DNA from: Owenia fusiformis
Taxonomy: Eukaryota; Annelida; Polychaeta; Sabellida; Oweniidae
DNA: 64,000 nucleotides
Assembly (NCBI GenBank): GCA_903813345.2
Contig: CAIIXF020000011.1
Span: 27,336,166 to 27,400,165 of the forward strand
Reading direction: 5' to 3'
Position numbers and translations under genes: made by a program. Shown here in pieces: positions 1-64,000 of the stretch (the stretch's first letter is position 1; every line of letters begins with the position of its first letter). The notes under the pieces are model-generated. The model saw nothing but the letters and a program-made list of their open reading frames with translations. It searched no databases and was not told the DNA's origin.

Positions 1-3000
1 TCAGAATTCCCTTTACTCTTTTCAAGAATTTGGTTTCGCATTTTTTTTATTAAAAGACTTTCATCTACACTCGAGACTGAGAGTGGTTATTACATATAGC
101 CCCATACTGAGCTCCTGTATTGGTTAACCAATATATTCCTTCGGAGCCACATCTCGATCAATCAAGGTATTTTATATCTTGACCTATCGAGGTATTTGAG
201 CCTGGTCATAGGAAAACCGGTCTTATCACACAAAAATTAAAATAGTGCTACACAAAAATGTGCCAAAAATTAAGAGGAAAATGTGCTAAATTAAAATCCG
301 ACTTTTTGGTCTATATATGCAAGGAAAATCGTCAAGTCAGAAGTCATGGCTCATTTGAAAGGTCTTTTTGTGATTTTTAAGATAAACAAAAAACAAAATA
401 TTGAAAAATCTGTGATAAGACCCCTTTTCCTTTGGCCTGGCTCATTTTAAATCTTGATCCACCAAGGTATTTATATCTCGATCCATCAAGGTATCATGTC
501 TTGATCCATCAAGGTATTTCATACTGATTTAACAGTATCATACATTGATGGATTATCATGGTTTATAACATCGTCACACCCGGCATAGGAAGCGGCCACT
601 GGGAATAGCTGGCAGTCATTCAAGTTGATAATATAACTTAAAAGTGCTTGCATGAAGTACCTCCAAATAAATAATGTTGACGTTTTATATCGATATATAA
701 TAAAATTATGTAATTGTCCCTTTGAGGTGTGTTTATAATGTTAAGATGTTCACTGCCTGTTTCATCGAGTACTAATCGAGAGTCATAATTTGGACATCCT
801 GTGCAGTGGACCGGTGTGTGTACATCGTACATGGTTTTCTCCATCCAACCGAGACCAACAACTGATTCATGCGGTGAGCAATTTTGGTATACCTTATTAT
901 AAATCATTGATCTTGAGCTTACGTGTTGATTCATATATTAACAAATGGTTTAAATTTAAAAGATTATTTCTTTTATACACTGACACACCCCGAGAACATA
1001 CGTTTTCTGCTGGATACGAATTAAAAGCACAGTATTGGATTTGTTAAAAAAACGCCGGTTCAAGGATATGGAAAAATCAAGGTAAGTTGACATGTTTCAA
1101 AGTTGAAATCAGTACAATTTGAAATATTGGGAACATTTTCATTTTCCTGGTGTCTTCTAGGATGACAAAAGCTAGACAGGTTAAGGGTGCTTGTACGTGA
1201 ACGTGTAATGTAATGACCCCCGGGGCCTGATTACTCCTCCCCCCCATTGGGGTTTTCAAAGGGCCTGATTATGAATATACAATCGGGTATTAATACGAAT
1301 CTAAGAGGTCCATTATTTTACACATTCACGCAAACGTGTTTCGGGACAGAACTCTTCAATGGCGACCTCGTAACCCCCCTCCCCCACCCCCTTCATTCTT
1401 GTCTCATATCAAAGGTAGGATGGAGAGGGTGGTTTCTTCGATAAACAAGATAGAATATATTTTCAATAGTTTTGTTTAGCTGAAGAGAGCTTCATCTACG
1501 TGTTTTATTTCCATGGTAACTCTTGCGGTTGTCAAATTCAAAAGGTTACGTTGTCATGATTACAAATATTTTGGGGCATTTTCTGGCAATATTATTGATA
1601 TGAGGTTATAGGGCTAGGAATGATTACATACAAATGTGCCTTTCTCCCCGTATGAGGGGACACAGTAAGATGAAACAGAAATCCATGAATCAACTTAAAA
1701 CAGCAAACATCCAATACTGCATTATGTATTAATACCAATGTCATTTATTGATATGAAGGACTACGCCTTTAGATCTTAAATAGCAGGCCAATATTTTTCC
1801 AGATAAAACGTTTTTTAAAGCATCTGGAGCCAAAATATTTTCCTGGCCAATCGAAGGCTAACTTGGTTCCATATATGGCACATAAAATCTTTAATTTCAC
1901 TCAAGTTCGAATATGCTTAACGACCCCACAACTAATGGTACATCCCATGGGTTAAGTACAACATGTATTATGGATAATCCAGATAAGTCAAAAACTCCTT
2001 TAACTTAAAAAGGATATAGCCATTTCACAAGTCGGATCAATCCCACATATGTATTGCATATTTGTATTACACTACTCGGCAAAAATTTGCATATATTGCA
2101 TGAATAACCTGAATAACGTTTAACAATTGCTGAACTTACGTGATGATTATATTCATTGTAAATTGTCTCAACTCTCAGAACGAGAATTTCAATTTTATTC
2201 TTTATAATATTACTTTTTATAAATTAGTTAATTTTTGTTTTAAGTTTATGCTCGCATTTCTGTTTCTAAACTTATTTCGAGAAATGTACATGTATTAGCG
2301 TGTGCTACCTATACACTTGATATTTCAAACTCCCCTACAAAAACATGTGAACAAAATGCTTAGCTTAGACCCATACAGCATGAGAAATCATGGCCTTCTT
2401 TAAGTTCCTTTCTAGAAATATTTCTAGTTAGAAAGATGTGAAAAGTATCAGAATGAGATGAATAAGCCTAAAATATCTTAGAAATATAGAATCACCAAAT
2501 AGGCAACCATTGACATCAAATGTTTCGAGCGATACCCATATTCGCCAGAAAGAAACACTATCTTCCTATTTTAACTTTTCGATGAGAAATGAACTGTATC
2601 ATTTGCCAAACGTTTTTTATAGTTTTGAATTATACCAGCCATGGTCTCTGCATTGAAAATAAATCATCCACGTTGAACGGCCATACATATAATTAACTGT
2701 CTGCTTACTCACCTAGAGCTTTTCATATTTTTAGCGTTTCCAAAGAATAGCCCCCTTACTCCTTTTTATTCTCTTTCTCCAATCTTTAATTTGTTATTAT
2801 TCACATGCATAATTGAAAAGGAATTCACACAGAGCAAAGTCTGGTCAAATGTCAGCCAATCTGAACACAGTATTTCAAATAAACTGCATTCTTGAAATTA
2901 CAAACAAACTTGTCTATCTTATATACTGATTTTTAGATTCTAATTTTAGATTTAATCAATTTCATGAATGGTTGTCAAAATGGGCTGCCTGGCTGCAGTA

Positions 3001-3600
3001 AATCTGTTTTCTTTTCTAAAACTGTTTTGTCATGTGTAAAAAGGACTGATCTCAATGCATGGTTTGTAAAATATATCACTCGTTGATTGTTCAATCCTTG
3101 ACCTTCGGTCTTGGTTGGAACAATCCACTTGATCAATATTTTACAAACAAAGCATGGTGTTCATTGATTGAAACCTTAAGTAAACTTATTTTGATTACTT
3201 GTAGATGAGGGCCCTTGGTGACACATAAGTGACAATCTTTATTTGGAAAATACAAAACGGGAAATTGCCTAATAAGAATAGAATACAAATAGGTACGTCG
3301 GTGGTCGGACATAGTCTCTCTCAACCGTGAATACGTGAATAAGGTGATTGATCACATCAACATTGGCTAATCTATAGAAATGTGTAATAAATGCATCATT
3401 GCAGGGTGGGATATTACCTAATATAACAACACTCGTACATAAAGCACTTTAATTTTATCACACTGCTTTTGATACTCGAATTAGAGTAGGATCTGAAATA
3501 ATCGGGATTAGCTATATCATTATTTTCAACATTCCAAAATGCTTACATTCATTATCAATCGTCACAATTGCAGTGTTACTTAAAACTTAATGATTTCTTT
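1..3600. other. 5' intergenic DNA without supported genes
   Basis: Short open frames here have no recognisable domains and no consistent splice context. The first 520 bp hold short dispersed palindromic repeats (listed separately). 1190-1400 has C-rich runs. The rest is AT-rich and unremarkable. Confidence 0.45.
150..522. repeat. Interspersed CTTGATCCATCAAGGTAT repeats
   Basis: Five variants of CTTGATCCATCAAGGTAT occur near 152, 178, 453, 477 and 500 (for example CTCGATCAATCAAGGTAT and CTTGACCTATCGAGGTAT). The core CTTGAT-CC-ATCAAG is itself a palindrome. Spacing is about 24 bp within each group, with a 250-bp gap between the groups. Confidence 0.65.
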
Positions 3601-3695
3601 TAAACTATTTTCTTATCCAGGGTTGTAAAAGATTCCTCTCCCACCAGACGACATTAAGGAACAGTTTATAGCAATTCCCAACGCAGCAACACACA

Positions 3696-3703
3696 TATAA
3701 AAA
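3696..3703 (+). promoter_or_regulatory. Possible TATA box of gene 1
   Basis: The sequence TATAAAAA lies 63 bp upstream of the proposed start codon, which would give a 5' UTR of only about 30-40 nt. An alternative is that a 3' splice site at about 3620 (TTATCCAG) begins a 5' UTR exon, with the promoter farther upstream. Nothing in the sequence decides between these. Confidence 0.25.
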
Positions 3704-3765
3704 CAAGGAAAAACAAACACAAAAGTGTGTAGTACACATCAAAGTGCAAGAGGGAACACTGAACA

Positions 3766-5637
3766 ATGGATCAGATACCAGTAGAACGCACCGACAGTGG
3801 TGGAAGCAAGGGTGCCTACGTCTCAAGCATATACGTGAAACAGCCAACTAGCTCAAATGGCCCTTTTGGAAAAGACACCGGATCAAGTATATACGTGAAC
3901 CAAGAACAAGTTGACAAACAATTACCACCACCTCAACCTGAATTTGATGACGATGAATTCGATAGTGTTGACAACAATAATGACACAGATTTATGGCCAA
4001 TGCCTCCAAATGTTGTCGATGAAATAACTCTTTCAAACGGAACTATGTCAGGACAAGATATAGAAAGCAATGACGATATTGATACACGATTACAGTATAC
4101 AGTCAATGACAAGGTAGACGGCAATTTGATATTACACCCCCTCCAAAAGTTTGAGAACGTGTTTGTTAAAGGTTGTCTATGAATTATGAAGGGTGTTCTT
4201 TTGTAGAATGTCTTAAAATATTAATCTAAGAATTCTTGTGCGTTTCCTTCATGAAAATAACATGCAAAATATATTTAAATAATCAATTTCTCAAAGATAT
4301 TGTTTGCAATCAAAAAACTCGTCAAACAAAAATATTTTGAGTATGAAAGATATTTTTCTTAACTTTGAAATATACAATGTATAGATCTGACACTTCCTTT
4401 AACATATCATCGTTTTTCCTATAATCCCCTTTAATACATGTATCCAATAGGGTCCATACAGATCAGAGCCTTACACCGTTGGTATTTATGACATCCCTAA
4501 AAAGTCCAAAGGGAAGAACGGACGAACTTGCTGCATCATGTGTGTAGTTTTAGCTGTGATGTTTGTATTACTCATAGGAATTGCAATCTTAGGTAAGTGG
4601 TATACCATTTAGGTAGTCCGGTAAAGCATGTGAGTTGTGGAATAAGCTCTGATCACGATAAGCTCAAATGGTAAGTCAGAAAATCAACACATTATGTTTT
4701 GAAAAGTCAATATCAACTTGACTTCCAAAAGTTTGGAAACCGAAATTCGCCAATTTGACCGACGACGTGTATATTTTCCGTAACACATCACATTTAAAGA
4801 TGTACTTTGTTTCAAGATAACGGTTAGTGGTAATTTACCTTCTTCTAAGGCCACTATATCGTGGCCTTCGTCCAAAGATAAATCCCTGCATGTTTTTTAC
4901 TGTTGTATACGGGTCATGTCGTAATCATAAAATTTGAAATCAAATGTTCGCCATTTTCCACATCACAATTTGAATTGCGAGTCTTGGTCTTATTACCTCA
5001 CCAAAAATTCCAAAACACACACGAAGTGATCAACGTATTAGTTCATATCTTCTGGATTGCTAACTCAGAATCTACAGCCCCTTTTCAGAAACATCGATTA
5101 GACTAATTACATCGTATTTTTTTTTCACTTAACAAGTATGCATTTGTTTCCGTAAGAATCTCATTTATTTCAAAACTAATTATTTATACCACATCATAGT
5201 CAAAATTCAACAGTTAATATTTGTGATGAACTTCACCTTATTCATTCCATACACTCAAACCCGAATGTTTAATCAATTTATTTTATTTTTCAGTTTGGCG
5301 GCTTGTAGTAGATGATGGAAGTGGTGAGTAGACTAGTGTTCTTAGTCAACAATGTTTAAGATAAATCGAACATTTCCCATTCACATATGCTTTATAAAGG
5401 CATTTTAAATTGAAATGACACACTCATTCATTTCACTCGCTAGATAGTGATTGTTCAAGAGACCAATCGATATTTGCTGAAACTTCAAATGAAGACTTCA
5501 GATTTTCTACCTTTTAAACGAGAATTTTGAGTTTTGCAAGTGTTATTACTTATTTAGGTCTACTATTGTATTATTTATAAAAATGATTAATTATTTTTCA
5601 GGTGTTTCTTCAACAGATCAGTTAGTTGGCTCTAATG
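3766..5637 (+). CDS. Gene 1 exons 1-4: cytoplasmic tail, membrane span and juxtamembrane stalk
   Basis: Exons are 3766-4113, 4451-4592, 5294-5323 and 5602-5637. The start ATG is the first in frame and is preceded by GAACA. The 142-residue tail is acidic and Asn/Asp-rich. It holds two copies of SSIYV(K/N)Q (around residues 25 and 45) and IYDIPKK near the membrane, which look like SH2-type phosphotyrosine sites. A CCIMC cluster (possible palmitoylation) opens the hydrophobic span. The 30-nt exon 3 (WRLVVDDGS) and 36-nt exon 4 form a short outside stalk. Phase runs 0, then 1 from exon 2 onward, exactly as in gene 2. Intron 2 (4593-5293) holds nothing recognisable. Confidence 0.75.
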
Positions 5638-8600
5638 GTAAATACAAACGTTTCTTTTTTTCACCCATAAAAATTCAACTATTAATACAATCACGGGCTT
5701 TCAACATCTCTTGAAAGCCCTTGATACAATTCAAAGCACTTTGAACACAAGTCTTTAAGTTTGCCTTAGTACCAACGGTAGTAATAAAATCACCGCATGA
5801 AACAAGAGTGCTGCCATTCTGCTCTATCGATCAATTCCTCTCTGAAATAATACGAGCTGTGGCTATCAAGATCGGCTGTTACGTAGTTGTCTTTATATTG
5901 CTTACACACACATATAATCCGGGAATAATTTAGTCTTGACTCAACACCCCTCTTATCTACTCTTTTGTTGGTGAAGTAGACGGGGGGGGGGTTCCCAGTC
6001 TTGGAAGCAAGACTAGCAATTTAATTGTTTTGAATGCTTTTTATTAGTTGATGGCTATGGTCCATGGTCTCCATATACCTCATGTTCTGTCACATGTGGC
6101 GAGGGAATGAGACAAAGAACACGCGACTGTCTACTATCAGCTAATAACTGCACAGGAAATTTTGAAGATCAAACCTCGTGTACCAATCCAGCCTGTCCGG
6201 GTAAGTTTTATAAAAAACATTCTACTGTTAGTATACTGTGCTATATGTGTGCTTTAAAATGTGGCTAAACAATTTATTTATTCACTGCATATAAAGCAAA
6301 TGTTATGAAGCCGTGTATAAATGAATCATAATGAATGTTGTTAATGAAATAATTTTGGAATTTTAAAAGTACATTTATGAAGAGGAACATTGTTTCAAAC
6401 GTCAACTGTTTCTCGGTCAATTTAAATTCGAACCGTATTAATATAATTGTCAATAAGTAAAAGATTACGTAAAGTAAGAGTACACTTGAAATACCCATAT
6501 GTTTTTATTACATAGTTGATGGCAACTGGGGAAGCTGGGGCAACTGGCGAGCATGTTCTACCTCCTGTGGTATCGGATCACGTGATAGGTCAAGACCTTG
6601 TGACAATCCCTCTCCCGCCAATGGTGGACAACCTTGCTTCAATGCATCATCTAGTATACAATACGCTGATTGTAACCAACAAGCTTGTTCTATAAGTACG
6701 TATAGCTTTTCCATTGAAGGTTGTTCTAAAAAATACAACTCATTTAACCTACATATGTATTTGGCGAGACACCAGCAAAACTAAAAAAAACATTGACAAC
6801 TATTCAAAAACATAGGTCGATGATGATTTCGTAGTACTTTTCATTTCTCTAGGATATGCCTGACCATGTCTTTCTTTTATCAATAGACGACTGTGAAAGG
6901 GGAGAATGGAGTTCATGGAAAAGCGGGTTCTGTTCGATAACATGTGGAGGGGGAGTTCGCGAGGAGAGGAGACAAAGGTCCTACATTGTCCAAGGGGGCC
7001 CATGTATAGGGAATGAAACTGAATCAAGAACAGCGATATGTAACACACAAATATGCACGAGTAAGTTCCAAAAATTAGAATACAAGGTTGGCCTGTTGTG
7101 ACAGATCAAACACATCGAAGTTAGGAACAATCCAATATTGTCCTCACAATGTAGCGTGAAATAACATGACATGACGTGAACATTACATTGATAATAATAC
7201 AACTTTTAAATCAAAAGGTAAAAAAAATAAAATAGATGACGTCACCAAGTATCTTCGGAGCTTCTATTTTCAGATATTGAGCTCGGAGACTCTTGTAGCG
7301 GAGGAGGACTCTGCAAGGATGGTAATGCTGAATGTAATAATGACACATGTGCGTGTAAGGATATGCATTACAATAACGGAACTGTATGTGTCATAAGTGA
7401 GTCAAATATTTGCTAATGTTGATCTTTTTATAAGCTAAGTTGAGACAGAAGAGTAAAACTACGTGTAAAAAGTTCCTCTAATTTTGCATAAAACTATTTC
7501 CCGACACTTTTACAAAGTTCACTAAATCTAAAAAAAATTGGTACACTTTTTGGAGTTATTTTGTATTAACAAGCATATTAAATAACTTGAGATACCTTTA
7601 TATTGTCTGTTTTAGAATTAGATCTGGAGTCAGCTTGTACAAGTGAAGGTCAATGTGCTGACCAAAATTCTCAATGTGCAGATACGGGTAATGGAACAAT
7701 ATGCGCCTGCAAGTTAACACATTTTAAAAATACAACTGGAACATGCACTGAAAGTAAGTTAAGATACTTTATTTTTATTCTGCTTTTTGTTTTCAGCAAT
7801 ACTCCATTTACATATCACAAATAAAATTGGCTTGACATAATCGTGGATACACTAAAACGAAACCAAGGCAAAAAATAATAAACAATATCAACGCATTCAA
7901 CTTAGTAACAGGGTAGTATGAAACATATACACAACATACTCCAACACAATACAATACTCGATAATACATTATAATAAAATATTTGGAGGTGCTTTCCTAA
8001 GGGTATAAAATGGCATTTTCATTATATTGCATATTGTGTAAAACTATGGTAATGCATATTACTTTCCAGAATTCGCTCTTGACCAGATTTGCTCTGATTC
8101 CAATGAGTGTGCGACAGATAATGCTGAATGTAGTAATGTCACATCTCCCAGTACATGCCTTTGTTTACGAGAGACACATTTCCCAAAAGAAGGAGCATGT
8201 GAAGAAAGTATGGCTCGTATTTGTTTATTTTCAGACATGATTTTTATTGTTCAAAAATATCGTGAACATTGTAAATAATCATCGAAAATGCTATTTTTAT
8301 TATATGGAGATGATTGATTTTTTTCACTCACTTATATAATTATTCACCTATAAACTCACATACATTTTTTCAATATTATCTAAAATTGATGAGTTTGACA
8401 TTATTTATGGATGATTGGGATATATTGACAAAATGGTTAATTCCAGAGGTCGGTCTGAACATGCCATGCACAGGAGAAGATGGAGAATGTTCTGATCGCA
8501 ATGCAGAGTGTAGCAGTATTGGGAATAGTCAAATATGTTACTGCAAAGACACACATTATGTGAGAGATGGAACTTGTGTCGAAAGTGAGTCTAGAATAGT

Positions 8601-11600
8601 ACTCTGGAATGACCGCTTATGCTATCGTTATCAATTACACAATTTCACAGAGAAATAATTGAACTAGCAACAGGGAACACATTCATTTCCTACAACAGTT
8701 TGACTATGTAACGATAATCTAGATCAGAAGTACAGGATCAACCCATGGCTCAATGAATTTTTTGGTTTACATTTATCTTGAAGTGAACCAGCATACACCT
8801 CTTCTTAACCTAATCCATATCCATTTGTATCTAAAACACACAATTATGATGACTTTCACATCGATTTCTTCACATCATATAAGACAGATTCCCTGAATAT
8901 ATCATAAACATGATAATTTACTATTTCTACGAGTGAAGGATAAATAGAGATTATCCTATATGAGGTTCAGGATATTGGGATTATCCCGAGGCCAATATAA
9001 TATATCTGCCCGAGGGCCGTAGGTCCCGAGGGTAGATATATTATATAGGCCAAGGGATAATCCCAATATCCTGAACCGACAAATATTCATCTCCAGTTTT
9101 GTATTCCTGTTTCTTTCCTATTCAAATCTTTGATTATTAACGCCGGTACACTGCTCCTTCCCTTCTTTAAAGCATCAAACAGGTCGAGATTGTCTGCGTT
9201 TTTCTCCATTGTCGTTTACAGTATGCGAACGTTACAAAAAAGAACCAATACGGGAACAGCGATTATGACGTAGCGGGCAGATATAGTATATCTGCCCGCT
9301 CGGAGCGGGACGTAAAGCTATATCTGCCCGCGGATGAAAATATAAGTTTTTACAAACCGGCTTTATGTACCCGTAACACGTCCAAGTATGGGATAAAAAT
9401 GTATACGCTCTTTATCGAGATACTTTCTTTGCATGAATTTCAAAACCATTGAAGACGACTACATAAATGTTAAGCTTGGATGATTTGCATTTTTAGGAAC
9501 GGTTCTTAACAAGGCATGCAACGTAACTTCTGAATGCATGATTGACAATTCGAAGTGCACAGATGTAGGGAACGGAAAATTATGTACTTGTGTAGATTCT
9601 CATTATGAAAATGGAGATGTCTGTTCATTAAGTAAGAATATGCAACATCAGAATACATCATATGTATATTTCAAATACATTGTCCGTTGTAAAACTCAAT
9701 TTAGAATATCATGTAATGTAATCCAAAATTGGATACAGATTCTCTTTTTTGTAATTTAGGAAAATGTATCCCCTAATGCTGTGAAATTCATAACTGCATT
9801 TGTTATATCGTTCTAGAGAGGTCTGTGGGACAGGCTTGTGAGGGGGACAACAATTGTGCGGACCCTAATTCCGAATGCAGCGACAATGGAGGATCAAATC
9901 TCTGCTCCTGTTTAGATACATTCTATGACAATAACGGAGTGTGCGCTTCAAGTAAGATTATATTCGATCTTGCTTTGGTTTTTAAATGGTGATGCCTGTT
10001 TCAAAATACATCTCATAGATTTCTTGGATAGTCCAGTACACTAAATATGTCAACGCTAGAAGTGCATGTTTGATTTTAAACTATAGCCATTTACAAGCTC
10101 GGTCTTATTATTGTGTTGTATCATTTCAAGGATACTAGTCAGTTATTCTTCCTCAAATAAGAGCAACATTTTCCACAGCTAACCATCGTGATATTGGTTC
10201 TCGATTGAAGGGGAAGGGGGATGTCAGACATTATTTCTTTTCATGTTATATCAGGGTGGCATTATGTCGTGGTTTTGGGATGTATAGGGTCTATTTTATA
10301 TTTTTATGACAGGTTTACAAGTTTAGAGTTTGATTTTCTTGCTAGGTTTCTTTACAATTTTTGGTCCTTTCTCTTTGTCGTTTGTGCTTAGATATTGGAT
10401 AATTTAGTATTTACTTTCAGAAATTGACCTCAACCAGCCATGTAGAGGAATACCTGGAGAATGTGCAATCAACAATTCAGAGTGCAGCACTGTCGAGAAT
10501 AATCAAATATGTTACTGCAAAGATTTATACTATGAGGGTGATGGAGTTTGTTTTCCAAGTAAGTCCCTGAGATCACGGACCATTCTGAGATCCTCGTATT
10601 CAACAACTTACCTCTTTATTATATCAAACGTTTTGAAAGCACTAGCCAAATTTACCGTCTTTTATACTCATTCCAACCATTTGAGCGTTTTTACTGGTTT
10701 TTAATTGCCAAGCACATTCTGGTATGCCATAGCCCCTCTTATCTGCCGTTTGCGTTCACTTTGGATGGATAAAGACAAATGGCTATATCGCGATGTGTCA
10801 ATCATCTTAATTATCTTTATTTTTAGGACCAATGCTTAACCAGGCATGTAATGCAACTAGTACATGTATGATTGATAATACACAATGCACAGATTTGGGA
10901 AACGGACCAGTCTGTAATTGTGTAGATTCTCATTATAATAATGGAAGTGTCTGCGTATCAAGTAAGAACCCAAAAATAGTAATCAAGTATTTGTTATCAT
11001 TTTTAATAATCTCTAAACCAAATATATAAAATATAGGATATCATGTAGTTATCTATGTTCATAATTAACGTAAATAAATCCTGAATAGATGCGAATACTA
11101 GTATTATTCGAATATTGATAATCGAACAGGTGTGTTATTTTTCGTTATATATGACATTTATTTAGTTTTTCAGATGCGCTTATTGTTAATGTAATTTCAG
11201 AACGTGGCCTTAACGAGTCCTGCACTGCAAATGGACAGTGTGCCGACGCGAATGCTGAATGTAAGGGCATTGGAAGTGAACTCATATGCTCATGTAGTGA
11301 TGACTATTTTGAGTCTGAAGGAGTATGTACGTTGAGTAAGTAACACTTCGCTGCCAATTCTTACAGTTAGGCATTGGTTTAACCATTGTCAGATAAGACA
11401 GAACTTTTCATCTCCTGTATCTGCGATCTCTATTTTCTACATCTGAATCACGGCACCTTATCTACATAAGGCTATGGGTTAACATATCAATCTATATGAA
11501 CAACTAACCTCTATTACAGAACGTGGTCTTAACGATGCATGTCTAGCAAACGACCAGTGTGCTGACGCAAATGCTGAATGTAAGGTCACTGGAAGTGAGC

Positions 11601-14600
11601 GCATATGCTCATGTAGTGATGACTATTTTGAGTCTCAAGGAGTGTGCACGTTAAGTAAGTAACACTTCGCTGCCAATATATTAAGCTTGAATGAAACATG
11701 TTACACAGGAGTTGAGTGTAAAGGCACTGGGCGTGAACGCATATGTGCATGTAGTGATGACTATTTTGAGTCTGAAGGAGTGTGCACGTTAAGTAAGTAC
11801 CACTTCGCTGTCAATATATCATGGTACGTTCACACCAACGGCGCTTTGATGGCGCTTTAAAGCGGCTTGTAAAGCGGCACCAAAGCGTAACAAAGCTTAA
11901 TTAAAGCGTCAGGGTCGTAATAGGTCGTAGAAAAGCTCGGGAGTAAAGCGGGATATTCGGCAAGAGCGCTAAAAAATTTAAACTGTTTAAGCGTTCGCAC
12001 CAACGGCGCTTTGATGGCGCTTTAAAGCGGATTGTAAAGCGGCACCAAAGCGTAACAAAGCTTGATTAAAGCGTCGGGATCGTAATAGGTCGTAGAAAAG
12101 TTCGGAGTAAAGCGGGATACTCGGCAAGAGCGCCAAAAAATGTTAAACTGTTTAAAAATTTTGGGCGCTCTGTTACGAATTGATTGAAGCGCCGAGAGCG
12201 TATCAAAGCTTAACAAACCGTAACAAAGCTCAACAAAGCTTGACTCAAAGCGTAGGAAAGCTTAACACAGCTTGGTTCAAAGCGGGGACCCCAGTCTATT
12301 CACGGTCTGTTATCACTTGACACGCTTCGTTAAGATGTCTCAAGATTTGCTACGATCTGGCATGAAGATCTGACACGAGGTTCGACGCTTTCATCAATAT
12401 CTGACACTCTTTGTTACACTTTCCTGAGGGACTCTCAAGCTTTCCAACGAATTGAGACGCTTTAATCAAGGATTGAAACGCTTTGCTAGGCTTTGTTACG
12501 CTTGAAAGTTTTCACACGCTATATCACGCCGTGCGACAAACGTCATGTCTTCTTCAGATATGTCATGCTCTGGTCCATCTGGAATTTCTGGATCTCGTTG
12601 TTCTGCCATCGTGTTCTCGAGTCAAAGATGCAATGGTTTTATGGATCTACTGCATCTTTATATAGTCATTGGATCAAAAGCGGCATGGAATCGGCGATCT
12701 CGACATTTTCCAATGCGTGACAGAGCTTAACAGAGCTTAACAATGCACAACAGAGTTTTGCAATCGTATCAGAGCCTGATTTAAAGCGTCATAATCGCAT
12801 CAAAGCGTAATAATGCTTATCAAAGCTTTTCAAAGCGTGATTTCAAGCGTAACAAAGCCTGATCAAAGCGGGATCAAAGCGTGAGGAACCTTTTAGAGCT
12901 ATGTTAAGCTTTCCTACGCTTTGGATCAAGTTTTTCTGAGCTTTGCTACGGTTTGTTAAGCTTTGATACGCTCTCGGCGCTTAATCGATTCGTAACAGAG
13001 CGCCCAAAATTTTTTAAGAGTTTAAAATTTTTTGGCGCTCTTGCCGAATATCCCGTTTTACTCTGAGCTTTTCTACGACCTATTACGACCCCGACGCTTT
13101 AATCAAACTTTGTTACGCTTTGGTGCCGCTTTACAATCCGCTTTAAAGCGCCATCAAAGCGCCGTTGGTATGAAGAAAAATGACAAAAATGACGGCGCTT
13201 TGCTCGCCGATTTAAAGCGTGGCATTCGCCGTTGGTGTGAACGTACCTTCAAGCAAGAGGTGACTAAATAGTCTATATACCCTTGGCGGATGGATATGGA
13301 AACTCAAACACTAAATGGAACATGCTTTCAGTTAGGCACTGGTTTAAACATTGTCACATGAGACACAACTTCCTTTCCTGTATCTGTGATTTCTATTTAC
13401 TACATCTAAAACGCTGCACCGTTATCTACATTGGGCTGAGTTTACATACCAATCTAAATGAACAACTAACCTCTATTACAGAACGTGGTCTTAACGATGC
13501 ATGTTTAGCAAACGAACAGTGTGCTGATGAGAATGCTGAATGTAAAGGCACTGGCAGTGAACGCATATGTTCATGTAGTGATGACTATTTTGAGTCTGAA
13601 GGAGTGTGCACGTTGAGTAAGTAACACTTCGCTGTCAATTCTTACAGTTAGGCATTGGGTTTAATAATTGTCGACAGATAAGACAGAACGTTTCCCTTCC
13701 AGTACTACTAGTATCTGCGATCTCTATTTACTACATCTAAATCATGGCACCTTATCTACTTAAGGCTGTGGGTTAACATATCAATCTAAATGAACAACTA
13801 AACCTCTATTACAGAACGTGGTCTTAACGATGCATGTTTAGCAGACGAACAGTGTGCTAACGAGAATGCTGAATGTAAGGGCACTGGCAGTGAACGCATA
13901 TGTTCATGTAGTGATGACTATTTTGAGTCTGAAGGAGTATGTACGTTGAGTAAGTAACACTTCGCTGCCAATTCTTACAGTTAGGCATTGGGTTTAATAA
14001 TTGTCGACAGATAAGACAGAACGTTTCCCTTCCTGTACTACTAGTATCTACAATCTCTATTTACTACATCTAAATCATTGCACCTTATCTACATAAGGCT
14101 ATGGGTTAACATATCAATCTATATGAACAACTAAACCTCTATTACAGAACGTGGTCTTAACGATGCATGTTTAGCAAATGAACAGTGTGCGGATGAGAAT
14201 GCTGAATGTAAAGGCACTGGCAGTGAACGCATATGTTCATGTAGTGATGACTATTTTGAGTCTGAAGGAGTATGTACGTTGAGTAAGTAAAACTTCGCTG
14301 CCAATATATTAAGCTTGAATGAAACATGCTGGACAGTTACAAATTGGTTTAACCATTGTCAGATAAGACAAAACTTCCTTTCCTGTATCTGTGATTTCTA
14401 TTGACCACATCTAAAACACTGCACCTTTATCTACATTGGGTTGAGTTTACATATCAATCTAAATGAACAACTAACCTCTATTACAGAACGTGGTCTTAAC
14501 GATGCATGTTTAGCAAACGAACACTGTGCTGATGAGAATGCTGAATGTAAAGGCACTGGCAGTGAACGCATATGTTCATGTAGTGATGACTATTTTGACT

Positions 14601-17600
14601 CTGAAGGAGTATGTACGATGAGTAAGTAAGACTTCACTGCCAATATATTAAGCTTGAATGAAACATGCTGGACAGTTACACATTGGTTTAACCATTGTCA
14701 GATAAGACAAAACTTCCTTTCCTGTATCTGTGATTTCTATTGACTACATCTAAAACACTGCACCTTTATCTACATTGGGCTGAGTTTACATATCAATCTA
14801 AATGAACAACTAACCTCTATTACAGAACGTGGTCTTAACGATGCATGTTTAGCAAACGAACAGTGTGCTGATGAGAATGCTGAATGTAAAGGCACTGGCA
14901 GTGAACGCATATGTTCATGTAGTGATGACTATTTTGAGTCTGAAGGAGTATGTACGTTGAGTAAGTAAAACTTCGCTGTCAATTCTTACAGTTAGGCATT
15001 GGTTTAACCATTGTCAGATAAAACAAAACTTCCTTTCCTGTATATGCGATCATCTCTATTTACTACATCTAAATCACAGCATCTTATCTACATAAGGCTT
15101 TGGGTTAACATATCAATCTAAATGAATATCTAACCGTCATTACAGAACGTGGTCTTAACGATGCATGTTTAGCAAACGAACAGTGTGCTGATGAGAATGC
15201 TGAATGTAAGGGCACTGGCAGTGAACGCATATGTTCATGTAGTGATGGCTATTTTGAGTCTGAAGGATTATGTACGTTGAGTAAGTAACGCTTCGCTGCC
15301 AATATATTAAGCTTGAATGAAACATGTTACACAGTTAGGCATTGGTTTAACCATTTTCAGATAAGACAAAATATCCTTTCCTGTATCTGTGATTTCTATT
15401 TACTACATCTAAAACACTGCACCTTTATCTACATTGGGCTGAGTTAACATATCAATCTAAATGAACAACTAACCTCTATTACAGAACGTGGTCTTAACGA
15501 TGCATGTTTAGCAAACGAACAGTGTGCTGGTGAAGATGTTGAGTGTAAGGGCATTGGAAGTGAACGCATATGTTCATGTAGTGATGACTATTTTGAGTCT
15601 GAAGGAGTGTGCACGTTAAGTAAGTACCACTTCGCTGTCAATATATAAAGCACGAGGTGACTAAATAGTCTATATACGCTTTGGTGGATGGATATGGAAA
15701 CTCAAACACTAAATCGAACATGCTTTCAGTAAGGCACTGGTTAAAACATTGTCAGATGAGACAAAACTTCCTTTCCTGCATATGTGATTTCTATTTACTA
15801 CATCTAAAACACTGCACCTTTATCTACATTGGACTGAGTTTACATATCAATCTAAATGAACAACTAACCTCTATTACAGAACGTGGTCTTAACGATGCAT
15901 GTTTAGCAAACGAACAGTGTGCTGATGAGTATGCTGAATGTAAAGGCACTGGCAGTGAACGCATATGTTCATGTAGTGATGACTATTTTGAGTCTGAAGG
16001 AGTATGTACGTTGAGTAAGTAAAACTTCGCTGCCAATATATTAAGCTTGAATGAAACATGCTGGACAGTTACGCATTTGTTGAACCATTGCCAGATAAGA
16101 CAAAACTTCCTTTCCTGTATCTGTGATTTCTATTGACTACATCTAAAACACTGCACCTTTATCTACATTGGGCTGGGTTTACATATCAATCTAAATGAAC
16201 AACTAACCTCTATTACAGAACGTGGTCTTAACGATGCATGTTTAGCAAACGAACAGTGTGCTGATGAGAATGCTGAATGTAAAGGCACTGGCAGTGAACG
16301 CATATGTTCATGTAGTGATGACTATTTTGAGTCTGAAGGAGTATGTACGTTGAGTAAGTAAAACTTCGCTGTCAATTCTTACAGTTAGGCATTGGTTTAA
16401 CCATTGTCAGATAAAACAAAACTTCCTTTCCTGTATCTGCGATCATCTCTATTTACTACATCTAAATCACAGCACCTTATCTACATAAGGCTTTGGGTTA
16501 ACATATCAATCTAAATGAATATCTAACCGTCATTACAGAACGTGGTCTTAACGATGCATGTTTAGCAAACGAACAGTGTGCTGATGAGAATGCTGAATGT
16601 AAGGGCACTGGAAGTGAACGCATTTGTTCATGTAGTGATGGCTATTTTGAGTCTGAAGGATTATGTACGTTGAGTAAGTAACGCTTCGCTGCCAATATAT
16701 TAAGCTTGAATGAAACATGTTACACAGTTAGGCATTGGTTTAACCATTTTCAGATAAGACAAAATATCCTTTCCTGTATCTGTGATTTCTATTTACTACA
16801 TCTAAAACACTGCACCTTTATCTACATTGGGCTGAGTTAACATATCAATCTAAATGAACAACTAACCTCTATTACAGAACGTGGTCTTAACGATGCATGT
16901 TTAGCAAACGAACAGTGTGCTGGTGAAAATGTTGAGTGTAAGGGCATTGGAAGTGAACGCATATGTTCATGTAGTGATGACTATTTTGAGTCTGAAGGAG
17001 TGTGCACGTTAAGTAAGTACCACTTCGCTGTCAATATATAAAGCACGAGGTGACTAAATAGTCTATATACCCTTTGTTGGATGGATATGGAAACTCAAAC
17101 ACTAAATCGAACATGCTTTCAGTAAGGCACTGGTTAAAACATTGTCAGATGAGACAAAACTTCCTTTCCTGCATATGTGATTTCTATTTACTACATCTAA
17201 AACGCTGCACCTTTATCTACATTGGGCTGAGTTTACATATCAATCTAAATGAACAACTAACCTCTATTACAGAACGTGGTCTTAACGATGCATGTTTAGC
17301 AAACGAACAGTGTGCTGATGAGAATGCTGAATGTAAAGGCACTGGAAGTGAACGCATATGTTCATGTAGTGATGACTATTTTGATTCCGAAGGAGTATGC
17401 ACGTTGAGTGCGAGTGAGTAAACTTTTGTTGTAAATGTATAATAGCATGATTGAAAAAGTATCTAATTGCAATTCGGCCCCTATGTTAACACTATTAGAT
17501 TATTCTTTTCTGTATCTGGTATCTTTATTTACTACATCTCAGACAATGAATGTTCATTGGCACGAGGCAAATTTGACTTACTGTGTCTGAATTAACAACT

Positions 17601-20600
17601 CTGACTTAGCAATCTCTATTCTAGAACGTGGCCTTAACGATGCATGTTTAGCAAACGAACAGTGTGCTGATGAGAATGCTGAATGTAAGGGCACTGGAAG
17701 TGAAAGCATATGTTCATGTAGTGATGACTATTTTGAGTCTGAAGGAGTGTGCACGTTAAGTAAGTAACATGTTGTTTATTCGGCATGTTTTAAACATTAT
17801 TAAGTTTCGTTATGACTTCTGCTTCTCTATATCTGCCTCTGCCATCTCTATTTACTGCATCTTTTATTTTCATAAGCAATCAAATTTACAAAAACAGCCT
17901 TTTTAATACTCAAATGACTGGTTTACTAAATAACCGCAGAACTAAAAATAATTAAAATTAAACGATTGCAATGTATCTTTAAACACTCTTCAACTGACAT
18001 CGTCTTTCACGGATATATCTTTGTCCTGATGTTAGAACTAGCTGTTGGCGAAACATGTGACAGAGGCGAGACTTGCATTGACCCGAATGCTGTGTGTTGG
18101 GCGTTTACATGTGTATGCAAAAGCACGTATGAGGACATCGGTGGTGTGTGCACCCCAGAAAGTATGTATCACCACATGGATCCATGGACAGCACAAATAC
18201 ATGTCTCGGGTTTTAGTATATCAAGTTGTTTGAATATAAATGTATGTATTGTGAATTATCATACAGCTGTATTTAATTGATTAACCTGTTCTGACTAATA
18301 TTATTACAATCCACTGACTATTCTCCACAAAAAGGATCACTTTGATTCTAGTACGTAGTATACACACTTTGCACCCCCAAGTACAATAATAACCTTAGTA
18401 TTAATTCTTTATTGTACCATGCTTACCTATGATTTGTGTATTACACTATGGCAGATATATCTAATATATAGAAATGCAAAATAGTTCAATTCTAACTGTT
18501 CACCGCAATTAAGTGTGATAAAAGGTCAACGACTAAACTACTTATACCGTACTTTGATACGATGACATATCTTGCAACTGAGCTATTCCTTCCACAATAT
18601 ATGACAGGAATACCAAATTCGAAACTGTTCTCTTGCCATTCATTGTTTAATTGTGTAGCAGGTTATACCTTCCTGTAGTTATATTATGGCTTCCATACAT
18701 AATAAATTGATGCCATTCACTTGGCACCTTTTAATATGCACTTGTGCAACAGTGTGATGAATACACGATTCATTTCAGGTAGTAGTGTCGAGTGTGTTGG
18801 TTGACTGTGTAAATAATTCATCTACAGCTTGATCTGTGACATGTGGGGGTTGGGTAATAGAGTAATATTTAATATTCATTCCAGGTAGTTGTGTTTGGGG
18901 TGAATGGGTAAAGAATTCATCTACATCATGTTCTGTGACATGTGGGGGTGGAATAGTAGAAGAAACGTGGACAAGGAGATACGTTAATGAAGGGGGTGAT
19001 TGTATTGGGGCCCAGGAAGACATGAGGAGCAGTGCGTGCAATATTGAATCGTGTCCTAGTAAGTATTTTAGAGGTGGTAGAATGTGTACATAATCTGAAT
19101 AAACTAAAAGATTGTTGTACAAGGATTGACGAGTGTTGATCAAGCACACCCCGGAGTGGCACTGCCAATGTCTGCTACAGTGTCAAATTTTTGCATGCTT
19201 TTTTCAGTCGAGTGTGTATGGGGTGAATGGTCTAAAATCTCAACATCATCATGTTCAGTTACGTGTGGAGGTGGTACACAGCTCGAGACCTGGGAACGGA
19301 GGTACACGAATGAAGGGGAGGCGTGTAACGGAACTGAAACGGACAATAGAACTGCGGCGTGCAATGTAGAATCCTGTCCGGGTAAGACATGTGTATCCAT
19401 AGCAAGGCTAAATATGTATCAACAAATTTTAACTGAATATTGCAAAATAGTGTCAAAAATATGATAAATTGCAGAGTTCTTTCATGCTTTTAATTTTCAG
19501 TCGAGTGTGTTTGGGGTGAATGGTCTAAACTTTCAACTTCATCATGTTCAGTTACGTGTGGAGGTGGAACACAACTTAAGACCTGGGAACGGAGGTACAT
19601 TAATGAAGGGGAAGCGTGTAACGGAACTGAAACGGACAATAGAACTGCGGCGTGCAATGTAGAATCCTGTCCGGGTAAGATATATGTATTCATAGCAAGG
19701 CTAAATATGTATCCATAAATTTTAACTGTATATTGCAAAATGGTGTCAAAAATATAATAATATTCTCAGAGTTCGTTCATGCTTTTAATTTTCAGTCGAG
19801 TGTGTTTGGGGTGAATGGTCTAAAATCTCAACTGCACCATGTTCAGTAACGTGTGGAGGTGGTACACAACTTGAGACCTGGGAACGGAGGTATACGAATG
19901 AAGGGGAAGCGTGTAACGGAACTGAAACGGACAATAGAACTACGGCGTGCAATGTAGAATCCTGTCCGGGTAAGATATATGTATTCATAGCAAGACTAAA
20001 TATGTATTCATAAATTTTAACTGAATATTGCAAAATGGTGTCAAAATATAATAGTATTCTCAAGAGTTCTTTCATGCTTTTAATTTTCAGTCGAGTGTGT
20101 TTGGGGTGAATGGTCTAAAATCTCAACTGCACCATGTTCAGTTACGTGTGGAGGTGGTACACAACTTGAGACCTGGGAACGGAGGTACACGAATGAAGGG
20201 GAAGCGTGTAACGGAACTGAAACGGACAATAGAACTGCGGCGTGCAATGTAGAATCCTGTCCAGGTAGGATATACTCTCCCCTCCATAAGTTTGGCAACC
20301 TTTTTTCCCCCATTGAACTACGTGTTAAAGCCTCTTTACCTTTGAATTTTTATTTACTTAACCTGCGATAAAAATACTTATACTATTGATGGAAACGTAA
20401 TTTGACTTTAATTCCAATACCTCCAAATGTTCACAATTTTTTTCCTCAATTACAACAGGTCGAAAATTGATGATAAATTTGATGAATTTTTGAAAATCGA
20501 CATTCCCATGTTAACCAATGGGAAATGGTAGGTTTGCCGCAAGTCATATGACAGAATATCCATCTATCCGAGTCCTTGCAAAAAATACGAGTTAGGCAGG

Positions 20601-23600
20601 CAATTGAATTTGCTAACTTTATTTAACAAAAAATTGATATGTTTCTTCAGGTTCAACAAAGTTATAGGGCTTTAAAGTCAAAATTGTTTTTCAAAAAACC
20701 TCTCCCATTGAAATAACACAGGAGGTGAAAAATTATTTTCAAAAATGACTTTGAAGCGCTGTAACTTTAATATTCATTAAATAAACCAAACACTTAATGT
20801 TCAAAAAAGTTAGACAATTCAATTTTCTATATAAAAATATTTTTTGCCGAATCTTTTACTGAAAAGATATCCTGATTTTTGATTTGCCCCAAACCCTCCA
20901 TTTCCCATTGGATTACATGGGAATGACGATTTTCAAACATTCATCAAATTTATCATCAATTTTCGACCTATTGTAATTGAGGAAAAAAATTGAGAAAATT
21001 TGGAGGTATTGGAAATAAAGTCAAGTTACTTTTCCATCAATATTATAAGCTATTTCATCGCCGGTTAGGTAAATAAAAATTCAAACGTAAAGAGGCTTTT
21101 ACACGTAGTTCAATGGGGGAAAAGGGTTGCCAAACTTATGGAGGGGAGTGTATGTATTCATAGCAAGACTAAATAATATGTATCCATAAATTTTAACTGT
21201 ATATTGCAAAATGGTGTCAAAAATATAATAATATTCTCAAGAGTTCTTTCATGCTTTTAATTTTCAGTCGAGTGTGTTTGGGGTGAATGGTCTAAAATCT
21301 CAACTGCACCATGTTCAGTTACGTGTGGAGGTGGTACACAACTTGAGACCTGGGAACGGAGGTACATTAATGAAGGGGAAGCGTGTAACGGAACTGAAGA
21401 GGATAATAGAACTGCAGCGTGCAATGTAGAATCCTGTCCGGGTAAAAGATCTATATTTATAGCAATTTCTGGTTAAGACTATATATTAGATAACAAGAAT
21501 CGATAATAAAACTGGTACTGCTTAAATATGCAGGCAATGTTTCTAAAGCATAACCATCATACTTTTCTTCATTTGCAGTCGAGTGTGTTTGGGGAGAATG
21601 GACTAAAATCGGAACTGCACCATGTTCAGTTACTTGTGGTGGCGGTACAGAACTGGAGGTCTGGCAAAGGAAATACATTAATGAAGTGGAAGCGTGTAAC
21701 GGAACTGAGGAGGACACGCGGACTGCGGCGTGCAGTACAGAATCATGCCCAGGTAAGAGATACATATCCGTGGCCATACGTTTTGACCGGAAATGTGACC
21801 TATATTAAAGAATACTGATTATAGGGCTTGGTATCACATGTTCTCAATGCTTTTTCATTTGCAGTCGAGTGTGTTTGGGGTGAATGGTCTACAATTTCAA
21901 CTGCATCATGTTCAGTTACGTGTGGAGGTGGTACACAGCTCGAGACCTGGGAACGGAGGTACATTAATGAAGGGGAAGCGTGTAACGGAACTGAGGAAGA
22001 CACAAGGACTGCGACGTGCAATATAGAAACCTGTCCATGTGAGTGGGGAGAGTTTAGTGAATGGGAAGGCGGAAATTGCACTGAAGACTGTTTGATAATT
22101 GAACAAAGGACAAGAAACTACGGAGGGGGTGAAAATTGTCCAAGTGATACCGAAACTGAAACACGTACCGTGGAATGTACCAAGTCACCATGTAGAAGTA
22201 AGACAATGCAATTAGTGTTTTATAATAACAATGTGTTATCTCAGTCGTATCTCAAAGCTCTTTGTATATGTAATTTTATATGTTTTGTCTAAAAATTGAA
22301 AAGCCGCATGATCAATGTTCAATATTCTTTTCATTATCACTCCCATACACCCTTCATTCTTCCTTAAAGGGGTAAGTTGTGATTTCGAACCAAGCTCATC
22401 TTGTGGGTACACCGATGATAGTAACACTGGGAACGTTTGGCTAGCGAATAGAGGGACAACTCCAACTTCGTATACTGGACCAGATGCGGATCACACTTCG
22501 GGGGAATGTACGCATTGGCTTTCGTTTTCAGAGTGTCTCACTAAGTTTGTAGTATTTCATTTAATACACTCATGAATTATCAGAATCAGTTTTGTTGTGG
22601 GGTGCTTTCGTTTGTTTAGCGTATTGAATTAGGATTCATAGATACTACTATCCTTTGGTATCATTCAGTATTAATAATTATTTTTCAAGTTTTCTTTCTC
22701 ATATTAGGAAGTATGTGTTTACCTTTCAGCTGATGGAACGTATATTTACATGGAAGGTAATGATATGCTATCTGGCGCAGCAATCAGAATAGCAACCCCC
22801 ATATTTGAGAGTTATGGTACAAGTTGTTTATCATTCTGGTACCATATGAAAGGCTACTACATTGGTTCACTCAGTATCTATGTTGAGGATGAGGCAAGGT
22901 GAGAAATGATGAACAATGGCAGTAATTAGAAACGGTTAACATAACAACTTATCTCAATGTTCTTGGACAACTTACTTTTAACCTTTATTCATAAGTAGCA
23001 TACACAAACAAAATCTGCACAAGTCTATGAAGTCAATGCTAAAACTCACTAAGCCCTTTAAAGTTTTAAATAGTTTAATTGTTTTTACTTGCATAATAAA
23101 TTACATACGCGCATAGATTCTGGAGGGCCGAGGCTATAGGCATTATTACCCTCCCTCCCCCCTCTCCCCCCTCTCCCAGAGTCACAGAGGAACATAATAT
23201 ACATATGACACTGTGCTATACTGAATATGAAACCTTTCAATATCTTTAATTGATCCTTGTACTTACAGTTCCATGTTCTCCCTAGACCAAAAGGTATGGT
23301 CATCATTTGGTCATAGAGGCGTGTTATGGAATTATGCCTACATCGATATAGAGAACCGAAGTAGCTTCCGAGCTGTGTTTGAAGCCATACGTGGACCTGC
23401 TATTAACTCCGATATTGCAATTGACGATATCAACATTAAAGAAGGACCTTGTGAAGTAACAGATAATGGTAAGATTAAAAAATTACATAAAAGCAATTGG
23501 TGTCCCATCATTGGCCTTTATTTGCCCGATTGAACATGATGGTGGTGTTAGGGAAATTGTTGTTATGGGGTCATTTTAAACTCATTGAGAGAAGGACTTA

Positions 23601-26600
23601 AAATTATACGTTCACATTCAAAGACTGACAAAAATATGTTACTTTACTTCTCTTTTTGCACATTTTGCAATTTGCAAATATTTGATGTTGCAAAATTTGG
23701 ACACCATTTAACATGAATTTCAGAAATCAATTAAGCATACTAAGATATTACCCAAGGATTGTACTTGTCATATTGTAAGAAGTTTACACGGTATTTACCA
23801 GTGAGAGAACAAGAACCTCGACATTTAAATAGTGAAAACATTGTATCTGTTTGAATTATAAATCACAAATAGTTCGAATTTTACAGTGACGATCGTACGC
23901 CTTTCCAATCGGTTCTCAACAAAATATGCATTTCATTAGTCCTGCACGAAACAAAAACTTCGTGAATACCAATATATTTTCATATCGGTATATCTGATCG
24001 GGCAATAAAGAACTGATTTTAATAACTTAATGGAGTATGATATCATTTCTAGATGTAACTTGTGACTTTGAGGACCAGTATTTGTGTGGGTATAGTCAAA
24101 GTCAAGAAGATACTCTGGAATGGTCCTGGGAAACCATAGCAACACCGACCAGTTCCACGGGATGCAGTAGTGACCATACAAACGGTATTTTTATCTTAAT
24201 ACATTTATGAATTTTTTCATTGTATTCAATCAGTCAATTGCGATCAGAATTGGCCTTGATATTACTGTGTTTTATGAACTAGACCACCTCTGGTAAGTCA
24301 ATCTGAAATTACTCATGAATAGCGTTTACAAAGAACCTGTTCATATTCTTCAATTACTTCGGATCGGACATTTACGACTTTGATAAGTCCCAAAATATTT
24401 TATAATCCATAGAAGAGTCTCATAGAAATTACGTAAAGTCATAGACGTATGTGTAAGAAAGAAACTACAATAAAATGATTGCAAAATATGTAGTTCATTG
24501 AATCAAATTCTCATGAAATATGCAATAAACATAAATCTGTTTTCGACCAAAGGGGACGGCACTGGACATTTTCTCTATATCGAAGCAAGCGAGGTGCAAG
24601 CTGGTAGTCAGGCGGCACTTACAAGTCCTAAATCAGAATTAAGTCCCGGTGACAGGAAATGTCTCACGTGGTGGTATCACATGAATGGCGTCAATACTGG
24701 CGATTTACTGGTCAATGCAGATATTGCATCAAACAAGAGCACAATAGCAACGTGGTCAAGAAGTGGAGCACAGGGTAACACGTGGCTTCAAGGCGAATTG
24801 ACAGTTGGCGCTGATGGTTCACTTGCTGTTACATTCAGTTTTTCTGCTACTAGAGGCTCTGGTGGCTCAAAGGGCGACATTTGCTTAGATGATATAGTGT
24901 TGAAGGATGGCCCATGTTGTAAGTCGGTTCAGTTACTAATTTTACTGTACTCTCTTTTTCGATGCTGACCTTTCATACGGGCATTGGGCCGATATTTGTT
25001 TTCGATTTTTGCTTGCAAATATGTTAGATTCGGAGAAATATATTGACTTCTACTTGTGTAAAGCCAGTAAAGCAACTGTCTGCCAAGGTTTTAAAGAAAC
25101 TTATTGAAGTATACATATTGAGGTCTTGCCTAGTAGTATAAGAATGCCTCAAATCTTAAACTATTGCCTCACCTAGCCCCCGCATAATTTTAGATTCTGG
25201 CTCCGCCTCTGTATTCGATCATTTACATTCACTTTTAGCAAAAGAGGAGTGTATTTGGGGTGCATGGTCCAAAAACTCAACGTCATCGTGCTCTGTGACA
25301 TGTGGAGGAGGTATATTAGAGGAAACTTGGCAAAGAACCTCCACTTCGGGAGGGCCATGTAGTGAAACTGATATTGAAATAAGAACCATAGCCTGCAGTG
25401 AAGAGCCCTGTGAAATTGGTGATTTGATTTATCTTACAAACACAATCTCATTTAGTCCAATGACATATTGTGCCAAAAAATGAAGATAGATCATTTAATA
25501 TAATGAAAATTAAAGTATGCAACGAGACCAATGCACTCATTTGAAGCTGAAACAAGACTTTATATATATTATAATATAGCTTTTATTTCAATTTTACATT
25601 GCTACACTATTCACTACAGTCGCTAGAGTCGCAATAAATGTTCTTTTGAGTGTTTGAATGATGAACAAAATCAACTGTTTTTAAAATTCTTAACCAACAA
25701 AGAGATTCGACTCAGTACCAGTTATTGGATCGATGTACCTTATCTGAATAATATTCATGTTGCATTATAGATTGCGCATGGGGAGAGTTCAGTGAATGGG
25801 AAGGGGGCAATTGTACTGAAGACTGTAAGATAGTGGAACAAAGGATCAGATATTATGGCGGAGATGCAGAGTGTCCAGCTGATAACGAAACTGAAACGCG
25901 TACCGTGGAATGCACCAAGTCACCCTGTAGACGTAAGACCTTGAAAATAATATTTTGAAGAGATTAATTTGAGCATATGTACTAATGATTTATGAGAGAT
26001 TTAAAGCACTGGGGTTTTTCCTTGTAACCCTGAAGCCAAGGCCTTCAGGCCTATCTTTAGGTTAGCAAACAAAATATTCATGTAGTATAATTTACACACA
26101 TCCACAATGTTAAAGCATTTAAATACAACAAGAAATGATAAGATTCTAGCCCTCAAACTATGAACATTTTTTCTTGCATAATATGAATCAAATGCTTGAT
26201 TAATCAACGATGTAATAGTAACTGTAATTTGCTTTGTAAATTACCAAAGCAATTGGCAATACGTGACACGATGACAATAGGATAGTTTCTAAATAGCAGA
26301 AAAACCAATGAAATCCAGTGCTGCCATCTTTTATTAAGCTTTTAACTTGGGCTAGAGTTCCATTCACTTACATTCTAAAATCTTGGAAAAGTGGCTTAAT
26401 TTCATGGTTTATCAAAGTGTGTTAGTTGAATCTGTAAAAAACTTGAGTGATATACCACATGATGACCCTTTTATGTACATGTTGTGATTAAACATTTTAC
26501 TTAGCTTTGATCAATTCGTTTCCAAAGTAATAGGTGTTTGACAGTTAGCTCATGGAAGCCAAAAATGTAGCTCTCAAATAAACTTGATTTTACTGCTACA

Positions 26601-29600
26601 GATGGATAATTTGGAGTTTTAATCTATATATATATCTGTGTGAAGTTATCAGGAACATGATGGACTAATTCGACTAATTCGGTGTCTTTTCATGTCATCG
26701 TAAAACACTGTATTTGAAACATTTGAAATAAAGTGAATTGAATTGAAAAAAAACAAACAAAAACATGCAAATGTTATTTGACATACAAATAACCCAAGGT
26801 TTCAAAGAATTCTAGCATTGCATCTATGGACATTTGGCCCAAGTTTTTTTAAATTGTCATAGAAAATTATTCAAATTACATAACTGTGTAAATCAAAGCT
26901 ATTGTAGGAGAAAACAATTCACTGAATTCAAATATGCCATTTAAAAGAAGGTAAAGTAAGTCATTAGAGGTCTAATTTGCAAGTCTCTTAAAATCTCACG
27001 AAAAACGAGATTTAGTGAGATTTCAAAAGCTATATAGAAACTATGCTATTGTATTATTGTACAATTCAATTGAATATGTACCACACTAAACCTTAAAACT
27101 ATACATCTACATGTATCTATAGGTATCAGCTGTGATTTCCAATCAATCTCCGCATGTAGCTTTTCGAATGACATCTCCACCGGATACTTGTGGAGGGAGG
27201 GCAACGGGCAAACAGCAACTAGTTTTACAGGACCAGATTCTGATCACACAACTGGCCAAGGTAATTGTTCTGGTTATTCGAATCGATGCAAAATATAGAT
27301 ATAGTTTGGAACAAAATAAATGACAGGTGGATTTTCTATCACCATATCCAAACCATGGTGTTTTGAAAGCCCTATAGTCTAAAATATTGTCTAAATACAT
27401 ATCCCTTAACATTTGTATATATTACATTTTTATATACTCTCATCCACTTATGAATGACCTCTTTAAATTTCTCTTATTTTTAACATGGGGAATCCACACT
27501 TCAGCAAATCTATGTGTCGTTATTTTTGTTCCAAACTCACGGTGTTATAGCATGACGGTTACGTCAAGGCGATTTGCAAAATGTTGCGGTAACGATAACA
27601 AAAAATGGCGGATAGGAAAGACAGCATGTCCTCTTTCTCGCCTGTAGGCAATATTCACAGATAAGATTTTCTTTTTAACTAGTTCCATTCGGTGACGTAC
27701 ACTCCCCTCCATAAGTTTGGCAACCTTTTTCCCCCATTGAACTACGTGTTAAAGCCTCTTTACCTTTGAATTTTTATTTACTTAACCTGCGATGAAAATA
27801 CTTATACTATTGATGGAAAAAAAGATAAGATTTGTATTGTCTTCAATTTCATGGATTCATCTTCTAAATGAGACATATTATGTATCTTTTTAATTTAAAA
27901 AGAGGGAACATTTTGAAAACACTTTCATTTGCATCATGTTAGCGCAGACCTTGAAATTTCATCACTTGGTTTCATGAAACCAATTACATAATCTGTACAT
28001 TGAAACTGTACAATGATGATGACATAGATTTTAGCACAATATATACATATAGACCACATAGCCAAATAAAACTTTGAAATAAACAAATAAGCATTTTCCA
28101 AGGTTTTACCAAATCTAGTTCTATAAGCCAAACACCGATCGTTTTCTAATTTATGCTGGGTTTCCAGAAAGTGGGAAATACATTTACCTGGAAGCGTCAG
28201 ATGTGCCGAGAGAGGGAGAGGTGCGGATATCCACTCCAGTGTTCGAGAGTTATGGAGAGTCTTGTGTGACATTCTGGTATCACATGAAAGGGTACTACAT
28301 GGGGACCGTCAATGTTTACGTTGAGGACGAGTCAAGGTGACAACATATTGCTGTTCAATAAGATATTACAGCTTATTCTATACGATAGAGTATTATGGAC
28401 ACAACCGACAATGTCAAAGACATAGTATATCGCCCCAAATATTAAATAAAACCAGACATTATTAGAGAAGGCTAAATTACCGAAGATCACAACTACGGAT
28501 AAATAATGAAGATAATCTGTGAATGTGTGTATACCCTATAAGATGTGACGTATATCTTCATATCATATTTTCTTACAGCTCAGTGTTCTCACTGGATGAA
28601 AAGGTTTGGTCATCATTTGGTCACAGAGGTCTTCTATGGAACTTTGCTTACATCGATATTCCAAACCGAAGCACTTTTAGAATCGTCTTTGAAGGTGTGA
28701 GAGGCAGTGCTTCAAATTCTGATGCCGCCATTGATGATGTACTGATCAGAGAAGGCCCGTGTACAGTTGCAGGTTTAGGTAAAGCATCTTAGGATATTTT
28801 GCTACAAAATAACATATCTTAATCACCTAGATATAAGAATGCATACAAGTAGAACAAGCCACAAAAACTCAAAGTAAATCATCTTCCAATGAAGCCTCCT
28901 AAATTATGTTAAATGATTTCAAATTGTTAATAACCTGTAATATATTTTTGAAGAGGCGATCATTGGAAAAATGCATATAACATATGTATAATACCTAAGT
29001 ACTGTAATACAACCGTCCCTCAATCGCCACATCTCCGTACTGTAGCAGTTCGTCCGGTGCTTACCCTGGCACGATTGCACTGAACGAGTTATTCAATTGC
29101 AAAGATTACAGGATCGAAAGAAACAAATAAGACTCTTTACTCATAAACCAATTGTTATGTCATGCCGTATAAAACCTTAATCTTCAATTGAATGGTATTG
29201 CATGCTTCCTATTTAAGGTGTGTCTTGTGACTTTGAGGACCAGTATTTATGTGGGTATAGTCAAAGTCAAGAAGATACTCTGGAATGGTCCTGGGAAACC
29301 ATAGCAACACCGACCACTTCCACGGGATGCAGTAGTGATCATACAAACGGTACGTAAACTAAGTTAGCCCCGAAAAATGATTTCGGCATATTTTTCGTAA
29401 TTTACGATATGACTTTTATGTGGAAACAATCTTTGACGTCGTCTGTAATCAGCCACGCTAATTATAACTGAAGCTAGACAATGATACATATCGAACAATA
29501 CATGTATATGTTACACAAAACATGATGATAATATTGTGATTTTCAGGTGACGGGACAGGCCATTATCTTTACATTGAAGCAAGCAACATACAAGCGGGGA

Positions 29601-29908
29601 GAAGAGCTGAACTTACAAGTGCTTTATCAGAATTTAATCCCGGTGACAAGAAATGTCTCACGTGGTGGTATCACATGAATGGCGTCAATACTGGCGATTT
29701 ACTGGTCAATGCAGATATTGCATCAAACAAGAGCACCATAGCAACTTGGTCAAGAAGTGGAGCACAGGGTAACACGTGGCTTCAAGGCGAATTGACAGTT
29801 AGCCCTGGAGTTGATGTTACATTCAGCTTTTCTGCTACAAGGGGCTCTGGGGGCTCAAAAGGCGATATATGTTTAGACGATATATTATTAACGGATGGGG
29901 AGTGCTGA
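3766..29908 (+). CDS. Gene 1: giant type II membrane protein with TSP1, EB/EGF-like and MAM modules
   Basis: Fifty-two exons can be joined from the ATG at 3766 to the TGA at 29906-29908. Together they give 8283 nt (2760 residues), with every junction in phase and every intron GT..AG. Order: cytoplasmic tail (1-142), membrane span (about 145-166), three TSP1 (186-354), EB/EGF-like array (355-1461), nine TSP1 (1462-1978), MAM1-MAM2 (1979-2313), two TSP1 (2314-2427), MAM3-MAM4 (2428-2760). There is no signal peptide; the single hydrophobic segment after a Lys-rich stretch implies N-inside/C-outside topology. TSP1, EB and MAM are extracellular adhesion or binding modules, so a cell-surface receptor or adhesion role is inferred. 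I recognise no named orthologue. Exon details are in the block entries. The least certain exons are the half EB exon (11709-11792) and exon 1's donor at 4114. Confidence 0.85.
6048..7060 (+). CDS. Gene 1 exons 5-7: three TSP1 modules
   Basis: Exons 6048-6200, 6516-6695 and 6887-7060 each encode one thrombospondin type 1 repeat with phase 1 at both ends. They show the signatures WSPYTSCSVTCGEG, WGNWRACSTSCGIG and WSSWKSGFCSITCGGG, each followed by Arg-rich strands and the closing cysteines. TSP1 modules bind glycosaminoglycans and other matrix ligands, and their W-x-x-W and CSVTCG motifs are classical C-mannosylation and O-fucosylation sites. The first two modules match the first two of gene 2 in order and exon boundaries, which supports common descent. 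Confidence 0.88.
7274..11335 (+). CDS. Gene 1 exons 8-16: nine diverged EB/EGF-like modules
   Basis: Exons are 7274-7396, 7616-7753, 8070-8207, 8447-8584, 9497-9631, 9817-9951, 10421-10558, 10827-10961 and 11201-11335. They are 123-138 nt long, all phase 1-1, one module each. Each has six cysteines in a C-x5-C-x6-C-x8-C-x-C-x10-C type pattern with a central NAEC or N(S/T)xC, the layout of EB or EGF-like modules in invertebrate secreted proteins. These copies differ from one another much more than the following exons do, so they are the older part of the array. Exons 12 and 15 resemble each other most (both have the block VDSHY), suggesting a separate small duplication. Introns carry no genes. 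Confidence 0.85.
8964..9334. repeat. Palindromic element in gene 1 intron 11
   Basis: GGTTCAGGATATTGGGATTA near 8964 is mirrored as its reverse complement ending at 9077, forming a stem of about 25 bp and weaker inner pairing. A second palindrome centred on GCAGATATAGTATATCTGC lies at about 9272-9334, with a further copy of the TATATCTGCCCG arm. This looks like a degraded foldback element. It lengthens an intron that is otherwise typical for the array. Confidence 0.5.
11520..17759 (+). CDS. Gene 1 exons 17-31: near-identical tandem EB/EGF-like exon array
   Basis: Exons are 11520-11654, 11709-11792 (half), 13482-13616, 13815-13949, 14148-14282, 14487-14621, 14826-14960, 15146-15280, 15485-15619, 15880-16014, 16219-16353, 16539-16673, 16878-17012, 17273-17413 and 17625-17759. 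Full copies are 135 nt (one is 141). They encode variants of a 45-residue module beginning RGLNDAC and ending EGVCTLS. Introns are also nearly identical between copies, showing recent unequal exchange with intron included. All exons are phase 1-1, so copy number can change freely. The exon at 17273 uses a donor moved 6 nt downstream. The half exon lacks the first two cysteines and its acceptor is weak, so it may be skipped without harm to the frame. Confidence 0.85.
11823..13247. mobile_element. Large foldback (inverted-repeat) element with AAAGCG-type internal repeats
   Basis: The left end GGTACGTTCACACCAACGGC is mirrored at the right end (reverse complement finishing at 13247). Both arms are filled with degenerate repeats of AAAGCG/CGCTTT and TAACAAAGC. 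It encodes no transposase, so it is non-autonomous. The unoccupied form of the same intron is seen after the exons at 15485 and 16878 (CGCTGTCAATATATA followed by AGCACGAGGTGAC), which proves it is an insertion. The flanks suggest a 3-bp target duplication (TCA), but this is not certain. Smaller relatives lie at 38474-38750, 42469-42559 and 42613-42721. Confidence 0.8.
14487..17272 (+). repeat. Two tandem copies of a 1393-bp four-exon higher-order repeat
   Basis: Exon starts 14487, 14826, 15146 and 15485 recur at 15880, 16219, 16539 and 16878, each exactly 1393 bp later. A third unit begins with the exon at 17273, again 1393 bp after 15880. Diagnostic variants travel with the unit: GYFESEGLC in the third exon and AGExVECKGI in the fourth. 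The constant offset across exons and introns means almost no indels since duplication, so the event is recent on the scale of this array. Confidence 0.85.
18036..18161 (+). CDS. Gene 1 exon 32: last, divergent EB/EGF-like module
   Basis: This 126-nt phase 1-1 exon encodes a 42-residue six-cysteine module (LAVGETCDRGETC opening, GGVC closing). It is as diverged as the first nine modules, so the homogenised copies are bracketed by older ones on both sides. It ends with the donor GTATGT and is followed by a 723-bp intron containing a dead TSP1 exon. Confidence 0.8.
18779..18860 (+). pseudogene. Decayed TSP1 exon remnant in gene 1 intron 32
   Basis: After a good acceptor (CATTTCAG) the sequence follows the start of the next real TSP1 exon (18885): same GTAGT start, AATTCATCTACA and CTGTGACATGTGGGGG blocks. 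An in-frame TGA at 18802-18804 and loss of the second half make it non-coding. No plausible donor follows. It records a duplicated TSP1 exon that died. Confidence 0.7.
18885..22197 (+). CDS. Gene 1 exons 33-40: nine TSP1 modules, six nearly identical
   Basis: Exons are 18885-19058, 19208-19381, 19501-19674, 19796-19969, 20091-20264, 21268-21441, 21579-21752 (174 nt each) and 21865-22197 (333 nt, two modules). All are phase 1-1. Each opens with CVWGEW or a variant, has CSVTCGGG and a conserved NEG(E/G)xC, and closes with SCP. The copies at 19208, 19501, 19796, 20091 and 21268 differ by only a few bases, with near-identical introns, so this is a second recently amplified array. The last exon fuses a ninth module (CEWGEFSEWEGGNC) with no intron, whereas the same pair later in the gene (25239 and 25771) is split by one. 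Confidence 0.87.
20275..21150. mobile_element. 876-bp palindromic MITE flanked by TA, inside a TSP1-array intron
   Basis: The ends are inverted repeats beginning C(A/T)CTCCCCTCCATAAGTTTG. The two halves pair over most of the element, through AATTTATCATCAATTTTCGA and its complement. TA flanks both sides (20273-20274 and 21151-21152). The neighbouring array introns show the empty form GATATATGTATTCAT with a single TA. This fits a TA-duplicating, Tc1/mariner-like non-autonomous element. It has no coding capacity. A one-ended fragment of the same family is at 27700-27820. Confidence 0.8.
22370..23468 (+). CDS. Gene 1 exons 41-43: MAM domain 1
   Basis: Exons are 22370-22507, 22730-22898 and 23269-23468 (phases 1-1, 1-2, 2-1). 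The product shows the MAM landmarks: CDFE near the start, CGY, the segment SFWYHMKGYY, a WSSFGHRG strand, and IAIDDI..EGPC at the end. MAM domains (meprin, A5, receptor phosphatase mu) are jelly-roll adhesion modules of about 160-170 residues, matching this length (169). The three-exon layout repeats at 27123-28778 and in gene 2. Confidence 0.88.
24053..24918 (+). CDS. Gene 1 exons 44-45: MAM domain 2
   Basis: Exons 24053-24184 and 24553-24918 encode a second MAM type with only one internal intron. It has CDFED, CGY, WSWETIATP, then CLTWWYHMNG, FSFSATRG and ICLDDI..DGPC. It is close in sequence to MAM4 at the end of the gene; the first exons of the two are nearly identical. The acceptor at 24551-24552 is preceded by only a moderate pyrimidine tract but gives perfect phase. 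Confidence 0.87.
25239..25932 (+). CDS. Gene 1 exons 46-47: two TSP1 modules
   Basis: Exons 25239-25418 (CIWGAWSKNS, CSVTCGGG) and 25771-25932 (CAWGEFSEWEGGNC, TEDC) encode one module each. The second matches the ninth module of the preceding TSP1 array, and MAM-MAM follows in both places. The gene's end is therefore a duplicated block TSP1-TSP1-MAM-MAM. The intron after exon 47 (25933-27122) has no gene. Around 26725-26760 it has an AATAAA-like and A-rich stretch after GAATTGAATTGA, possibly an old retroelement tail. Confidence 0.85.
27123..28778 (+). CDS. Gene 1 exons 48-50: MAM domain 3
   Basis: Exons are 27123-27260, 28168-28336 and 28579-28778, with the same lengths (138, 169, 200 nt) and phases as MAM1. 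Landmarks are CDFQ, TFWYHMKGYYMG, WSSFGHRG and AAIDDVLI..GPC. The usual CGY near the start reads CSF here. The 907-bp intron between its first two exons contains the MITE fragment at 27700-27820. Confidence 0.86.
27700..27820 (+). mobile_element. Truncated one-ended copy of the TA-flanked MITE
   Basis: Starting after a TA at 27698-27699, the sequence CACTCCCCTCCATAAGTTTG and about 100 more bases match the left end of the element at 20275, with very few changes. Similarity stops near TGATGGAAA. The other end is missing. Confidence 0.75.
29218..29908 (+). CDS. Gene 1 exons 51-52: MAM domain 4 and stop codon
   Basis: Exons 29218-29349 and 29547-29908 match MAM2 in layout and closely in sequence (WSWETIATP, CLTWWYHMNG, FSFSATRG, ICLDDI). 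The reading frame ends in GECTGA-type fashion (Glu-Cys-stop), so the protein finishes directly at the final MAM cysteine with no C-terminal tail or GPI signal. Gene 2 ends the same way. Confidence 0.88.
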
Positions 29909-30352
29909 ATGTTTTTACACGATTGTTGTTATGTTAAGTTATGAGCCGTCTAAGTTTTAGTTGATTAACATGTGCCTAAGTTAATCTTACTTGCGAATTG
30001 AAGATGTCTGTAATATCAACTTGTTAGTTGATCTAATAAGTGAGTAGTAAATGAACTTGTTAGTTGATCTAACGCATGGGTTGATCTAATAACCGATCTT
30101 ATGTGTGTACAGATCCTACACGTGGGGGCTATTCCAATTGCTGTTTGTACATTCCAAGCATTATTTTCATATTTGGTGGTGTAAATGGTTCTAGTTAAAT
30201 ATAATAATTATGTTTTTGGACTATTTTGTGTCAGTTTTGGACCATGACTCAATATGCACTTAATGTGGTCTACCTATTATTAATGATATTATTAATGATG
30301 TGTTTTTTCTATTTTTCATAATTGTTATACGCAGTAATATGTATATAAAGGT

Positions 30353-30358
30353 AATAAA
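30353..30358 (+). terminator. Polyadenylation signal AATAAA, probably of gene 1
   Basis: AATAAA lies 445 bp after the stop codon, in AT-rich DNA, and a GT-rich stretch follows within about 30 bp. The stretch 29909-30350 is then the 3' UTR. It contains a short repeated phrase (AACTTGTTAGTTGATCTAA, around 30020 and 30055). Confidence 0.5.
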
Positions 30359-30550
30359 TTCTACCTACCTGCAAACAAAAGTTCTTATTTTTGATATGTA
30401 TATTGCAAAGTATCTCGTAGAATTAATTGATGATTAGGTATTAGCCCAATTGGTTTTGTGAAACCCTTTGATCAGAACATGTAAAGAGTAATGTAAAGAA
30501 ACATCGGTCCAAAATATTTTACACTTTTGGAGTTAGTCCGCTTACCCTAC

Positions 30551-31344
30551 TATCACACCAAACTAGTTCTCACTACGTTCTCGAAAACGGGCTTCAACTG
30601 TGTACGAACGGACTGGACGTACTTAGAACCGTTTGGAGTCTATTTAAAAACTTCATCGAACGTACTCGAACGGGTATGTCCTCTAGAACTTAGAACATGC
30701 TCGAAATGTTCTCGTGGTCGTCACGTTCTACAATTAAAACGAGTGACAACGTACTAACGACGAGCTGGACGTACTACGAACGGAACCGTCGTACTTCAAT
30801 CCTACTAGGGACGTTTTTACAACGAGTTGAACTGTCTGAGGACGTATTGAGAACGAGGTAGAACTAATTGCAAACGGGTTTAAACTGACTAAGAACGTAT
30901 TAAAGACTGCTTATGAACGAGTTAGCAAAAATGTAGCTATCACACCAAACAAGTTGCCACTGCGTTCTTCAAAACTGGTTTTAAACTGTGTGCGAACGGA
31001 ATGAACGTAGCTGCAACTTTCTAAGGTCTATTTACGAACTTCATGAACGTTCTTAGACGGGAAGGTGATTTTAGAATTTTGAATCGATTCAAAATTCGAT
31101 GGCGACCATACCGTTCTGTAATCAGGTCATGATGACCTTCTAGACTAAGGGATGCGTTATACGACGTACACCGATCGTGGTACGACCTGAACGAACTGCG
31201 AATGAGATGGACGTATTGCAGACTGTTTATAGACGAAGTACCTAATTATTTTACACATATTTCCCGACCACAGCCAGATTGAGCCCGTTTAACGACGTTT
31301 TCGTAGGACTGGCAAGAACGGGTAAGAACTAGTTTGGTGTGATA
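30551..31344. mobile_element. 794-bp inverted-repeat element, TATCACACC family, copy A
   Basis: The left end TATCACACCAAACTAGTTCT pairs with its reverse complement at the right end (AGAACTAGTTTGGTGTGATA, finishing at 31344). A third copy of the end (CTATCACACCAAACAAGTTG) lies inside at about 30937. The interior is rich in GAACG/CGTTC words and has no transposase. A shorter copy is at 56619-57290. The target duplication is not clear. Confidence 0.7.
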
Positions 31345-33989
31345 GGGGGGTTAGACGGTTAGATATTGATACAATGACACCACTGTAGGTTTTTTAAGAC
31401 AACGTTAGCTACCTTAAATTAAGACAGAACGCTAGCTACATTGAACCATAAAGGTCCCATATAAAGTTTAAACTACTTGGACTTACATTATATTCTTATC
31501 CAATGTTGGTATGTGAACCTTAATGTTTTATTAAGTGTTGGATTTGATGACGTTTGTTTCTAAAATTGCGGAAAATATTTGAATTTCATAAGGCATTTTT
31601 CAAAAAATGTCTCAATTAGTGTTTGGTCATGGATATGTAATATTTGAAAGACAATGAACCTCAAGACAGACTTTGTTCTATCCAAATCAATTGCCTCTCT
31701 GATCAAACCATTTCTTACTCTATACGTTTATTCATCTTCTTTCATTTGGCTGACCAGATGCATTTGTAGAACAACCGACGGAATCGTAGTCAGGCCAGAT
31801 CCCTCTTTCTCAAAAACTTCTGCTTAACAGTCAAATAATCTTTATTGCCCTCGATGACACTTAAGATTGCCTTAGACAAAACATGTGTTTCTTGGCACAT
31901 GTTATTTCTCCTAAATAATGAGTAGCATTAAAATAGATAAATATTATTGTTACATACTTGTAAATATAACAGATTGTGTTACGGATTAAACAATGACGTT
32001 TGTTGTTAAAATGTCATATATTTTGACATTTGCGTGGTGTTATCTATAATTACAATTTCCCACTCCCAAGAAGATAAAAATAAATCAGATACTACACGAA
32101 TGTTACTTGAATAGAATACGCTTTAGGCGAATGGAGACATTTGGGTTCTACTGGAAACAATTACAAAAACTTCAAAAATGTGGAATTTAGTTGAGGAAAC
32201 TATGGTGACAATAGACAAGATTAGAAGACCAAGTCTCACAAAGCCTCTCGAGGAGAGCAATGGGGTATGTGTTAAAACTGAACTTATAATGTTATATGAG
32301 TGAAGTTATTTTGATACATCTTCACATGGAAAGTTTCCACTTTTGTGAAGAGCCTTCTTGAATTGTCCTATAATGATAATGTAATTTTCTTTGATGACTA
32401 TAATATTGAAGCTTGGACTGCTTTTTAAATGCCCGCGGCGCAAGTCATTTGCGTAATATTTATATGAGTTATCTCCCCTGGTATGACGAAAAAATCAATA
32501 GGCCCCGCGGAGCGAATAATATGGTCACACTCTTTCAGCAAAATCAGCTCATCCAAGCGAACCGACACACGCATAATTATTTTGAAAGACATCACGGTTT
32601 ATTGCAGTGGAACTCCTGCTTGCACTAGCAACGAGCCGACGCAGTTGACACACTTGGTAAGCCGACAAGGTTGCCACGGAGTAATTAGCGGTTGGATGAG
32701 CTGTTCTTGCTTAAAAGGTGTGAGCATGTGATTTGAAAAGCAGGAGCTCTTTGTTCTTTTTCAGGATACCGAGGGGGAAACGTCTTAAATATTATGCTAT
32801 ATACTTGCGCAACCTTAGTGTTTTAAACTTTACATCGGGCTTTTAACAACAGTAGATACGAAAGGTCTGTTAATCTACAGGTTTGAACGTATCGTGAATG
32901 TGTATAATTATGGTATCTCCTGGGTGATTTTGTGTTTCCTTCGTAGTATTTACCGACCCAATAGATGAGATGCAAGTAGAAATAATCTTGATTTACACGT
33001 CATTATACATATTATGTATATTCAAAATTCAGTCAAAGTGATGTCATATTTGAAATCTACATGTAAAAGTTCATCTAGAAACATGATTTCGAAAAATGTC
33101 AACTTTGAAAATTAATTTTTTTTTTGAAAATGTGACTTTTAGTTCGGGTTGATTCCCCATAGACACCATGTTAGAAAATCACAAAAAGTGAAATATATTT
33201 TCTTGTATTGGACAGACAACATTTTTTTACTGGACATATTTTAAGTTGCATAACTATCGGATACATAGGGGTTATATGAAAATTGAACCACTAAAACAAA
33301 TGAAATTTAAGTTAAATGGAACTTTCTACAATACGCGCCATGCTATCTGACCGGAACAAGCCACTGGGTGGTGAAACTGGTAACTACATACTCGCATCTG
33401 CGTTATTGAGTTTGAACGAATGAACGATTTATTTGTAATTATGTCACTGGAAAGGTGACAACAATCCCCGGGGTCATTATATCATACGTTCGCGTATAAC
33501 TTCTCTTAAAACGTGTAGCTCAACCCATAAATAGACAGGTTAGCCAATCTTGAATATTTTTCCAAGAGGTGTTGTACCAAATGCTCATCGTGTTCTAGGG
33601 TACTTGTGCACTCATCAGTATTTGATTCCTGCATCGTAACTGTCTAAATCATACACAGATAGCCTTACACATTATTTAGTCTGACCTGGTTTATATTTTA
33701 CGACTTTTGTCAATTTATGGCAAATGTATTGAAATATGTATTCATTGTTTTGTCTTGATAACGCTTAATGACTGTCAAGTAATTTGAAATATACGCATGC
33801 GCATTTGTAAATCGTTTTGAATAAAAAAGCAAGGAGGATTGGCTCCAAAACTCGATATTTTCCAACAATGAAAACGTCGAAATATCGTTACTTTCTGAAA
33901 TTATAACCGCCATAAATTAAAAATAAACAGTCCAAAAGATTTGAACCAATATCTCGATCATCATGTCTTGTGAGTTTTGGAGTTTTTCG
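31345..33989. other. Intergenic DNA without recognisable genes
   Basis: Nothing coding can be supported here. It is AT-rich, with one more GC-balanced stretch at 32430-32720 containing CCGCGG twice. That stretch could be a promoter or a repeat fragment, but shows no diagnostic signal. Confidence 0.5.
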
Positions 33990-34066
33990 TTTGAATGGTG
34001 AATTTTGGTCTTATTTCCAAGAATTTTGCATTTCCAAGAAATAAGACCAAAATTCACAGTTCAAAT
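33990..34066. repeat. Strong hairpin upstream of gene 2
   Basis: The 20-bp arm at 33998-34017 (GTGAATTTTGGTCTTATTTC) is perfectly complementary to 34038-34057. Further, imperfect pairing extends the stem outward to about 30 bp around a 20-base loop. It lies about 360 bp before the proposed start of gene 2. A small foldback insertion is the likeliest explanation. Confidence 0.65.
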
Positions 34067-34425
34067 GTTGAAGTGAACAAAATGGTGGTTGTTTGAATTC
34101 GAATTTTGTAATCACGATATGGCCATAAATTTATTATATGGTAAAAATATAGATGTTGCACTCTGGGAGCCCTGGGCTCTCGGGGTTCAAACTCAATATT
34201 CGTGGGCAATATAAATAAAGCGGCGGTCTTATTTTATAAACAGCCTATGAAAAAGGATGCTTCTGTCGTAAGGAATATTATTTCACAATAAGATAAACAA
34301 AATATGAATTTGAACACCACAATTACCTGTTCCGCTCTTACATGAACCTTTGAGAATATTTCGTGATTAGGTGAGCATAGCAAAAGAACCGAACTACGGC
34401 TTCTCTCATCCTCTTGCGTTGAATC

Positions 34426-35282
34426 ATGGAGGTACATATAATACTCTCGATATTATAACCGATTCATGGTTCAAGTGTTTCTCATTTTTATTTGTCTTCA
34501 TATATTTTGATCAAAATTATTATAACCGATTCATGGTTCAAGTGTTTCTCATTTTTATTTGTCTTCATATATTTTGATCAAAATAAATCAATTTTGAAAT
34601 GATTATATTCTAGGAACCTTCTGTCAAACCATCCGAGGTTTGTGTTCTTGTGCCAAATAACCATGATGTTAAAATAAAAAGGAGCAGACGCATGCGTAGT
34701 AATGATATCAAACGCAGTAAAGTATTCAGCTGTTTGATTACGTCACTTATCATCTGTGTGTTGATTCTAGGATTATGTCTGTTTGGTAAGAAATACTTAA
34801 TAATTAATAAATAATTAATACGAGGATTATGTTTGAAATGTAAATGTGACTTGTAAATACAAGAACATAGGGACAATTCTCATACAGTATACGGTCCACA
34901 TTATCATTTGGTCTTATAATTGTGCCATAACGTAGTTTTTACTTGTTCTTGAATATTTCACAAACAAACATTCAATTGCCAATATTTCTGTTTTCAGCTT
35001 GGTTTCTACTAAGAGAACAGCAAACAAGTAAGTGTTTTCATATTATCAAATATAAAAGTTGATAACAGGAATAACAGCTACAGTGTGAACCATATAATAA
35101 AAGTATCTTTATTTCAGGAAAATGGAATAGCAATATGATTGGCATTAGTCTAAGAAAATAACATATACAACATTCTTCCAACCATGAACAAAGACATTGT
35201 TTTCGTATATCATTAGATTAATATTCATGTTTTCCAGACGAAGCTGCTTCTATTGCAGACAACAATTTAATCGGAAATGAAA
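34426..35282 (+). CDS. Gene 2 exons 1-4: tail, membrane span, stalk
   Basis: ATG-GAG at 34426-34431 is followed by the donor GTACAT and would join in phase 0 to 34614. Exon 2 encodes a basic stretch (KIKRSRRMRSNDIKRSK) followed by a hydrophobic span starting CLITSLIICVLILG, giving an inside-positive, type II orientation. Exon 3 is 30 nt, the same size and phase as exon 3 of gene 1, and starts with Trp in the same place. Exon 4 is 45 nt. No tyrosine motifs like those of gene 1 occur in this shorter tail. Confidence 0.65.
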
Positions 35283-38200
35283 GTAAGCGTTCTGTCGGAT
35301 TACAATTATTGAGTTCAAATTAAAAACTTTTTATATTTATTTTATTTATTTATTGGAAACGCTTTTAACACAGCGGAACACAAATACAGTGTAAATTTTT
35401 TTTGCAGACATTTGACAGCACAATATTTGACAATAAATATTTCATTATTTATTAGTTTTGAAAACCATTAGATGTTCTTGATGGAAGTCAAGATACACGT
35501 TATTGATGTTCATAGCATTATGCATTATATCTGGGAATAGTATACTGAATTTATTCAAAGATAATATCAATTCTGTTAAGATGGAGGATATGGCCCATGG
35601 AAGGTGGCGACGTCATGTTCTGTGACGTGTGGTGAGGGCACTAGAACTATGAAAAGAGAGTGTTTGCAAAGGAATCGTAATTGTACGGGATCGCACACTC
35701 AGAATGTTTTCTGTGTAGATCAACCAATTTGCGTGGGTAAGAAGTAATTTATCAGTCCTAGAGTTAGGGATATTTAGCTATAGAGTAATGTTTAATTTCT
35801 TGTCCGCTATGTGGGGTTGTCCGCTATTGTACAGTAGGTCGGGTTCAATTATGAAATTCACATCCCCCATAGGGGACAAGAAAATATAACATTATTTTTG
35901 TCACAAAAATAGGACCAGAGTATGAACGCCAACGCAATTTTCAATAGCTTTTACTCCAAGCGTTATTAAAATAGAAGTGAAGGTTATCACAAATGATACA
36001 CACGTTGCATGTCGTAAATTATTTCTTTGATTTATAGGGAGCATCTGAGTTAAAAAATAAATTGTGAGCTTTTCTTAGTATTATAACGTAATATAGCGTA
36101 ATCCCTTCATTGGACTTTTGCGATCTCACCCCGTGAAAAAGAAACAAACATTTATTAACACAGTACCAAGGGTACCCATTTGAACCCATAAACTCCACCA
36201 TGTTCATAATATTCAAAACGATACAATATACATGTATGATTGATTGTGAATGGATAACATGTAAATTTCAGTTAATGGTAGTTGGGGCTCTTGGAGTAAT
36301 TGGGTTGCATGCACCAAGACATGTGGCGCGGGTATTATGAGCCGGTTCAGGTATCGTGACAGTCCTCGCCCCAGTGGCGCGGGTGCCATGTCATGTGGAT
36401 CTTCAGCCTCGCAGTATAGCACATGTTCAAACCAAAATTGTGACACGATTGCACAAATTAATATTTCTTCGGTAGGTACTATAGAATCAGACGGCAGTTC
36501 TGGATTTGATGAATATCTAGGAGATAAGCAAACTGCAGGATTTTTCCTCGATGTAGATAAATCGACGGACATTTTTAATTCCATAATTGAACGCACAGAT
36601 CAAAATCCGAAAGAGTCAATTCCTGAAAGGATTGAAGCTTCCACGCCAGTTTCCCCTCCTTCCATTTACCACAAGATCATTTCAACGACACCATCTTCTT
36701 TGCATTCAGTATCACTTAGTCCATTGTCTTCCTCTTCTTTACTTGCTGATATATCTTCTAAAAAGGTTGGGCATGAGTTTGGATCACGCTTTGACATTAC
36801 TTCAACAAAATCTGAAGTCTCTCAGAATTTTGATATAATTTCTACGAAGCGAAGACCGCCATCCTCTCCCGATCAAGGTATTGCATCCACAAAACCGGAA
36901 ATCTCTACTGAAGCGAGTATAATTTCTGCAATCACTTCTGTGGACATTTTATCAACGGAAACGTTCTCTCTGAACACAGTTAACCCCTCGTACACGTCAA
37001 AATCTACCACATCGACATTAAGTCTACCTGATATTTCTCCAGTGGAAGACCCAATCAATCTTTCCAGACACGGAGCGTCCTCTCAACATACTCCATCAAC
37101 AATATCACCCTCTTCGATGATTCAGTCCACAATTACTGACATTTCGATTTCACCAATAGAGATTACAGGATCAGTTCAGTCATCAGGAGAATATATCAAC
37201 AAGGCACACACTGACTGCCATTGGACTGAATTCTCTGAATGGAGAGTTGAACTCTGTTCAAGGTTCTGCGGAGGTGGAGTCGGTGAAGAACGGAGGACCA
37301 GGTATAGCGTTGGACATAGTGATTGCCGAGTCAGGGAAACGCAGAGTAGGACAGTGGCTTGCAGTACAAGATCATGCAACCGTAGGTGAAGTTATATATC
37401 TTTGTGAATCATTTAAGGAAATTTGAAGAACATGCAGTAAATACAAAATAGAATTGCACTAAATTAATTCTAGTAAAACCAACATTGAAGACGAAGAAGA
37501 AGCTTATAAACGCGAATGCTTATTTTATCTACACACTTACCCTACAACTATATTTTGTTGACAGGTGTATTTTGTGATTTTGACACACAACCTCTTTGTG
37601 GATATGTAAATGACAATACGACTGGGTTGCTATGGAAACAGTCTGGTGGATCCACTCCTACCACCCACACTGGACCTGGCGCTGACCACACTTCTGGACT
37701 TGGTTAGTGGTTACTATAAAAACACAATGATTTATAAATGTCTGTTTCACAGCTTACTTTTCAAAAATAGTATGCGAAGAATTAGGTAAGGTAAGGTTGA
37801 TCAAAAAAAATTTTGTTCTCTTTCAGAAGGTAAATATATTTACATGGAAGCATCTGGTACGCCATCTGGTGGAATGTTCCGTATTTCTACTCCGGTGTTT
37901 GAGAGCTACGGAGAATCGTGTTTATCTTTCTGGTACCATATGAAAGGCTTCTACATGGGGACAATTAATGTGTATGTCGAACACAGCTCAAGGTGAGTAC
38001 ATGGTGGGTAAACTGATATTGCACCCTGGCAAAGACCATCTTTATATAATATATTTCACCGGGAATATTACTCATGTCAAGTGAGTGTATTCGCTCCATG
38101 GTTATGAAACGAAATTAAATATGTTCTTACTAGAATGTTTAAGGTACATCCGTGTAAAAAGTCTAACATTATGTAGTTTAGCAGAGATCGAATATTTACG

Positions 38201-41200
38201 AACGTATACAGTAATATTTTATTTTAGGAAGAAAGCAAATAAACTTATTTCAGTTTCTTAAACAAATAAGCACTATATCTCGCTTGCATTTTTTGAGTCA
38301 CGATATAAGTGATAATAATGTCATCTGTGTGTCCTCATAGATATATGGTCTGAAAATCAATCAATTAACCCCGATCCCTTCAGAGTGAATAAAGCAATTT
38401 GAAAGTACATGGATACAATAGAGATGTCACGACATTCAATTATCTCATGTGATCAACAATAGACTAATATTTGAAGCGGCATGCAAAGCCGCTTTGCACG
38501 CCGCTTTCAAGCGCTATCAAAGCACCGTTGGTGTGAACTTAGCTTTATATACAGTTCATATATCCTCCAAATATGAACAAAAACGATCCACGATGTCGCT
38601 TTAAAGCCAACGGCCTTTGCACGCTGCTTTAAAGCGCTATCAAAGCGCCGTTGGAGTGAACTTAGCTTCATATACAGTTCATATTTCCTCCAAATATGAA
38701 CAAAAACGATCCACGATTGCACTTTTAAGCGCTATCAAAGCGCCGTTGGTCACTGAAAACGGCTAAAGTGTGAAATAAATTTTGTTAAAAATTCAAAAAA
38801 GCATTAAAATGATTTTTTCAAATATACATGTAGTATGTATCTATATTCATTTATACACACGTCACCGAAAGCATTGAAGTAAACTCCAAGGAACAATAGG
38901 TGGAATTTCAAATTGAAATTAGGGCCCGTCTCAAACGTGACGATTTTCACATTTCAAGTCCGTGATTCATATGCCAATATATTCACATTAGAATGCAATA
39001 TTTTCAAAAAACCAAGGACTTTCCTCATGCTACTCTACTGTCCTTTAAAATCATAAATGAATTTGGACTACAAGTATTTTCCTTTTGATGTCCATCACTT
39101 GTCGACATGAAACATCTGAATCCATGATTTTTCTCGACTTTTTTCATACGTTGTGTTTTTAATTTGAGGAAAATTGAAAGGGGTCGACACTATAAGAACA
39201 TGAATCGATTCGGTCATGAAAAATGATGCTTTAGACGAATAGAAAATGATAAAAAAAATTATTTGGGGAGCATTGATCATTAGGCTGAATCAACATTTTT
39301 CCGCGTGTCGTTTTTCACAAGAAAATTGGAAACAAATGACAATGAGTTATATGTTCACTTAAGGGAAGTTTTAATTCACGATTTGGCATTTTTGATGACT
39401 ATAGCTAGCTGAATTGAGAAACAAGTTTGTATTTGTGTCTTATATTTTCACCTTTATGTTTAATTTTCCGTCAAACTCGACATAAAGCATGAATAGCAGT
39501 CGTGCCGTGTTTCACTATCTCCAAGGAAAAAGCAGTTACGCATAAGCTTACATGTTACATAATGTGGACTCATATGCAATCATAGTTTATACCATACTAT
39601 GTACTGACACACATTTTCTATTTTCAATAATTAAGTGCAAACCACATTATTTATCTTTTTTAAATCAACTTCTCCAAAACTCACTGATTCAAGAAACCAG
39701 TTCTTTTTACATTTTACATCGATGGTGCAAATGCCAGGTCGTCAAGCACCCATCACCCTAGTTCCCGTTTAATCTCTTATAGTGTATAAGGTAAGACGCT
39801 TTGATTTGTTTTTACAATTTGAGAAACTTTTACTATGGATGTAGACCAATTGCAGGGTGACGTAGTGAAGTCTTCCCTGCATGCACCGCAAACAGCAGAA
39901 CAACCGTACATGTTCATTCCAAATGACATTAACGGCATTCAATCATGTATCAGAAAAGTCAGTTTTAAAGATTTCAAATTTAAAGAGAGACATTTTCATT
40001 TAAAATATTTTAACAGTATCTCTACTTGATTGTCTGTTATCATTTGAAAGATATAAGAATGATATTTCTGACTTATTTAAGTCTGACGAAGCCAAAGGAT
40101 AAAAACCATCTGCACTGTGAATATGAAATTTTCTTTTAGTCTGTGGTGCGCTTCATCGATGTCCCGATCTCATCACACTTTTTGGACATTTTTCATGGCC
40201 ACCGAAAACGTTCTTATAGTTATGTTTTGCTTCATTCGAGCTGAGTTAAGTCGCCAGAACGAATTATTTTTGTCAGACTCGATACTTTTTCAACGGTTTC
40301 TGATATCACATCACAAAACTCTCAGCATAAACTCAATTCTTTCCTGTGATTTTCAGTTTTTCTTTGAAGTTCTGCTGGAAGTTTAATTTTCGGTGCAATG
40401 GGTTACCCCGGTTTTGCTTTGGAGAGAACTTTGAAAAATTAATCTCGCTTTGTTGGCTCCATTCTCGAAGCGTGTATTTTGTGTTTCTGATTTCTTTTTG
40501 CTAGTCGGTTGGCGATATATTTCAAAGAGGAGTGTATTTTTGAATTGCTTGCCTTACATTTTCTTAAATATTCTCGGGCATTGCTTAGTTTTTGCTTTTC
40601 TCTGTCTCTTTTCCAACGAATTGCGTTTCGATAAGGCATATTGAATATTACAGATCATATACAGATCGTGCAAATGGAATTCAAAAGGAAATAATAATTA
40701 ATTATAACACAAAAACATCGTTGAAAAGCTTTAATCGTTCATATTACTTAATTAGAGTTTTCGGTTTATGCTTTCCTCCATTAATAATAATTGCATTAAT
40801 TGAAAAGAAAACAGAATGCAAACATTAAGGGACTTTATGATTGATTTCAGCGATCCCCGGGAATACACTGAACGAAACGTTATTTACTAAGGGTCAACTA
40901 TTTTTGGCTTTAATGGTCTTCATATAACATTTTTTGTTATGAATTTTCCGATAAATTATGCTTATGGAATATCTAAATAACTTGTCATTTGCTTGCATGT
41001 AACGTATTATTGTAAAGACGTATAAATTGTAAAAAGCACATTTACAAAAGGGCAAATTCGTTTAGCTGTTATCGTTTCCTTGTCTATGAGTTGATCTTTG
41101 TGCGCTATTACTAAATAACTGTTAAACATGTGTTATAAGAATATGGACAATTATACAAAATTAAACTAATCCATCTGGGATTTATAAAAAATGGCTAATT

Positions 41201-43910
41201 ACTGCTTTGAGTTCAATGCTATAACCGTGACGTTTTTCACACGTGACGTTTGTCACAGTTTCGCACAATATCAGTTCATAGATGCGGTAATGCTGGTTAT
41301 TTCGAAAATCCTCTTTTGTTATAATGGAGTGGACATATTGTTTTCTTGGAAATTGCCCCATTTCCATCCAAGACTACTGTCAATATATGAGTAACATCAC
41401 GGTCGTTTTTCACAAGCAAAACTGTGAATTTTCAGAATTTTTCAGATCATGCTCATTATAATTCCACCACAACTATTATCACGATTTGTGACACGATAGT
41501 CTGATAAACTGAACTAAAGACTTGATAACCAAAGATAATTTATTTATCTCGAGTTTCCCTACTGCCGTCTGGGCTCGTTTTAACGACCGTGACGTTTTTC
41601 ACAGAATAAATTTTACACTTACTATAATGGGTTTATATAATCGGTCGTAGGTGAGAAGCAAATAAACTGCTGTCATCACACTCTGATTGAATGTTTTCTA
41701 TGCCAACAGAACCAAAATGAAAAGATCCGACCATTTATAACTGAGATATGACATGTTTTCACAGGCGTGATGTCCCGTTTCATCAACAAATTCACGAAAT
41801 TCACAACTTATTCGCGAGTTATCAAAGTTATTTACAACCGGAATGATCAATAAGTATGCTGACCGAATTTAGATAAAGGCATTTTATTTTAAAATACATA
41901 AAACAATGAGAAAAAATCATTTTTGTTTCGGCTATTTTTAATTACATGAAATATACCCATTTTTAACATCTATTGGTTTTGAATGTGGTGTGAACTTAGC
42001 TTAAGCATAAGACTACAGTTATATTAGGCTATATACGTTTTACTTTCCAACCTGTCATCTATGCTGTATTTTATCTCTGAAAAGATGTCCTAATTCTGAG
42101 GACAATTTTGCTCGCCTTCCTTTTCCAGACCGATGTTTTCGATGGATCACAAGATATGGAGTACATTTGGCCACAGAGGATCATTGTGGAACTTTGCCTA
42201 CATGAATATACCGAACAAAAACTTCCGAGTGGTATTTGAAGGTGTTCGTGGATCTGATGTAAATTCAGACGCTGCAATTGATGACGTTCTGATAGAAGAA
42301 GGCGCATGTTCCATACCGAGTAAAAGTAAGTGAAGGATACGAAGATGCATCTATCAGATTCAAAGATATATACGATACGACTTCGTTGAATTTGATTGTT
42401 TGTTGTCAGAGTTAATGCTGGTGCTTGGTTGGTTGTATCTTTGTTGCTGTTGAGCTCTTCGCACTCTAAAGCTTGGATGGCATTCAAGCGACGTGCAAAG
42501 CGGCTTTGCACGGCGCTTCAAAGCGCCATCAAAGCGCCCTTGGTGTGAACTTAGCTTTACATACCAATCTTCAGATAGGAGGAGTAAAATGAGATTATAT
42601 ATGTGCATCTTAAGCTAAATTCACACCAACGGCGCTTTGATGGCGCTTTAAAGCGCCTTGCAAAGCGGCTTTGCACGCCGTTTTAAAGCGTCATCAAAGC
42701 GCCGTTGGTGTGAACTGAGCTTTACTCAAGCAACCTCAAACACACTGAGCTTATAAGTCGGTGTGTTGCGCATCCCAGGTACTTTGAAATTCCATAATGT
42801 ATTAAATCAGTGCTTATTCAACGTGGCAGTATTGTCTTCCTCAAGACGTGTACATCATTATTGGCGAAGCGTGAAGATGAAAATTCCATCATTTCAGTGT
42901 CAGGGTTAGGCACTGAAACACTAAATAGACGTTATTAGACATCTCCATCAGTTCATTTGCCTAATGTCTTGTAGGTGTAACCTGTGATTTTGAGGAAGCA
43001 CATCTCTGTGGATATGTTCAGAGTTCAGATGACGATTTTGACTGGTCCTGGGAAACCATAGCAACGCCAACTGATAAGACAGGATGTGATACTGATCACA
43101 CATACGGTAATCGTGTACAACGTCTAGCAATACATTACCACGGAACCTTGAAATAACTGTCTTACTTCTGTAATTCCATTGTTAACTCGACAGACAGGTA
43201 AACATGAAATTGACGTTTGTATGAAAATATTCTGAACGATTGAATAGGGATGTTGAGCCACACGTTTTAAAAAAAGTTGTACTTGAACGTGTATGTGTAA
43301 TATTATGACCTTTAGGAATTATAGTCATCTTGTCAATTGGTTTCCCAGTGACCTAAGTACAACTATCTTCCATACACCTTTATAATCAATCGTTTGAGTA
43401 TTTACTACCACAGGCGATAACTAATCCCCAGACTGCCACAATAACATAATTCTACGCGTTTGCGTACAAGTTCTCTTAAAAACGTGTACCTTAACCGCAC
43501 TTGATCATACATTTTTGTACATTCTCTTGTTATATCTTAAAGGAAATGGCACGGGACACTATCTTTATATTGAAGCAAGCCAAACACAACCAAGAAGTCG
43601 TGCAGCTATTGCCAGTCCAGTAACAAAGTTAAACGGTGGTGAAAATAGATGTCTCACGTGGTGGTATCACATGAATGGTGATGACATTGCTGATTTGGAA
43701 ATCACTGCAAGTATTCATAAAACTCATATTATAATAGCGCAATGGCAAAGGACGGGGGCGCAAGGAAACTTTTGGATCAAAGGTAGTTTGCAGATAAGTT
43801 GTTCTGCCAAGAGTTCCGTTGAATTTAAGTTTTCTGCAACGAAAGGTGAAGGACAATCGAAAGGAGATATTTGTTTGGATGATATTAGTTTAGTCGATGG
43901 AGCATGTTGA
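34426..43910 (+). CDS. Gene 2: type II membrane protein, TSP1-TSP1-mucin stalk-TSP1-MAM-MAM
   Basis: Eleven exons: 34426-34431, 34614-34785, 34998-35027, 35238-35282, 35581-35736, 36272-37381, 37565-37702, 37827-37992, 42129-42325, 42975-43106 and 43543-43910. They sum to 2520 nt (839 residues) with all phases consistent. It has a short basic cytoplasmic tail, a membrane span (about 40-63), TSP1 at 85-136 and 137-193, a Ser/Thr-rich stalk (about 194-449), TSP1 (about 450-506), MAM A (507-673) and MAM B (674-839). The order and phases match gene 1 without its EB and TSP1 arrays, so the two are tandem paralogues. The 6-nt first coding exon is an inference; an internal ATG at 34692 is an alternative start. 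It is probably a cell-surface adhesion or recognition protein. Confidence 0.82.
34451..34584 (+). repeat. 67-bp tandem duplication in gene 2 intron 1
   Basis: The unit TATTATAACCGATTCATGGT through ATCAAAAT occurs twice in a row (34451-34517 and 34518-34584), apparently without differences. Identity implies a recent event. It lies between the proposed 6-nt coding exon and the membrane-span exon. Confidence 0.9.
35581..37381 (+). CDS. Gene 2 exons 5-6: TSP1, then TSP1-mucin stalk-TSP1 in one large exon
   Basis: Exon 5 (35581-35736) encodes a TSP1 with YGPWKVATSCSVTCGEG. Exon 6 (36272-37381, 1110 nt) opens with a second TSP1 (WGSWSNWVACTKTCGAG). It runs through about 256 residues rich in Ser, Thr, Pro and Ile, with repeated STK phrases (DITSTKSE, DIISTKRR, IASTKPE), and ends with a third TSP1 (WTEFSEW, CSRFCGGG). 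The stalk is a likely O-glycosylated spacer. The second TSP1 has lost a cysteine found in the gene 1 counterpart (RPCDNPSP there, RYRDSPRP here). The donor inside CAACC|GTAGGT gives the phase 1 needed by the MAM exon. Confidence 0.83.
37565..42325 (+). CDS. Gene 2 exons 7-9: MAM domain A
   Basis: Exons 37565-37702, 37827-37992 and 42129-42325 have the same layout as MAM1 and MAM3 of gene 1, with small length differences (166 and 197 nt). Landmarks are CDFD, CGY, SFWYHMKGFYMG, WSTFGHRG and AAIDDVLIEEGAC. The intron between the second and third exons is 4136 bp, far longer than in gene 1 (370 and 242 bp). It contains a foldback cluster, repeated GTGACGTTTTTCAC motifs and no other supported gene. 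Confidence 0.85.
38474..38750. mobile_element. Cluster of foldback-element arms in gene 2 intron 8
   Basis: Three same-orientation copies of the arm CAAAGCGCCGTTGGTGTGAA (first with a change) occur, each preceded by GCTTT-rich repeat. A directly repeated stretch of about 110 bp includes ATGAACAAAAACGATCCACG. They belong to the family seen at 11823-13247. The head-to-tail arrangement suggests local duplication of one arm rather than a complete element. Confidence 0.65.
38935..41602. repeat. Dispersed CGTGACGTTTTTCAC motifs in gene 2 intron 8
   Basis: Variants occur at about 38935, 39303, 41226, 41242, 41398 and 41588. The two at 41226 and 41242 are adjacent and differ by one base in the core (TTTTTCAC and TTTGTCAC). 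The motif is partly self-complementary (GTGA..TCAC). It may be remnants of one repeat family or binding sites; the sequence does not tell which. Confidence 0.45.
42469..42721. mobile_element. Two small foldback elements in gene 2 intron 9
   Basis: The first (42469-42559) is one arm ending GGTGTGAACTTAGCTTTA. The second (42613-42721, 109 bp) is a complete palindrome from AGCTAAATTCACACCAACGG to its complement, flanked by TTA on both sides (42610-42612 and 42722-42724). The duplicated segment at 57.3 kb carries the same surrounding sequence with neither insert. Both are therefore real insertions made after, or absent from, that copy. TTA target duplication recalls PIF/Harbinger-type elements. 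Confidence 0.72.
42975..43910 (+). CDS. Gene 2 exons 10-11: MAM domain B and stop codon
   Basis: Exons 42975-43106 and 43543-43910 match MAM2 and MAM4 of gene 1. Shared landmarks are WSWETIATP, CLTWWYHMNG, FKFSATKG, ICLDDI..DGAC, then TGA. The frame ends right after the last MAM cysteine. No AATAAA occurs before the LINE insertion at 44036, so the natural 3' UTR may have been lengthened or disrupted by it. Confidence 0.87.
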
Positions 43911-44035
43911 ATAATATGTCGTGTTTGGAGGGGCGTAGCCAGGATCTAGAAATTGGCAAAGCACATTTGCCTCATGTCTGGCAACGCCCTTTGTCAAGGA
44001 TGCAAAAATGATCACCTAGAAACACATTGCACATT

Positions 44036-45208
44036 TGTTTTTGTTTTTTGTTTTTTATTAAATTAATCATTTGTACAAAGAATACATACAATAATACAGT
44101 GTAAGTGGCTGTGCTTTTAGCATTATTAGCCACGTTCTACAATTACAATATACAATGTATTCAATGAATAATATTTGATTAAAATAAATGAGATACAATA
44201 AGATAAAAGTTGTTTTGTGGAGGATTTCAGACATTTACACATCGCTCGAAGAAAATGGCACTGCACTTTAAAACAATCAGATTCTCAGCTCTACTTAATG
44301 TTTTATCACCATTGAGGATCAGAGAAAGTTTATCACGTTGTGTCTTATATTTACGGGAGTATTGTATATTCATATTTTTTAGTTGGTTTTCTAATTCAGT
44401 CCAGAATGTTAATCTCAAGTTACATCGAAAAATCACATGGCTGGTTGTTTCACTGTTAATACCACATGAGCAGATGGGGGAATTTACATCGGTAAAGTTA
44501 TGCGAGTAAAGGTGAGCCTTGAAAATGAAATCACATCGTACTCTGTTAAATATAATTTCTTGGTTTCTTGAGATGGACAGTTCTGATGAGTTAATGACAG
44601 TTTCGTTAAAAATATTTCTTTTAAGGCTTGATTTAAATATGCTTAAGCTAGATGAGTTCTTTATATCAGATGGCAGTAGATTCCATTCTGATATTGTTTT
44701 TGAGATACAAGATCTTTCATAAAATTTGGATTTAACTGGTAAAATATAGTCAAGTTGGTGTCTTAGTACATGTGTTTGATTTCTTTTTAGTGGTTCAAAT
44801 ATCTCAGTAACATAAGAAGGCAGCAAATTGTTGTGAGCTTTATACATAAAGGTAGCTCTATGATATTGACGTCTATTTGAGAGTGTGGGCCAATTTAAAG
44901 TATTCAACACTTTTGTGGTTGATGTTCCATGCATTGCACCTGAACAAATAAGTGCAGCTTTATAGTAAAGGCGGTCTAAAAGTTGTAGTTTTGTCAAATT
45001 TGCACATCCGTAAAGAATATCACAATAATCAAAGAGTGGCAAAATAAAAGACTTAAAAATTGTTTCAAGGTGTTTTCCACTTATTTTCTTACTGAAGACT
45101 TTTAACGGATTTATGAGTTTATCTATTCTTGCTACAAGTTCAGTAATGTGATAGTCAAAAGTGAGATTTTTGTCCAAAATCAACCCCAAGTGCTTGTGAT
45201 TGTGTGTG
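44036..45208 (-). mobile_element. 5'-truncated LINE (non-LTR retrotransposon), C-terminal reverse transcriptase part
   Basis: On the minus strand an open frame (45189 down to 44227, 320 residues) matches the C-terminal part of LINE reverse transcriptases. It has LILDKNLTFDYHI, FILPLFDYCDILYG, WNLLPSDIKNS and a terminal Cys/His knuckle (CSCG..SHVIFRC). Only the thumb and tail are present; the catalytic YxDD core and endonuclease are missing, so it is a dead 5'-truncated copy. The T-rich + strand sequence at 44036 is its 3' tail. A perfect 10-bp target duplication, ATTGCACATT, flanks it (44026-44035 and 45209-45218). Confidence 0.88.
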
Positions 45209-45549
45209 ATTGCACATTACATTTAAACTGGGAACACTTTTAATTGGTCAAGAGAAAACGAGACATACAATCAATCGGACAATCAACCTGTTAAAATGTG
45301 AGAGATCTTCTTAGTTTGACTTATCATACACTACCATAATGCTATACAGTTACATAATACACTTCCTTCAAATGCGAATAATGAGACAATTCGCGATTTC
45401 AGTGAATACTATTATTATGCTATTATATTTTTAACAATATATCATTATTTTTTATTCAATAGCTACTGCGATATTCATAGTTTATATCTAACAGGACTAG
45501 AAAAACAGCAACTCCACTAAACAAAATGTATTTTGATAATTAATGGCCA

Positions 45550-46240
45550 TCTTGAATTTTCTTCTTAAACAGAGCATATTAGCATATAAAATTTGAACCA
45601 AATCCATCCGCTGGTGTTTGAGTTATCAACGATTTTTTTCCCAAAAATGGAGGCCATTTTGAAATAAGCTGCCATCTTTAGAATATTGTCTTGAGCAGAG
45701 CCCTAAGGTAGCAGCACATCAACATTAAAACAAATCTGTCAACTGGTATTTGAGTTCTCAAAGATCACATTTTTAACGATAAATGGCAGCCATTTTGATA
45801 AATAGCGGCCATCTTGAAAACATCTTCTAGAGCAGACCTCCTTTAAGCATCAGCATGTAATATTTGAACCAAAACCATCCACTAGTATTTGACTTACCAA
45901 AGATAACACTTTTAAATGGCGGCCATTTTGAAATTTAGCTGTCATCTTGACCTCTCAACCAGATGTCCTTAAGAAGTCTCCTTAAATCACTCCGCTTTCA
46001 TAAGAAAATATATCATTCCCTCATCTTTGAAATGTAATCAGAGAGATCAGTACCTGTCTCCTGAAACTTATCCTCATTTCACTCATTAAACGTAAATTGG
46101 CCTTGTGCTCCAGTCCGCCAGTGCAGGAAAGGGAAAAGTATGTCAATGGCGGTAAACGGTGGCCATTTTGAATTGAGTGGCCATATTGGAAATTCCTTCT
46201 CGAGCAGATGATCCACACTCCTAAGGCGTTAGCCTATAAA
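45550..46240. repeat. Degenerate tandem repeat with GGCCATTTTGAAAT units
   Basis: The phrase GG(C/A)GGCCATTTTGAAAT followed by (T)AGCTG(C)CATCTTGA recurs near 45652, 45788, 45921 and 46160, embedded in longer similar stretches (TTTGAACCAAATCCATC, GTATTTGAGTT). The period is about 130 bp, with much divergence. A shortened version lies in arm 2 around 59500-59700. Confidence 0.6.
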
Positions 46241-47240
46241 ATCTTAATTAAATTATAGTTATCGCCCGGACACATGAACAAACGGAAGGACGGACTTCGT
46301 TCGGTGGGATAGTTAAAACGGTGCACACCAGTGAAAAATGTTTCAATTTCATTCCAAGCCATGTACATGTAAATGTAGATGCCGCCTTATCCAATGTTCA
46401 TCCGGATATTTGCTACTGGCTGCAGCTGATTAGAAGTTTGGAAAGTTTGACAAGTACCCTTGTTACTATGGAATAAAAATAACCCTATCATATCATACTA
46501 TAAAATCACCCCCAATGAGATCCATGCGGAATCCGTGGATCCTTACGGAATGTATTTCACGTGGATTTTGAACTGCCCGTGTATTAATAATTTCTACACA
46601 CTTTTGCTACTAGCCTAAGTATAATTATGTATCTATGAATATTTGAATAAAAAGGAGTGTTTTATAAAATAATGACAATCATTCTTAATTATTTTTAGTT
46701 ATTGCGAAAACCAAGGAGTGAGGCAGCTTGCGGCTTTGCGAGTGATATGTCTAAATAGGAAATAAATATACCTATTATTATACCTCCCCCGCATCCCATA
46801 GCTATCACTAGCAACACATAGATTATTTATAATCATTCTATATATCCCTTTTGTAAACAAAGAGAACAAATGGAACCGATGGAACTAAAATGTAGACATG
46901 TCGATACTAAATAGTGGAATATATAGTTATCTGCTTGACAATGAAATAAGGAACAATAATATTTCGAGTAATCGATGGTTTTCAAGAATTTTTTTTACAA
47001 CAGTAAGCATGGTCTAATTTTATATTCCAACAGAGATACAAGTATATTATCGAATAGGGTATTTGTATGAGTTCTTTTTGATATCTTGAATCCATTTATC
47101 TGATCATGATATATGGATTTTAGGATGTTTTTGAAAATGTATTATGATCTAGCTTACGTCGTAATATTTATCAAAACGATGCCTAATGTCGTTGTTTTAA
47201 TATTACTATGTGTATTTCACAAAACTGTGTATTATAAAAA

Positions 47241-48555
47241 CCCTCAATGAATATATGGTATATGAATAATGGTAATATATTCTACGGCATGTATTATGGA
47301 TACAGTTAATAGGTGGTGTTGTGATTAAAAGAAAACAATTGCAATGTGAAATGTTATCATGAAATAATGGGCATAAATGCCGTCATGGGTAGCAGCAATA
47401 CGTGTCACTGTACTCAGACAATCAATTGCATCAACACACTTTCCGTGGTTGTTAACGAATATGAAGGTGTGATAGAAATGTAATGCAGGGAGGATTGGTT
47501 GTTAACGTGGTTGTTTTGATTGCTTCCAGGTCTTTAGTATCCAGTTGATTGCATTATCATGTTATTATATTGCTATTTCAAAATTGGTTTTGAGTATCTC
47601 TGGTCTTTGATATTTGGCGTTTGAAAATTTAGTTGGAAGTGATGGTGTCTGTAAATGATGGGACACGTCAATTCCTTCACATCTCAACAATTTTCATTGG
47701 GTTGGAAACGGTATTCGAAATGAGGAACTTTCAAATTATTTGCTTTAAACCCAGAATTGATTGTTAGACGTTTATGAACGTTCTGGGGTATCAATTTTAG
47801 AAATTAACCACATATCGCCCATGATTGATTGACCTATACCAGTATGTAACAAACAATCAAAATTATCATTTACATGTTTACTGAAAGATGTATTAAAATA
47901 CATATAGGGCCAGAAGTGTACTTAAAATATGGCACCATTCTTAGTAAATATCGATGCATACTAGTATACGAATTGTGCATTTCCAACAATGCTGTACTGC
48001 ATAAAGTCCAATCCAGTATAGCTTCTGGTAAGCCCCTTTCGTTCGTAAAAAGGAACTACTAAGATTGGTCCAAGCTTCCGAACCTGGAGTCATAGACATA
48101 GGCTGTGTTCCAATCAACTAGAATGATGTCCCAAACACAGAGTCGGACCCCTTTGTTATCATGCTTGACATCGAGATATCTTTGACTCTACACAATGAAG
48201 CCCTTGTCATATTTTGAAAAAACTGTAGTGAACTAAAGTGATAGTAAAACACATGTATGTTTATCTCAGATAACACATTCTTTAGGTCAATTACAGTAGT
48301 AGAATAATGTTTACTCACTGTCTTTGAGTTTATGCATATCAATTGTAACCAGCCAGTTGATGATGCTTGTGAATGTGATTAAAACAATGTAGGTGAGGAT
48401 CTGGAATACTTGGCCTTGTCGGAGCCTTGTCATATTCAAATATATCGTTTGTAAAAGCGTCTGGAACACAACACATTTTGAGATAAGACATTTACCCATA
48501 TCATCCAGTTGGAGGACGGATTCTTCAATTACGATTTCTAGAGCACTAACCAAGG
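47241..48555. other. Intergenic DNA between duplication arm and gene 3
   Basis: No coding region, RNA gene or clear repeat can be supported. The last part (about 48400-48555) directly precedes the start of gene 3 and would contain its 5' UTR and promoter, but no TATA box stands out. Confidence 0.45.
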
Positions 48556-51468
48556 ATGGCAAACCAAAGAGTTGTGGTCGTTGTTGTTACCATAGTGGTG
48601 ACGATTGTCATTGTAGTTAGTTTCATCATCGGATTTGTCTCAGTTCAAAATCCAACAACCAAAAGTGGAACGTTCCTTGATGGCGTATCAGATAAAATTA
48701 TCAAAGATGGAGATGAAGGGATAACACAAAGGTTGATCAAGGAGATAAGCGCTAACAGCATTAAAGGATATCTTAAGTAAGTTCATAATGCATTTTTCTG
48801 GTATGCCTTAGCTTATTTACTTAAAACTTATTCACCTAAAACTTGGTAGCCCCAGTGTCCAGAGGATCACTGTCATCACATATAAGAGAAGAAAATGATA
48901 GATGATATCATGAGTTTATGAAAAGTGATATCCTTGGTTTGACACTTTGTTTATTTTTAGAAACCTCACATCAAAACCACATCTTGCTGGGACGCCGGCG
49001 GATCTGACGCAAGCGACGCAGATCAAGGAAGAATGGGAAAGCTACGGCCTAAGTCCGGTGGTACTCAACCCCTATCGTGTCATGCTATCATACCCGGACA
49101 GAGAAAGTCCAAATCTTATCCAGCTGATCAACGACAAAGATGAGATCGTATTCTCTTCACAGGCTATTGAGAAGCCATTGAGACCCGAGCATAATTATTC
49201 TGACGTCGCGCCGCCTTTTAATGCATATTCAGCTTCCGGAACACCACAAGTAGGGATTTCTTCTTTGGTGTAGTTATCACCATCTTATACATTGACATTT
49301 TCTTCAACTTTGTTTCACTCCATTTCCAAGTTGTTGTTTTTCGTTTGATTGCTTATTTATTTGTTTGTTTGTTTGCTTGTTTGGACCTCTACACAAGATG
49401 ATATTTACTTTTTAGGGTGACCTGGTTTATATCAACTATGGCCGACAAGAGGATTTTGCTTGGATTACGCAGACAAAGGGATTTAATCTTACTGGAAAAA
49501 TTTGCATTGCACGTTATGGTAAAATATACAGAGGGTCAAAGGTAATTATCGATACTTTAGCTTTGACCACTTGTTTTTCGAAATCTCGCCTATTTGTTGA
49601 AAGCCCGTGGTTAAGAATGCTAATATCTTCCAATGTGTCACGGTTAATCGTTATGATATCCCCGTTTGCTTGTTTTGTTTTTCTGCTTCATTGTTTTTAT
49701 CATGAACATTTATATTGTTTTTCAATTTTTTCATAGAGCATATGCTTTTTATAATTGACTATTAAATCAAGGCTTTGTTGGCTGAAAACTATGGTTGCGC
49801 CGGTCTGATCATCTACAGCGACCCAGCTGACTACGCAAAAAATGGAGAAGATAACGTGTACCCGAATTCTGAATGGCTGCCCGGTACAGGGGTTCAGAGA
49901 GGATCGTGCTCTAAATGTAACTGTGGGGATCCCACAACCCCAGGGTACCCTTCAATAGGTAATGAATAAAATAGATACTCTGAAAGGATGCAACTTACTC
50001 GTACGATATCTGGACCGCAATTTTGAACTTTCTCCACAACAAATTGTAGAGCGGGTCGTTGTTCCCTCTTCAAAAGAGGAAACGCGAAAATCTTTCCTTT
50101 TAATGTCAAAATATTTCCCATGATGCAGTTCGCGGAGGAACAAATTTATATTTCATTGTTTTCCCCCCATAGGATTTTCATAATTATTTTTCAAACGTTA
50201 TATTTGTTCATATTCCCGTACGAGGGCACAGAAAAATTATCAGAAACGATTGATCTCTTATTAATCTTAATAAAACATATATTTTTCCTTATATTCGTTC
50301 ATAGCGTGGTGAAAACGATGATTGAAAAGTGAGAAAATATTCCGGAAGAGAAGCTCACTTTATCAGTTGACTAGTTGCCATATTGGAAAAAAACAATTCC
50401 ATTCGACTTTCAACACTTTCATACCAACCTCACCGCATTACAAACTGCAACATCGATGCAACAACTTAATAAAAGTACTCATCTTTAAATTACATTATAG
50501 AGTTACGTTGAAAACCCACAAACTGAACAGTTGACCAAAGACGACGCGTCTCTATTATCTAGGTCAATATGTTCAGTGATTCGAAAGCAAATCTATAGTA
50601 CTCGTTTTCGAATTTTGTTGTTCATTGTACAATCTTAGTTTGATCTCGCGGTATACTGACTATTAAAGCAATAACAAAGAAGAATACTTCCGATGATGTC
50701 ATTGTTTTATTTAGCGCGCGGGTGTAAAAACAAATTTGCGTAATTGGTTTGATTTAGAACTTTCGGGTCACGCAAATAGCTACGCGAAATGCATCGTGGG
50801 AAAATGTTCACCAATCAAATTTAGTCCTTTTTGAGTACATATTTGCTCCATATTTCCGAACGTTCCGATTCAAAGAGCGAACCGCGAAATGGACAATTGG
50901 GCTTTTTAAATTGACTTCACCTATTCTCTTTTTGAATATGTGAAACTTCTTGGAATGAAAAGAATAAATGTAGCTTCTTTCAGTTACATGTATAATGAAT
51001 TTGGTAGTTTGGTTCTTCCTACTTAAATTGTTTTTTGTTCACAAGTGACTAGATAAAATATTTGTTTGGAAATAGATGGTTGCTATAGAGTACCAGATGA
51101 TAAACTGGACGTGTTCAAAATACCTATACAACCAATTGGCTACGACGATGCCCTTGAATTTCTTGGTAAAATGGCAGGCGAAGAGGTACCAGAAGGCTGG
51201 AAGGGAACACTAAACATAACATATAGGTGAAGAGCCCTTATTGCATTGTGTATAGCAATCTGCATTGTTGTATTTTAGGCATGTACGGTAGCCTCAAATT
51301 GAAGTGATTCCTCTAGATCAATTTACCTTCACCTATATACTTAATATTGTAGATTGGGTCCAGGTCTTTCCCAAGTGAACTGGAGCACACGCATGAGGAT
51401 CTCAACAAGAAATAAGATGGCGACGACATACAATGTAATAGGCTATATATCTGGAGAAATTGAACCAG
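48556..51468 (+). CDS. Gene 3 exons 1-6: membrane anchor and protease-associated (apical) domain
   Basis: The start ATG is followed by an uncleaved hydrophobic anchor (residues about 6-30, [16 protein letters not shown] core). Then come the family blocks [88 protein letters not shown] and LGPGLSQ. These make up the N-terminal peptidase strands and the inserted PA domain of GCPII-like proteins. Arg of NYGRxEDF corresponds to the substrate-contacting Arg210 of human GCPII. Intron 4 (49959-51075) holds nothing recognisable. Confidence 0.86.
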
Positions 51469-54400
51469 GTTATGCTTATTCTAAATGCCCTCCATCAAAT
51501 CAGTAGATTAATAATGTAAACGCCATGCTTAGTAGGATTTCAGTACTTGACGGTATCATTCAAAAACAGTAGAAGTGAAGTGTGATATCCATCTTCCGAT
51601 TTGTCCATTTCCCATCCTTTTCATTCTTTCGACTTCACTTCTAAAAAGAGAGCTTCATCTTATAACTAGACTCCTCGTCAAGGTTGCTATATTATATTTC
51701 CAGATAGGTATGTTATACTGGGTAACCATAGAGATGCATGGGTCTTTGGCTCAGTGGATCCATCTAGTGGTAAAGCTTGTTTGATGGAAGTCGCAAGAGT
51801 CTTTGGTAAACTATATAAAGAAGGTAATAGGTTATTTTAAGGAATTAGGGGTTTGGACATGTATCTAAAAATTCAATATTGTACGGCAAATTGTATGACT
51901 TGTATGGTTGTTCTGAGAAGAGGAGATCGATTTCAAACAACTTTTTTTAAATTAAAAATCTTTATTTTCACATATTATTTTACAGGTTATTAATGTTGTT
52001 TACTGTAGAAGGAGAGAGAGAAAAGGAAAAATTGTTGATTTTTGTCACTTTGTATTAAAATGATGATATTAAAGAGTCTGCAACAGATATTCCATAGTGT
52101 CTCGTGTTGTTCCATTTCAATCAAGTTGAGGTCTCGATCGCGATGTGTCCTTTCAAATAAATATTTATATCAAAAATGGGTAGTTGTGGGTAGTTCCCCT
52201 ACCTCCAAGGACCATCTTTCAAATCACAAATAATCTCTGCAAATTCCGTAATTTTGAAATCCTCAATCGGGGCAACGTTTTGTAAGTGGACTTCATGTTA
52301 ACCATCTGTGTCGTGTGTGCTATGTTTGCTGTACATGGGTTACATTGTAGGATGGAGGCCGAGGAGAACAATTATCTTTATCAGTTGGGGCGCAGAGGAA
52401 TACGGTTTAGTTGGCTCCAGAGAGTTTGTTGAGGTACACTATATTATTTGGAACCATGTGACAACTAGCCTAAGCAGCGATGAAAGAAATCCAAAGAGAT
52501 TCCTCACTAGCAAAAAGTATTTGTTACAAATAAAACATAGAAGGTCTATATAATAGTGCATTTTGAAGACGGGTTACTGAACATCATCCGAACACAGGCC
52601 TCTAGAACTAATACCTCAAGGAAAGGCTGAAACACGAGTTCTGGAGGCCTGTGCTCAGAGGATGGTAAATGAATGGACAGGACCCTACAACATAAAACAG
52701 TTGATCACATGCCTGTATTGTAGCTTAATCAATTATAATCGTCATTATTATGAGTCTCATTTAATAGAAATACATTCCAGCAATTTGGCAAGAACTTGCA
52801 AGATCGTGTTGTGGCATACTTAAACATGGATTCTTCTGTACAAGGCCAGTATGCCATGTTCTCTCGATCCGTGCCTCTCATGTACAAAGTCCTCTACGAG
52901 ACAACTAAGAAAATTCCCAATCCCAACCCCGATGAAATCAAAGCTGGTAGAAAATCCGTGTATGATACTTGGGTAGAAAGGCGACCTAGAGTTGGGAGAA
53001 ATGGAAAAACTTTTCCACACATTACAAGACCTGCCTCTGGAAGTGACTTTGCACCGTTCACATATAGTATCGGGGTACCCATTACTGGTATGAGATATAT
53101 GAAACAGACAGGCGGTTATGCTTTGTATCACAGTGCCTATGAAACCATGCATCTCATGGAAACGTTCTTGGATCCCGAATTCAAGGTAAGAAAGTAACAA
53201 GTGATACATCAAATGCATATGAAACATTGCCTAACATATCTCATCATTAGAATGTTCACAGTACTTAATCAAAATCTTGAGTTAATTACACAATTAGCTG
53301 ATCCACAAAACAGCACGTAACTTGTAAAACGTTAACTTCTGCTCCACCACCAATGTAAACTATTGAAAACGTTCTGATACTAATGTGACGACCCATAAGC
53401 CTGTCTACTCTTTTCAATGGCTTATATCTGGTATTATGTGCCGTTACTGAGCCTTTTTATTGCTTTACTTTCATTAGATTAACTAATAATTTCACTGTCC
53501 ACCAGTAAGGAGTTATACTGTACTATGTATGTATAGCTAGAAGTGGCTGGAACCCTTATACTTCTTTGGTACCCAGAGCTAAAAGTGGCTAGAAGCCTTA
53601 TACATCATTGGTACCCATAACCAGAAGTGGCTAGAAGCCTTATACATCCTTGGTACCCATAGCTAGAAGTGGCTAGAACCATTAAACATCTTTGGTACCC
53701 ATAGCTAGAAGTGGCTGAAACCCTTATACTTCCTTGGTACACATAGATAGAAGTGGCTAGAAGCCTTATACATCCCTGGTTACCATTGCTAGAAGTGGCT
53801 GAAATCCTTATACATCCTTGGTACCCGTAGCTAGAAGTGGCTGGAACCCTTATACATCCTTGGTACCCATAGCTAGAAGTGGCTGGAACCCTTATACTTC
53901 CTTGATACCCATAGCTAGAAGTGGATAGAAACCTTATACATCCTTGGTTACCATGGCTAGAGGTGGCTAGAACCCTTATACATCCCAGATTACCATGGTT
54001 AGAAGTGGCTAGAACCACTATTCACCCTTGATACCATTGCTAGAAGTGGCTAGAACCCCAAGTTTATTAATATAGACAGCATTAGTCCCATTTGTAACGT
54101 GTAGCCAGACAGTTAACACATCTATTACTGATTGACTATAAGACTTATGACAGATCGAGTATGGACTTATAATTATCTTATTATTTTATTGTTACTGTTT
54201 AAGCGTTACTAGTTTGGAACATGATAGCAGTCTGGGACTGTGTAATGCCAAGGCTACGCTACACTTGTATGGCAGATGCATGGCCCACGATTGTTACACT
54301 AATAATCTTATGGCGAAGGACACATAGTACAAGTATTATTTTTAATTATATCACAGTACCACGAAGCAATGGCATGTGTTTGGGGTGAACTAGCACGGGC

Positions 54401-55856
54401 CTTATCTGATAGCTATGTCTTACCGATAGAGGTCTCTGATTACGCCCATGAAATATCCGTTTATGTTCAACAACTGGAGGATGCTTTTGGCGCAAATTTT
54501 ACAAGAAAAAATATAACGCTAGGTATAGTTCAATTTCTTTTTTCCCTTTTATACAATTTTGTTATATATAGTATATAGTCATCCGTCAATTTATATTGAG
54601 ACAGTTATATTATTTATATATTATAATTATACATTACATTGACATACGTATTTACATGTGACTATATCAATCTTTAATCATGGATTTTGAATGAGCATTT
54701 GTAAATGAAACAAACTGACATATTTGAGACGCACGTGTTTATCATACACTCAGATATATCATGTTATAGATTATGTGAAGGCTGCGTCACAAAGATGAGT
54801 GCAAGTTTCCCAGAACTTTGATGAGACAGTGACCAAAATAAATAAAAATAAGTATGTATTGAACACAGGATGCCTCAAAATGACGTGAAATAAAGGAGAC
54901 GTACTGGTATTCAAAAATTCAATACTGTATCTCCACGTGTATCAATGTCAACGTAACTATGTTTAAAATATTTTTTTACATAAATCGGAATATGTTAGCC
55001 ACAACACATCATAACATAGATGATTGGTAAACGATATGTCAAATGCCATTGAGCAAAATACTGAATCGATTGCATTAAATATATTTTTGATTGAAACTTT
55101 CCAGTCCATTACATGTACGACGGGTGAATGATCAAATGGTGAAGATGGAAAGACATTTCATAGACCCAATGGGCCTTCCAAACAGACCACTGTATAGGTA
55201 TGTACTGCATAATGTGTACATTACCACATAGCCTTGCCCAAGTCGGTATTTTTAGTTATCTGATCTTGAATTTTTACCATAGAAATCAACATAAGTAAAG
55301 GAGACCGACTTGGGCAAGGCTAAATATCACAATTCTTAACAAATTGGCCAGTCTTATCATTTAGTGAGTCCTGGATCTTGCCACGCGTTTGTTGAGCGCC
55401 TTTAATATGTTTAAAGAATGATAAATGCTTTACCTCTCAAACTTTACCTAGTACTACATGTGCGGCGTATGGAAATATTTTCTCTATCGTTGTGCCTTTG
55501 GCTTCAACATAATTTTAAATTTGTAAAAAAAGTCTTTATAATATCATAGCAATTTGTGTCCTGGTATAGCCCGCTACTCTATGCCCCAATTTACTGTTTC
55601 AACCGAGCTATCTGCACCTTGAGCCAAACGTCAATCAGGTTTAATATTTTTCAGACATGTGATATTTTCCCCAAATGAATTCAACGCTTATTCGTCGGGG
55701 TCGGGATTCCCGGGCATATCTGATGAGATGTTTCAGATTGAATTGGAAGAAACGCCTGAGCGATTGGAGGTTGTTAAGCGCCACCTATCAGTGATATCCT
55801 TTCTCATAAGCAGCGCAGCTTCATCATTAGAGGATGTTAGTGACTTTGTCAAGTGA
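48556..55856 (+). CDS. Gene 3: glutamate carboxypeptidase II (NAALADase)-family membrane metallopeptidase, with an in-frame stop
   Basis: Thirteen exons join in phase to 2241 nt (746 codons plus stop; human GCPII has 750): 48556-48776, 48961-49249, 49416-49541, 49772-49958, 51076-51226, 51353-51468, 51704-51823, 52351-52433, 52781-53185, 54357-54522, 54770-54851, 55105-55197 and 55655-55856. The family consists of type II membrane, homodimeric, co-catalytic zinc exopeptidases (M28B) acting on extracellular peptides. Zinc ligands and catalytic base are all present (see the peptidase entry). A TGA at 54796-54798 interrupts exon 11 at codon 631, while the exons after it remain well conserved. 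The gene is thus either newly broken, a null allele, a sequence error, or recoded. The identity of the family is secure; the exact orthologue is not. Confidence 0.87.
51704..53185 (+). CDS. Gene 3 exons 7-9: dizinc peptidase core
   Basis: Exons are 51704-51823, 52351-52433 and 52781-53185. [12 protein letters not shown] supplies His372 and Asp382, [12 protein letters not shown] the catalytic Glu419 and bridging partner Glu420, YLNMDSS Asp448, and LYHSAYET His548. All lie five residues before their human GCPII counterparts (377, 387, 424, 425, 453, 553). Two parts of the substrate pocket differ: the position of Arg463 is Phe458, and Arg534 appears replaced by Gly, with Arg536 kept. Hydrolase chemistry is therefore expected, but acidic-substrate specificity is doubtful. 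A 52584-52664 inverted repeat lies in intron 8. Confidence 0.88.
53531..54058. repeat. 42-bp minisatellite in gene 3 intron 9
   Basis: About twelve and a half degenerate tandem copies of a 42-bp unit occur, typified by AGAAGTGGCTAGAACCCTTA, TACATCCTTGG and TACCCATAGCT. Because 42 is divisible by three and the unit lacks stops on the minus strand, a spurious 14-residue-periodic open frame appears there. Confidence 0.9.
54357..55856 (+). CDS. Gene 3 exons 10-13: helical dimerisation domain with premature TGA
   Basis: Exons 54357-54522, 54770-54851, 55105-55197 and 55655-55856 cover the C-terminal helical domain. Blocks include [43 protein letters not shown] and a [13 protein letters not shown] segment that matches the family's conserved FPGIYD. 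The frame before and after the TGA at 54796 is the same, and no alternative acceptor avoids it without a frameshift. The human Lys699 position is Ala here. If read as a stop, about 116 residues needed for dimer formation and the S1' pocket are lost, and the transcript should be a nonsense-mediated decay target. Confidence 0.8.
55229..55322. repeat. Perfect 18-bp inverted repeat in gene 3 intron 12
   Basis: TAGCCTTGCCCAAGTCGG at 55229-55246 is exactly complementary to 55305-55322, with a 58-base spacer. Likely a small foldback insertion; no function can be assigned. Confidence 0.7.
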
Positions 55857-55896
55857 CGAGATCGCACTTTTCGTAACATTCTCTGTGTTATAAGTA

Positions 55897-55902
55897 ATTA
55901 AA
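55897..55902 (+). terminator. Possible polyadenylation signal ATTAAA of gene 3
   Basis: ATTAAA occurs 40 bp after the stop codon, the first match to a common variant of the signal. No AATAAA follows closely. This is weak evidence because the region is AT-rich. Confidence 0.3.
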
Positions 55903-56618
55903 GGACAATACCGAACTGACATTGAAATGTCTGAGATTATATATCAGTGAGATTACGAACATTTAAAGGCCATAATATAAACACGTCATTTTGAACGAAC
56001 ATTTTATAAAAAGATGCTATGCATTTAGTGTGAAAGATGCACAGGTATTTTTAAGCTTATGTTTTATTTATTAATACTATCATTATAAAAAGTGAAAGTC
56101 TCCGACAATGGGCCAAGGCCCCCTGGCATTTGTGGCCCACATTTTCACATATATAAAATACAATCTAAAATAGTGTTAGTAGGCACATAATAATCAAATA
56201 ATTCCAGGCTGTTTGACACTCAACATGATAAGTTAAAATGCAATATTACGCACCCATCAAATATATAAAAGTTAAAAAAAGTCTACAATTGAAGATAGAA
56301 AGTTAGACGTTTTTGTTACTTTAAGCAGAAACATATTTTTTTACATTTATTTTGACATGTTGGTGAATGTTGAAATTGGGTATCCCCGCAAGGTCGAGTG
56401 CTAGTTGCTCCCTGAGAAAGTAATATATTCACTTCAATAGAATTAAATAGTTGACTGTATAATATTTAGAATATATAATCTTTCCATTGGTGATGTAGAC
56501 TATCTATCCATGTTCATTATATTTTTAACTAAAACTGTATACACGAGGTTCATTGTTTTAAGCTATTTATGGTCATTCTATGTGTTCATTGTACATTCGG
56601 GCTTGTAGGGTACCATAC
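55903..56618. other. Intergenic DNA; possible retroelement tail
   Basis: No gene can be supported. The stretch at about 56060-56170 (GGGCCAAGGCCCCCTGGCAT between T-rich and A-rich flanks) has the look of a non-LTR element 3' end on the minus strand, but no coding part is attached. Confidence 0.35.
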
Positions 56619-57290
56619 TATCACACCAAACTAGTTCTCACTACGTTCTCGAAAACGGGCTTCAACTGTGTACCGTTTGAACTTAGAACCGTTTGGGGTC
56701 TATTTACAAACTTCATCGAACGTACTCGAATGGGTAGGTTCTCTAGAACTTAGAACATGCTCAAAATGTTCTCTTGGTCGTTACGTTCTACAATTAGAAC
56801 GAGTGACACAACCTACTAACGACGAGCTGGACGTACTACGAACGGAACCGTCGTACTTCAATCCTACAAGGGACGTTTTTACAATGAGTTGAATTGTCTG
56901 AGGACGTATTGAGAACGAGGTAGAACTAATTGCAAACGGGTTAAAACTGATTAAGAACGTATTTATCAACAAGTTAGCAAAAATATAGCTATCACACCAA
57001 GCAAGTTGCGTTCTTCAAAACTGGTTTTAATTTAAATTGTGTGCGAACGGATGGAATGAATATAGCTACAACGTTCTACGGTCTGTTTACGAACTTCATG
57101 GACTTTCCCGGACGGGGAATGTGATTTAGAATTTTGAATCGATTAAAAATTCGATGGCGACCATACCGTTCTGTAATCAGGTCATGATGACATTCTTGAC
57201 TAAGAGATGCGTTATTAGACGTTGCACACCGATGTAATGAGACCTAAACGAAGTGCGAATGAGATGGACGTATTGAAGACTGTATGTTAT
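56619..57290. mobile_element. TATCACACC-family inverted-repeat element, copy B (one end missing)
   Basis: From TATCACACCAAACTAGTTCT onward the sequence follows copy A (30551) with substitutions and small deletions. It breaks off near GTATTGAAGACTGTATG, where duplication arm 2 begins. The right terminal repeat is absent, so the duplication junction may have removed it. Confidence 0.7.
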
Positions 57291-57646
57291 TACGTGTTAA
57301 TGTTGGTGCTTGGTTGATTGTATCTTTGTTGCTATTGAGCTCTTTGCACTCTAACGTACCAATGTTCAGATAGGAGGAGTAAAATGAGATTATATATTGT
57401 GCATCTTGCAACTACCTCAAACACACTGAGCTCAAAATTCGATTTGATGCGCATCCCAGGTACATTGAAATTTCATAATGTATTAAATCAGTGCTTATTC
57501 AACGTGTCAGTATTGTCTTTCTCAAGACATCCTTATTGGCGAAGCATTAAGATGAAAATTCCATCGACAACCCATCATACATTATCATTTTTCTGAGGTT
57601 TAAGAATATATTCACTTTCAATATTTTAGCAATATATATATATTAT

Positions 57647-58107
57647 GAGGTTATATAATGGTTCTTTCTGTATATCGTGTTTATACTCGAGTGAGTATAT
57701 GATATATTCACAAGTGAGCGTAGCGAACGAGTGAATATATTATATTCTCACGAGAGTATAAAATGCACGATATACAGAATGAACCATTATATAATCTTAT
57801 TATGCCACTCTAAGTTCAATTACAGTTGATTCGAACACAATCATAACAATTAAAAACCATAAAAATATCCCATAGCCAACTCAATAATGCTGATGTTGAT
57901 CTCGAACCATTTATGACGTCACTTGATTCTAGGAAATCATGAAAATTTTCATGATTTTTTTTATTCATTAGTTCCCAGAATGCACTTCTACAGTGGTATA
58001 CGCTGGAGTGTATACGGAGGAGTTGTATACGATGACGATATACCACTCTCCACTGTATATCGTTGTTATAGACCCATGTTATACAACTGTAATTGGACTT
58101 AGAGTGG
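57647..58107. repeat. Nested palindromes, element-like
   Basis: An inner inverted repeat pairs GGTTATATAATGGTTC (57649) with its complement ending at 57798, with further pairing through CTGTATATCGTG and ACTCG motifs. An adjacent one pairs 57805-57828 (CCACTCTAAGTTCAATTACA) with 58084-58107, one mismatch. Together they look like one or two foldback elements without coding capacity. Confidence 0.6.
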
Positions 58108-58600
58108 TATAACAAGATTTATGCATACATTAATTTGGAGGCACTCTAAATCTTATATTGATTGGATGCAAGCAATATAAGCACTGTAAAAGTGAAGTTG
58201 AACAAAGATGGGGCACATGATGAGGGCAGCTGATATCTTGATTCACATATCAAATATATCTTCATGTGATATTCGATCTATATCCTTGCAACCATGGGAT
58301 AAATGGTGTTATTATATCACTATCTAGCTAGCGACAGTATGATTGGTCAAAACCGGGTCACATGTCGTGGGATATCTGGCGATATTCAATGGCAATGCTA
58401 ATCAGATAAGACAACCGTGAGATATCTAGCGATATCCCACGCTCCCGGGAATTTTCAAAGAATTTGTTTTCGTTCAGTTTAAATAATTTAGTTCAGTGTA
58501 AGTCAAAATGGCAGACGAACCGAGTAGAATATATGTATTTCAATGTTAACCTATGACTTAATAATATTAGGGATGTTTAGCTAGACAGTGATATAATAAA

Positions 58601-58737
58601 ACAAATGTTTCACTCTATTTTCGGTGAATACCTGTAGCACTTTCACAAGGTGATATTCCACTTGCCCTTCGGGCTTCGTGGAATATCACTTGTGAAAGAT
58701 GTACAGGTATTCACCTCAATAGAGTGAAATATTTGTT
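58601..58737. repeat. Foldback palindrome with TTTCACTCTATT arms
   Basis: ACAAATGTTTCACTCTATTT at 58601 pairs with its near-complement ending at 58737. Pairing continues through GGTGAATACCTGTA, CTTTCACAAG and TGATATTCCAC to a loop near 58665. It is almost fully palindromic over 137 bp. Confidence 0.65.
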
Positions 58738-60900
58738 CAATATCCACATGCTGAGTCAATGAAACCAAAAAAAAAAATTGAAATAAGGTCAAAATTGTCC
58801 TTTACAATATTCTTTATCATATTTTTATATTTTAAATTTTGTAAATGATGATTTTGCACACAAGAACCTTTAATTTTCAGATGCACTGACTTGACCTTTA
58901 CAAGGTCACTATGACCTCAATAACACTTAGGATGCACCTGAACACTATACCATAGTTATATGACATGGTGTTCAGGTTATATATACCATATATACCAATT
59001 ATATGTCATACTGGTTATCAATGACCTTGGGGCATTTTTATATACTTAGTATGACGGATCCTTTGCCTCTTGCTGGCAACGCCCTTGGTCAAGGATGCAG
59101 AAATGATCGCCTAGAAACACATTGCGCATTACAATAGCAACATAGACAATAATTGGATAATTTACTCCTGTGAATGGAAGTTGTTTCAAACTGGGAACGC
59201 GTTTAATTGGTCAAGAAAAAACGAGACATACAATCAATCGGACAATCAACCTGATGATGCTATGCAGTTACATTATACACTTCCTTCAAATGCGACAATC
59301 CGTGATTTCAGTGAATACTATTATTATGCTATTATATGTTTAACAATATATTATTATTGTTTATTCAATAGGTGCTGCAATAGTCAACGTTTATATCTTA
59401 CAAAACTAAAAAACAGCAACTCCACGGAGTAGCAAATCCCACTAAACTAAATGTATTTTGATAATTTATGGCCATCTTGAAATTTCTTCTTGAACAGAGC
59501 ATATATAATTTGAACCAAATTTATCCGCTGGTATCTGAGTTGCGACGATTTTTTTCCAAAAGTGGGGGCCATTTTGAAATTCAGCTGCCATCTTGAGAAT
59601 ATCGTCTTGAGCAGAACCCCTTATATCTAGTATTTGATTTATCAAAGATAACATTTTTTAAATGGCGGCCATTTTGAAATTTAGCTGTCATCTTGACCTC
59701 TCAACCTAATTTACTCAAGGAGTCTCCTTAAATCGCTCCGCTGTCATAAGAAAAGATATCATATTCACTCATCTTTGAAATGTTATCAGACAGATCAGTA
59801 CCTGTCATATAAAACTGATCCTCATTTCATTCACTAAACGTAAATTGGCCTTGTGCTCCGGTCCGCCAGTGCAGGAAAGGGAAAAGTATGTTAATGATGG
59901 AGCAGAGGTTCCTCACTCCTTAGGCGTAAGCCTATAAAATCTTAATCAAATTTGAGTTATCGCCCGGACACACGAACGAACGGATGGATTTCGTTTGGTG
60001 GGATAATAAAAACGGTGTACACCAGTGAACAATGTTTCATTTTCATTTCAAGACATGTACATGTAAATGTAGTACCGCCATATCCGATGTTTATCCGGAT
60101 ATTTGCTACTGGCTGATCAGAAGTTTGGAAAGTTTGAAAGTACCTTTTTTACTATGGAATAAAAATACTATCATGGAATCCGTGAATCCTTATGGAATGT
60201 ATTTCACGTGGATTTTGAACTGCCCGTGTATTAATAACTTCTGTAATTTTTTGTAATCATATTTTTGCTACTAGCCTAAGTATATGTATCTATGAATATT
60301 TGATTAAAAAGGAGTGTCTTATAAAATAATGACATACCATTCTTAATTATTTATAGTTATTGCGAAATATAAACCAAGAGGCGAGGCAGCTTGCAGCCCT
60401 ACGAGTGATGTGTCTAAATAGGAAATAAGTATACCTATTATTATAACTCCCCCGCATCCTATAGCTATCACTAGCAACACATAGATTATTAATAATTATT
60501 CTATATATCGTTTTTGTAAACAAAGAGAACAAATGGAACCGATGGAACTAAAATGTAGACATGTCGATACTAAATAGTGGAATAGTTATCTGCTTCACAA
60601 TGAAATAAGGAATAATAATATCTCGAGTAATCGATGGTTTTCAAGAATTATTTTTTATAACAATAAGCATGGTCTAAGTTGATATTCCAACGGAGATACA
60701 ATTTTATTATCGAAATGGGTATTTGTATGAGTTCTTTTTGACATCTCGAATCCATTTATCCGATCATGATCTATGGATTTTAGGATGTTTTTGAAAATGT
60801 ATTATGATCCTCCTAGCTTACGTCGTAATATTTATCAAAACTATGCCTAATGTCATTGTGTGGATATTATAACTAGTTATTTCACAAAAGTGTGTATCAT

Positions 60901-63900
60901 CAAAGGCTATGCATTAGAATTATAAAAGGCTATGCATTAGAAATGCTGCCGTCAACAGTTCTGGAAGTAAAAGATTACATATTTTGGCATTATTATGAAA
61001 AAAATGTTCAATGAAAATTTTCAATTTGTAGTTAACAACTTTTCACTCATCACAAGGTGGATCCCGGTTGTGGCGTTAACCATGCCTGAAGTCGATCCCC
61101 CAGATGACTGATCATTGTGAATTATTGTGTTATTTGACCATACGATTGGTATTGAACCCCTTAGGACTCTGAACGGTTGGAACTGGATTATGCCCGTCCC
61201 ACTTTATTTGAGACTTGGTGTTCCACGTTGTTTTGACGACTTTTATTGTCAATGCCAATTGCAAGAGTATTGAAACCCATTATTGGTTATTCTTCACTGT
61301 GTTTTATGTAGCGAGATCAATAGTGCAAAAATAGTTTATTCATGGAACGAAGCGTGAAACTTTCCAGATATCATCAGGACACTATTCCCTTTGATTTAAG
61401 AGCCAGAGCCATTTTTGTGGTTCACTAGAATGACCGAAAATTGCAAATACCCCCTCCCATAAAAATCCTGGGGGAGGGGGAGGGAAGAATTATTTTTTTG
61501 TTGAATTTCTTTTTTGAATATGATTTAACTTCATTTTTAGTATGTTATTTTCAGTGTTTAAAAGCAATTTTCAAGATTGCATCAGTATTTCTCATGGATA
61601 TTCATTGTTAAAGCCTGACCAAGGGCGACGCCCACTTTATCAACATGTTAAATATACAAGTTAATGAGTCTTCTATTATGAATACAATAATTACCTAATA
61701 AGGCTGAATAGAATTGATAAGATTAAGTCAGTTATTTATGTTAAGATGATGGATGCTGTAAGTAAGTCAATTTCACTGTTAAAGGCTTGTGAAAGGCCAC
61801 ACCCTCTTGTAGATATAAAGATATGATAATATAGAATTCACAATTAATGATACATTATTTTGACTTTTAATGACAGCACTTTGACTAATTGATACAAGTT
61901 ACCTTATTAAGTATCTTAACTGCAGTTCAAATATCCTATCTTGTGCATTTAAGCACTTCAACACTCTATTATCATTATCACTGACTTAGGTGCCAAGTCC
62001 CCACAGGGCAGTACATGCAAGATTGGCTTTAAAGGGAATACGAAGTTTTGTCCCTTAAACTTGATAATAAGTTAGAATAAAGATATATCTTTCAATCCAA
62101 CTTAGTTTTATTGTTCTATCATTATCCTTTTAATTGTTATTGAGCCCCGGGTTTTGCATATGAACTGGACCACGGAGCTGCCATTTCAACCGTAAAGTGG
62201 TTCTTTACGACATTGTTATGACGTCATTGATGCCAGATTGATGCCTTAGCATTCCAAAAGTTTTGTGGCGCCATTTTTGAATCAAAAAATGAATGCCGAG
62301 TTGTTGCCATTCCAAAACCAAAGAAATCATTTCAAATGAACTAAAAGAATACGTATATACCACCCATAATAAAGAACGATTTCAATAGAATATTAACGCC
62401 GGCATTTTCGGAATTGCTTTTTACCTATCTAGACATGGAATGCAGGTTAGATTTATTCTTTATTTACACTTGAAACAATCTGGGATTCGTGACTTTTTAA
62501 CTTTTATTAGGTCTAGCGCTAAATGCGAACAGAGAATGCAGGCATTTGCTAAGATAGCCGTACGGCGTATCCTGATTATGAGGAAAAAAAGGGCGGCCCT
62601 ACGACGTGCGTAGTTTTTCTTGAAGGCATCCACAAGGGGTTCTATGGTTCGGAAAGGTCAATTGTAACCTATGAAATCCAAGCGCAGTCGTTCGGTCGTC
62701 GTGAGACCTACGGTTTGGCTGCTGCTTGTTGATATCTATGGTGACCACAGGAAAGAAAAAGTTTTAACTCCGACTCTACGCTTTGCAAAAACTGGATATG
62801 TCGTGTATGTAGACAGCAAGGTGACCTTAAGTCGACTGTAGTTTTTCTATGTTTGCCGCAGAAATTTACTGATATATTTTAGGGAAATACGATCGACGTG
62901 TGGTCGCATTGAACAAATGTGACCGAAGCTTTTAAAGTTCCACTTATTTTCCGATATAGGAAAACAAAAGGTTGTATGCCATTAAATTGAAAATCACTTC
63001 GAAAATACTGTAGAACTGTACTTACCACGGATGTTATATAATTAAATTCGAGCTCGAAATCAGGAATTGTTTTTAACAAAAAATAAATATATAATAAAAT
63101 AAATATTAAACTATTGGCGTACTATCAATACGGCAATTGCCTTATCGTCGTTGAAATGAAATCGTCTCCCCGCATCACTGAATGTTATAAGGCTTCTCTT
63201 GTCATGATCCAAGGTGAAATGCCATTGAATTTTGAAAAGCTTTTTTGTCATATCGAATGTCGCTACGGTGATATGATGATTGAAATTGGTCGTTTAACAA
63301 CTGAGAAAAATTAAACATTACGTATTGTTCTTTGAAAATATGACAGTGGCATGTCCTTGTAAAGCTATTGCGCATGCCAATCTTAATATTTAGGAGATTG
63401 ACATTTACATACGTATCATTTAGACGACATCGATTTTTCGTTTTTTTTGTTTGCGTTTTTCATCAGAATTTAAATTGCTAAACACTTTAGGGAGTTACTG
63501 TTTCATTGGATTACTACTTTTTGTTTTATTTCTTTCATTCTCCAATATGTACCTATTCATGCACCTATACATATTTGAATAGAATACAACAGATTGAAGA
63601 AATCTACCATTTATGATTAGGTAAGAAAGCAATTGCGGCAGTATGCCTATTTGCCGACGTATACACGTACCTTAAGGTTAATAATGATGTGCCGTAAATG
63701 CTCATCAGCGCATTAATGAACATTAGCATAGATTTTGATATTTTAAATGGTATGTCGTGTATTTACATAAATATGGTAAATGCAACTTTTTGTTGGATGC
63801 GTTCAGCCGATGATATAACTTACTTATTTTCACAACAAATACGCCAGCACATTAGCCACGTTAATCTTAGTTAAATAGATCCCCATGCATTGATGCACAG

Positions 63901-64000
63901 TAATGCATTTATGTGTAAATGCCATTTTGAATATCTTAATGCATTTACCTCGTTTATTGGTTAAAATATACAAGAAAGCATTTACAGGATTTGAACAGAT
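60901..64000. other. Featureless intergenic DNA
   Basis: No coding region, RNA gene or repeat family can be supported here. A somewhat more GC-balanced part lies at about 62500-62830 and could be near a promoter of a gene outside the window, but no motif supports that. Confidence 0.45.

Follow-up and report, generated by a model that had tools for sequence, protein, structure and literature searches.

Enteropeptidase (enterokinase) is a membrane protein of type II, and its extracellular region is a mosaic. It carries SEA, CUB, LDL-receptor, and serine-protease parts but is not known to have EB or TSP1 arrays. MDGA1 and neuropilin-1 function in cell-cell recognition; they possess a single MAM domain behind Ig or CUB/discoidin domains and are GPI-anchored or type I proteins. 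The MAM domains of these and other nearest solved relatives of the protein described here serve cell-cell contact. The insect scavenger receptor class C (Sf-SR-C) has a shorter ectodomain in the other orientation and contains CCP and somatomedin-B modules. It is described as a single-span protein with a calcium ion held in its MAM domain (PMC11203654).

Here, we analysed a window of 64 kb (the whole stretch of DNA under study), in which one 52-exon animal gene, hereafter the big gene, probably specifies a type II membrane protein of 2760 aa with a single span. The parts of this protein are arranged in the order of a tail, a span, three TSP1 modules, 25 EB/EGF-like modules, nine TSP1 modules, two MAM domains, two TSP1 modules, two MAM domains, and the stop codon.

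Gene structure

Exons were enumerated on the + strand as open stretches bounded by AG and GT, and the best non-overlapping candidates were kept and then joined. At a score of 15 or higher, the interval 3766-29908 contained 49 non-overlapping candidates on the + strand and none on the − strand, although the codon table of the score was partly trained on exons of the big gene (one of the 28 training stretches was left out, its interval having reached a stop codon) and hence favours the + strand. As the control, five first-order Markov sequences contained 0-1 candidate exons each at the same score. The exon signal of this interval exceeds chance.

The curated model consists of 52 exons on the + strand, from 3766-4113 to 29547-29908, with 2760 codons followed by TGA. 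All 51 introns are of the GT-AG type, and the longest is 1689 nt. Phase 1 was found at 48 of the 51 junctions, phase 2 at two (within MAM 1 and MAM 3), and phase 0 at one (exon 1 to exon 2). A dynamic-programming gene model was also run on the bare sequence between 3.4 and 31 kb with 18 parameter settings, and genes with more than 200 coding nt were listed. The first listed gene began at 3766 in all settings, and a single gene with the ends 3766 and 29908 was obtained in 15 of the 18. Under the strictest exon penalty, the model returned 52 exons, 51 of which were identical to those of the curated set. As looser settings added up to 19 small exons (71 in total), the exact exon number is penalty-dependent. 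The coordinates, strand, 52 exons, and 2760 residues proposed in the initial annotation were thus reproduced.

Membrane span and topology

Exon 1 (3766..4113, + strand), located in an open 139-codon frame, provides the ATG and 116 aa of the predicted cytosolic tail and ends in phase 0. The remaining tail, GPYRSEPYTVGIYDIPKKSKGKNGRT, and a single membrane span, CCIMCVVLAVMFVLLIGIAIL, are encoded by exon 2 (4451..4592, + strand), as judged from the sequence, a hydropathy scan, and the counterpart exon in a sister gene located downstream (see below). Two juxtamembrane exons follow on the same strand: exon 3 (5294..5323) of 30 nt, where the sister gene also has 30 nt in the same phase, and exon 4 (5602..5637) of 36 nt, encoding VSSTDQLVGSN. 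No homologue of exon 1 was identified within the window, and no first exon could be assigned to the sister gene with confidence.

The tail of 142 aa contains seven tyrosines (Y18, 23, 43, 111, 119, 124, and 129) and no Cys, and ends with KKSKGKNGRT directly before the span of approximately 21 hydrophobic residues. In the sister gene, KIKRSRRMRSNDIKRSK precedes the span, and basic residues are located on the N-side of the span in both genes alike. The positive-inside pattern and the Cys-free tail fit a type II protein, and we infer this orientation for the big-gene protein. The single span and inward N-terminus claimed in the initial annotation were supported by the basic residues before the span, the Cys-free tail, and hydropathy, but not proved. 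The tail motifs IYVNQ and IYDIP presumably resemble Grb2- and Crk-type SH2 sites; since they may occur by chance among seven tyrosines, they are regarded as a hint only. The ectodomain of approximately 2600 aa contains 252 Cys, 34 N-glycosylation sequons, 12 WxxW motifs, and 12 CxxS/TCG motifs.

The hydrophobic stretch would act as a signal peptide, and the array would be released into the matrix, if translation started at the internal Met 4538 or if the span were cleaved. Met 4538 is located at the start of the hydrophobic stretch and is followed by CVVLAVMFVLLIGIAIL, forming one of only two + strand signal-peptide-like starts in the interval, and in the sister gene, a Met likewise stands shortly ahead of the span, which follows RRMRSNDIKRSK. 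Mosaics of TSP1, EGF, and MAM modules are also frequent in matrix proteins, and MAM- and TSP1-bearing proteins are described from the coral skeleton (PMC4890752). However, exon 1 gives 116 clean coding codons, and the gene started with it in every gene-model setting, and the span of approximately 21 residues, having a basic N side in both genes, looks more like a signal anchor. A secreted or matrix protein is considered unlikely.

Module composition

All modules are encoded on the + strand. The three TSP1 modules next to the juxtamembrane exons (t1, 6048..6200; t2, 6516..6695; t3, 6887..7060) were recognized by both Pfam TSP_1 and our own profile. They are followed by eight diverged EB/EGF-like modules of a single exon each (7274..10961: 7274-7396, 7616-7753, 8070-8207, 8447-8584, 9497-9631, 9817-9951, 10421-10558, and 10827-10961), which share six invariant Cys and were assigned by Pfam EB on their piece and by our own profile. 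The same profile detected two more EB modules and a truncated EB exon in 11201..11792 (11201-11335, 11520-11654, and 11709-11792, respectively); the truncated exon lacks the first two Cys and may be skipped in splicing. An alternative acceptor at 11174 for one EB exon was dropped in favour of 11201, which yields the standard 135 nt, and the donor 11780 for the truncated exon was dropped as it broke the frame.

In 13482..17759, 13 near-identical EB modules were detected with our own profile, each of 135 nt except one of 141 nt (starts 13482, 13815, 14148, 14487, 14826, 15146, 15485, 15880, 16219, 16539, 16878, 17273, and 17625). The identity among these exons is 90-100%, and the array includes two copies of a 1393-bp four-exon repeat (14487..17272) that are 98.6% identical. 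The last, diverged EB module (18036..18161), which was submitted to Pfam with the TSP1 array, scored 22.5 bits, below the cut-off of 24.3, and was assigned by our own profile and the alignment. Seven single-exon TSP1 modules (18885..21752: 18885-19058, 19208-19381, 19501-19674, 19796-19969, 20091-20264, 21268-21441, and 21579-21752) were found by Pfam TSP_1 (seven stretches in a nine-module piece) and our own profile. Next to these, a single exon (21865..22197) holds two TSP1 modules, as indicated by our own profile and by a predicted fold with Foldseek; the CSxTCGGG stretch is missing from the second module, t12. Lost modules were considered as an explanation of the gaps at 11.8-13.4 kb and 20.3-21.3 kb, an idea dropped because no credible profile row was located there.

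The C-terminal part contains four MAM domains, all found by Pfam MAM: MAM 1 (22370..23468: 22370-22507, 22730-22898, and 23269-23468), MAM 2 (24053..24918: 24053-24184 and 24553-24918), MAM 3 (27123..28778: 27123-27260, 28168-28336, and 28579-28778), and MAM 4 (29218..29908: 29218-29349 and 29547-29908). Two TSP1 modules, t13 (25239-25418) and t14 (25771-25932), are located at 25239..25932 between MAM 2 and MAM 3 and were recognized by Pfam (one stretch) and our own profile. The TGA comes straight after the last Cys of MAM 4, in agreement with the earlier claim that the order ends exactly at a MAM cysteine.

The Pfam scan was performed in four pieces with 13 of the 25 EB modules, the other 12 being near-identical array copies (13815-17759). 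MAM (PF00629) was detected with E-values of 1.4e-74 and 1.6e-72 (249.6 and 243 bits; cut-off 26.4), with two stretches in each of two pieces, and EB (PF01683) with 1.7e-23 (82.9 bits; cut-off 24.3), with four stretches in the first piece. For TSP_1 (PF00090), the E-values were 9.9e-17, 3.1e-37, and 1.3e-4 (61.3, 127, and 22.6 bits, respectively; cut-off 21.6), and 11 stretches were individually detected at E 0.01, compared with 14 modules. A serine protease domain at the C-terminus was not indicated, as no protease family appeared in the four pieces and the protein stops at the MAM cysteine. In the six frames of the 64 kb, our own profiles, which were built from the same modules (the EB profile from 16 of the 25 EB exons) and show completeness rather than identity, yielded 24 full and one truncated EB modules, 14 TSP1 modules in the big gene and three in the sister gene, and four MAM domains in the big gene and two in the sister gene. 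The other profile rows were weak (E 0.037 or worse), the best being a MAM-profile row at 18117-18221. The domain search of the product that the initial annotation had called for placed EB, TSP_1, and MAM above the curated cut-offs, and the 14 TSP1, about 24 EB/EGF-like, and four MAM modules counted there were confirmed, with Pfam providing the identity and our own profiles the numbers.

Six Cys were invariant in the alignment of 24 of the 25 EB modules, that is, all but the truncated one. For the predicted fold of one EB module (pLDDT 85), EGF-like chains ranked first, weakly (best E 0.17, query TM approximately 0.6). A profile of the 24 EB modules matched Rh5-interacting protein, a protein containing EGF-like domains, in the PDB (1.1e-4). 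The model of the double-TSP1 exon (pLDDT 87) matched the TSRs of thrombospondin-1 and properdin in Foldseek (E 4.1e-4 to 9.4e-4 for the top five chains); the mutual placing of its two modules is unreliable because of the low query TM (0.28-0.31). The TSP1 folding alignment consisted of 13 stretches, in which 14 of the 17 TSP1 modules of the window were represented.

Evolution of the arrays and MAM domains

The dN/dS was 0.16 among the 13 array EB exons (pS 0.148, pN 0.026) and 0.26 among the seven TSP1 exons (0.25 without the most diverged member), and the module arrays are under purifying selection. The identity of 90-100% among the 13 central EB exons, together with the repeat, indicates that tandem duplication was recent. 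With two repeat copies that are 98.6% identical and an exon pair within them, 14826/16219, whose identity rounds to 100%, the EB copy number of an otherwise real gene may be an assembly matter, i.e., the 1393-bp repeat may have been expanded or collapsed, and 2760 aa may represent one allele or an artefact. However, the copies are imperfect and the array EB exons differ mainly at synonymous sites, and we regard this explanation as rather improbable.

The TSP1-TSP1-MAM-MAM block is present twice in the big gene. MAM 1 and MAM 3 share 61% amino-acid identity, with pS of 0.66, 0.75, and 0.78 for the three exons, and are old copies as judged from this divergence. Between MAM 2 and MAM 4, the identity is 87%, and the first exons of the two (24053-24184 and 29218-29349) differ at 3 of 25 synonymous sites (pS 0.12). 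In the second exon (24553-24918 and 29547-29908), the first 96 nt have diverged to a pS of 0.50, and a middle part is nearly identical; a 195-nt count in this exon (pS 0.18, pN 0.114) crosses a 6-nt length difference and thus overstates the divergence. The introns and flanks around MAM 2 and MAM 4 showed no similarity above shuffled sequence in four tests (74 to 198 of 200 shuffles reached the score), and the positive controls, the exon and an EB intron, beat the shuffles (0 of 200 reached the score). The simplest reading would be exon-confined gene conversion between MAM 2 and MAM 4, via cDNA or short tracts. A term search of the literature on exon-confined or cDNA-mediated conversion in repeat proteins gave no match.

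Sister gene and integrity of the big gene

The initial annotation also claimed a smaller tandem paralogue, and such a gene was indeed identified at 34614..43910 (+ strand; 837 aa, as found without its first exon) using Pfam MAM (PF00629; 234.7 bits, cut-off 26.4), our own profiles, and exon comparison. It repeats the span exon, the 30-nt exon, three TSP1 modules, two MAM domains, and the stop. The membrane-span exon (34614-34785) is entered in phase 0, left in phase 1, and followed by a 30-nt exon (34998-35027), as in the big gene. Downstream on the + strand are a 45-nt exon (35238-35282), a TSP1 exon (35581-35736), and a 1110-nt exon (36272-37381) encoding a TSP1 module, a 254-aa Ser/Thr/Pro-rich stretch (39%), and another TSP1 module. 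The first MAM domain is encoded by 37565-37702, 37827-37992, and 42129-42325, and the second by 42975-43106 and 43543-43910 on the same strand. The order of this MAM pair is the same as that in the big gene, and here too the stop, TGA, lies right behind the last Cys. In the 1110-nt exon, the stretch between the two TSP1 modules has no further Cys, and the big gene uses separate exons in this region; the stretch may be a mucin-like spacer that replaces the EB/TSP1 arrays. A candidate for a piece of the first exon at 32178-32264 was not accepted owing to its weak signal.

Among the TSP1 modules of the sister gene, p1 is nearest to t1 (identity 51%, tree support 0.913) and p2 to t2 (43%, 0.942). 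In the tree, p3 clusters with t12/t14, which directly precede the MAM pairs (support 0.889), and its raw identity is highest to t3 (47%). The big gene probably grew from a shorter ancestor like the sister gene (span-TSP1-TSP1-TSP1-MAM-MAM) via block and tandem duplication of modules.

The joins of the 52 exons do stay in frame, as the initial annotation emphasized with the term 'perfect phase', but this carries little weight as proof, since 48 of the 51 junctions are in phase 1. Modules can thereby be added, skipped, or borrowed from a neighbour gene with the frame unbroken, and since phase-1 modules stay in frame however they are joined, a continuous frame is no proof of a single mRNA. The stronger argument for one gene, on the sequence comparison, is a sister gene that shares both the start and the end. 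This gene repeats the same plan in 9.3 kb, and we infer from it a single transcript across 3766-29908. One gene is also suggested by the sole break point of the gene model, which falls inside a TSP1 array, and by the lack of any intron exceeding 1689 nt. Furthermore, two signal-peptide-like starts passed the thresholds on the + strand of 3.7-29.9 kb, both confined to the membrane-span exon; this is a weak test, as the − strand also has two.

In the other three of the 18 gene-model settings and in an initial run, the gene was split into 3766-20667 and 21113-29908. The end exons of this split are weak (17 and 37 nt) and come with no signal peptide. Neighbouring genes, two or more in number and compatible in their phase-1 modules, e.g., one ending in the TSP1 array at approximately 20.3-20.7 kb and another starting at approximately 21.1 kb, may have been joined in error there, as wrong joins between such modules would stay invisible and the intron 20264-21268 (1003 nt) is the third longest, but we judge this very unlikely: the TSP1 exon at 21268 is 93-96% identical to the four preceding ones from 19208 on, so that a break would cut one array, an exon resembling a signal peptide with which a second extracellular protein could begin was not found, and the sister gene links the same N-terminal and C-terminal parts.

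Neighbouring sequences

A gene resembling glutamate carboxypeptidase II is located at 48556-55856, with the tail MANQR, a span, a PA domain, an M28 peptidase, and a transferrin-receptor dimerisation domain (Pfam on pieces; the exon joins are partly provisional). By eye, its presumed zinc-ligand stretches NHRDAW, VDPSSG, AEEYG, NMDSS, and LYHSAYE look kept. A 42-bp tandem repeat of 12.5 copies (53533-54058) is located between exons of this gene. A dispersed repeat of approximately 690 bp, 87% identical and rich in short GAACG-like motifs, occurs at 30543-31226 and 56611-57283. Short AAAGCG-motif dispersed repeats at 11815-13242, 38470-38750, and 42483-42724 are located in introns of the big gene and the sister gene, including the longest intron of each, with both orientations represented, and are probably a mobile element. 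On the − strand, an open frame of 329 codons (44227-45216) resembles by eye the C-terminal part of a non-LTR retroelement; it gave no Pfam match at E 0.01. Relatives of this frame and of the second-MAM alignment were sought in viral contigs and bacterial/archaeal genomes, where pattern matches appeared and none was confirmed by tblastn. tRNA and Rfam scans of the whole 64-kb window gave 0 matches.

Proposed function and comparison with known proteins

Here, we propose a model in which the 142-aa tail would lie inside the cell and approximately 2600 aa, tethered at the N-terminus, outside. From the membrane outward, three TSP1 modules, a chain of 25 EB modules, and nine TSP1 modules would lead to two MAM-MAM heads parted by two TSP1 modules. 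Hypothetically, the distal MAM pairs may bind a partner, such as another cell, the matrix, or a soluble or microbial ligand, the TSP1 modules may contribute matrix or glycan contacts, the EB/TSP1 array may set the reach, and the tail tyrosines may relay a signal. On this architecture, the protein most likely serves as a type II receptor for adhesion or recognition at a distance, its MAM head being placed distally on a long stalk of TSP1 and EGF modules; both its surface location and its nature as a receptor are predicted. It is a long shot that the locus represents a family of type II recognition receptors arranged in tandem and special to one animal lineage, in which EB copy number would tune the reach, exon-confined and possibly cDNA-mediated conversion would keep the heads alike, and a very long receptor for self/non-self or cell contact would vary between individuals.

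The locus provides a well-defined case of very long animal surface proteins made by shuffling and multiplying phase-1 exons, and the short adjoining sister gene may retain the ancestral plan. Should the array prove variable among individuals, tuning of cell contact or recognition would be a candidate role for it. The second MAM domains, alike in their exons only, offer a clear natural case for how exons homogenise without introns.

In sequence, the MAM domain of the enteropeptidase heavy chain is similar to MAM 3 (1e-16) and MAM 4 (7.8e-16); its SEA, CUB, LDL-receptor, and protease parts were absent from the four pieces of the big-gene protein scanned with Pfam. The nearest MAM domains of known structure include those of MDGA1 (5oj2; 1.2e-24 with MAM 3 and 3.6e-21 with MAM 4) and neuropilin-1 (5l73; 8.7e-18 and 4.2e-13, respectively), and the MAM domain of Sf-SR-C (8yt7) matched with 5.4e-20 and 9.9e-14, respectively. 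No protein with the same module order was met in the literature searched by domain names (partial coverage, word matching). The building blocks are ordinary, and it may be that only this animal group combines them in such a way. A membrane mosaic with long MAM repeats is also described for a skeletal membrane protein of coral (MAM/LDL-receptor) and for its counterparts in Nematostella, whereas the modules that accompany MAM in the coral protein are named there as LDL-receptor, fibronectin, EGF, and trefoil modules, with no mention of TSP1 or EB arrays in that part of the source (PMC4890752). In the coral case, two neighbouring MAM gene models are described as having proved to be one gene (PMC4890752), which may serve as a useful parallel to the big gene.
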